Made by a program: the position numbers and the translations under genes
The notes under the pieces: generated by a model
What the model was told of the DNA's origin: nothing
Databases searched by the model: none
The model's input: only the letters and a program-made list of their open reading frames with translations
Source of the DNA: Saprospiraceae bacterium
GTDB lineage: Bacteria; Bacteroidota; Bacteroidia; Chitinophagales; JAHQVX01
Length of the DNA stretch: 34,731 nt
Assembly (NCBI GenBank): GCA_019634125.1
Contig: JAHQVX010000099.1
Location: 1-34,731, forward strand
Reading direction: 5' to 3'
Part shown: in pieces, positions 1 through 34,731 of the stretch
Numbering within the stretch: position 1 is the stretch's first letter
Layout: each line of letters begins with the position of its first letter

Positions 1-819
1 AACTACATGTTCATTTACGGCAAGTTGGGCGCACCGGCTCTAGGCGTTAAGGGAGCTGCATTGGGCACTTTGTTGGCTCGAATCATTATGCTGGTTTTAA
101 TGGTTGTCCTCTTGATCAACCAAAAACGGTTGTGGAACTATATTACGGCATGCAACTTCAAAAAATACCAACGCAGTATGTTCCAGAACTTATTGAAACT
201 GGGCATTCCTACGAGTATGCAAATGTTCTTTGAGGTCACGGCTTTTGCGGGAGCTTCCATCTTATGCGGCATGATTAGTAAAGAAGCCCAAGCTGCTCAC
301 CAAATCTCCATTAATTTGGCCAGCATCACCTTCTTAGTAGCTACTGGATTGGCGGTCACAGCCACGATTAGGGTGGGCAATCAGTTAGGGAAGCAGGACT
401 TCCCCGCGCTGCAAAGCGCGGGCATTAGCGCACTTATACAAGTCACTGGTTTTATGATCATTGGAGCGTTGGTCTTCATCTTATTCCGCCATCAACTTCC
501 TGCGATTTATAAAGCCGATAATGTTGTATTTCCGATTGCATCTGGCTTACTCTTGTATGCCGCCATTTTCCAAATTTCAGATGGCATACAAGTGGTATCC
601 ATTGGTGCGTTAAGAGGAATGCAAGATGTGTTTGTTCCAACAATAATCACATTCGTAGCGTATTGGCTCATCGGATTTCCGATGAGCTATTTCCTCATGA
701 AACCATTCGGGCCCAACGGGGTGTGGATAGGCCTTGTAGCTGGATTAAGTGTATCTGCGCTATTGAACGGCTGGCGTTTTTGGAGATTGAGTCAGCAGAA
801 AATTTCGATGCGTGTCTAA
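1..819 (+). CDS. MATE family multidrug/Na+ efflux transporter, 3' part
   Basis: This is the C-terminal 272 codons of a membrane exporter; the reading frame is open to the first base, so the true start lies outside the window. The protein is a chain of hydrophobic helices with polar turns typical of the second half of MATE proteins: a loop rich in Gly/Ala (LGVKGAALGT), the GIPTSMQMFFEV helix that opens the C-terminal bundle, and EAQAAHQIS followed by GLAVTATIRVGNQLG, a classic MATE signature. Family role: drug or metabolite antiport driven by Na+ or H+ across the inner membrane; the substrate cannot be read from sequence. It contains two perfect inverted repeats in its coding sequence (403-422 and 666-687). 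The next gene starts 39 nt downstream on the same strand. Confidence 0.9.
   Translation, partial: NYMFIYGKLGAPALGVKGAALGTLLARIIMLVLMVVLLINQKRLWNYITACNFKKYQRSMFQNLLKLGIPTSMQMFFEVTAFAGASILCGMISKEAQAAHQISINLASITFLVATGLAVTATIRVGNQLGKQDFPALQSAGISALIQVTGFMIIGALVFILFRHQLPAIYKADNVVFPIASGLLLYAAIFQISDGIQVVSIGALRGMQDVFVPTIITFVAYWLIGFPMSYFLMKPFGPNGVWIGLVAGLSVSALLNGWRFWRLSQQKISMRV
403..422. repeat. Perfect inverted repeat in MATE gene, 8-bp arms
   Basis: CCCGCGCT and AGCGCGGG are separated by GCAA. One of many perfect short-loop inverted repeats inside coding sequences of this window. Confidence 0.7.
666..687. repeat. Perfect inverted repeat in MATE gene, 10-bp arms
   Basis: GCTCATCGGA and TCCGATGAGC are separated by TT. 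It lies in a hydrophobic segment of the coding sequence and has no T-tract, so it is not an ordinary terminator. Confidence 0.8.
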
Positions 820-858
820 AACCATTTTACTGTACCACGCGTAAGTAAAATAAAAGTC

Positions 859-1404
859 ATGTTCTATTTAAAATTCATTTGCGCTATGCTCCTATTCGGC
901 ACGTCTTCCACATCTTTAGAATTTGATTTTGGGAAGGATAAAACCGGCAGTACTTGGGGAATTATCAATGATGGTGTGATGGGTGGCCGCTCCGAAGGAG
1001 CGGCATATTTGACCAACTCCAGTGTGGTCTTCACAGGAACGATCTCTTTGGAAAATAATGGAGGGTTTTCTTCATTAAGAGCGCCTTACAGCCGAATGGA
1101 TCTCTCCAATTATTCAGAAGTAGAAATTCGGTACAAGAGTTCCGGAGTGAAAAAAGCTTTCTCTATTGAGAATGATCGAAGATGGTGGAAACCGACCTAT
1201 AAAGTATTATTAGATAGTACCGGCGATGAATGGAAAACCATGACGGTTCAACTCACCGACTTTGAAGAGTATGAAATCGGACGGAACACCGGTAATCAGC
1301 TTAGTGAAGATCAACTGGATGAAATGATTCGAATTGGTTTCATTACTACTGAAAAAAAAGCGGGATCATTTTCGCTTGAAATCGATTATATCCAGTTTAG
1401 GTAA
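859..1404 (+). CDS. CIA30 domain-containing protein
   Basis: A 181-aa protein whose residues about 20-180 match the CIA30 (NADH:ubiquinone oxidoreductase intermediate-associated protein 30) beta-sandwich family: an F-D-F opening, then WGIINDGVMGGRSEG, FTGTISLENNGGFSSLR, and the closing IGFITTEKKAGSFSLEIDYI. The first 17 or so residues are hydrophobic and could be a signal peptide (FYLKFICAMLLFGTSST). Eukaryotic CIA30 helps assemble complex I; the role of free bacterial CIA30 proteins is unknown and a carbohydrate-binding-like fold is often suggested. No complex I gene is nearby. It lies 39 nt after the MATE gene and may be co-transcribed. It ends 3 nt before the convergent anti-sigma gene, with no terminator visible between. 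Confidence 0.85.
   Translation: MFYLKFICAMLLFGTSSTSLEFDFGKDKTGSTWGIINDGVMGGRSEGAAYLTNSSVVFTGTISLENNGGFSSLRAPYSRMDLSNYSEVEIRYKSSGVKKAFSIENDRRWWKPTYKVLLDSTGDEWKTMTVQLTDFEEYEIGRNTGNQLSEDQLDEMIRIGFITTEKKAGSFSLEIDYIQFR
986..1004. repeat. Perfect inverted repeat in CIA30 gene, 8-bp arms
   Basis: GCCGCTCC and GGAGCGGC are separated by GAA, inside the coding sequence just after the MGGRSEG motif. Confidence 0.7.
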
Positions 1405-1407
1405 TTC

Positions 1408-2130
1408 TTATTTTAGCTTTTTCAGCAAGGCTGCAGCCTCTTGTTGTCTTTCAAGACTAGGATCGTCGGCAATTTGCTGTGCAAGACTTATAGCTTCCTC
1501 TTTCTGACCCGTTTTAAGCAAGGTTAACATGAAGTACCAAGTAGCCTCTTCTCTAAGAAGATGCTTGGTTGTTGTATCAAAAAACGGAAGTGCTTCATTC
1601 GTCTGTTGGTTAGCTAACAGTGCTTGCCCATAGTAAAAGGAATCCAATGGAGACAATTTATTCAGACTGGCGACTTCCTCAAATGCTTGTATACTTCCAA
1701 CGTAATCTGCTTTAGAATAGCGCTCCATCGCTGTCCTAGCAAGGGTACTATCGACACTTCCGCGTTGAGTAGTGATGTCTGGATAAGGCTTATAATACGT
1801 TTGGAAAGCACTATCGGACGATAGACTTTTAGGAAGGAAAAATTGAACTGCCAATAAACCGAGAATTGCTACGGAAGCCGCCACTAAAAGTCCTTTTAGT
1901 GGCCCAATAGAACGCCGCTTAGTTGTTACCGCAGGAGCTTCATAGTCAGCTGAGATCTGTTTGAGTTGTTGTTTCAAGGCACTTCGCCCAGCGGCTTTCA
2001 CAATGGCTTCATCCAATAATGCTTTAAAGGATTCATCTTGCTCTCTATCGGCAAAAATCGCTCGCTCTTCCTCAGAAAGCGTATTCGCCATAAACCGTTC
2101 TATCAATTCTACATCTGATAATCTACTCAT
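1408..2130 (-). CDS. Membrane-anchored anti-sigma-like TPR protein
   Basis: A 240-aa protein with three parts: an N-terminal cytoplasmic domain (residues 1-75) opening LSDVELIERFMANTLSEEER, one transmembrane helix (about 78-99, LKGLLVAASVAILGLLAVQFF), and a C-terminal extracytoplasmic part (about 125-240) of helical TPR-like repeats (YSKADYVGSIQAFEEVASL, FYYGQALLANQQTNEALPFF). The layout (short N-terminal domain, one TM, periplasmic sensor) and its 4-nt ATGA overlap with the ECF sigma gene upstream suggest an anti-sigma factor. No zinc-binding HxxxCxxC motif is present, so it would be a non-ZAS type; the function is inferred from context. The coding sequence carries an 11-bp perfect inverted repeat just before the TM segment. 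It is probably translationally coupled to the sigma gene. Confidence 0.72.
   Translation of the reverse strand: MSRLSDVELIERFMANTLSEEERAIFADREQDESFKALLDEAIVKAAGRSALKQQLKQISADYEAPAVTTKRRSIGPLKGLLVAASVAILGLLAVQFFLPKSLSSDSAFQTYYKPYPDITTQRGSVDSTLARTAMERYSKADYVGSIQAFEEVASLNKLSPLDSFYYGQALLANQQTNEALPFFDTTTKHLLREEATWYFMLTLLKTGQKEEAISLAQQIADDPSLERQQEAAALLKKLK
1880..1903. repeat. Perfect inverted repeat in anti-sigma-like gene, 11-bp arms
   Basis: GCCACTAAAAG and CTTTTAGTGGC are separated by TC. It encodes the stretch at the start of the membrane helix. Confidence 0.85.
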
Positions 2131-2729
2131 GAAAGCAAGTTTTGGATAATGGATTGATAGTAGGGCGTTTCACGGACAACTTTTCTCAAACGTTTTAAAC
2201 AACGTGTTTTCTTATTCCGCGCAATTTGGTCGTTCTTATATTCCATGGCATGTGCTATCTCTTCCATAGTGGCTCGTTGATATAGACTCATAATCATCAC
2301 CCGCTTACAGTCTTCTCCAACATTTAAGAACAATTGTTCAATAAATGCTTCTGAATCAGGATTATAAAACTCCATATTCTCCGTTTCATTCGTTGTAGCC
2401 GAGGCATCTTCCCAAAACTCGGGAACAGCAATTGTGGCTTTGTTCTTTTTTAATTTATTCAGCCAAATAATTCGGCTTACAGAATATATATAGGTAGAAA
2501 TAGCACTTCGTAACTTAAATTGCCCACTTTTAATTTTCTCATAAAAAACAATGATGGCATCTTGCAACACATCTTCCGCATCAGTGGATGTACCATTGTT
2601 CGTCAAAACCATATGAGATACAGATTTGATACATCGTGCGTAGACTTGACCCAATGCATGATTCTCTTGCTTACTATGCCCAGAAAGTAAATGGACGATT
2701 TCTTGATCGGATAAGTTCTTTTTGCCCAT
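2127..2729 (-). CDS. RNA polymerase ECF-type sigma factor
   Basis: A sigma-70 family protein of about 200 aa with region 2 (EDVLQDAIIVFYEKI, then STYIYSVSRIIWLNKLKK, the core-binding and -10-recognising helices) and region 4 (CKRVMIMSLYQRATMEEIAHAM, then ARNKKTRCLKRLRK, the -35-recognising helix-turn-helix). It lacks regions 1 and 3, as ECF factors do. I chose the ATG at 2729; an in-frame GTG at 2741 would add MSST. Its stop overlaps the start of the TM/TPR protein (ATGA), the usual sigma/anti-sigma arrangement. Likely targets are the divergent lipoprotein/TPR-CHAT operon and the TSP3 lipoprotein, because both share an unusual bipartite upstream motif. No copy of that motif lies upstream of the sigma gene itself on its own strand, so direct autoregulation is not seen. 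Confidence 0.9.
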   Translation of the reverse strand: MGKKNLSDQEIVHLLSGHSKQENHALGQVYARCIKSVSHMVLTNNGTSTDAEDVLQDAIIVFYEKIKSGQFKLRSAISTYIYSVSRIIWLNKLKKNKATIAVPEFWEDASATTNETENMEFYNPDSEAFIEQLFLNVGEDCKRVMIMSLYQRATMEEIAHAMEYKNDQIARNKKTRCLKRLRKVVRETPYYQSIIQNLLS

Positions 2730-2772
2730 GGTTGAGGACACAAATTAATAACAAATCAGAAATCATGGTTCC

Positions 2773-2793
2773 TAGGAATAAAAAAAATTCCTA
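2773..2793. repeat. Inverted repeat in the divergent sigma/lipoprotein intergenic region
   Basis: TAGGAAT and ATTCCTA flank a run of seven A in the 124-bp gap between the divergent sigma factor and lipoprotein genes. It ends 5 nt before the putative ECF promoter motif at 2798. It could be a regulator site for either direction; no regulator is identified. Confidence 0.55.
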
Positions 2794-2797
2794 CTTT

Positions 2798-2830
2798 GTG
2801 ATTACATCTATTAGGTTTGGTCTATAAACT
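2798..2830 (+). promoter_or_regulatory. Putative ECF-type promoter, copy 1
   Basis: GTGATTACATC, 12 nt, then TCTATAAACT, ending 23 nt before the lipoprotein ATG. An ungapped comparison with 6304-6336 gives 22 identical bases out of 33, concentrated in two blocks: GTGRTTACATC and TCTATNNACT. This two-block form fits -35 and -10 elements of an alternative sigma factor, and it does not resemble the housekeeping TTTG/TAnnTTTG promoter. Its recognition by the neighbouring sigma factor is inference. Confidence 0.6.
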
Positions 2831-2853
2831 GCCGGACTAAATAAAATCAAATT

Positions 2854-3420
2854 ATGTTACGAATTTCATTTTTACTATGCATTGTGCTGAGCGTTTTCGC
2901 GGGTTGTAACAATGTGGAATCAACAATTGAAGAAGATGTATTACTTAGAAAAAAACGAAGAACCATTACTGCAAATGCTGGAACATCGACGTCTTCCTCA
3001 GGCAGTTCTACGGACTGTTTCTTTAATGATATGCTCTATGCAGATCAAAACTCTTGGTTGTTTGATAATGGAGGCGGTTTTCCTCAAGAGTATTTTAGCT
3101 TTTTCTATGTACAATCAACGAGTATAATTCCAGAAACAGCTGTGGTTACACATATCGTGTGTAATTCAGATCCAAGTCTGGTTATCAATGATTGGGCTGA
3201 ATACCAAATTGTAGATGAGAATCAAGATGGCGTAATAGAATGTGTAGTGGATAGCCACAATGCTTCTAATCTATTGTCGGCTTCAACCCCAAAGATGGTG
3301 TTTATGGATATCGCTAATCGACCATGGCCACATAACGAACCACATAACTTTACAATTACTGTTCAGGTAGGTTCTGACACCTTACAATTTACATTCGATT
3401 ATTTAGTGGTTGCTCAGTAG
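2854..3420 (+). CDS. Hypothetical lipoprotein upstream of TPR-CHAT protein
   Basis: A 188-aa protein I do not recognise. Residues 1-18 form a lipoprotein signal peptide ending in the lipobox FAGC (lipidated Cys18). A Ser/Thr/Gly-rich linker follows (NAGTSTSSSGSSTD), then a probably beta-rich domain with three further cysteines and one acidic Ca2+-loop-like stretch (DENQDGVIE). It should sit on the periplasmic or outer-membrane surface. Its stop overlaps the GTG start of the TPR-CHAT gene by one base (TAGTG), so the two are translationally coupled, and the shared promoter motif puts it under the same proposed sigma factor. It may be the partner, ligand or sensor of the CHAT protein; this is inference from gene order only. 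Confidence 0.75.
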   Translation: MLRISFLLCIVLSVFAGCNNVESTIEEDVLLRKKRRTITANAGTSTSSSGSSTDCFFNDMLYADQNSWLFDNGGGFPQEYFSFFYVQSTSIIPETAVVTHIVCNSDPSLVINDWAEYQIVDENQDGVIECVVDSHNASNLLSASTPKMVFMDIANRPWPHNEPHNFTITVQVGSDTLQFTFDYLVVAQ

Positions 3421-6161
3421 TGAAGCAGATACTTTTAATACTTGTATTTAATTTAATCGGAAGCCCATTGCTGTTCAGCAATGGGCTTTTGAATGTAGAT
3501 TCCACATTCAACGCCACTTCAGAACATTTTGCCAGATATGATTATCCAGCAGCTATTTCTACCTTAAATCTTTTACTTGACCATTTTAATGGGCAAGATG
3601 ATTATGAAGTGGCTTACTTACTCATGTGGAAAGCCTATGCTTATGACCAATCCGAAGATTTCGCAGCTATGGAAGCGACTATCCAACAAATGGATACACT
3701 TAGAATACAAACATCGAATCCTGATGCGCGACTCTTTTTCGATAGTCGAGAAGAGTTTTTCTTAGAATGGAATTATTTAAAAGGCACTAATCTCTTTAAC
3801 CAAGGCAATTATGAAGCGGCCAAATTCTACTTCGGCCAACTCCACACTTTCGATCCAGAGGCTTGGAGCTTTGATGTAGTCCTCCCGCTTATCAATGCAG
3901 CTGTGGCCATGCAACGAACTGGTGATTACTCAAAAGCTATTTCTTATCTAGAAACAGCTTATCCCCTAGTGCAAACTAACAGTGTAAAACTTGACCTCAT
4001 CGACAATCTGGTAACCGCATACATTGAGTTAGGCCAGTTTGAATCAGCTCAAAAAAGATTAAACCAAGTAGAAGAAAATGGTTGGTTAGATGGCGCAAAA
4101 ATTTCTGACCAAGCTTATTTTTTGATTCATGCCTTTCATGTGGAAGCGTTGTTAGGTCATTCTGAATCTTTTGAAGCCTATCTCAAGAAAGCTGAAGCTA
4201 TTGCGCCTAAATTGGAAAGTAGAGAACTTGTCCACCTTAAGCGTATTCGCGCAAAAGCCCATCAAGCGCTTGGCAATCCTGAAGCAGCAGAAGTTAGTTT
4301 TGAAGCAGCAGAAAAAGAACTGCTTGCCCCCAATAGTTACTTTTCGGCACAACATGGCAAATACGCTCAATTACTCCTAGAAATGGGAAAGAATTACGAA
4401 GCAAAAAAGGGTTACTCCAAGGCATTATCCGTTTACCAGAAAGGATTAGGCGTTCTTCTACCTAACTTCGAATACAAGAATAACGAAGAACATCCACAGG
4501 ATTTAACGTCCACTTCTAGAAGCTTTCTCTATGACCTCTTAATCGCTAAAGCTGAAGTACTTCACCATCAAGAAAACTTTAAAGGCGCTTTAAAAAACTA
4601 TGAATTAGCAGCAGAAGTGGTTGAAAACACCATTCGATACGCAACATTCACTAAGGAATCCACCTATCGTTTATTAAAAACTGCCAAGCAAAACAACGAA
4701 TCGGCCATTGACCTTGCATTTACAACCCAAGACTATAAAACGGCCTTCTATTTCTCCCAAAAAAGCCATGCGTTGTATCTGCAGAGCAATCTCGATATTC
4801 ATGCAGCCAAAATCCAAGCTGGGGTTCCCGACTCCTTACTTCAACAAGAGCGTAACCTGAAACTTGACATTGCAGCTTATGAAAACCGTTCAAAGAGCCG
4901 GCAAGAGCTGTCCCAAAATTTAAGAACAGCGGAATTGAATTACGATGTCTTTGTGAACCAACTTCGTGCCGACTATCCCATTTATACTTTACTTCAGGTA
5001 CCCGAAAAGATCTCTGTTTCGGCCATTCGAAAACGCCAACGCAAAAACAAGAGCAGTTACTTAGAGTATTTTCTGGGCGAGAAGTCCTTGTATATTTTCT
5101 CTATCAATTCAAAAGGGCTTTCTGTTCAACGTCAAGAAAATACACAGGCATTACGTGCATCTATTTCCCAATTAAACCAAGCTATTACAGAACCTTGGGA
5201 CAATTCAACCTCGGTGGAGAATAGTAAGATCAAGTTTGCAGAAATTGCTCATCAACTGTATCAAGTACTCATCGAACCGATTCAGGGACACTTAAAGAAA
5301 AAAATCACCATTATTCCAGATGACCTACTCGCCACACTACCTTTCGAAGTATTACTTCAATCAAAGAATAGTTTATCGTATAAAACGATGGATTATCTAA
5401 TTCGAGACTATGAGATCAGCTATAGCTATTCTGCTCAAATGTATTCAAATCAAGCAGGCTTGGATAGAGATGAAGGAGTAAGATCCGTAGTCTTTGCCCC
5501 AAGTTTTACGCCTTCACAAAACCTAGTTCAATTAGCGGGGAATCAGGAAGAAGCTGAGTACTTAAAAACGCGTTTTGAGGCTATAGCCTATACTGACTCT
5601 TTAGCCACAAAAAAAGAGTTCTTCAAAAATATGCGTGACTTCGAAGTCATACATTTGGCCACACACGCCACTGTTGACAGCACACAGGCTTACATCGCAT
5701 TCTATGGAGACAGCACGGATTATCGCTTGGACTTGAATGAGATTTATGACTTGAATTTACAAGCGGAAATGGTCGTCCTAAGTGCATGTGAAACATTAAA
5801 AGGCCAACTTCAAGATGGTGAAGGCATTCTGAATTTATCGCGAGCCTTTTCTACTGCGGGAAGTAAAAGTACTATAGCTACGCTTTGGTCCGTTAACGAT
5901 ATCCAAAGTAGTAAGCTCATCCAAGGGTTTTACGAAAATTTAAGTGAGGGCATGTCGAAAGATGAAGCGTTAAGGAATGCTAAAATCAACTATATCGAGA
6001 ACGAACCTATAGTAGCTCCTTACTTCTGGGCGGCATTTACGCCTACTGGCAATATGCAAGCACTAAAGCCTGCCAAACGTTTTCCATATTTTCTTATGGT
6101 CATACCACTATTATTGTTGGCTCTATTGGGCGTCTTTTTGCTCAAGAAGAATAGGCATTAG
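3420..6161 (+). CDS. Exported, membrane-anchored TPR-CHAT (caspase-like) protein
   Basis: A 913-aa protein. Residues 1-22 look like a signal peptide (QILLILVFNLIGSPLLFSNG). About 30-450 are TPR-like helical repeats (AISTLNLLLDHF, AAKFYFGQLHTF, KAISYLETAYPL, KALSVYQKGLG, ALKNYELAAEVV). A charged coiled-coil stretch follows (about 460-510), then a CHAT domain (about 590-880) with the caspase-type dyad: His749 in HLATHA and Cys790 in VVLSACETLKG. A C-terminal TM helix (about 888-908) is followed by KKNRH. The predicted topology places TPR and CHAT parts in the periplasm. The GTG start is chosen because it overlaps the preceding stop codon and gives a good signal peptide. CHAT domains are cysteine peptidases related to separase and caspases; the substrate here is unknown. 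A 13-bp perfect hairpin plus T-run lies 41 nt inside the gene and might attenuate transcription. Confidence 0.88.
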   Translation: MKQILLILVFNLIGSPLLFSNGLLNVDSTFNATSEHFARYDYPAAISTLNLLLDHFNGQDDYEVAYLLMWKAYAYDQSEDFAAMEATIQQMDTLRIQTSNPDARLFFDSREEFFLEWNYLKGTNLFNQGNYEAAKFYFGQLHTFDPEAWSFDVVLPLINAAVAMQRTGDYSKAISYLETAYPLVQTNSVKLDLIDNLVTAYIELGQFESAQKRLNQVEENGWLDGAKISDQAYFLIHAFHVEALLGHSESFEAYLKKAEAIAPKLESRELVHLKRIRAKAHQALGNPEAAEVSFEAAEKELLAPNSYFSAQHGKYAQLLLEMGKNYEAKKGYSKALSVYQKGLGVLLPNFEYKNNEEHPQDLTSTSRSFLYDLLIAKAEVLHHQENFKGALKNYELAAEVVENTIRYATFTKESTYRLLKTAKQNNESAIDLAFTTQDYKTAFYFSQKSHALYLQSNLDIHAAKIQAGVPDSLLQQERNLKLDIAAYENRSKSRQELSQNLRTAELNYDVFVNQLRADYPIYTLLQVPEKISVSAIRKRQRKNKSSYLEYFLGEKSLYIFSINSKGLSVQRQENTQALRASISQLNQAITEPWDNSTSVENSKIKFAEIAHQLYQVLIEPIQGHLKKKITIIPDDLLATLPFEVLLQSKNSLSYKTMDYLIRDYEISYSYSAQMYSNQAGLDRDEGVRSVVFAPSFTPSQNLVQLAGNQEEAEYLKTRFEAIAYTDSLATKKEFFKNMRDFEVIHLATHATVDSTQAYIAFYGDSTDYRLDLNEIYDLNLQAEMVVLSACETLKGQLQDGEGILNLSRAFSTAGSKSTIATLWSVNDIQSSKLIQGFYENLSEGMSKDEALRNAKINYIENEPIVAPYFWAAFTPTGNMQALKPAKRFPYFLMVIPLLLLALLGVFLLKKNRH
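3461..3488 (+). repeat. Perfect 13-bp hairpin in the 5' end of the TPR-CHAT gene
   Basis: AAGCCCATTGCTG and CAGCAATGGGCTT are separated by TT and followed by two more T. It spans codons 14-23 (end of the signal peptide). It has the form of a weak intrinsic terminator or a translation-blocking hairpin placed inside the second gene of the operon. Confidence 0.8.
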
Positions 6162-6162
6162 G

Positions 6163-6183
6163 AAGTAATAATAGTTATTGCTT
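6163..6183 (+). terminator. Weak AT-rich hairpin after TPR-CHAT gene
   Basis: AAGTAATAA and TTATTGCTT can pair, with one G-U wobble, around a TAG loop immediately after the stop codon. The stem is AT-rich and is not followed by a clean T-tract, so termination here is uncertain. Confidence 0.3.
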
Positions 6184-6294
6184 TATTGGCTTCTTTTATG
6201 AATACCTGACTATCGACTTCAGTCCATAGCATTACTAAGTGTTTAGCTGGATGACTGATCTATACGTTCACTAAATCGCCCAGTGACATTTTTT

Positions 6295-6304
6295 CTTGTA
6301 CAAG
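6295..6304. repeat. 10-bp palindrome abutting the second ECF-type promoter
   Basis: CTTGTACAAG, a perfect palindrome whose last G is the first G of the motif at 6304. The first promoter copy also has an inverted repeat directly upstream (2773-2793), but the sequences differ. Confidence 0.45.
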
Positions 6305-6336
6305 TGGTTACATCCCTTCAAAATGATCTATGTACT
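6304..6336 (+). promoter_or_regulatory. Putative ECF-type promoter, copy 2
   Basis: GTGGTTACATC, 12 nt, then TCTATGTACT, 33 nt before the ATG of the TSP3 lipoprotein. It matches copy 1 (2798-2830) base for base in both blocks and in spacing. It therefore ties the disrupted lipoprotein gene to the same regulon as the lipoprotein/TPR-CHAT operon. Confidence 0.6.
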
Positions 6337-6369
6337 AGGGAACAAACATTAATCACAAAAACAATTCAA

Positions 6370-6946
6370 ATGAAACATTTATTTTTTTTGACTATTCTAT
6401 ATCCACAATGATTTTTTCTTGTACAGAGAGTGTTGACCAAATTGTAGATCCAGAAGCAGTTCTTAGGGGCCAAGAAATCCATGTGATGATCCACTTATAG
6501 ATTGTACAGATACTGATGGCGATAGCATTTATGATTATGAAGATAATTGCCCTGAAGTATATAATCCAAACCAGCAAGATAGTGATCAAGATGGTATTGG
6601 GGATGCTTGTGACGATGACAATGGAGATGGGGATGGAGACCAATACACCTGCACTTCATCTGCATCAGGCGTAGTAGCTGGTTGTAATTTCAGAAATTAC
6701 GATGTAGAAGTTGAAATGTCTTATGATGTAGTAAATGGCAGCGCGACAAACATTGTAATCAACAGTGTGAGTGTAAGTGGTGCAGATTCCTACACTTATT
6801 TCTACAATGGTTTCGGAGCTACTGTTGTGATGACTTTTGATACGGAGAATGCTTCAGGATGTGAGCAAACGGTTCAGCAAGTCGTGATTTTCTCAGCAGA
6901 CGGCTGTAGGAATGGTGATGATCCGATCATCCCCATCGACAAATAA
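6370..6946 (+). pseudogene. TSP3-repeat lipoprotein, two apparent frameshifts
   Basis: No single frame covers this gene, but three frames join into one coherent protein. Frame 1 starts at ATG 6370 (MKHLFFLTIL). Frame 2 supplies ISTMIFSC (lipobox, Cys) and [16 protein letters not shown] up to about 6465. Frame 3 runs from about 6460 to the TAA at 6944-6946. Frame 3 carries two thrombospondin type 3-like Ca2+-binding repeats ([16 protein letters not shown], then [14 protein letters not shown]) and a Cys-containing domain of about 90 residues. Each junction is explained by one missing base, near 6380-6400 and near 6455-6470 (a GGGG run). It is either a recent pseudogene, a phase-variable gene, or two sequencing deletions. 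The ECF-type motif 33 nt upstream and the terminator downstream are intact. Confidence 0.7.
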
Positions 6947-6968
6947 CTGTTCGTGTTATTTATGCTTT

Positions 6969-6998
6969 CCCCCTCGGCTTTGCCGAGGGGGATTTTTT
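6969..6998 (+). terminator. Intrinsic terminator after TSP3 lipoprotein
   Basis: CCCCCTCGGC, TTT loop, GCCGAGGGGG, then ATTTTTT. A perfect 10-bp GC-rich stem with T-tract. It separates the sigma/CHAT region from rluF. Confidence 0.92.
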
Positions 6999-7035
6999 AT
7001 GCCAACAAACAATGCCAGGGTCTGAAGAATTGCAT

Positions 7036-7043
7036 TACTTTCG
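7036..7043 (+). promoter_or_regulatory. -7 box for rluF
   Basis: TACTTTCG matches the Bacteroidota -7 consensus TAnnTTTG in 7 of 8 positions and ends 4 nt before the ATG at 7048. Transcription would start at or next to the start codon. It supports 7048, not the upstream in-frame ATG at 7012, as the start. Confidence 0.5.
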
Positions 7044-7047
7044 CATC

Positions 7048-7800
7048 ATGGAGCCAAACAATGCCAACTCCGTAAGTTTAAACAAGTACATTGCCGATAC
7101 CGGGGTTTGTTCTAGAAGAGAAGCAGACAAACTCATCAAAGCGGGCAAGGTAAAAATCAATGGACGATTGGCTATTTCTGGGAATCGAGTGATGGAGGGC
7201 GATCGAGTCACCCTCAACGGCAAGCCGTTGAGGGAAAAGCCAACACCCCTCTATATTGCATTTCATAAACCCGTCGGCGTAGTGTGCACCACCGATAAAC
7301 GCGAGAAAGACAACATCATCGACTTTATCAATCATCCTAAACGACTCTTCCCCATAGGCCGCCTCGATAAAGCTTCCGAAGGACTCATTTTCCTCACCAA
7401 CGATGGAGATATCGTCAATAAGATTCTTCGAGCGCACAACAAAAAAGAGAAAGAATACATCGTCACCGTAAGGCAAAAAATCACGCCTGATTTCATTCGT
7501 AAAATGAGTAACGGTGTGCCTATACTAGATACGGTGACAAAAAAATGTAAAGTAGAACAGCTATCCAGCAAGACATTCAAAATCATCCTCACCCAAGGCC
7601 TCAATCGGCAGATACGTAGAATGTGTGAGTACTTCAACTATGATGTGGTAAAATTACTTCGTGTTCGAATTATGCATGTACACCTAGGTAAATTGAAAGT
7701 AGGCACATGGCGCCCGTTAACCCCAAAAGAGCTTTCAACACTTCATAAAGCCTTGGAACAAAGCACAAAAACTTCAAACTACGCTAAGAAGTCCAGTTAA
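7048..7800 (+). CDS. rluF: 23S rRNA pseudouridine synthase RluF-like
   Basis: A 250-aa enzyme. The N-terminal S4 RNA-binding domain (SLNKYIADTGVCSRREADK, KVKINGR) is followed by the RsuA/RluB/E/F-type catalytic domain with the GRLDKASEGLIFLTNDGD segment, which contains the catalytic Asp, and with GLNRQIRRMCEYFNYDVVKL and LRVRIMHVHLG, which point to the RluF branch. RluF isomerises a uridine (U2604 in E. coli) of 23S rRNA. The ATG at 7048 is preferred: the 12 residues before it are not conserved and would overlap the promoter. The gene sits alone between a terminator and a transporter. It carries an 11-bp perfect inverted repeat at 7211-7234, in the S4 linker. Confidence 0.9.
   Translation: MEPNNANSVSLNKYIADTGVCSRREADKLIKAGKVKINGRLAISGNRVMEGDRVTLNGKPLREKPTPLYIAFHKPVGVVCTTDKREKDNIIDFINHPKRLFPIGRLDKASEGLIFLTNDGDIVNKILRAHNKKEKEYIVTVRQKITPDFIRKMSNGVPILDTVTKKCKVEQLSSKTFKIILTQGLNRQIRRMCEYFNYDVVKLLRVRIMHVHLGKLKVGTWRPLTPKELSTLHKALEQSTKTSNYAKKSS
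7211..7234. repeat. Perfect inverted repeat in rluF, 11-bp arms
   Basis: CCCTCAACGGC and GCCGTTGAGGG are separated by AA. It encodes TLNGKPLRE in the linker after the S4 domain. Confidence 0.85.
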
Positions 7801-7908
7801 ACAGTGGTCACTTATTGTTACAGGATATCACATTGATGCAAGGATTACTCACATCCTTACCGAAAAATGCATAGCTTTAAGCTACCATACACTCAATACT
7901 TACATTTT

Positions 7909-9819
7909 ATGAAAAATATATTCGGATTAGACTTCTCTAATTTTCGGGGCGACCTCTTTGGCGGGCTTACTGCTGGTATTGTAGCGCTCCCACTTGCACT
8001 GGCTTTCGGTGTTCAATCTGGCCTAGGGGCTGCTGCAGGACTATACGGCGCCATCTTCATCAGTTTCTTTGCAGCGCTTTTTGGTGGTACCAATACTCAA
8101 ATTTCTGGTCCCACGGCACCCATGACCGCAGTTAGTATGGTGGTTATCGCGGGCATTGTTGCTGCTTTTGAAGGCAATTTAGAAAAAGCACTACCAGCCA
8201 TTTTGATCATTTTTCTGATTGCAGGTCTTATCCAAATCGGCTTAGGTTTCATTCGTGTAGGAGAATATATCCGCTATATACCTTACCCAGTTATCTCCGG
8301 GTTTATGAGTGGAATTGGCGTACTCATTATTCTCTCACAGCTCCTTCCATTCTTTGGCTATGATGTGAAACAAGACACATCCTATGTAGAAACTTTTAAA
8401 GTGGAAGCCCAAGAAAATCTTCTACAAAAAATTCATAATGATGAACTCAAAGAAGGGGTAGCAAATATTGAAGATTATTACACAAACACGTCGGAATTAG
8501 GGAGTCAAATATCTGATGCTCAGATCATTGAAGAAGCCACGAATATTGCTTCGAGTAAGGCCAAAAAACCATTAGGCAGTCTAAAAACTTTGCCTAGAGC
8601 GCTTCAAAATATTAATTGGATTGAAGTATTACTTGCTGCACTAACCATTTTTATCATCTATGGTTTCAAACGCATTACAACGGTGGTCCCAAGTACTTTA
8701 GTCGCATTGATTGTTGTGAGTGCTGGAGCCTTTCTAATCCTTGGAAAAACAGGATATCGCCCGATATCAAAAATCCCTTCAGGGTTTCCGCCCTTACGAA
8801 CGGATATTTTCCAAGGCTTACAACTTTCAACTATTTCCCCTTACCTCAAATATTCATTGATTCTTGCTGGTTTGGGTGCCATTGATTCTCTGCTTACATC
8901 AATCGTTGCAGATAACCTCACTAAAACCAAACATAATCCAAATAAGGAATTAGTTGGGCAAGGTATCGGTAACTCCATAGCTGCTGTGTTTGGAGGGATT
9001 CCTGGCGCGGGTGCGACTATTCGTACTGTTGTAAACATTAACTCTGGTGGTAAATCTAAAATCTCTGGAATGGTTGCAGGTTTACTCCTATTGATTATGT
9101 TGTTAGCCCTTGGCCCATTAGCGTCTAATATTCCCAATGCGGTATTAGCTGGAATATTAATCACTGTAGGTATTGGCGTAATGGATTATAAAGGCATACG
9201 CCACATGGGGCAGCTTCCTATTACAGAAGTGGCTATTATGCTCATTGTCCTATTACTTACTGTGTTCTGGGACTTGTTAGGTGCAGTGGCTATCGGTATG
9301 ATTTTGGCCTCGTTGCTCTTCATGAAAAAGACATCTGAAGTGGTGGACAACAGGACGAATACAGCTCCATTGAAAGAATTCTCTCGAGAAATTCCATGGA
9401 ATGATGAAGGCGATACCATCGATAAGATTGGAGACAAGGTTTACATCAAACACTTAGATGGTCCGCTGTTTTTTGGTTTTGCTTCTCGTTTTCAAGATAT
9501 GATCAAAGCATTGCCAGATATGTCGGTCGTCGTCATGCGTATGGATAAGGTTCCGTACGTGGATCAATCGGGCCTTTATGCCATGGAAGATGCCATTATG
9601 GATCTACAAGGGCAAGGGATTCAAGTCGCTTTTACCGATTTACATGGCCAACCGAAAGATATGTTTAAGGAATTCAATGTTGTACCAGGTTTAGTGGATG
9701 AGTCGTTAAATTTCAAAACATTTGCCGACTGTGGGCACTGGCTGGAAGACACCTTCAAAACAGATCTGGATTTCCCAGAAGACGTCACTGGCGAACCCGA
9801 GATTGTGGAAGGGGAATAA
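7909..9819 (+). CDS. SulP family anion transporter with STAS domain
   Basis: A 636-aa protein. The N-terminal 490 residues hold the SulP membrane domain: FGLDFSNFRGDLFGGLTAGI, the QISGPTAPMTAV binding helix, YIPYPVISGFMSGIGVLII, and GGIPGAGATIRTVVNINSGG. Residues about 510-615 form a STAS domain with VPYVDQSGLYAMEDAI, where the regulatory Ser follows DQ. Residues about 150-232 are a charged, helical extramembrane insert that is longer than the usual SulP loop. SulP proteins move sulfate, bicarbonate or other anions across the inner membrane; the substrate is not fixed by sequence. Sulfate is plausible because cysCDN lies about 3.4 kb downstream, but there is no direct linkage. I prefer the ATG at 7909 (MKNIFGLDF) over 7867, since the extra 14 residues are not part of the family. 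Confidence 0.92.
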   Translation: MKNIFGLDFSNFRGDLFGGLTAGIVALPLALAFGVQSGLGAAAGLYGAIFISFFAALFGGTNTQISGPTAPMTAVSMVVIAGIVAAFEGNLEKALPAILIIFLIAGLIQIGLGFIRVGEYIRYIPYPVISGFMSGIGVLIILSQLLPFFGYDVKQDTSYVETFKVEAQENLLQKIHNDELKEGVANIEDYYTNTSELGSQISDAQIIEEATNIASSKAKKPLGSLKTLPRALQNINWIEVLLAALTIFIIYGFKRITTVVPSTLVALIVVSAGAFLILGKTGYRPISKIPSGFPPLRTDIFQGLQLSTISPYLKYSLILAGLGAIDSLLTSIVADNLTKTKHNPNKELVGQGIGNSIAAVFGGIPGAGATIRTVVNINSGGKSKISGMVAGLLLLIMLLALGPLASNIPNAVLAGILITVGIGVMDYKGIRHMGQLPITEVAIMLIVLLLTVFWDLLGAVAIGMILASLLFMKKTSEVVDNRTNTAPLKEFSREIPWNDEGDTIDKIGDKVYIKHLDGPLFFGFASRFQDMIKALPDMSVVVMRMDKVPYVDQSGLYAMEDAIMDLQGQGIQVAFTDLHGQPKDMFKEFNVVPGLVDESLNFKTFADCGHWLEDTFKTDLDFPEDVTGEPEIVEGE

Positions 9820-9825
9820 GAGATT

Positions 9826-9854
9826 AACCCCCAGCCTTTGGCTGGGGGTTTTGC
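9826..9854 (+). terminator. Intrinsic terminator after SulP gene
   Basis: AACCCCCAGCC, TTT loop, GGCTGGGGGTT, then TT. Perfect 11-bp stem between the convergent SulP and hydrolase genes; it probably serves both, with the better T-tract for SulP. Confidence 0.9.
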
Positions 9855-10682
9855 TTACGCGATAAAAGCAAGTACGCGTTTAACTACTTCGGCATCTTTT
9901 AATTTATGCCCAAAGCCTGTCGTTTCCCAGTAATCCGCATTTGGCCAACTCGCGCTAATGGCCCGACCATAACGTACAGGAACGTCTTCATCTTCAGTAT
10001 CGTGAATTATCAAGCCTTTCGAGCTGAGTCCATTCGCAAAGTCCATGGCAGAATAAAATTCGGGTTCCTTTCCCAGATGTGCTCTAAAATAGTCTAATGT
10101 AAGCTGTACTGTCTTGTCGCTTAAGCCTAAGGCGTCCTTGTAATAATCAAAAAAATCGATGGCCATACCTGGTGAACCCATAATCACCAAACGCTCGGGA
10201 GCTAACTCCGGATGCTTCTTAAAACAATATAAAGAAGAAATACTCCCAACAGAATGACTCACCATTTTGTTTACCGGCTGAACATGGCGCAGGAAATGCT
10301 CTATGAGTCGGGAATAAATCGGGATATTCAAGATCTTACCTGAACTGTTACCATGAGCCTGGGCATCTATGCAATACACCGTAAATTTCTCCTTATCAAT
10401 AAACTCAATGTACTTCTTCCATCGAAAGGAATTACTTGCCCATCCATGTAAGAACAATACATTCTCAGGGCCACTACCCCACTTGTAGCCTTGAATGGTT
10501 TGTTCTTCAAATGAAAAAGTAAACGATTTCGAAGTATCTAAGAATCTCGTTTGATGTTCCTTCAATTTGGCTGCGAAAGGCAAACAAAAGAAGTAAAACC
10601 CCTTTTTACCTGCTCGTTTTGGGGAAATCACAGACAATGTGTTTAGGTAAGCCCCCATCCCTTTTGCAATTAATGCTTTCAT
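9855..10682 (-). CDS. Alpha/beta hydrolase
   Basis: A 275-aa protein. The core fold begins near residue 70: NVLFLHGWASNSFRWKKYIE (oxyanion-hole HGW), then CIDAQAHGNSSGK. The nucleophile elbow is SHSVG (Ser144), a variant of GxSxG with Ser in place of the first Gly. The acid is likely in HDTEDEDVP and the base is the His in GFGHKLKD. The substrate is unknown; esterases and carbon-carbon hydrolases share this fold. It lies downstream of the tetR gene on the same strand with a 45-bp gap. That gap holds a near-perfect copy of the operator found upstream of tetR, so this enzyme is the likely regulated target. Confidence 0.85.
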   Translation of the reverse strand: MKALIAKGMGAYLNTLSVISPKRAGKKGFYFFCLPFAAKLKEHQTRFLDTSKSFTFSFEEQTIQGYKWGSGPENVLFLHGWASNSFRWKKYIEFIDKEKFTVYCIDAQAHGNSSGKILNIPIYSRLIEHFLRHVQPVNKMVSHSVGSISSLYCFKKHPELAPERLVIMGSPGMAIDFFDYYKDALGLSDKTVQLTLDYFRAHLGKEPEFYSAMDFANGLSSKGLIIHDTEDEDVPVRYGRAISASWPNADYWETTGFGHKLKDAEVVKRVLAFIA

Positions 10683-10695
10683 GTTTTAGGTTTAT

Positions 10696-10709
10696 ATACC
10701 AATCGGTAT
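10696..10709. promoter_or_regulatory. TetR operator upstream of the hydrolase gene
   Basis: ATACCAATCGGTAT differs by one base from the perfect palindrome ATACCGATCGGTAT at 11330-11343. It lies 13 nt before the hydrolase start codon. Confidence 0.75.
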
Positions 10710-10727
10710 TTTAATAATTAAAAAATT

Positions 10728-11318
10728 TTACATCACACGCTCCTCCAAATAACTTTCTAAATGTTGGATAACTTGTTGAATATACTTTTTATCGCCACTC
10801 ATTTTACTGAACATAATGGCGCCTTCCAAGGAAGAGAAAATAACAGTGGCAAAACCAACGGGATCCGTACTCTGCTGGAGCTGTTTATACTTGATGCCCT
10901 TCTCAATAATTTGAACACAAGATTGGTGGACTACCTTCATAGCATTGTTCACCACTTCTTTCAGTTCTGGGTGTGCATCATCGGCCTCTACAGCTGCATT
11001 AAACATAGGGCAACCCCCATGAATAGGCTCGTTTGAGGTATATTGCTTGTAAAAAGAGAAAATAGCTTTTAGCTTTTCTGGGGCGGTTTTTTTAGCCTTG
11101 ATTTGTTGGCCCATAATGGAAAACATCTTCTGAATCATGTATTTCAACGCCTCCTTTTCTAAGGTGGCTTTGTTTCCAAAATGGCTATATATCGCTCCTT
11201 TTGTTAGCCCTGTTTTATTGGTAATATCACTCAACGAAGTGGCCTTATAACCTTTTACATTGAAGAGTTTTCCTGAGGCTTCTAAGATGGTGACTTTTGT
11301 ATATTCCGGGTTACGCAT
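10728..11318 (-). CDS. TetR/AcrR family transcriptional regulator
   Basis: A 196-aa regulator. Residues about 1-60 form the TetR DNA-binding domain: KVTILEASGKLFNVKGYKAT, SLSDITNKTGLTKGAIYSHF, GNKATLEKEAL. The C-terminal domain includes GGCPMFNAAVEADDAHPEL, typical of the AcrR/NemR-like subgroup that senses small electrophiles or lipids. I chose ATG 11318, since the longer frame would start with TTG and run into the promoter. A perfect 14-bp palindrome overlaps its -7 box and a near-copy lies before the hydrolase gene, so it likely represses itself and the hydrolase. The inducer is unknown. Confidence 0.9.
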   Translation of the reverse strand: MRNPEYTKVTILEASGKLFNVKGYKATSLSDITNKTGLTKGAIYSHFGNKATLEKEALKYMIQKMFSIMGQQIKAKKTAPEKLKAIFSFYKQYTSNEPIHGGCPMFNAAVEADDAHPELKEVVNNAMKVVHQSCVQIIEKGIKYKQLQQSTDPVGFATVIFSSLEGAIMFSKMSGDKKYIQQVIQHLESYLEERVM

Positions 11319-11324
11319 TCCACA

Positions 11325-11332
11325 CAAATATA
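11325..11332 (-). promoter_or_regulatory. -7 box of tetR
   Basis: On the minus strand TATATTTG, a full match to TAnnTTTG, 6 nt before the start codon. A TTTG lies 21 nt upstream (11354-11357). The operator at 11330 overlaps the box by three bases, so bound TetR would block polymerase. Confidence 0.65.
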
Positions 11333-11343
11333 CCGATCGGTAT
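11330..11343. promoter_or_regulatory. TetR operator upstream of tetR
   Basis: ATACCGATCGGTAT, a perfect 14-bp palindrome 12 nt upstream of the tetR start and overlapping its promoter. Its twin at 10696 lies at the other end of the gene. Confidence 0.8.
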
Positions 11344-11354
11344 TTAATTAGCGC

Positions 11355-11383
11355 AAAAAAAACCGCCCAAAGGGCGGTTTTTT
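11355..11383 (-). terminator. Intrinsic terminator of the MBL beta-CASP gene
   Basis: AAAAAACCGCCC, AAA loop, GGGCGGTTTTTT: a perfect 12-bp symmetric stem 2 nt after the minus-strand stop codon, with a T-tract on both strands. The MBL gene is the only one ending here. Confidence 0.9.
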
Positions 11384-11385
11384 CT

Positions 11386-12798
11386 TTAATCGAGGTTAAA
11401 AATCTGTTCTAAGCCCGGTATATAAATGTTTTCATAACCCTCAGATTGCAAGTGTTCTTTGAATGCTTTCTGCGTATCCAACTCACCATGAACCAAAAAC
11501 AATCGTTTAATTCGTTGCTTATCTTGATTACTTAGGAAAGCAATCATTTCTTCATAATCACCATGCGCGCTAAAAGAATCCATGATTTCCACTCGAGCGT
11601 TGACATCTACTTCGGTTCCAAACATCTTAATCTTGTCTTTCCCAGCTCTCAATTGCCCACCAATAGTATAGGGCGCAGCATAGCCTACAATCAAAATGGT
11701 GGTATTGTGTTTCTCTATATTGTTAAAAACGTGATGTTTAATACGCCCGCCTGTGATCATTCCAGATGCAGAAATAATAATACATGCTTGATTCATATGA
11801 TTCAGCTTCTTACTGTCTTCCACTTCTTTCACATAATGCAAGTTATTGAAGCCCCATGGATTCGGGTCGGTCATCATATAGTGCGTTAGTTCCTTATCAA
11901 AGCAATCGGGGTGCATTCTAAAAATCTCAGTCGCATTAATCGCCAGTGGACTATCTACATACACTGGGATTGGTGGGAGTTTCTTCTGATTGGACAACTG
12001 ATCCAACATATAGACGATCTCTTGGGTTCGTCCAACACTAAAAGCCGGGATAATGAGTTTCCCAGCCTTATCGATACACGTTTCCTTAATAATTTGAAGG
12101 AATTTATTCAGTTCTTCATCCCGTTGTTCATGAAGGCGATTACCGTAGGTAGACTCGCATAGAATATAATCGCACTGTGGCATCGGCTTAGGGTCTCTAA
12201 GAATGGGACGTTCTGGTCGACCGATATCGCCTGTAAATCCGAGGACTTTCTCTCCTTCGCTGGTTTGGATCCGAAGTGTAATACTAGCACTTCCTAAAAT
12301 GTGCCCACTGTCGCGGTACTGTACCCAAACTCCCTCAGTTACTGGATACCAACGATCGTAGCCTATGCTTACGAACATGCTCATGGCCTTGGTGACGTCG
12401 CCTTCTTGGTAAAGCGGCTCAATAGGTTCTTTACCTTGTTTGACCCGCCACTTGTTTTCGTATTTGGCGTCGCGTTGTTGGAGGTAGGCACTGTCCATCA
12501 ACATAATTGCACATAAGTCGCGCGTTGCGTGCGTACTGAGGATTCGGCCTTCGAAGCCATCCTTAACCAACTTAGGCACTCTACCTGTATGGTCAATGTG
12601 TGCATGAGATAGGATTAAAAAATCAATATCGGCGGGATTGAAGTACCAATTCTCATTGAAGTCCTTCATATCATCGTCGTTGCCCTGATAAAGGCCACAG
12701 TCTAATAAAATTTTCTTGCCGTTCTCTAGTGTGATGAGGTGCGAACTGCCGGTTACAGCTTGTGCAGCACCACAAAATTGAATTTTTAATTTACTCAT
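11386..12798 (-). CDS. MBL-fold beta-CASP ribonuclease-like protein
   Basis: A 470-aa protein of the metallo-beta-lactamase/beta-CASP class (YSH1/CPSF-like, COG1236). The MBL domain shows the metal motif HAHIDH (residues 65-70), DCGLYQGNDD and GSASITLRI. The beta-CASP cap contains LIIPAFSVGRTQEIVYML and ISASGMITGGRIKHH. The RNA-specificity C-terminus has SFSAHGDYEEMIAFL and LFLVHGELDTQKAF, where motif C His is seen. Such enzymes cut RNA with two zinc ions; some bacterial members are exonucleases. The length is normal for the family. It is a single gene with its own terminator and a -7-like box close to the start. Confidence 0.9.
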   Translation of the reverse strand: MSKLKIQFCGAAQAVTGSSHLITLENGKKILLDCGLYQGNDDDMKDFNENWYFNPADIDFLILSHAHIDHTGRVPKLVKDGFEGRILSTHATRDLCAIMLMDSAYLQQRDAKYENKWRVKQGKEPIEPLYQEGDVTKAMSMFVSIGYDRWYPVTEGVWVQYRDSGHILGSASITLRIQTSEGEKVLGFTGDIGRPERPILRDPKPMPQCDYILCESTYGNRLHEQRDEELNKFLQIIKETCIDKAGKLIIPAFSVGRTQEIVYMLDQLSNQKKLPPIPVYVDSPLAINATEIFRMHPDCFDKELTHYMMTDPNPWGFNNLHYVKEVEDSKKLNHMNQACIIISASGMITGGRIKHHVFNNIEKHNTTILIVGYAAPYTIGGQLRAGKDKIKMFGTEVDVNARVEIMDSFSAHGDYEEMIAFLSNQDKQRIKRLFLVHGELDTQKAFKEHLQSEGYENIYIPGLEQIFNLD

Positions 12799-12805
12799 AA
12801 GTTGG

Positions 12806-12813
12806 TAAAGATA
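12806..12813 (-). promoter_or_regulatory. -7-like box of the MBL gene
   Basis: Minus-strand TATCTTTA matches TAnnTTTG in 7 of 8 positions and lies 7 nt before the ATG at 12798. No clear -33 element. Confidence 0.4.
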
Positions 12814-12847
12814 ATTAAAGCGAAAAATGTTGTTGGCAGAAATACGA

Positions 12848-12872
12848 ACGCCCGCCTTTGGCGGGCGGGCGT
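12848..12872 (-). terminator. Terminator-like hairpin after rhodanese gene
   Basis: ACGCCCGCC and GGCGGGCGT can pair; a nested alternative is CGCCCGCC-TTT-GGCGGGCG. It lies 26 nt beyond the stop of the cysCDN-rhodanese operon. The T-tract on the minus strand is poor. Confidence 0.6.
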
Positions 12873-12897
12873 CCTAAAATTCTATCTTAATCTAAGA

Positions 12898-13212
12898 TTA
12901 CATGACATCTTTACTTGGATCAATTTCAGCTGCCCAAGCCTTAATGCCTCCTTCTAGATTGTATAAGTTATCAAAGCCTTGTTTCTCGAGTAACAATACC
13001 ACGTTCGCACTCCGTTTTCCAGACCTACAATGAACAATGACTTGTTTATCCTTGGCAAACTTGTCGATATGCTCCATAACATGTCCCATTGGAATTAACT
13101 CGCCACCAATGTTCGCTTCCTCATATTCATATTCTTCTCGAACATCAATGAGTTGAAAATCGGATTGAGCATCCATTAACGCTTTGAGTTCTTCTACAGA
13201 TATCGTTTTCAT
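12898..13212 (-). CDS. Rhodanese-like domain protein
   Basis: A 104-aa single-domain rhodanese: SVEELKALMD, LIDVREEYEY, the active-site loop HCRSGKRS with Cys62, and NLYNLEGGIKAW. The Cys suggests it can carry a persulfide; the domain transfers sulfane sulfur or detoxifies thiol compounds. It follows cysN by 16 nt on the same strand, so it is the last gene of the cysCDN operon. Being at the end of a sulfate-activation operon hints at a sulfur-handling role, but no acceptor is visible. Confidence 0.9.
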   Translation of the reverse strand: MKTISVEELKALMDAQSDFQLIDVREEYEYEEANIGGELIPMGHVMEHIDKFAKDKQVIVHCRSGKRSANVVLLLEKQGFDNLYNLEGGIKAWAAEIDPSKDVM

Positions 13213-13228
13213 AGTGTTTTTTTTGGAT

Positions 13229-14509
13229 TTAAACGATCATTCCCGCACCTACAGTATTATTCGTTGCTTCATCAATCAGCACAAAACTTCCTGTAATACG
13301 GTTTTGTCTATAATCATCGAAAAATAATGGCTCAGTTGTTCGAATCGTAATTTTCGCAATATCATTCAGATTCACTTCCTTATCATCTTCCATCCGAGTC
13401 AGGTTGTTGATGTCCATTTTATACTGAACTTCTTTCACCATACAACGTGCATTCTTTGACGTATGTTTAATTGTATACTTTCCACGCGGCTGAAGTGGTT
13501 TTTCATTCATCCAACAAACCATTGCTTGAATATCTTGACTCACTTCAGGTTGGTTCCCAACGCGCACAATCATATCTCCTCTACTAATATCAATCTCATC
13601 TTCTAAACGCATGATGACGGATTGTGGGGAGAAAGCTTCATCTAAAGCCTCGCCTTCAATTTCGATCGCCTTCACCTTACTGGTAAATCCAGAGGGCAAT
13701 GCCATTACTTCATCACCCGGACGGAAAACACCACTGGCAATTCGTCCAGCATAGCCTCTATAGTCTGGGAAATCGTGGCGGAACGGACGCACTACGTATT
13801 GAACTGGGAATCGAGCATCGATATGATTCTGATCACTAGCAATATGAATATTTTCTAGAAGGTACATTAATGTAGGTCCTTCATACCAATCTGTGTTCTC
13901 TGACCGATCTACCACATTATCCCCAAGTAACGCACTAATTGGAATAAAGTGTACATCAGGAATATCCATCTTAGAAGCAAAGTCTCTAAACTGGTCTTTG
14001 ATCTTATAGAAGGCTTCTTCCGAGAAATCCACTAAATCCATTTTGTTGACACAAACAACAACGTGTGGAATTTGAAGCAATGACGCAATAAACGTATGTC
14101 GTTTCGTTTGCTCAATAACGCCTTTTCGAGCATCTACAAGAATAATGGCTAAGTTGGCTGTACTTGCCCCTGTCACCATGTTTCGAGTATATTGAATGTG
14201 GCCCGGAGTATCCGCAATGATGAACTTACGTTTTGGCGTAGCGAAGTAACGATAAGCCACATCAATAGTAATTCCTTGCTCTCGTTCTGCTTTCAGACCA
14301 TCGGTAAGCAGGGCTAGGTTTACATATTCCTCTCCTCTTTTCTTAGAAGTTTCTTCGATGGTTTCCATCTGATCTTCGAAAATAGACTTCGAGTCGTATA
14401 ACAACCGACCGATTAAGGTACTTTTACCATCATCAACACTTCCCGCGGTAGTGAAGCGGAGGAGTTCCATATTTAAGTAATCTTCTTTATTAAAGCTATT
14501 ATCACTCAT
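13229..14509 (-). CDS. cysN: Sulfate adenylyltransferase subunit 1 (GTPase)
   Basis: A 426-aa elongation-factor-like GTPase: G1 GSVDDGKST (residues 23-31), G3 DTPGH (100-104), G4 NKMD (155-158), and EREQGITIDVAYRYF in switch I. GTP hydrolysis drives formation of adenosine 5'-phosphosulfate (APS) by CysD from ATP and sulfate. It lacks the fused C-terminal APS kinase found in NodQ-type proteins, which fits with the separate cysC gene. Order on the minus strand is cysC, cysD, cysN, rhodanese, with a 51-nt gap before cysN. Confidence 0.96.
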   Translation of the reverse strand: MSDNSFNKEDYLNMELLRFTTAGSVDDGKSTLIGRLLYDSKSIFEDQMETIEETSKKRGEEYVNLALLTDGLKAEREQGITIDVAYRYFATPKRKFIIADTPGHIQYTRNMVTGASTANLAIILVDARKGVIEQTKRHTFIASLLQIPHVVVCVNKMDLVDFSEEAFYKIKDQFRDFASKMDIPDVHFIPISALLGDNVVDRSENTDWYEGPTLMYLLENIHIASDQNHIDARFPVQYVVRPFRHDFPDYRGYAGRIASGVFRPGDEVMALPSGFTSKVKAIEIEGEALDEAFSPQSVIMRLEDEIDISRGDMIVRVGNQPEVSQDIQAMVCWMNEKPLQPRGKYTIKHTSKNARCMVKEVQYKMDINNLTRMEDDKEVNLNDIAKITIRTTEPLFFDDYRQNRITGSFVLIDEATNNTVGAGMIV

Positions 14510-14560
14510 ATATCTTGTAGCGCTTGGCGCAATTTTTATTCTTAAATTATTCTAGATCGA

Positions 14561-15466
14561 TTAGAAATACCCTTGTTTCTTTCTGTCTTCCATGGCTGTT
14601 TCTGAACGCTTGTCATCACTTCGTCCGCCACGCTCCGTAATTCTTGTACTTGCTACCTCTTGAACGATATCTTCTAAGTTAGCTGCCGTAGATTCTACAG
14701 CACCAGTACAAGTCATATCACCAATAGTACGGAAGCGCACCATTTTCATCTCTGGCGTTTCGTTCTCACGAATCGTAATAAAGTCAGATGTTGCTAACAA
14801 TACGCCATCTCGTTCAATGACTTCCCGTTCGTGGGCGAGATATAAATTTGGAATAGCAATATCTTCTAAAACGATGTACTGCCAAATGTCCATTTCTGTC
14901 CAGTTACTGATTGGGAAAATACGAAAGTGTTCACCCATATTTTTCTTTCCATTGAAGATGTTCCACAACTCTGGACGTTGATTTTTCGGATCCCATTGTC
15001 CGAAATCGTCTCTATGGCTGAAAAAGCGTTCTTTCGCACGTGCTTTCTCTTCATCTCTACGAGCGCCACCCATAGCTGCATCAAACTTATGTTTCTCCAA
15101 GCTATCTAATAGGGTCACCGTTTGCAATGAGTTTCTACTGGCATTAGGACCTTTCTCCTCTACCACATCGCCACGATCAATGGATTCTTGCACAGAACCT
15201 ACAATAAGATTCACCCCAAGTTTGTCCATAAGTGCATCGCGGAAACGAATGGTTTCATCGAAATTATGCCCAGTGTCTACATGTAAGAAAGGGAATGGAA
15301 TTTTTGCAGGATAGAACGCTTTATAGGCTAAATGTGCCATCACAATGGAATCCTTTCCGCCAGAGAACATCAACACAGGGTTTTCGAACTGTGCAGCGAC
15401 CTCACGGATTACGAACATACTTTCTGACTCTAACTCACGTAAGTGATTTAAATAGTACTTACTCAT
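14561..15466 (-). CDS. cysD: Sulfate adenylyltransferase subunit 2
   Basis: A 301-aa protein of the PAPS-reductase/ATP-pyrophosphatase fold with the PP-loop SGGKDS (residues 35-40), GGARRDEEKARAKER and FPISNWTEMDIWQYI, all typical of CysD. With CysN it converts sulfate and ATP to APS in the cytoplasm. Length matches E. coli CysD (302 aa). Its ATG lies 2 nt after the cysC stop, so the genes are coupled. Confidence 0.96.
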   Translation of the reverse strand: MSKYYLNHLRELESESMFVIREVAAQFENPVLMFSGGKDSIVMAHLAYKAFYPAKIPFPFLHVDTGHNFDETIRFRDALMDKLGVNLIVGSVQESIDRGDVVEEKGPNASRNSLQTVTLLDSLEKHKFDAAMGGARRDEEKARAKERFFSHRDDFGQWDPKNQRPELWNIFNGKKNMGEHFRIFPISNWTEMDIWQYIVLEDIAIPNLYLAHEREVIERDGVLLATSDFITIRENETPEMKMVRFRTIGDMTCTGAVESTAANLEDIVQEVASTRITERGGRSDDKRSETAMEDRKKQGYF

Positions 15467-15468
15467 TA

Positions 15469-16068
15469 TTACAACTTAATTTTTTCAATGATTTGATCAT
15501 AGACCGCCTGAACAGATTCCTCAATGGTTTTGCCATCGGTTTTCACTTCTACATCTGGTTGTTCAGGGGCTTCAAATGGCGCATCAATTCCGGTAAAATT
15601 CTTGATTTCTCCAGCTCTTGCTTTCTTGTACAAGCCTTTCACATCTCGTTGTTCGCAGATTTCAAGTGGTGTATTCACAAAGATTTCGATAAAGTCTTCA
15701 CTACCGATAATGTCTTTAGCCATGGCACGAATAGATTTTGTTGGACTAACGAAACTGTTCAGTGTAATTACACCAGCATGAACAAACAACTTGGAAACTT
15801 CTGAGATACGGCGGATATTTTCAATGCGGTCTTCCTCTGTAAAGGAAAGGTTATTATTGATTCCGCTTCGAATATTATCGCCATCAAGAATTTGGATAAA
15901 AAATCCACCTTCAAAGAGTTTCTTCTCTAAGCCGGTGGCGATGGTACTTTTGCCAGAACCCGACAAGCCAGTAAACCAAAGGGTTTTCGCCTTTTGATTT
16001 AACCTTGCTTCTTTGGTTTCTCGAGCAAGCATTTTCTCGAAGATCGGATGGATATTGGTTGCGCTCAT
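15469..16068 (-). CDS. cysC: Adenylyl-sulfate kinase
   Basis: A 199-aa P-loop kinase: GLSGSGKST (residues 34-42), LDGDNIRSGINNNLSFTEED, and FVNTPLEICEQRDVKGLYKKAR, all diagnostic of APS kinase. It makes PAPS, the donor for sulfotransferases and for reductive assimilation. It is the first gene of the operon, with its own -7 box 11 nt upstream. No PAPS reductase, sulfite reductase or sulfotransferase is in the window, so the fate of PAPS cannot be read here. Confidence 0.96.
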   Translation of the reverse strand: MSATNIHPIFEKMLARETKEARLNQKAKTLWFTGLSGSGKSTIATGLEKKLFEGGFFIQILDGDNIRSGINNNLSFTEEDRIENIRRISEVSKLFVHAGVITLNSFVSPTKSIRAMAKDIIGSEDFIEIFVNTPLEICEQRDVKGLYKKARAGEIKNFTGIDAPFEAPEQPDVEVKTDGKTIEESVQAVYDQIIEKIKL

Positions 16069-16079
16069 TATTCAGGGCG

Positions 16080-16087
16080 CAAAGATA
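16080..16087 (-). promoter_or_regulatory. -7 box of the cysCDN operon
   Basis: Minus-strand TATCTTTG, an exact TAnnTTTG, 11 nt before the cysC ATG and within the 48-bp gap after arsM. It indicates independent transcription of cysCDN, although read-through from the arsenosugar operon is possible because no terminator is seen in the gap. Confidence 0.6.
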
Positions 16088-16116
16088 GTTATTTTACTCC
16101 TACTAAGTTAGTGGTG

Positions 16117-17085
16117 TTAACAACAACCTCCACCATCATAAAAGAAGGTACTCGGAGAGACAAAAATATCGCTACGATTCAGTGTAGACAAGGCCTTAGC
16201 AGTTTTGTCGCACACAGCTAAAGGTTGGTTTGGAAGTAATAGATGCCCTTTATTATCGTCAAAATACTCATCCTGACCGAAATAGATGGCTGTTTTCCCT
16301 GTAAAAACACAAGGGCCATCTGCGGGTATTGGATCTTTGATCGCGCAAACCTCAACACTTTCTATGTATATATTCTCGGTGGTTTTGTAGCTGGCTGAAT
16401 CTAAGATTCGATATGGTCGTTTGGCTCGGATCTCTATGGTGCCAAACCCTACATTGGTTAGCATGTTGATGTACTCCCATAAAGGTAAAGCACCACTTAG
16501 GCACAATGCTCGTAATCGTTCATCATTTTGGAGTGCCTCGGGCATAGCTTGTTCACAGATCGGATCAGAGAGTACTAATCGCCCATGCGGTTTTAAAACT
16601 CGATACATCTCCCGAAGGGCTTGTTGAAGATCGTCGAGTTTAAAAATATTGAACAAGCAGTTTTGGGCGGCTACATCGATACTTTCATCTTGAATCGGCA
16701 GTGCTAACGCACTGCCTTTCCGCAACGAAACAAAGTCGCGGCTAAACCACGCATTCTCTGCCTCGGCTGCTTCAAAATTAGTGGCGCAAGCCGCTAGCAT
16801 TTCATCAACTACATCAATGCCAATGACCCCAGCTTTTTGTCGAGAGAAGTACGCAAACTGAAGTAATTCCATACCTCCGCCCACGCCTACATAAAGGATG
16901 GTGGGATCATTCACCAAATCGCGTGGATGCACAGTACTTCCACAGCCGTAGTTCATCTCCAGCATCTTTTTCGGTATACTCAATTGTGGGAAAGCCCAAA
17001 TTGGAGTTGTAGTACAACATAAGCCCACATCAGGACTTAAGGCTGCTTGTTTATAAACATCTTCTGTGGTTTCTAGGTATGACAT
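16117..17085 (-). CDS. arsM: Arsenosugar biosynthesis arsenite methyltransferase ArsM-like
   Basis: A 322-aa SAM-dependent methyltransferase. The N-terminal LCCTTTP (Cys23-Cys24) is typical of the arsenosugar-type ArsM group. The SAM site is ILYVGVGGGMELLQF, followed by GVIGIDVVDEML and VAAQNCLFNIFKLDD; the C-terminus ends with a Cys-rich GGGCC. ArsM methylates arsenite to methylated and dimethylated arsenic, the first step towards arsenosugars. It starts 4 nt after the glycosyltransferase gene and is the last gene of the minus-strand cluster. Identity is strong from the context of ArsS and the paired glycosyltransferases. Confidence 0.9.
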   Translation of the reverse strand: MSYLETTEDVYKQAALSPDVGLCCTTTPIWAFPQLSIPKKMLEMNYGCGSTVHPRDLVNDPTILYVGVGGGMELLQFAYFSRQKAGVIGIDVVDEMLAACATNFEAAEAENAWFSRDFVSLRKGSALALPIQDESIDVAAQNCLFNIFKLDDLQQALREMYRVLKPHGRLVLSDPICEQAMPEALQNDERLRALCLSGALPLWEYINMLTNVGFGTIEIRAKRPYRILDSASYKTTENIYIESVEVCAIKDPIPADGPCVFTGKTAIYFGQDEYFDDNKGHLLLPNQPLAVCDKTAKALSTLNRSDIFVSPSTFFYDGGGCC

Positions 17086-17089
17086 AGGC

Positions 17090-17764
17090 TTATTTTATCC
17101 AATATTTTGCAAACTTGAGTAGTCGGTCTTGATGGATGCCTCGGAAGAAGCCAAACATGACCAATGCATATATGAATTGAGTTTTGAAATTTCCGTTCTT
17201 TTGGTAGGTTCTGTCGCTGACTAAAACATCTTTCTGAATGACTTTATAATTGGCCACTTGTTGAGCCCGTTGAATGAAATCATACTCTTCCATGAGTTTC
17301 AAGGAGGAATCGTAGCCATTCAGCTGGTTGAAAAGGAGTTTACTAACCCAAAGAGTTTGTCCACCTCCACGAAACATCAGCCCTTTGAAGCGGCTGAAAT
17401 AAGAATTGATTTTTAGGAATCGGCTATTGGTATTGAAGCGGGAACGAAAACACCCGAAGGGTGTTTTCGGGCCGAACACCGCTAAAATATCTTCACCATA
17501 GCTGACAGGCGGCAAGGTATCTGCATGTACAAAATACAAGATGTCTCCCACTGCTGCCGCAGCACCTTCATTCATTTGCTTGGCTCGACTGCGTGGGGCA
17601 TCAATGACTTTACAATTAAAGGCTTGGGCAACGGCTATGCTCTCATCCGTACTCCCGCCATCCACAACAATACACTCAAAAAACTTCCCAGCTTGCAGAT
17701 GAGGAATTAAGCGGCGCAGATGCTCTGCCTCGTTCACCACAGGTATGATTACACTAATCTTCAT
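17090..17764 (-). CDS. Arsenosugar-cluster glycosyltransferase, family 2 type (TIGR04283-like)
   Basis: A 224-aa GT-A glycosyltransferase with ISVIIPVVNEAEHLRRLI, VVDGGSTDESIAVA, APRSRAKQMNEGAAAA and YFVHADTLPP (metal-binding HAD instead of DxD), then FRGGGQTLWV. This form is known from clusters with ArsS and a cofC-like partner. It probably transfers or processes a sugar on the arsenic-containing ribose product; the exact step is not proven. It overlaps the upstream partner gene by 11 nt. Its coding sequence contains an 11-bp perfect hairpin at 17445-17469. Confidence 0.88.
   Translation of the reverse strand: MKISVIIPVVNEAEHLRRLIPHLQAGKFFECIVVDGGSTDESIAVAQAFNCKVIDAPRSRAKQMNEGAAAAVGDILYFVHADTLPPVSYGEDILAVFGPKTPFGCFRSRFNTNSRFLKINSYFSRFKGLMFRGGGQTLWVSKLLFNQLNGYDSSLKLMEEYDFIQRAQQVANYKVIQKDVLVSDRTYQKNGNFKTQFIYALVMFGFFRGIHQDRLLKFAKYWIK
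17445..17469. repeat. Perfect inverted repeat in glycosyltransferase gene, 11-bp arms
   Basis: CGAAAACACCC and GGGTGTTTTCG are separated by GAA. Coding-strand hairpin without a long T-tract. Confidence 0.85.
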
Positions 17765-18362
17765 CGATCAAATACTCGAGGCCTGTCTGCTTTAAGTCTT
17801 CTAAATAATCAATATCAGTAAGTGCTTTCAATTGGCTCACATTTAAGTCAAGTTTGTTTGCCGCAGCTAAGGTTTCGCTTAAAAGCTGATCGCTGCTCCA
17901 ACTTTTATCCGAAAACAAATCGGCATAATATTTTTTGACACCCAGCAAATAATACCCGCCATCTGTTGCTGGCCCAACAACCATATCTGATTGTTCCAAC
18001 TTCTTGAATGCTTTTCGAATCAATGGGGTCTCTAAGCCATAACAATCACTTCCAATAATCACTACCTGGTTATATTCTGCTTCAAACACCGTTTGGAAAG
18101 CATGCATCATGCGTTCGCCCAAATCTTGCCCTTGCTGAATCATCTTGAACACATTTTGCCCACTCCATTGATCTTGAATTTCTAAGTATTCGCTGTAGAA
18201 AATATAAATATCGGTGGCTACGTGACTCACTTGATATTTGGTGTAATTGATGAGCCAATGATAGATTTCAGATGCCTTTTCATAACCAATATCTTTTGCG
18301 AGTCTGGTTTTGACTTTACCCGGTTGGTTATTCTTCACAAAGATGATTAATGCTCGATCCAT
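17754..18362 (-). CDS. Arsenosugar-cluster glycosyltransferase, CofC/MobA-like (TIGR04282-like)
   Basis: A 202-aa nucleotidyl/glycosyltransferase-like protein. Opening: LIIFVKNNQPGKVKTRLAKD with the TRL motif. Then GQDLGERMMHAF, VVIIGSDCYGLETPLI, and DMVVGPATDGGYYLLGV. These match the TIGR04282 family, which is regularly next to TIGR04283 glycosyltransferases and ArsS. Likely role: sugar transfer or activation in arsenosugar synthesis. It is 2 nt from arsS and overlaps the next gene by 11 nt. Confidence 0.88.
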   Translation of the reverse strand: MDRALIIFVKNNQPGKVKTRLAKDIGYEKASEIYHWLINYTKYQVSHVATDIYIFYSEYLEIQDQWSGQNVFKMIQQGQDLGERMMHAFQTVFEAEYNQVVIIGSDCYGLETPLIRKAFKKLEQSDMVVGPATDGGYYLLGVKKYYADLFSDKSWSSDQLLSETLAAANKLDLNVSQLKALTDIDYLEDLKQTGLEYLIDED

Positions 18363-18364
18363 AA

Positions 18365-19405
18365 TTATGCAATTTCACCGCCACAACTTGAACCTGAACC
18401 AGCTGTACAGCCAAAGCAATGCTGGTTCACTTGAATAGCCCGATGGTTAAGCGCCTGTAAATCAAACGTACTTAAGTGTTGAACTGTTGAAGCGGTTTTA
18501 AGGTCCAACATTTGATTAAAATCACAATCATAGAGATAGCCATCCCAGCCTACAGAAATGGTATTTCGACACATGAGGCCTTGAAGCGTTGCCGGATTGT
18601 ACGCGTTGACCAATTTCGTCATGTACGCCTCGTAATTCTCGCTTTTCACTAGATAATTTAAATAGCGGCTAATTGGGATATTGGTAATCGCGAAGAGGTC
18701 ATTAAATGAGATGCCATATTCTTGTTGTAGAATGGCTTTATAGTCGGCTTTAAGTTGTTCTTGTGGAGGCGGAAGGAATGCCCCAGCTGGATTATAGACT
18801 AAATGAAGTTCCAGGCCCGACCCTTCCATTCCGTAACCTACTTTGTTTAGTAGCTTCAATGCCTCAATCGATTTTTTAAATACGCCATCTCCGCGTTGTT
18901 TATCTGTTCTACTTTCGGCATAGAAAGGCAAAGAAGAAACCACTTGACAGTTATGTTGTTTATAGAAATCGGGTAAGTCGTTATACTTCTTATTGGCTAG
19001 GATAATGGTGAGGTTACAGCGAACAATAATTTGCTTTCGGAGTTGGCTAAGCGCCTCCACAAACGGTCGAAAATGAGGGTTCATTTCTGGTGCTCCACCA
19101 GTGAGGTCGACTGTGGAAATGCTCGGTGTATTTTTTATGGCTTGGATGCATAATTCCATGGTTTCCCAAGTCATAATTTCCTTCCGATCTGGTCCAGCAT
19201 CTACGTGGCAATGTGCGCAGACTTGGTTACACATTTTTCCGAGGTTGACTTGGAAAACTTGGAGTTGTTGGGGCTTAAGCGGCCACTCTGTGGCCGCTTG
19301 CAATCGCTCGGTAAAACGAGGGAATCGTTCATCTTCCGCAAAAAACCGGAGTTGATTCTCGGGCTGGGCCAAGCTATGCCCTGAAGCAAGTAACGACTTA
19401 TGCAT
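18365..19405 (-). CDS. arsS: Arsenosugar biosynthesis radical SAM protein
   Basis: A 346-aa radical SAM enzyme. The [4Fe-4S] motif is CNQVCAHC (Cys59, Cys63, Cys66), followed by VDLTGGAPEMNPHFRPFVEA. The C-terminal DUF3641 part has LHLVYNPAGAFLPPPQ, then GLMCRNTISVGWDGYLYDCDFNQML and a Cys-rich tail CFGCTAGSGSSCGGE. ArsS adds a 5'-deoxyadenosyl group to dimethylarsenite, giving the ribose of arsenosugars. Some family members use selenocysteine near the C-terminus; here all positions are Cys codons. It shares one base with the peroxidase gene end, so the genes are coupled. A 10-bp perfect inverted repeat lies at 19277-19299. Confidence 0.94.
   Translation of the reverse strand: MHKSLLASGHSLAQPENQLRFFAEDERFPRFTERLQAATEWPLKPQQLQVFQVNLGKMCNQVCAHCHVDAGPDRKEIMTWETMELCIQAIKNTPSISTVDLTGGAPEMNPHFRPFVEALSQLRKQIIVRCNLTIILANKKYNDLPDFYKQHNCQVVSSLPFYAESRTDKQRGDGVFKKSIEALKLLNKVGYGMEGSGLELHLVYNPAGAFLPPPQEQLKADYKAILQQEYGISFNDLFAITNIPISRYLNYLVKSENYEAYMTKLVNAYNPATLQGLMCRNTISVGWDGYLYDCDFNQMLDLKTASTVQHLSTFDLQALNHRAIQVNQHCFGCTAGSGSSCGGEIA
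19277..19299. repeat. Perfect inverted repeat in arsS, 10-bp arms
   Basis: AAGCGGCCAC and GTGGCCGCTT are separated by TCT, within the N-terminal coding region upstream of the [4Fe-4S] motif. Confidence 0.85.
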
Positions 19406-19737
19406 TACATCGAAATTTTCTCCACCTTATTCATCATTTGAACACCATGGACTAAAGCCGCTCCCCCTTTAATGGCCGCAGCTACATGAACAGCTTCCAT
19501 CATCTGCGTTTCCGAATACCCTTTTTCATAGGCCGTGCTCGAGTACGCGTCAATACAATACGGACATTGAACAGCATGCGAAACCGCTAAGGCAATCAAG
19601 CTCTTTTCTTTTGCAGTTAATGCGGAATCCTTAAACACTTCGCCATACCAATCGAAGAATTTATCGCCCATTTCTTTTTGGTAAGTACTGATTTCGCCGA
19701 ATCGGTGTAGGTCCTTTGAATTGTAGTAGTCTGACAT
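19405..19737 (-). CDS. Arsenosugar biosynthesis-associated peroxidase-like protein
   Basis: A 110-aa protein of the carboxymuconolactone decarboxylase/AhpD family with the redox CxxC in HAVQCPYCIDAYSS (Cys58, Cys61) and a helix VHVAAAIKGGAALVHGVQMM. Matches the TIGR04169-like group linked to ArsS. It may remove peroxide or handle thiol redox for the arsenic reactions; the precise role is unproven. Position at the head of the arsS-glycosyltransferase-arsM run supports an operon. Confidence 0.88.
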   Translation of the reverse strand: MSDYYNSKDLHRFGEISTYQKEMGDKFFDWYGEVFKDSALTAKEKSLIALAVSHAVQCPYCIDAYSSTAYEKGYSETQMMEAVHVAAAIKGGAALVHGVQMMNKVEKISM

Positions 19738-19777
19738 AAGTCTATTTGAATGATGAAACTAATGAATATAAAATGCC

Positions 19778-20587
19778 TTATTCGATGTAATTATCTAAAT
19801 CTAGGTTCCAATTGTAGGCCTTAAACTTAATTTTTGGTCGTTGACCCGATGGCACGATGCCTTGATCCTGTAGAATGTGCCGGATACCTTTCTTCCCACC
19901 AAAGTCGGCCCGAAACCAGCTCATAAGTGCAGGAACATGAACGATATTATTTCCCGCATCGTAGTCTACTTCTTGGCTTAAATAGCTTTCTGCGGCGAGT
20001 TGCAGTTGCTCATTCAATGCTTCCGATTCGTAGAAAGCGATGGCGGGGCAGCTTGCTGCCCCGCAATTCAAGGCAAAGTGAATACGCCAATCTACAGTTT
20101 CTACGCGTAATGCTTTTTCGAATTTCGATGGAAACATCTTGCCCAAATACCCTAAAGAATACTTACTTCTAGAATTACGCATCATGCCGTGTTCAATATC
20201 ATCTAAACTCATTTGTACGCCAGCAACATCAATCTGCTTTTTCGAAAAGAATTTAGCGCGCCTTTCATATAACTCAGGATTTTCCTTCAATAAGATCTGC
20301 ACATAACTGTTGTATACATTGAGCCAAAAGGTCAGCCGATCTGTTTCATCCTTTAAAGCTTGTATCAACTCCATGCGATCTAGTTGGGCAATTTGTTCAA
20401 CAAGCGCTTGAGTTGACGTCTCAGATTTTACAGCCAGTAATAAATCTTGCGATAAGAATACAGGTGATTCAGAAGTGCTATTCATAGCGGAATGTGGTGC
20501 AGACGGCGGCTGACAAGAACTAACCAATAAAGGAATCCAAATCATCCAGCCTATCAATAAGATAGATCGAACTGTGGGGTTTACCAT
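19778..20587 (-). CDS. DUF547 domain lipoprotein
   Basis: A 269-aa protein with a hydrophobic signal (SILLIGWMIWIPLLVSSC) and a lipobox-like VSSC (Cys25). The DUF547 domain follows: RLTFWLNVYNSYVQILL, VAGVQMSLDDIEHGMMR, WRIHFALNCGAASCPAIAFY, including the conserved NC/SCP stretch with Cys. DUF547 is of unknown function, with a papain/transglutaminase-like core proposed for related proteins. It precedes the arsenosugar genes by 40 nt on the same strand and may belong to them. It carries a 10-bp GC-rich inverted repeat at 20043-20064. Confidence 0.85.
   Translation of the reverse strand: MVNPTVRSILLIGWMIWIPLLVSSCQPPSAPHSAMNSTSESPVFLSQDLLLAVKSETSTQALVEQIAQLDRMELIQALKDETDRLTFWLNVYNSYVQILLKENPELYERRAKFFSKKQIDVAGVQMSLDDIEHGMMRNSRSKYSLGYLGKMFPSKFEKALRVETVDWRIHFALNCGAASCPAIAFYESEALNEQLQLAAESYLSQEVDYDAGNNIVHVPALMSWFRADFGGKKGIRHILQDQGIVPSGQRPKIKFKAYNWNLDLDNYIE
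20043..20064. repeat. Perfect inverted repeat in DUF547 gene, 10-bp arms
   Basis: GCGGGGCAGC and GCTGCCCCGC are separated by TT; it covers the codons of the NCGAASCP motif. Confidence 0.85.
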
Positions 20588-20661
20588 AAACTAAATGTTG
20601 CGTGCTTTAGCGGATAGAAAGTCGTAAAAACAGGAAAAACTTACGCTTAAGGAAGAAAAAG

Positions 20662-21846
20662 TTAGGCTTCAAGTTGTTTATAAGCCATCCAAGCCATCAT
20701 GCCGGCCCCTACTTTTAACGCCTCTTGATCGATGTCGAATGTTGAGGTATGAACCGGAGAGGTGATGCCTTTAGCAGGGTTTCCTGTACCTAACCGAAAA
20801 AAGCAACCAGGCACTTGGTGGGAATAAAAGGAAAAGTCTTCCGCTGTCATGCGAATAGGCAGATCTACCACATTCTCTTCTCCGAGATATTCTTGTGCCC
20901 AAGCTTTTGCTTTGGAAGTGAGTGCAGCGTCGTTTACCAAACAAGGATAGCCTTTTCGAACATCCATATCAATTTCACAGTCATGCTGTTGAGCGATTTC
21001 TGCTGCTTTAGTGCGGAGAATATCATGAATTCGAGCGCGCCAGTCTTCGTCCATGGTTCGAAGTGTTCCTTCGATATGTACTTTGTCGGGGATGACATTG
21101 GTTGCTCCATTAGCCATCACTTTTCCAAAGGCTAATACGGTGGGAATAGACGCTGGCTGCGCACTGTTTACAGCAGCGCGTAACGCAGGCAGTAGCGCAT
21201 TCATTACAATAATGGGATCGATCAGGTCTTCTGGCAAGGCGGCATGGCCGCCTTGGCCTGTGATGGTTACGAACAACTCATCGGCACTGGCCATGTACAA
21301 ACCCGGCTTCAACCCAATTTTTCCCACTTCTAATGGTGGATGCACATGCTGCCCTATAATAGTTTCAACCCTTGGTTGTTCGAGCACACCTGCTTTGATC
21401 ATCAATGAAGCTCCACCTGGCAAACGCTCTTCGCCAGGCTGAAAAATCAGCTTAATAGTGCCACTAAATTGATCACGAAGTCGATGCAGAATTCCTGCAG
21501 CACCTAGCAAACAAGTTGTATGTACATCATGGCCACAAGCATGCATAATGCCTGGATGTTTCGACACATAATCGACCTGATTCGTTTCTTGAATAGGTAA
21601 GGCATCAATATCGGCCCGAAGAGCAATGGTTTTTCGCTCTGGCTGCTGGCCTTTGATATAGGCAACTAAGCCTGTTTCCGTGAAATGATCTTCGTAGGAA
21701 ATGCCTAATTCATCTAACTGCCGTTTGATATAGGCTGTTGTTTCAAACTCCTGGAAAGACAATTCGGGATGTGCATGGATATGCCCCCGAATATCAAGCA
21801 ACTTTGGGAAGAGCTCGGCAACAGCAGCTTGAATTTGGGCTTTCAT
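20662..21846 (-). CDS. M20 family metallopeptidase/amidohydrolase
   Basis: A 394-aa enzyme (start MKAQIQ at 21846) of the M20D aminoacylase/IAA-amino-acid hydrolase group: HAHPELSFQEFET, ALRADIDALPIQETN, the metal motif HACGHDVHTTCLLGAAGIL, FQPGEERLPGGASLMI, and MTAEDFSFYSHQVPGCFFRLG. It hydrolyses N-acyl amino acids or short peptides with two zinc or manganese ions; the substrate is unclear. A longer reading frame exists upstream (21885) but overlaps the SPOR gene. The chosen ATG is 1 nt after the SPOR stop, suggesting coupling. An inverted repeat with 9-bp arms lies at 21235-21255. Confidence 0.93.
   Translation of the reverse strand: MKAQIQAAVAELFPKLLDIRGHIHAHPELSFQEFETTAYIKRQLDELGISYEDHFTETGLVAYIKGQQPERKTIALRADIDALPIQETNQVDYVSKHPGIMHACGHDVHTTCLLGAAGILHRLRDQFSGTIKLIFQPGEERLPGGASLMIKAGVLEQPRVETIIGQHVHPPLEVGKIGLKPGLYMASADELFVTITGQGGHAALPEDLIDPIIVMNALLPALRAAVNSAQPASIPTVLAFGKVMANGATNVIPDKVHIEGTLRTMDEDWRARIHDILRTKAAEIAQQHDCEIDMDVRKGYPCLVNDAALTSKAKAWAQEYLGEENVVDLPIRMTAEDFSFYSHQVPGCFFRLGTGNPAKGITSPVHTSTFDIDQEALKVGAGMMAWMAYKQLEA
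21235..21255. repeat. Perfect inverted repeat in M20 peptidase gene, 9-bp arms
   Basis: CAAGGCGGC and GCCGCCTTG are separated by ATG. Confidence 0.75.
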
Positions 21847-21847
21847 A

Positions 21848-22225
21848 TTAGTTTTCAATCGGCTCCGGTGGAAGGAGGAAAGCACTTGGGAAATGGCGAC
21901 GAATTTGAATTAACGCATCTTCCGCTTCGGCCTTCGTATTGAATCGCCCTGCTTTAACCTGGAACTTGATACCATCATGCGTTAAGAAAGTCTGGTATGG
22001 GAATTTTTGTCGGAAGCTACTTTGCGTTCCGTATGCTTTATTTCGGTCGTAAGTGTCAATCAATTTCACGCGGTAAATCTCTTGAATCAATTCTTGCTGA
22101 AAAGTGACATCGTAACGTTGCATATATACATCGATACGTGGATCTTGAATGATTTCAATATTATTCTGTGCAGAAGCCGCGTAAGCACAAAGTAAAAATC
22201 CGAATACGGTAAGCCACTTTTTCAT
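21848..22225 (-). CDS. SPOR-domain-like exported protein
   Basis: A 125-aa protein with a cleavable signal peptide (KKWLTVFGFLLCAYAASAQ). The rest has a SPOR-like fold: KFQVKAGRFNTKAEAEDALIQI followed by RRHFPSAFLLP, as in many Bacteroidota SPOR proteins. SPOR domains bind denuded peptidoglycan glycan strands. It starts 2 nt after the deoC stop and ends 1 nt before the M20 gene, so all three are likely one operon, though their functions have no obvious link. Confidence 0.78.
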   Translation of the reverse strand: MKKWLTVFGFLLCAYAASAQNNIEIIQDPRIDVYMQRYDVTFQQELIQEIYRVKLIDTYDRNKAYGTQSSFRQKFPYQTFLTHDGIKFQVKAGRFNTKAEAEDALIQIRRHFPSAFLLPPEPIEN

Positions 22226-22227
22226 GT

Positions 22228-22872
22228 CTATCTTATTAGTTGCAAGCTGGAAGAGCAACCGAGGCGGGAAGCTCCTGCCTCAATAAACGCTTCTGCTTGC
22301 GCTTTTGTTTTAATACCTCCCGAGGCTTTGATTTGGATATGCTCGGGCAATACTTGTCTCATTAATTGTACATCTTCCAAAACTGCGCCAGAATGGCTAA
22401 ATCCGGTAGATGTTTTCACGAAGTCGACCTCAATTTCCGCACAAAGTTCGCAAATGGATTTGATTTCGTTTTGGTTGAGTAAGGCGGTTTCAATAATCAC
22501 TTTTAGGACTACATCTTCTGCTTTACAGATGGCAAAAATAGCTTGAATATCGTTGCGAACGACATCAATTGCTCCACTTTTAAATGCGGAGATGTTCATA
22601 ACCATATCCATTTCGTGGGCTCCATCTTCGATGGCGCTAAAGGCTTCCACCATTTTTGCAGTGGAGAGGTTATAGCCGAGGGGGAAGCCAATGACTGTAG
22701 CTACTTTGACGCCACTACATTTCACCTGTTCTGCGGCTTGAGCTACGAAGTTGGGCGGCACACACACGGCTGCAAAGCCGTGGGTGATGGCTTCTCTGCA
22801 GAGCTGGGCGATATCCGCTTCGGAACAGTCTGGCTTTAAAAGCGTGTGATCAATGTAGGCAGCGAGATTCAT
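22228..22872 (-). CDS. deoC: Deoxyribose-phosphate aldolase
   Basis: A 214-aa class I aldolase: IDHTLLKPDCSEADI, AAVCVPPNFV, VATVIGFPLGYN, EMDMVMNISAFKSG, VIIETALL, and the Schiff-base Lys in VDFVKTSTGFS. It splits 2-deoxyribose-5-phosphate into glyceraldehyde-3-phosphate and acetaldehyde during nucleoside breakdown. I chose ATG 22872 because the next 42 nt upstream run into the promoter. A -7-like box lies 5 nt before it. The 7-bp inverted repeat at 22765-22782 (CACGGCT, GCAA, AGCCGTG) is inside the gene. Confidence 0.94.
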   Translation of the reverse strand: MNLAAYIDHTLLKPDCSEADIAQLCREAITHGFAAVCVPPNFVAQAAEQVKCSGVKVATVIGFPLGYNLSTAKMVEAFSAIEDGAHEMDMVMNISAFKSGAIDVVRNDIQAIFAICKAEDVVLKVIIETALLNQNEIKSICELCAEIEVDFVKTSTGFSHSGAVLEDVQLMRQVLPEHIQIKASGGIKTKAQAEAFIEAGASRLGCSSSLQLIR

Positions 22873-22877
22873 GATTG

Positions 22878-22885
22878 TAAAAGTA
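22878..22885 (-). promoter_or_regulatory. -7-like box of deoC
   Basis: Minus-strand TACTTTTA matches TAnnTTTG in 7 of 8 positions, 5 nt before the ATG at 22872. It lies downstream of the secA terminator in the transcription direction. Confidence 0.4.
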
Positions 22886-22903
22886 GTACGGGTTGATGGA
22901 AAA

Positions 22904-22930
22904 TGAAAACCCACCGCCTACGGCGGTGGG
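22904..22930 (-). terminator. Intrinsic terminator of secA
   Basis: Minus strand: CCCACCGCC, GTA loop, GGCGGTGGG, then TTTTCA and further T. Perfect 9-bp stem 51 nt after the secA stop. It isolates the deoC operon. Confidence 0.85.
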
Positions 22931-22980
22931 AAATCCTAATTCACTAATTTACAAAGAACCAACACCAAAGGCGCCAATAT

Positions 22981-25900
22981 CTAAGCCCCGTGGCACTTTT
23001 TAAACTTCTTACCACTTCCACATGGGCAAGGATCGTTTCGGCCCACTTTTGGCCCTGCCACGACAGGCTGACGACGCTCGTTGCGCTCATTACCCGTTCT
23101 TGCTCCTTTGTACTCATTGGTTTGAGCTGCTTCCGCTTGCCGGTTGGTTTGAACTCCACGCAAGTCGGTTTTTTGCTCCTTTGCTTCTTGAACATTCTGC
23201 TTCGGCAAATCGGCGTGCATCAAGAACGAAGACACTTCACGATTGATCTCATTCAAAATATTCTGGAACAGTTCAAAGGCTTCAAACTTATAGATCAATA
23301 ATGGATCTTTTTGCTCGTATGTCGCCATTTGTACCGATTGACGTAATTCGTCCATAGAGCGCAAGTGCTCTTTCCAGTTATTGTCGATAAAGGCCAGCAC
23401 GGCGGTTTTCTCAAACTCTTCAACAATTGGCTTGCCTGCTTGATCCATCACTTCTTGCAGGTTCACAAGCGTGTTGATCACCTTTTTGCCATCACTGAAA
23501 GGGATGGCCACATTATTAACGGTATCGCCGCGTTGCTTGTGAATGTTCTGCAGAACCGGATATGCTGTTTTCAAGATATTTTCTTTCTTACGCTCATAGG
23601 CGTTCATGAACTCTTGAAACAATTGACTTGTCAATTGTTGAGCTGTTTCACTTCGCCAGGTTTGTTCATCGAAAGGAATATCAGTACTGAGCACGCGTAG
23701 TGCATCTTCTCTAAAGTCCGAAAACTCAGAAGCCCCATGATGATTATTCACCAACTCTTCTACTAAGTCATACAACATATTCTCTAGGTCGAAGGACAAA
23801 CGCTCTCCGAACAAGGCATGTTTTCTACGCTTATAGATGACTGTACGTTGATTGTTCATCACATCATCGTACTCGAGTAAGCGCTTACGAATTCCGAAGT
23901 TGTTTTCTTCGACTTTCTTTTGTGCATTCTCTACGGATCGAGTAATCAGGCTATGCTGAAGGACTTCACCTTCTTGGAACCCCATTCGATCCATAAGGCT
24001 AGCCACTTTTCCACTAGCGAATAAACGCATAAGGTTATCTTCCAACGATAAGAAGAATTGCGAGCTACCCGGATCTCCTTGACGACCGGCACGACCTCTT
24101 AACTGTCGGTCTACTCGTCTAGAGTCATGACGTTCCGTAGCGATGATGGCTAAACCACCTGCATCTTTAACGCCTTGACCTAGCTTAATATCTGTACCAC
24201 GACCAGCCATATTGGTAGCAATCGTTACATTTCCGGCCATACCTGCTTCACCAACAATCTCCGCTTCGCGTTGGTGCTGCTTGGCATTTAATACATTATG
24301 TGGAATGCCTTTCATGCGCAATAGCTTCGCTACCAATTCCGAACTTTCTACCGAACTCGTACCTACAAGGACGGGACGTCCTTGCTCGCGCATCAATTCA
24401 ATTTCCTCAATGACCGCATTGTACTTTTCACGTGCGGTCTTATAAATTTTATCGTTCCGATCATCTCGTATAATCGGCCTATTCGTAGGAATAGTCACTA
24501 CATCTAACTTATAGATGTCCCAAAGCTCTTTTGCCTCCGTTTCAGCTGTACCGGTCATACCAGCAAGCTTGTGATACATTCGGAAGAAGTTTTGCAACGT
24601 AATGGTGGCGAAGGTTTGAGTAGCTGCCTCAATCTTTACACTTTCTTTGGCCTCAATAGCTTGGTGCAGTCCATCAGAATAACGACGTCCATCCATGATA
24701 CGCCCCGTCTGTTCGTCAACAATTTTCACTTCGCCTTCCATAACAACGTATTCAACATCTTTCTCGAAAAGCGCATACGCCTTGAGTAATTGTTGAACCG
24801 AGTGTAAACGCTCTCCTTTTAAGCTGTATTCGGCTAAGATTTTGTCTTTCTCACTAATGCGCTCTTCATCTGAAAGTTCGGTCTGTTTATCCAACTCTTC
24901 CATCTTCTCACCTAAGACTGGCATAACGAAGAAGTCAGGATCTTCATCTTTTCGCGTTAGGAAGTCAATTCCTTTATCGGTAAGCTCAATACTATTTTGC
25001 TTCTCATCAATCACGAAGTATAATTCATCATCAACGATATGCATATTCTTAGCTTGATCTTGTAAATAGAAGTTTTCTACTTTCTGAAGAATACTCTTCG
25101 ATCCTTGCTCACTGAGGTATTTGATTAACGGCTTCGACTTGGGAAACCCTCTATGTGCTCTAAGTAAAGCCAGTCCACCACTTTGTTGATCGGCATTACC
25201 TGCTTCAATTTCCTTCTTAGCATCTACTAGAAAGCTGCCTACTAATTTCTTCTGTGCATTAACTAAGCTCTCAATTCTAGGCTTTAAAGTTTCATACTGT
25301 TGTTGATCGCCTTTGGGCACGGGTCCAGAAATAATCAATGGGGTTCGCGCATCATCAATTAATACGGAATCTACCTCATCAATCATGGAATAGTGGTGCT
25401 TTCGCTGAACTTGCTCAGAAGCATTGCGCACCATGTTATCTCTTAGGTAATCGAAACCAAATTCGTTATTGGTTCCGTACGTAATATCTGCATTGTAGGC
25501 CTGTCGGCGACTGTCGGTGTTTGGGCTATGCTTATCGATGCAATCTACGGTTAAGCCGAGGAATTCCATGATTGGCCCCATCCATTCCGAGTCACGTCGG
25601 GCAAGGTAATCGTTCACAGTAATCACATGCACGCCTTCTCCCGCTACTCCATTCAGATATGCTGGTAATGTGGCCACTAAAGTTTTTCCTTCCCCGGTAG
25701 CCATCTCTGCAATTTTTCCGGAGTGCAATACCATTCCCCCTATCAACTGAACATCGTAATGCACCATGTCCCAGTCAATTCTATTGCCGGCTGCCAACCA
25801 AGAGGTTTGATACGTCACTTTGTCACCATCAATGGAAATATGCTCCCGATCTGACGCAATTTGCTTATCTAATTCAGTAGCTGTTGCGGAAATCGCATCG

Positions 25901-26274
25901 TTTTCTTTGAACCTACGTGCAGTCTCTTTCACAACAGCAAAAGCTTCTTCCAAAATTTCATCTAGAATGACTTCCAGTTGCTTGTCTTTCTCTTCGATAA
26001 GGCTATCGACTTCATTGTAGATATCATCCTTCTCATACAGCTCTAGGCTGTCATCTGTTTCCGCTTTCTGCTTCAGATTTTCAATGCGCTCATTGATGTC
26101 GGCCAAGTGAGCCGTGATGCGCTGACGAAACTCAGAGGTTTTCCCTCTCAACTCATCTACTGTTAAAGCAGCGTAACTATTATATATCTCGTTGATTTGG
26201 ACCACTCTGGGCTCCAATTTCTTAATGTCTTTGGCGTGTTTATCTCCGAAAACCTTCTTGATTAAACCTATCAT
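22981..26274 (-). CDS. secA: Preprotein translocase ATPase SecA
   Basis: A 1097-aa motor of the Sec export pathway. Nucleotide-binding fold 1 has Walker A MATGEGKT (residues 191-198) and DEVD (299-302). The second ATPase domain carries [14 protein letters not shown] and [19 protein letters not shown] helical scaffold and wing follow, and the C-terminal zinc-binding SEC-C motif is [13 protein letters not shown], which binds SecB and phospholipid. It is about 200 residues longer than E. coli SecA, mostly through helical inserts near residues 60-110 and 330-420, which is usual in Bacteroidota. Single gene, own promoter (-7 box at 26301) and terminator. A perfect 8-bp inverted repeat lies at 24366-24384 (CAAGGACG, GGA, CGTCCTTG). 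Confidence 0.97.
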
Positions 26275-26300
26275 ATTCGCTTTTTCAAATTGCCGAGCGG

Positions 26301-26308
26301 CAAAAATA
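26301..26308 (-). promoter_or_regulatory. -7 box of secA
   Basis: Minus-strand TATTTTTG, an exact TAnnTTTG, 26 nt before the secA ATG. A TTGA lies 15 nt upstream, shorter than the usual -33 spacing, so only the -7 element is convincing. Confidence 0.6.
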
Positions 26309-26425
26309 CATTTTATTCAAGGTCAATGATAGTGCCACGCATAAACTTGTGCTAAATTGACAGTTCTACATGGAGAAGTCAGTTTGCGGAATTAAAAGGA
26401 GGCATTCAGATTTGGTTGCAATTTG

Positions 26426-26433
26426 TAACTTTA
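26426..26433 (+). promoter_or_regulatory. -7-like box of the DUF1801 gene
   Basis: TAACTTTA matches TAnnTTTG in 7 of 8 positions and ends 3 nt before the ATG at 26437. It supports that start over the in-frame ATG at 26416. Confidence 0.4.
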
Positions 26434-26436
26434 GTC

Positions 26437-26862
26437 ATGTCGAAGAATCAAAATAAAACGGTGGAGAATGATGGTAGCGTAGAAGCGTTTCTGGATTCAG
26501 TCACTGACACGCAGAAGAAAAAGGACAGTTATGAGCTTTTAGCTACCTTCCAAGAAATCACTGGTCAACCACCAAAAATGTGGGGAAACAGCCTAATTGG
26601 CTTTGGCAGCTATCATTACAAATACGATACTGGCCGAGAAGGCGATATGTTGCGTACAGGTTTTTCACCCCGCAAAAATGCCTTAACCTTGTACATTATG
26701 GATGGATTTACGAAACGTCCAGAACTCATGGAAAAGCTAGGAAAATATAAAACAGGTAAGTCGTGTTTATACGTCAAAAAGCTCGATGATATCGACAGAA
26801 GTGTGTTGAAAGAAGTTATTCAAAGTAGTCTGGACTATATGAATGAAAAGTATCCGGAATAG
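26437..26862 (+). CDS. DUF1801 domain protein
   Basis: A 141-aa cytoplasmic protein of the DUF1801 family: VEAFLDSVTDTQKKKDSYEL, PKMWGNSLIGFGSYHYKY, GFSPRKNALTLYIM, and a C-terminal helix. Small YdhG-like proteins of this type are common and of unknown biochemical role. It lies 10 nt upstream of glpD on the same strand and is probably the first gene of that operon. Confidence 0.88.
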   Translation: MSKNQNKTVENDGSVEAFLDSVTDTQKKKDSYELLATFQEITGQPPKMWGNSLIGFGSYHYKYDTGREGDMLRTGFSPRKNALTLYIMDGFTKRPELMEKLGKYKTGKSCLYVKKLDDIDRSVLKEVIQSSLDYMNEKYPE

Positions 26863-26872
26863 TTAGTAGAAG

Positions 26873-28441
26873 ATGCAAAGAGATGTATTTATTGATGCTT
26901 TGGAGCGACATCCTGAGAAAGTCTGGGATGTCATAATTATTGGTGGTGGAGCTACTGGATTAGGCTGTGCGGTAGATGCGGCCTCTCGAGGCTACTCTAC
27001 CCTTTTGCTAGAACAGCATGATTTTTCGAAAGGTACAAGTAGTAGAAGCACCAAGTTGGTGCATGGTGGGGTTCGTTACCTAAAACAAGGCGATGTTTCA
27101 TTAGTACTTGAAGCGTTAAAAGAGCGCGGTCTTCTACTCCAAAACGCCCCGCATTTAGTCCGAAATCAAAGCTTTGTAATTCCCACTTACGATTGGTGGG
27201 GCGGCCCTTTCTACACGGTTGGACTGAAGGTATACGATATGATGGCCGGAAAATTTGGTTTGGGCCCAAGCAAGAATTTAAATAAGCAAGAAACTTTAAG
27301 TGCCATCCCGAATGTAGAACAAGAAGGCCTCAATGGCGGAGTGAAATACCACGATGGGCAATTCGATGATGCGCGTCTAGCCATCAACCTGGCGCAAACA
27401 GCTGAACAACACGGTGCGTCAGTCATCAACTATATGAAAGTGCGGAACTTGGTGAAAGATGAAGATGGATTGGTCAAAGGCGTTGTTGCCGAAGATCGAG
27501 AAACAGAGGTCTCACATACGATCCAAGGAAACGTGGTCATTAACGCTACGGGGGTCTTTGTAGACAAGGTTTTGAAAATGGATAATCCAGATGCAAAGCG
27601 AAGCATTCAGCCCAGTAGGGGCGTACATTTAGTCTTGGATAAAAGCTTTCTCCAAGGAGAGCATGCCATTATGATCCCCAAAACCAGTGATGGTCGCGTT
27701 TTGTTTTTAGTTCCATGGCACGATGTAGTCATAGTAGGCACGACAGACACGCTCCAAAAAAAGCCTCAGTTAGAACCAACCTCCACGGAAGAAGACATTG
27801 AGTTTATTCTAAACAACGCCCAACAATACTTAGCTAAAAAACCCACACGAGCCGATGTGTTGAGTGTATTTGCTGGATTACGTCCGTTGCCGGCTCCAAA
27901 AAGTAAGGATGTAAAAACCAAGGCCATCTCCAGAGGGCACCAAATTATTGTAGCATTGAGTGGACTTGTTACGGTTATTGGAGGGAAATGGACAACATAC
28001 CGAAAAATGGCTGAAGAAATTATTGACAAAGCCAGTATGGTTGGTGGATTAGATGACAGGGAATGCATGACTAAAAACCTAAAGATCCATGGTTGGCAGC
28101 AACATGAAGACTTTTCAGACCCGATGTATTTTTTCGGGAGTGATCGCCAGAAAATTGAAGCGTTGTGGGAGACACATCCAGCATTAAAAGAAAAAGTGCA
28201 TCCAGCGTTTCACTTTACGAAGGCGGAGGTGGTTTGGAGCACGCGCCATGAGATGGCGCGTACAGTCGAAGACATCTTGTCTCGCCGCCAACGCGCCCTA
28301 CTCTTCGATGCACGAAGTGCCTTAGAGGCTGCTTCAATCGTTGCTGAAGTCATGGCGCAAGAACTAGGAAAAGATCAGGCTTGGATTGAAAAACAAATTC
28401 GTGCGTTTACCGAGCTAGCTTCGGGTTATATTCTGAACTAA
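26873..28441 (+). CDS. glpD: Glycerol-3-phosphate dehydrogenase (FAD-dependent)
   Basis: A 522-aa flavoprotein: Rossmann motif VIIIGGGATGLGCAVDAASR, then GTSSRSTKLVHGGVRYLKQG, FLVPWHDVVIVGTTDT, and VTVIGGKWTTYRKMAEE; the C-terminal domain has EVVWSTRHEMARTVEDILSR. It oxidises glycerol-3-phosphate to dihydroxyacetone phosphate at the inner membrane and passes electrons to quinone. It is preceded by DUF1801 (10 nt) and followed 70 nt later by glpK; together they catabolise glycerol. The 9-bp inverted repeat at 28241-28261 (ACGCGCCAT, GAG, ATGGCGCGT) encodes part of the TRHEMART stretch. Confidence 0.96.
   Translation: MQRDVFIDALERHPEKVWDVIIIGGGATGLGCAVDAASRGYSTLLLEQHDFSKGTSSRSTKLVHGGVRYLKQGDVSLVLEALKERGLLLQNAPHLVRNQSFVIPTYDWWGGPFYTVGLKVYDMMAGKFGLGPSKNLNKQETLSAIPNVEQEGLNGGVKYHDGQFDDARLAINLAQTAEQHGASVINYMKVRNLVKDEDGLVKGVVAEDRETEVSHTIQGNVVINATGVFVDKVLKMDNPDAKRSIQPSRGVHLVLDKSFLQGEHAIMIPKTSDGRVLFLVPWHDVVIVGTTDTLQKKPQLEPTSTEEDIEFILNNAQQYLAKKPTRADVLSVFAGLRPLPAPKSKDVKTKAISRGHQIIVALSGLVTVIGGKWTTYRKMAEEIIDKASMVGGLDDRECMTKNLKIHGWQQHEDFSDPMYFFGSDRQKIEALWETHPALKEKVHPAFHFTKAEVVWSTRHEMARTVEDILSRRQRALLFDARSALEAASIVAEVMAQELGKDQAWIEKQIRAFTELASGYILN
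28241..28261. repeat. Perfect inverted repeat in glpD, 9-bp arms
   Basis: ACGCGCCAT and ATGGCGCGT are separated by GAG. Confidence 0.75.
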
Positions 28442-28511
28442 GAGTCATAAGGGCCTTTTCTACGACTCTGAGTCCTCTGCGATCAATAAATCCTATATTT
28501 AGAGAGATAGT

Positions 28512-30005
28512 ATGGATAAATATGTATTAGCCTTAGATCAAGGCACGACTTCATCACGAGCGGTTTTGGTGAATCGATTGGGAGAAATTGTTGGTCAGGC
28601 TCAACAGGAATTCACTCAGTATTTCCCTCAACCTGGTTGGGTTGAACACGACGCTATGGAGATTTGGCAATCACAGCAAGCTGTGATTGCTCGCCTCCTC
28701 CAAGACCATTCCGTGGCTAAAGATCAGCTTGTAGCGCTGGGTATCACCAATCAGCGCGAAACGACTATTGTATGGGATCGCGCTACTGGTCGGCCCATTC
28801 ACCCAGCCATTGTCTGGCAAGATCGGCGCACTGCCGGCTATTGCGACAACCTCCGTGCCCAAGGGCACGGAGCGATGATCCAAGAAAAAACAGGCCTGGT
28901 TTTAGATGCCTACTTCAGCGGCACCAAACTCAAATGGGTCTTAGACCATGTAGATGGGGCCCGACAACGGGCTGAGGACGGCGAACTGGCCTTCGGCACC
29001 GTAGATACTTGGCTGATGTGGAACTTATCGAATGGAGCGATTCATGCCACCGACGTAACCAATGCCAGTCGAACGCTGCTCTTCAACATTCACACGCTAG
29101 AATGGGACAACGACTTATTGGCGTTATTGGACATATCCAAAGCCCTGCTACCGCAGGTAAAGAGTTGCAGCGAATCGTACGGAACTTGCAGAATCGACGA
29201 AGTGGAAGGCCTTGAAATCACCGGCGTAGCCGGTGATCAACAAGCAGCATTGTTCGGACAATTATGCACAGAACCTGGCATGGTGAAGAATACCTATGGA
29301 ACTGGCTGCTTTATCATGGCAAATACAGGCGAAACGGCCATTGCCTCCAAGAACAACCTCCTCACCACCATCGGTTGGCAACTCAATGGCAAGACGACCT
29401 ATGCCATGGAAGGCAGTGTCTTTATTGCAGGAGCCATTGTACAATGGCTTCGAGATGGCTTGGGTATTATTTCTGATAGCGCCGACGTGGAAGCATTAGC
29501 CGCAGAAGTAGAGTCTAATGAAGGCGTTTACTTAGTTCCTGCCTTGGCCGGACTTGGCGCGCCGCACTGGGATCAATATGCTCGAGGCACTATCATTGGG
29601 CTAACCCGAGGAAGTACAAAAGCCCACATCGCCCGAGCAGCTCTTGAAAGCATCGCCTACCAAACCTATGATGTAGTGAAAGCGATGGAAGCCGATAGTG
29701 GTATCCAACTCAAAGAACTCAAAGTAGATGGCGGGGCAACAGCCAACAAGCTCTTAATGCGTTTTCAGGCCGATATTTTGAATATGGATGTCAAAAAACC
29801 ACAATTCGCTGAAACGACCGTACTTGGCGCTGCCTACTTTGCAGGACTTGCTGTAGGATTTTGGGAAGATCTTGAAGCTCTGAAAACCCAATTTAAAATC
29901 GCAGAAAGTTATCACCCAACTATGGAAGCTGCGCGGAGAAAAGCATTAGTGCATACATGGCACGAAGCGGTAGAACGGGCAAAAAATTGGGAACCAAAGG
30001 CGTGA
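28512..30005 (+). CDS. glpK: Glycerol kinase
   Basis: A 497-aa FGGY kinase: [84 protein letters not shown], and [17 protein letters not shown]. It phosphorylates glycerol to glycerol-3-phosphate for GlpD. Length equals the E. coli enzyme (about 500 aa). No glpF facilitator is in the window. The gene contains three perfect inverted repeats (28667-28690, 28851-28872, 29217-29237). Confidence 0.97.
28667..28690. repeat. Perfect inverted repeat in glpK, 11-bp arms
   Basis: GCAATCACAGC and GCTGTGATTGC are separated by AA, encoding QSQQAVIA, a variable part of glycerol kinase. Confidence 0.85.
28851..28872. repeat. Perfect inverted repeat in glpK, 10-bp arms
   Basis: CTCCGTGCCC and GGGCACGGAG are separated by AA, encoding LRAQGHGA, another variable part of the kinase. 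Confidence 0.85.
29217..29237. repeat. Perfect inverted repeat in glpK, 9-bp arms
   Basis: ATCACCGGC and GCCGGTGAT are separated by GTA. This one encodes the conserved TGVAGDQ motif. Confidence 0.75.
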
Positions 30006-30007
30006 AC

Positions 30008-30036
30008 GAAAAACCCCACGCCAAAGGCGTGGGGTT
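30008..30036 (-). terminator. Intrinsic terminator between glpK and glutamine synthetase
   Basis: AACCCCACGCC and GGCGTGGGGTT are separated by AAA. The better T-tract (TTTTTCG) is on the minus strand, so it suits the glutamine synthetase gene. It sits between convergent genes and may also stop glpK transcripts. Confidence 0.85.
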
Positions 30037-30070
30037 ACATAATTCTGAAAGTGTTTTAAAACGCTAAGTC

Positions 30071-31084
30071 CTAAGCGCCTTTTACAGTTTTTACGATTTC
30101 AGCAGCTACTTTGTATGGATCTGCAGCTGAATTCGGACGACGGTCTTCTAACCAACCTTTCCAACCACTCTCAACGGTAGCAATTGGAATACGAATACTT
30201 GCTCCACGGTCACTTACACCATAACTAAACTTGTCAATCGCTTGAGTTTCGTGTAAACCAGTTAATCTTAAGTGATTCTCAGGGCCATACGCATCAATAT
30301 GTCGCTTAATCACCTCCGGAGAAGCACCAAATGCCGTACATACTTTGTCGTAAGTTTCTTTATTTCCAGCCGTTCTAAGTGCTGTATTAGAGAAATTGGC
30401 GTGCATACCACTACCATTCCAATCTCCTTTAATTGGCTTACAGTGATACTCAATAGAAATTCCATACTTCTCAGCAGTACGTTCTAATAAATATCTTCCT
30501 AACCAAATTTGGTCACCAGCTTCTTTAGCGCCTTTATCAAAAGTTTGAAATTCCCATTGACCAGCAGCTACCTCGGCATTAATTCCTTCCACATTCAACC
30601 CTGCTTCTAAGCAAAGATCTAAGTGCTCTTCAATAATCTCACGACCAAAAGCATTCTTTCCTCCAACAGAACAGTAGTACTGCCCTTGAGGTTCAGGATA
30701 TCCTTCAGCAGGGAATCCTAATGGTTTATTGGTAGATGGATCCCAAAGGAAGTATTCCTGCTCAAAACCAAACCAGAAATCTTTGTCCTCATCATCAATA
30801 GTTGCACGGCCGTTTGACTCGTGTGGGGTACCGTCGGGATTAAGAACTTCTGTCATCACCAACCAGCCATTCTTACGTCCCGGATCTGGGAAAAGGCGTA
30901 CAGGCTTTAATAAACAGTCAGAAGATCCACCTTCTGCTTGTTGCGTAGAAGAACCATCAAATGACCACATTGGACACTCTTCTAAAGTACCTCCAAAGTC
31001 TTTTACAATTTTTGTTTTACTTCTAAGGCTTTGAACAGGCTGAAAGCCGTCTAACCAAATGTATTCCAGTTTTGCAATTCCCAT
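30071..31084 (-). CDS. glnII: Glutamine synthetase, type II (eukaryote-like)
   Basis: A 337-aa enzyme of the GSII branch: LEYIWLDGFQPVQSLRSKTK, ECPMWSFDGSSTQQAEG, WFGFEQEYFLWD, EGINAEVAAGQWEFQ, KGDWNGSGMHANFSN, and GVSDRGASIRIPI. It makes glutamine from glutamate, ammonia and ATP. GSII has no adenylylation loop like that of bacterial GSI. It is a single gene with its own promoter and terminator. Confidence 0.95.
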   Translation of the reverse strand: MGIAKLEYIWLDGFQPVQSLRSKTKIVKDFGGTLEECPMWSFDGSSTQQAEGGSSDCLLKPVRLFPDPGRKNGWLVMTEVLNPDGTPHESNGRATIDDEDKDFWFGFEQEYFLWDPSTNKPLGFPAEGYPEPQGQYYCSVGGKNAFGREIIEEHLDLCLEAGLNVEGINAEVAAGQWEFQTFDKGAKEAGDQIWLGRYLLERTAEKYGISIEYHCKPIKGDWNGSGMHANFSNTALRTAGNKETYDKVCTAFGASPEVIKRHIDAYGPENHLRLTGLHETQAIDKFSYGVSDRGASIRIPIATVESGWKGWLEDRRPNSAADPYKVAAEIVKTVKGA

Positions 31085-31118
31085 AGGTGCGGTTTTATGT
31101 GCGTTTAATTATAAGTGT

Positions 31119-31126
31119 CAAAAATA
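31119..31126 (-). promoter_or_regulatory. -7 box of glutamine synthetase gene
   Basis: Minus-strand TATTTTTG, an exact TAnnTTTG, 34 nt before the ATG, in the 265-bp gap shared with the divergent TonB-dependent receptor gene. The rest of that gap is AT-rich and no operator or convincing promoter for the receptor gene stands out. Confidence 0.6.
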
Positions 31127-31349
31127 CACTCAAAGTTTAAAAATGAAAAATTAAGCTGCAAATTTAGTACACAAAGCAATTTATGCCTAAAAAAAATGAA
31201 AAAAAAGGCGAATAACACTACATCAATGTGGAAAAGTGCGTCACAAATAAAGAATTCCAGAAACTAAAAACTTAACAAAGCCATAAACTTCTCGTAATAT
31301 TTAGGACATAGTAGACTAAGAATTTCGGAGTTTATTAATCAACCCACTC

Positions 31350-34061
31350 ATGAAATACTTCTTTACTATTCTATTTACGCTCTTTTTTCTCGGGGCTTTT
31401 TCACAAACTTCAACCATTTCGGGACAAGTGGTAAGTGATGATGGGATTACCCTGCCAGGCGCATTGATCGAAATTGAAGACACCAATTTTTCAGTTATTG
31501 CTGACGAAAATGGCCATTATCGTATCGCCGGACTCACCGATGGTGACTATCAGCTTTCTGTAAAATACATAGGTTTCCAGCCTACTTCAGCAAAAGTCCA
31601 ATTAAGTGGAGCACTTACTCAAAACTTCACCTTAACGGCTGGTGTTGAACTGGCTGACATAATAGTGGTTGGGCAAAGCTTACAAGGTATTGCCAGAGCG
31701 CTCAACCAACAAAAAAATAATACCAACATCACCAATGTAGTTTCGGCCGACCAAATCGGGCGTTTCCCAGATGCCAATATTGGAGATGCTATGAAAAGAA
31801 TCCCTGGTATTACCATGCAAAACGACCAGGGAGAAGCTCGAAATATCTTTATTCGGGGAATTGCACCTCAGTACAACTCAGTAACACTAAATGGAGATCG
31901 TATTCCTTCGGCTGAGGGAGACAATAGAAATATTCAAATGGACTTAATACCAGCTGATATGATTCAATTGATCCAAGTCAACAAGGCCATTACTCCAGAG
32001 ATGGATGCTGATGCCATTGGTGGGTCAGTAAATTTAGTAACTAGATCTGCCACCAGCGATCCTCGAATATCTGCTACTTTTGCCCCTGGTTACTCCCCGA
32101 TTCGGGATGCACCAAATTGGACAGGTGGCCTCATTGCTGGTAACCGTTTCCTTGAAGACAAACTTGGAGTAGTATTTAGTGGCTCCTACAATTATAAAGA
32201 CTATGGTTCAGACAATTTTGAAGCGGAGTACGATGGAAACAACTTAGACGAATTCCAACTCCGCCGTTACGACGTCATTCGACAACGCATTGCAGGTGGA
32301 CTAGATGTTGATTATCGATTCAACCCAAACAATACCATCCGATTTAAAACACTTCTCAGCGATCGTAAAGATTGGGAGAACAGGTACCGAGTTGTCTACG
32401 CAGATATCGAAGAAAACGGGGACTTTTATACGGTTGAACGACAAACCAAAGCAGGTACACCCGACATCAAAGACCGTCGACTCGAACAACAAAAAGTGAA
32501 TAAGTTCGGCTTAGATGGCGAACATGTATTTGGTAAAATTCAACTCGATTGGAGTGGAAGCTATTCTGAAGCTTCCGAAGATCGTCCCAACGAACGCTAT
32601 ATCCAGTACAATGCCGAACGTGATGAGGACACTGATGCGCCATTTGCAGGAACGATTGTAGGATTAGGAACAGAAGACTTGAACATCATCGAAAATGAGT
32701 TGATTAGTGCATCAGATTTTGAGTTAGATGAGTTGACTGAAGAATTTCAATTTACAGAAGAACAGAATTGGAAAGGACAATTCAAATTCACCATACCAGT
32801 AATGACTGGAAGTGCAAACAATAGTGAACTTAAGTTGGGTTACACCTACAAGCAAAAGGATAAAATCAGGGACAATGGTTTCAGAGAATATACCGATAGT
32901 TTTGAAGATGCAATTGGCACACTGGCCGATTTACCCACATCAGATCAAACTCCTGAAGGCTTTAACCCTGGTGATAGTTACGACTTCGGCGACCTAGTCA
33001 ATGAAGAGTTCTTAGGCGGTTTAGACTTAGCAAATGCTGAAGGCGAAGATGTATTGGATGAATTTATTCCCGTGAACTACGAAGCTGAAGAAAATGTAAA
33101 TGCTGGATTTATTCAGTACAACCAAAACCTTGGAGAGCGTTGGTCGTTCATCGCCGGGGCACGTTTCGAAGCCACTAGTTTAGATTACAATGGTTTTGAG
33201 CTAGAAGGTGATGCCATTTCCCCTACTACAGGCAGTTCAGATTATGAGAACTTTTTACCCAGTTTTCACACCAACTTCAGACCAAATAATAACGCGGTAC
33301 TTCGTTTTGCTTGGACAAATTCTCTAGCGCGACCAAATTACTACGACTTAGTTCCTTATTTATTTATTGATGATGGCGAAGCTGAATTAGGTAATCCAGA
33401 TTTAAAGGCTGCAGAAGCCATGAACTTCGACTTAATGGGTGAGTATTATTTCGAGGAAATTGGCTTAGTGAGCTTAGGTGGATTTTATAAGAACATCGAT
33501 GATTTCTTTTTCAATTTTACGGATGATAATGATCCCGTAGTAGGTACTCGAATATTCGATGAAATCACCCAGCCAAGAAATGGAGAAGAAGCGAATGTGT
33601 ATGGATTTGAAGCCAGTTTCCAACGCCAACTGGATTTCTTTGGCGACTTTTTCGGACGCTTCAACCTATACACGAACTATACATATACAGATTCGGAAGC
33701 TACAATTGCTGAACGAGAAGGAGAAGATTTAACACTGGCTGGTACTGCGCCACACCTTTTCAATGCTTCATTAGCTTATGAAGACAAAAAATTCACTACA
33801 CGATTATCATTTAACCACTCTTCGGATTATGTGGACGAATATGGTGGTGAGGCCAATGAGGATATTTACTATGACAAGCAAAGTTTCCTGGATTTCAACG
33901 CAAATTATTTTTTAAAAGGGCAGTGGACGATTTTTGCAGAAGCGAAGAATTTAACCAATCAGCCTTTGCGTTATTACCAAGGTGCAGGCTTTGAAGACCG
34001 CACCTTTCAGATAGAGTTTTACGAACCGAACTATAATTTGGGTGTAAAATTCGACTTTTAA
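31350..34061 (+). CDS. TonB-dependent receptor, phytase-associated
   Basis: A 903-aa outer-membrane protein. Residues 1-18 are a signal peptide ending GAFSQ. A carboxypeptidase-regulatory-like domain follows (about 22-95: ISGQVVSDDGITLPGALIEI, NGHYRIAGLTDGDYQL). Next is the plug (about 105-225: NVVSADQIGRFPDANIGDAM, ITMQNDQGEARNIFIRG, GDRIPSAEGDNRN), then a beta-barrel with an aromatic C-terminus (VKFDF). It takes up a ligand across the outer membrane using TonB. The ligand is suggested by its neighbour: the next gene starts 1 nt after its stop and encodes a phytase-like lipoprotein, so the likely cargo is inositol phosphate, phosphate or a released product. No SusD-like protein follows. Confidence 0.93.
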   Translation: MKYFFTILFTLFFLGAFSQTSTISGQVVSDDGITLPGALIEIEDTNFSVIADENGHYRIAGLTDGDYQLSVKYIGFQPTSAKVQLSGALTQNFTLTAGVELADIIVVGQSLQGIARALNQQKNNTNITNVVSADQIGRFPDANIGDAMKRIPGITMQNDQGEARNIFIRGIAPQYNSVTLNGDRIPSAEGDNRNIQMDLIPADMIQLIQVNKAITPEMDADAIGGSVNLVTRSATSDPRISATFAPGYSPIRDAPNWTGGLIAGNRFLEDKLGVVFSGSYNYKDYGSDNFEAEYDGNNLDEFQLRRYDVIRQRIAGGLDVDYRFNPNNTIRFKTLLSDRKDWENRYRVVYADIEENGDFYTVERQTKAGTPDIKDRRLEQQKVNKFGLDGEHVFGKIQLDWSGSYSEASEDRPNERYIQYNAERDEDTDAPFAGTIVGLGTEDLNIIENELISASDFELDELTEEFQFTEEQNWKGQFKFTIPVMTGSANNSELKLGYTYKQKDKIRDNGFREYTDSFEDAIGTLADLPTSDQTPEGFNPGDSYDFGDLVNEEFLGGLDLANAEGEDVLDEFIPVNYEAEENVNAGFIQYNQNLGERWSFIAGARFEATSLDYNGFELEGDAISPTTGSSDYENFLPSFHTNFRPNNNAVLRFAWTNSLARPNYYDLVPYLFIDDGEAELGNPDLKAAEAMNFDLMGEYYFEEIGLVSLGGFYKNIDDFFFNFTDDNDPVVGTRIFDEITQPRNGEEANVYGFEASFQRQLDFFGDFFGRFNLYTNYTYTDSEATIAEREGEDLTLAGTAPHLFNASLAYEDKKFTTRLSFNHSSDYVDEYGGEANEDIYYDKQSFLDFNANYFLKGQWTIFAEAKNLTNQPLRYYQGAGFEDRTFQIEFYEPNYNLGVKFDF

Positions 34062-34062
34062 G

Positions 34063-34731
34063 ATGTGTAAGATATATTGGACGCTGCTTCTATGTATCGG
34101 CTTGGCTTCCTGTACAGGAAGCCAAGCGGCACGTAATAAAGAAGCGCGAGAAGATGCGGCGAAAATGGCCGAAGCAAGAGCCTTGCAGCGGCTAGTACCT
34201 TATGAACTAACCGTAGATGCAGAGACAACTCCTGTACAGTCTTCATCGGGCGAAGATGCGGCAGACGACCCAGCGATTTGGTACAATTCAACTTCTCCAG
34301 AAAAGTCAATTATAATTGGCACCAACAAAGTAGCTGGATTGTACACCTATGATCTGGATGGGAATGAGTTGCACTTTTCCGCATGCGGAAAAGTCAACAA
34401 TGTAGATGTCAGAGATGGGTTTTTAATGGGTGACCGCTCGATTATTTTGGTTGCTGCTTCGAATCGAAGCAGCCAAACCATTTCCCTATTTGAATTAAAC
34501 GGGGAAACCGGACAGCTCTCCAATTCCTTGGGAGAAATTAAAACCCATGTAGATGATGTGTACGGCTTTACACTCTATGAAGATCAGGGGGAATTTTTTG
34601 CCATTTCCAATGGCAAAAATGGCGTGATAGAAGTTTTTCAACTCCAAGAAGCCAATAACACCATCACTGGCAAACTCACACAAGAATTTAAAGTGGAATC
34701 TCAACCTGAGGGGATGGCAACTATAGACAAT
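34063..34731 (+). CDS. Beta-propeller phytase-like lipoprotein, 5' part
   Basis: The first 223 codons of a protein cut by the window end. Residues 1-17 are a lipoprotein signal with lipobox LASC (Cys17). A short charged helix follows, then the beta-propeller phytase opening: SSSGEDAADDPAIWYN, IIGTNKVAGLYTYDLDG, NNVDVRDGF, and ISLFELNGETGQL, plus YGFTLYEDQG. The DDPAIW and GTNK...GLYTYDLDG blocks are family hallmarks; acidic residues bind Ca2+ and phosphate. The enzyme removes phosphate from phytate at the cell surface. Coupled with the TonB-dependent receptor (stop/start separated by one base). It contains four perfect inverted repeats in 0.67 kb, one centred on the lipobox Cys codon. Confidence 0.88.
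   Translation, partial: MCKIYWTLLLCIGLASCTGSQAARNKEAREDAAKMAEARALQRLVPYELTVDAETTPVQSSSGEDAADDPAIWYNSTSPEKSIIIGTNKVAGLYTYDLDGNELHFSACGKVNNVDVRDGFLMGDRSIILVAASNRSSQTISLFELNGETGQLSNSLGEIKTHVDDVYGFTLYEDQGEFFAISNGKNGVIEVFQLQEANNTITGKLTQEFKVESQPEGMATIDN
34100..34127. repeat. 28-nt perfect palindrome in phytase gene
   Basis: GCTTGGCTTCCTGT directly followed by ACAGGAAGCCAAGC, no spacer. Its centre is within the codon of the lipidated Cys17. Confidence 0.9.
34373..34394. repeat. 22-nt perfect palindrome in phytase gene
   Basis: ACTTTTCCGCA directly followed by TGCGGAAAAGT, no spacer. Confidence 0.9.
34453..34473. repeat. Perfect inverted repeat in phytase gene, 10-bp arms
   Basis: GCTGCTTCGA and TCGAAGCAGC are separated by one A. 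Flanking TTGG/CCAA bases allow further pairing with a small bulge. Confidence 0.85.
34595..34619. repeat. Perfect inverted repeat in phytase gene, 11-bp arms
   Basis: TTTTTGCCATT and AATGGCAAAAA are separated by TCC. Confidence 0.85.

Follow-up and report, generated by a model that had tools for sequence, protein, structure and literature searches.

Perfect short-loop hairpins throughout the coding DNA of a Saprospiraceae bacterium and their possible origin by quasipalindrome correction

The coding sequences of this Saprospiraceae genome carry perfect short-loop hairpins at about 30 to 40 times the level expected by chance or seen in relatives, which corresponds to several hundred to over a thousand such hairpins in the whole genome. 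The excess is confirmed as genome-wide and real. The hairpins obey the loop and stability rules of folded DNA, are neutral with respect to strand, are filtered by protein function and are accompanied by comparatively few single-mismatch stems. On balance, we believe them to be the standing product of a lineage-specific, overactive quasipalindrome correction that is filtered by protein function, although we hold this view with little more than even confidence.

Coding hairpins in the window and across the genome

The window analyzed here, a stretch of 34,731 nucleotides, is contig 89 of 146 in a genome of 2.2 Mb with an estimated completeness of 83%. The genes present, which include gliding-motility-type and TonB-receptor genes, are Bacteroidota-like in content. 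An exhaustive scan of the window for perfect inverted repeats retrieved 14 coding hairpins whose arms reach 10 bp or more. In 100 synonymous-codon shuffles of its 31 coding genes, which preserved the protein and codon counts of each gene, the mean was 0.15 and the maximum was 1. With arms of at least 9 bp, 18 hairpins were observed against 0.78 in the shuffles. An earlier note on this DNA had estimated about 0.2 repeats with arms of at least 10 bp from uniform base composition, in agreement with the shuffle mean. All 13 repeats that it had listed with arms of 10 to 14 bp lie where it had placed them (loops of 0 to 3 nt), and its repeats with arms of 7 to 9 bp were likewise all recovered. Every entry in that list is real; the list omits a 10-bp hairpin in secA (23618-23639) and a 9-bp palindrome in glpK (29432-29449).

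At the start of the window, a MatE-family gene contains hairpins at 403-422 (arm of 8 bp, loop of 4 nt) and 666-687 (arm 10, loop 2). A CIA30-domain gene follows with a hairpin at 986-1004 (arm 8, GAA loop), then the gene at 1408-2130 with one at 1880-1903 (arm 11, loop 2) and a TPR/CHAT gene with one within its first codons at 3461-3488 (arm 13, loop 2). Sigma-factor-like, TPR-like, and TPR/CHAT genes are clustered in this region (1408-6161; CHAT assigned by Pfam, the others by eye). A pseudouridine-synthase-like gene, recognized by eye from its translation, bears an 11-bp stem with an AA loop of the C[AA]G class at 7211-7234. Further hairpins are found in a methyltransferase gene (16697-16716; arm 8, loop 4), a glycosyltransferase gene (17445-17469; arm 11, GAA loop with C-G closing pair), a radical SAM/DUF3641 gene (19277-19299; arm 10, loop 3), a DUF547 gene (20043-20064; arm 10, loop 2), and an M20-like peptidase gene identified by eye from the translation (21235-21255; arm 9, loop 3). 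The deoC-like open reading frame has a hairpin of chance-level size at 22765-22782 (arm 7, loop 4), and another spans its 5' end at 22910-22930 (arm 9, GTA/TAC loop). In secA, the hairpin at 23618-23639 has an AA loop on the coding strand, and a second lies at 24366-24384 (arm 8, loop 3). A glycerol-3-phosphate dehydrogenase-like gene (by eye, from the translation) has a hairpin at 28241-28261 (arm 9, loop 3). Those of glpK are at 28667-28690 (arm 11, AA loop), 28851-28872 (arm 10, AA loop), and 29217-29237 (arm 9, GTA loop), in addition to the palindrome at 29432-29449, which has no loop and is centered on GTAC. Finally, a partial phytase gene on the forward strand (34063-34731; Pfam PF02333), which continues beyond the end of the window, contains loop-free palindromes at its start (34100-34127; arm 14, GTAC center) and at 34373-34394 (arm 11, CATG center), together with hairpins at 34453-34473 (arm 10, loop 1) and 34595-34619 (arm 11, loop 3).

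Within 834 kb of DNA from the same genome, 246 coding hairpins (arms of at least 10 bp, loops of 0 to 4 nt) were found, against about 6 from the summed means of synonymous shuffles. When the analysis was extended to 1.08 Mb, the scan counted 458 coding hairpins of at least 9 bp in arm length, 315 of which reached 10 bp or more. The 458 are distributed over 338 of the 938 predicted genes in this set, and the load is even among contigs (chi2/df of 0.85). At arms of at least 10 bp, the excess over shuffles is about 40-fold across the whole genome. Codon-preserving shuffles, which the earlier note had proposed as a check, were thus far exceeded in both the window and the genome.

Other bacteria yielded 17 hairpins in 1.49 Mb of coding DNA (19 were counted, 2 of which represented the genome's own glpK locus and were removed). 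These comparison loci came mainly from Bacteroidota and Verrucomicrobiota, plus same-order relatives, and the same-order genomes sampled contained 2 hairpins in 243 kb (a few short pieces were masked). Thus, the excess is specific to the lineage rather than order-wide and is roughly 30-fold above other bacteria. A GlpK scan of genome contigs found no close relative (best identity, 64%), and the nearest orthologues share about 60 to 65% protein identity. In 19 kb of coding sequence from Dysgonomonas sp. Marseille-P4361 (locus L171), three perfect hairpins occur that are AT-rich and reach arms of 10 bp or longer, above the GC-based expectation; this is possibly another affected genome. A CRISPR array, sought for spacers that might point to phages of the host, was absent from the 1.08 Mb.

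Fold stability and placement of the hairpins

The coding stems measure 8 to 12 bp, most commonly 9 to 10 bp, with loops of 0 to 4 nt and no consensus among the arm sequences. The arm-length distribution has two peaks: up to 6 to 7 bp it matches the shuffles, after which a separate, longer class appears. Among hairpins with 3-nt loops, arms of 9, 10, 11, and 12 bp occur 80, 69, 35, and 15 times, against about 2, 1, 1, and 0 in shuffles, and none in this set reaches 13 bp. The number of hairpins with loops of at least 5 nt does not exceed that in shuffles. Mirror repeats of identical geometry are at background level, and low complexity was therefore rejected as a cause. No iterated motif with a fixed consensus, as in HIP1 or Chi, was seen; only the loop and its closing pair show preferences.

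These preferences are those of DNA hairpins. The 3-nt loops are GNA (TNC on the opposite strand) in 162 of 255 cases, against 552 of 3109 (18%) chance hairpins with stems of 4 to 6 bp (p = 5e-53), and a C-G pair closes 101 of these GNA loops. Of about 100 2-nt loops, 57 are C[AA]G, compared with 173 of 3129 (5.5%) in the same reference set, and GNNA is preferred among 4-nt loops. GNA and GNNA loops with a G-C closing pair form exceptionally stable, nuclease-resistant DNA mini-hairpins (PMC4686876). Stem length decreases with GC content (Spearman -0.32, p = 3e-7), such that AT-rich stems are longer. The predicted DNA free energy is about -10.4 +- 1.9 kcal/mol, a spread narrower than that obtained by permuting arm length over GC content (0/2000 permutations). 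Given the loop rules and this trade-off between GC content and length, the class is defined by the stability of folded DNA and not by sequence. Outside genes, GNA-loop hairpins have stems of 9 to 10 bp, as they do within genes, at only about twice the coding density.

A further intergenic class with AAA loops occurs genome-wide, with stems mostly of 10 to 16 bp. Five intergenic hairpins in the window (6968-6992, 9826-9850, 11357-11383, 12848-12872, and 30012-30036), most of which have AAA/TTT loops flanked by A/T, fall outside the coding class and look like terminators readable from either strand.

The hairpins show no strand preference attributable to transcription or replication. GNA and TNC occur on the coding strand in a ratio of 86:76 (306:246 for chance hairpins), and the bias of the A-rich 2-nt loop toward the coding strand is about that of CAAG over CTTG in coding DNA. 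Within contigs, the GNA strand is random (114 pairs the same, 133 different); a fixed replication strand was thus rejected as an explanation. Spacing is near Poisson (mean of 1.5 kb, CV of 0.92). Position within genes is roughly uniform, except that the first 60 nt hold somewhat more hairpins than expected (41 versus 26).

Protein function leaves a clear mark. The start phases of 3-nt loops (phases 0, 1, and 2) are distributed 140:36:79, and from codon geometry we read the favored phases as those that put the wobble base in two of three base pairs. For 18 hairpins in 7 protein families (16 to 29 orthologues each), the mean pairwise identity among orthologues is 0.447 at hairpin sites and 0.608 elsewhere, which bears out the suggestion that the repeats prefer variable protein positions. 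At these 18 sites, the organism's own residues deviate no more than is expected for such columns. The longest hairpin-free stretches cover gldK-N-like, ribosomal-protein, and sucAB-like genes (identities by eye). Such a pattern marks a process at the DNA level whose products are filtered by protein function, and it weighs against an artifact. The earlier statement that the repeats are unrelated in sequence, lie on both strands, and keep the reading frame also holds. Two contig ends (L007:11100-11537 and L084:6017-6454), probably strain variants, differ at 15 positions over 438 bp (96.6% identity) and share an unchanged hairpin.

Perfect stems predominate. At 10 bp, 265 perfect stems were found against 3.0 by shuffle, while stems with exactly one internal mismatch numbered 116 against 50. 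The single-mismatch excess is about one-quarter of the perfect excess; such stems are thus above background, yet comparatively rare. Decay by point mutation alone would be expected to give excesses of similar size. It thus seems that mismatches are eliminated, unless the hairpins are of recent origin.

Quasipalindrome correction and competing explanations

Among the causes put forward in the earlier note, quasipalindrome correction fits best. Known from the Ripley model and the lacZ QP reporters of Escherichia coli, it likewise produces perfect repeats of arbitrary sequence through single-strand fold-back. The hairpins described here resemble its products in having perfect arms of arbitrary sequence that are enriched over a codon-preserving null, and the GNA and CAAG loops and the GC-length trade-off point indirectly to the predicted dependence on fold-back stability. 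In E. coli, quasipalindrome mutations perfect a repeat with one arm as the template, and template switching is restrained by nucleases, ExoI and RecBCD among them (PMC6357072). Quasipalindrome or template-switch mutation has been described at rare hotspots or as a small genome-wide excess (PMC6357072, PMC8794818). In contrast, the excess here (arms of at least 10 bp) is about 40-fold over one whole genome, the event itself being deduced from its presumed products.

In the proposed mechanism, a single strand would be exposed during replication or repair, and an imperfect inverted repeat whose loop is tight would fold back on itself. One arm would then template the other, presumably by short template switching, and so perfect the repeat. 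Only folds that are stable as DNA would be captured, namely, those with C-GNA-G or C-AA-G loops and GC-rich or longer stems. Selection on the protein would purge changes to conserved residues, so that hairpins remain at variable positions and in favorable codon phases. A later mismatch in the stem would be corrected again, such that perfect forms predominate. The process may be favored by a permissive background, for example through lack of single-strand exonucleases. Quasipalindrome correction thereby explains the arbitrary sequence, the perfection, the loop and stability rules, the strand neutrality, and the protein filter.

It does not by itself explain the size limit. A toy correction model run on shuffled genes gave a peak near a stem of 10 bp but too many stems of 12 to 14 bp. 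The non-coding GNA hairpins, which keep stems of 9 to 10 bp at only about twice the coding density, also count against a simple correction model. Either the model must include a limited copying tract or a step that eliminates longer hairpins, or else the element is selected for size. Self-comparison of the 1.08 Mb yielded almost no paralogue pairs with informative differences.

A search of the whole genome, which is 83% complete, did not detect RecJ, the ExoVII large subunit (XseA), or full-length SbcD; these absences may be assembly gaps. RecJ scored over the cutoff in 23 of 25 relatives. Because the genome is incomplete, the absence of RecJ is only suggestive. Within the 1.08 Mb, about half of the genome, the genes that flank RecJ in a relative were not found intact. 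Loss of SbcCD or ExoVII alone was rejected as a cause, since many relatives that lack both are free of the hairpin excess, and these losses are therefore insufficient. A whole-genome search detected MutS1, and loss of MutS was rejected.

The hairpins might instead be a selected DNA element defined by structure, if some process needs about one stable hairpin of 21 to 25 nt every 1.5 kb and recognizes its fold rather than its sequence. Replication restart, chromosome organization, uptake, or self-marking would be candidate roles. We regard such selection as a possible but rather unlikely origin. It would account for a distinct size class bounded both below and above, for the equal size of coding and non-coding stems, for the narrow stability range, and for the tolerance of longer terminator hairpins in the same genome, and the density is comparable to what is generally known for iterated motifs such as HIP1. 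However, the Poisson spacing, the lack of strand orientation within contigs, and the lack of a preferred gene position are not what such an element suggests, and no candidate reader was identified. Passive filtering also predicts the gaps, which cover genes that are conserved or probably expressed at high levels. Slightly more doubtful still is the specific form of this idea, in which around a thousand sequence-free hairpins, limited in size (about 21 to 25 nt) and stability, are read by their fold and serve a role like that of Chi, HIP1, or uptake sequences without a consensus. A structure-recognizing hairpin-binding protein, also among the causes proposed earlier, may yet be involved.

Selection on mRNA, whereby hairpins stabilize transcripts, pause ribosomes, or terminate or attenuate transcription within genes, appears improbable. 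All of the hairpins would also fold as RNA, and the slight surplus at gene starts (first 60 nt) is compatible with such a role. However, G-T mismatches on the coding strand (12 versus 7.5 expected), which would pair as G-U in RNA, are not favored over A-C (19 versus 9.0), and the orientation of loops is that of chance hairpins. The GNA triloops reflect a DNA preference. In the 1.08 Mb, T-runs beside coding hairpins are no more common than at random coding sites; the T-run that follows the stem of an intrinsic terminator accompanies the intergenic AAA-loop hairpins and not the coding ones. Since G-U is not favored and T-runs are absent, both mRNA structure and termination are unlikely, and the earlier proposals of mRNA hairpins and of intragenic termination or attenuation find no support in orientation, G-U pairs, T-runs, or position.

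An artifact of assembly, amplification, or library preparation is very improbable. Fold-back chimeras do create inverted repeats in some libraries, and this metagenome-assembled genome is fragmented and incomplete. Nevertheless, reading frames stay open, the phase of 3-nt loops is biased as codon flexibility predicts, conserved columns are avoided, all contigs are equally affected, and two contig ends with 3.4% divergence carry the same hairpin unchanged. The artifact reading, which the earlier note had named as grounds for abandoning its claim, is thus disfavored by codon-phase and conservation filtering. Least credible of all is a dispersed palindromic family inserted in genes, as in Rickettsia, where palindromic elements occur as repeat-family copies inside open reading frames: palindromes within frame-keeping genes are common to both, but the arms here are unrelated, and a self-BLAST of the 1.08 Mb found almost no hairpins common to different loci, as the earlier note had anticipated in setting aside a repeat family.

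Other systems share parts of the pattern. A small excess of 6- to 9-bp inverted repeats in prokaryotic coding DNA, for which template switching was offered as an explanation, is attributed to Ladoukakis and Eyre-Walker (2008) in a later paper (PMC4060949). As cited there, those repeats are likewise coding and above a null; here, arms of up to 7 bp are near background and the excess lies at 9 to 12 bp. Mitochondrial genes of Nematomorpha contain many perfect coding palindromes with near-binary arm identity, for which conversion was proposed (PMC6649704). Those palindromes are up to 284 bp long and belong to a small organelle genome, whereas the present hairpins are about 21 to 25 nt long, lie on a bacterial chromosome, and have GNA or AA loops. 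HIP1 of cyanobacteria is a single fixed 8-bp palindrome, highly iterated and linked to DNA methyltransferases (PMC4390886); it is similarly frequent genome-wide, but here only the fold recurs and there is no consensus. A 2023 survey of 1,565 bacterial genomes reported 27 to 113 inverted repeats per kb under a looser definition than ours (PMC10434271). In the open-access literature, we came across no description of such a pattern in a bacterial chromosome.

Biological significance

If the hairpins are mutational in origin, this would be a natural lineage whose coding genome is much reshaped by template switching on DNA hairpins. It would show how far sequence-directed mutation can reach against protein constraint, with single-strand exonucleases as a testable brake. 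If the hairpins are selected, they would constitute an iterated genomic signal recognized by shape alone. Either way, they provide a statistically strong, strand-resolved record of the DNA loops that fold in vivo (GNA and AA closed by C-G), and they suggest that short single-strand folds keep rewriting the DNA of this organism or are themselves favored by selection.

Follow-up and report, generated by a model that had tools for sequence, protein, structure and literature searches.

A 33-base motif upstream of two lipoprotein genes of a Saprospiraceae bacterium is very probably a promoter read by the extracytoplasmic function (ECF) sigma factor encoded beside it. The window, a stretch of 34,731 nucleotides (contig JAHQVX010000099.1), carries two copies of the motif, and a third lies elsewhere in the genome. 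We infer recognition by the sigma factor from the conservation and the geometry of the sequence blocks. As the arrangement of sigma factor, promoter and lipoprotein gene recurs in distant relatives, the locus points to an uncharacterised envelope-response regulon, and our best reading is an envelope response in which an ECF sigma factor drives genes for lipoproteins and for a CHAT protease. To our knowledge, promoter specificity has been worked out for few ECF sigma factors of Bacteroidota, and the role of secreted CHAT (caspase-like) proteases outside CRISPR and conflict systems is unclear. The analysis ties a searchable -35/-10 pair to one Bacteroidota ECF sigma family, leads to the prediction that Chitinophagaceae, Saprospiraceae and Flavobacteriaceae have small lipoprotein regulons, and suggests a link between secreted CHAT proteases and an envelope sigma response that is testable in culturable strains such as Chitinophaga pinensis.

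The repeated motif in the source genome

Site 1 (GTGATTACATCTATTAGGTTTGGTCTATAAACT, 2798-2830) and site 2 (GTGGTTACATCCCTTCAAAATGATCTATGTACT, 6304-6336) share 22/33 bases. Re-alignment returned exactly the coordinates and identity of the original prediction, as well as the distances it gave to the start codons: site 1 stops 23 nt short of the ATG at 2854, and site 2 stops 33 nt short of the one at 6370. The likeness is largely limited to the motif, since the flanks match at only 8/50 bases upstream and 11/22 downstream. Taken alone, the match is mildly unusual and suggestive only: 22/33 was reached as the best match between the two intergenic regions in 16 of 1000 dinucleotide shuffles, and the two-block form (18/21), whose blocks were chosen post hoc, in none of 1000. 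The element boundaries drawn initially have to be narrowed to a conserved core, GGTTAC-N16/17-TATWAA; the additional GTG, ATC and ACT bases are local to this genome. Sites 1 to 3 all present -35/-10 blocks at fixed spacing shortly before their targets, as is characteristic of ECF promoters (Table 1). The spacer of site 1 additionally contains, at 2812-2819, TAGGTTTG, a perfect TANNTTTG -7 box of the Bacteroidota housekeeping type and possibly a second promoter overlapping the site.

Table 1. Coordinates of the promoter elements and genes discussed in the text
Feature	Position	Strand	Basis
Putative anti-sigma factor, 240 aa, directly downstream of sigma gene	1408..2130	-	
ECF sigma factor, 204 aa from GTG 2741 or 200 aa from ATG 2729	2127..2741	-	
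Weak candidate promoter of sigma gene, GGAACC-N16-TATTAA	2745..2772	-	
Site 1 -35 element GATTAC, 1 base off GGTTAC consensus	2800..2805	+	alignment and spacing
Site 1 -10 element TATAAA, 17 nt after -35	2823..2828	+	alignment and spacing
Lipoprotein 1, 188 aa, lipobox VFAGC, first gene behind site 1	2854..3420	+	
TPR-CHAT protein, 913 aa	3420..6161	+	
Site 2 -35 element GGTTAC	6306..6311	+	alignment and genome scan
Site 2 -10 element TATGTA, 17 nt after -35	6329..6334	+	alignment and genome scan
Lipoprotein 2 gene, signal peptide with FSC lipobox, TSP_3 repeat	6370..6946	+	frame broken
Site 3, GGTTAC-N17-TATAAA, exact consensus match	C108:16998-17030		genome scan

The motif had been proposed to define a regulon that could be searched genome-wide, and a scan of the source genome (2.2 Mb, 83% complete), with a reversed control alongside, indeed uncovered a third site before a lipoprotein ORF on a contig unlinked to the window (C108). 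When up to 3 mismatches are allowed, the pattern GTKRTTACATC-N12-TCTATNNACT is found at four places in the genome, namely sites 1 and 2, C108:16998-17030 (site 3, 2 mismatches) and one on contig C96. From base composition, about 0.19 matches would be expected genome-wide at up to 2 mismatches, and one was found, that on C108; this third site supplies independent evidence for the motif. The alternative form GRTTACATC-N12..14-CTATRWAC matches sites 1 to 3 and nothing else in the genome, with no match in the reversed control, and a genome search with a profile of the three sites at E<=10 returned no further sites.

The 12-base core with 1 mismatch is not enriched, with 12 matches vs 19 in the reversed control; as these short-core counts do not rise above the control, it is the longer motif and the placement of its sites that carry the claim. 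Among the 12 core matches, sites 1 to 3 are the only intergenic ones with a gene start close behind, and the other nine fall within coding stretches (8) or have no ORF behind them (1). Four further candidates were rejected: C96:1288, which has 3 mismatches to the long motif and lies inside an ORF, and C9:8857, C76:881 and C54:1188, which fit relaxed patterns yet sit inside coding stretches. The long motif does not behave like background: it occurs at exactly three sites, each intergenic and followed after 22-33 nt by an ORF whose product has a lipobox signal peptide, and the three proteins are mutually non-homologous. Of the enrichment to be tested upstream of lipoprotein or CHAT genes, the lipoprotein part was borne out (3/3 sites), and CHAT is reached in this genome only because its gene shares the operon of site 1. 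Since part of the genome is missing from the assembly, further regulon members may have escaped the scan.

Sigma factor, putative anti-sigma factor and predicted target genes

The neighbouring gene is an ECF sigma gene, as predicted: its product, of about 200 aa with sigma2 and sigma4 domains, belongs to the ECF (group IV) sigma-70 factors and matches NCBIfam TIGR02937 at 53 bits vs a cut-off of 42.9 (residues 28-187), and Pfam Sigma70_r2 scores just under cut-off. The protein encoded directly downstream has a cytoplasmic N-terminal domain, one transmembrane helix and a periplasmic TPR domain, the layout expected of a membrane anti-sigma factor, and on these sequence features we consider it a putative one. 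Its N-terminal 95 residues are homologous to a domain that precedes HtrA in Chitinophagaceae (hhalign 95.9%, E 6e-9), where the anti-sigma-like domain is fused to an HtrA/trypsin-like protease encoded directly after the sigma gene (L095:4588-5676 and similar). In roughly half of the named loci, a homologue of the window protein is encoded after the sigma gene.

Both genes behind sites 1 and 2 had been described as lipoprotein genes. Lipobox signals are present in each, and the second is not an intact ORF in the assembly: its frame is broken twice (6370-6560), both times near homopolymer runs, so it is either a pseudogene or the product of assembly errors. Lipoprotein 1 has no match in Pfam or NCBIfam. 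Its stop codon is overlapped by the start of the TPR-CHAT gene, and the two form one operon behind site 1. The TPR-CHAT protein carries an N-terminal signal peptide, a CHAT domain (PF12770, E 1.6e-60; His motif HLATH at 745, Cys motif LSAC at 787) and a C-terminal transmembrane anchor. A PDB sequence search with this protein gave no match, its use as a query against the genome contigs returned no relatives, and none of the locus proteins matched the PADLOC models. The site 3 target is a 214-aa ORF (L003:1556-2200) that starts 22 nt after the site, has a lipoprotein signal (VFGIFSC) and matches the NCBIfam model "bacteriocin fulvocin C-related" (NF033852) at 73 bits vs a cut-off of 35.

Conservation beside orthologous sigma genes and alternative readings

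Homologous sigma factors are encoded in 273/399 genomes of the window's order at E<=1e-12, and relatives found via sigma alignment include Kordia, Aequorivita, Dokdonia, Saprospiraceae and Chitinophagaceae, the nearest being only about 40% identical to the window's sigma factor. For 81 non-redundant upstream regions, hexamers lying no more than 100 nt from the sigma start were counted and compared with shuffles. GGTTAC is the commonest of all hexamers, present in 49/81 regions (shuffle mean 1.0, max 5) and lacking near the sigma start in about 40% of them, and it appears on the divergent strand in 38/81 (shuffle mean 3.8). Most copies lie 30-45 nt before the sigma start, and among the copies followed by TATWAA the spacer is 16-17 nt in 24/29 sigma-strand and 22/23 divergent cases. 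The -35 block is kept across Bacteroidota at orthologous loci, where the original prediction required conservation, and a -10-like block at fixed spacing is kept in many. The -10 element differs between clades: Kordia has GGTTAC-N16-CATA, and in some Flavobacteriaceae the CATA lies four bases further from GGTTAC.

In 24/38 loci with a divergent GGTTAC, the gene on that side encodes a protein with a lipobox signal; these lipoproteins are 60-80 aa long in Chitinophagaceae, and the one in Kordia has 166 aa. The product in several Flavobacteriaceae is a secreted protein, about 161-182 aa in length, and Pfam assigns a T9SS sorting tail to one of them. Across eight named genomes, GGTTAC-N15/16-GTATWAA matches 31 times vs 8 in the control. 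Besides the sigma and divergent sites, a site is found in four Chitinophaga genomes 16-18 nt ahead of a lipoprotein ORF unlinked to the sigma gene (DUF4349 in 3/3 proteins scanned), and in Kordia an additional exact match precedes a secreted-protein gene. These downstream gene types associate the sigma family with lipoprotein and secreted-protein promoters well beyond the window.

Together, genome specificity and conservation at orthologous sigma genes support the proposal that the blocks are -35/-10 elements of the local sigma factor. We hold it to be highly likely that they belong to promoters of the ECF factor at 2127-2741, a reading that includes the predicted release from an anti-sigma factor and the lipoprotein/CHAT regulon. 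Several observations stand against it: site 1 has GATTAC, not GGTTAC; the window sigma gene has no good GGTTAC promoter of its own, unlike in Chitinophagaceae; the nearest relatives are distant in sigma sequence, with -10 elements that vary by clade; GGTTAC is missing near the sigma start in about 40% of the non-redundant regions; and the short core is no commoner than in the control. In place of the motif found upstream of the relatives' sigma genes, which suggests autoregulation, the window has only the degenerate candidate listed in Table 1, whose -10 element and spacing fit the relatives and whose -35 element is mismatched at 3/6 positions.

It is unlikely that the blocks instead form an operator of a dedicated transcription factor, with the sigma gene adjacent by chance. 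A dimeric regulator could likewise bind two conserved blocks, but these are neither palindromic nor repeats of each other, GGTTAC and TATWAA at 16-17 nt follow ECF geometry at 30-45 nt before start codons, and from genus to genus they are conserved along with the sigma gene, in many cases flanking a divergent region on either side. Housekeeping promoters of Bacteroidota consist of TTTG and a TANNTTTG -7 box, and the box within the site 1 spacer fits this type; that all the sites are such ordinary promoters is nonetheless very improbable, as sites 2 and 3 lack the box, the conserved blocks do not resemble it and the motif is rare in the genome. Recent duplication could account for two lipoprotein genes with similar upstream regions in one locus, but it is already refuted by the dissimilar proteins (best E 4.4), the poorly matching upstream flanks and a third target gene that is neither related nor linked to them. 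Chance similarity, compatible with the 1.6% of shuffles that reach the pairwise identity alone, has a negligible probability given a third, equally placed site and a conservation in relatives that excludes it for practical purposes.

Proposed mechanism and comparison with known systems

In the preferred reading as an ECF system, RNA polymerase with the sigma factor would read a GGTTAC -35 element (here GRTTACATC) and a TATWAA-like -10 element (here TCTATRWAC). The single-pass membrane anti-sigma factor would hold the sigma factor through its cytoplasmic N-terminal domain, and an envelope signal at the periplasmic TPR domain would lead to its release. The freed sigma factor would then switch on the lipoprotein 1-CHAT operon, lipoprotein 2 and the unlinked fulvocin C-related lipoprotein. 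The TPR-CHAT protein, which is secreted and membrane-anchored, may act as an effector, or it may be the protease that cleaves the anti-sigma factor, taking the part that the fused HtrA protease would have in Chitinophagaceae.

The RpoE-RseA-DegS envelope stress response likewise pairs an ECF sigma factor with a membrane anti-sigma factor, and the fusion of the Chitinophagaceae anti-sigma domain to an HtrA/DegS-like protease adds to the resemblance. It differs in its promoter, and the window's protease candidate is a separate CHAT protein. Our literature search, with the main ECF classification papers outside its scope, found no report of GGTTAC promoters of Bacteroidota ECF factors, and a search on CHAT plus ECF found nothing on the window's system.

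The closest parallel in regulon content is EcfO-Reo with the NigD lipoproteins of Bacteroides/Phocaeicola, described in two reports as an ECF/anti-sigma pair with several lipoproteins in its regulon and a proposed role in outer-membrane stress sensing (PMC9308784, PMC13114119); the pair is also named Das1-Dma1, as cited in PMC12596196. Both systems involve an ECF pair controlling lipoproteins, the window's lipoprotein regulon being a predicted one. The anti-sigma factor Reo is very large, spans both membranes and has an outer-membrane barrel, whereas the window's counterpart is a single-pass TPR protein of 240 aa without a barrel; for this reason the window system is not an EcfO-Reo member. 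Its regulon also differs in including a TPR-CHAT protease gene, the comparison being one of architecture and regulon, not promoter sequence.

The SM6 ECF promoter class of Flavobacterium psychrophilum was found from sequence and start sites; the available text describes no GGTTAC -35 element for it, and the window's -10 elements, TATAAA and TATGTA, set it apart from SM6 (PMC9723704). Conflict systems combining caspase, ECF sigma and TPR components in EACC2 neighbourhoods differ in their EACC2 and TRADD-N domains, with no lipoprotein promoter described in the text available (PMC8195603).

More tentatively, the window may represent an undescribed ECF envelope system widespread in Bacteroidota, in which one sigma family reads a near-invariant GGTTAC -35 element that drives an adjacent gene for a lipoprotein or secreted protein, and the anti-sigma domain is combined interchangeably with an HtrA-like protease (Chitinophagaceae) or with TPR plus CHAT; we regard this as possible but doubtful. 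Where the TPR plus secreted CHAT alternative applies (window, Kordia and others), a periplasmic caspase-like protease would control the sigma factor. A TPR-CHAT gene lies within 4 kb of the sigma gene in 38/80 named loci.

Two minor observations concern the relatives. In Chitinophaga, the lipoprotein ORFs of L151, L152, L161 and L174, behind GGTTAC-N16/17-GTATWAA, are a predicted second sigma target. Four Flavobacteriaceae loci (L055, L057, L063 and L068) have a divergent GGTTACA followed about 20 nt later by GACATA, and on the sigma side a conserved TATTTTTATTACA block, a different -10 layout.
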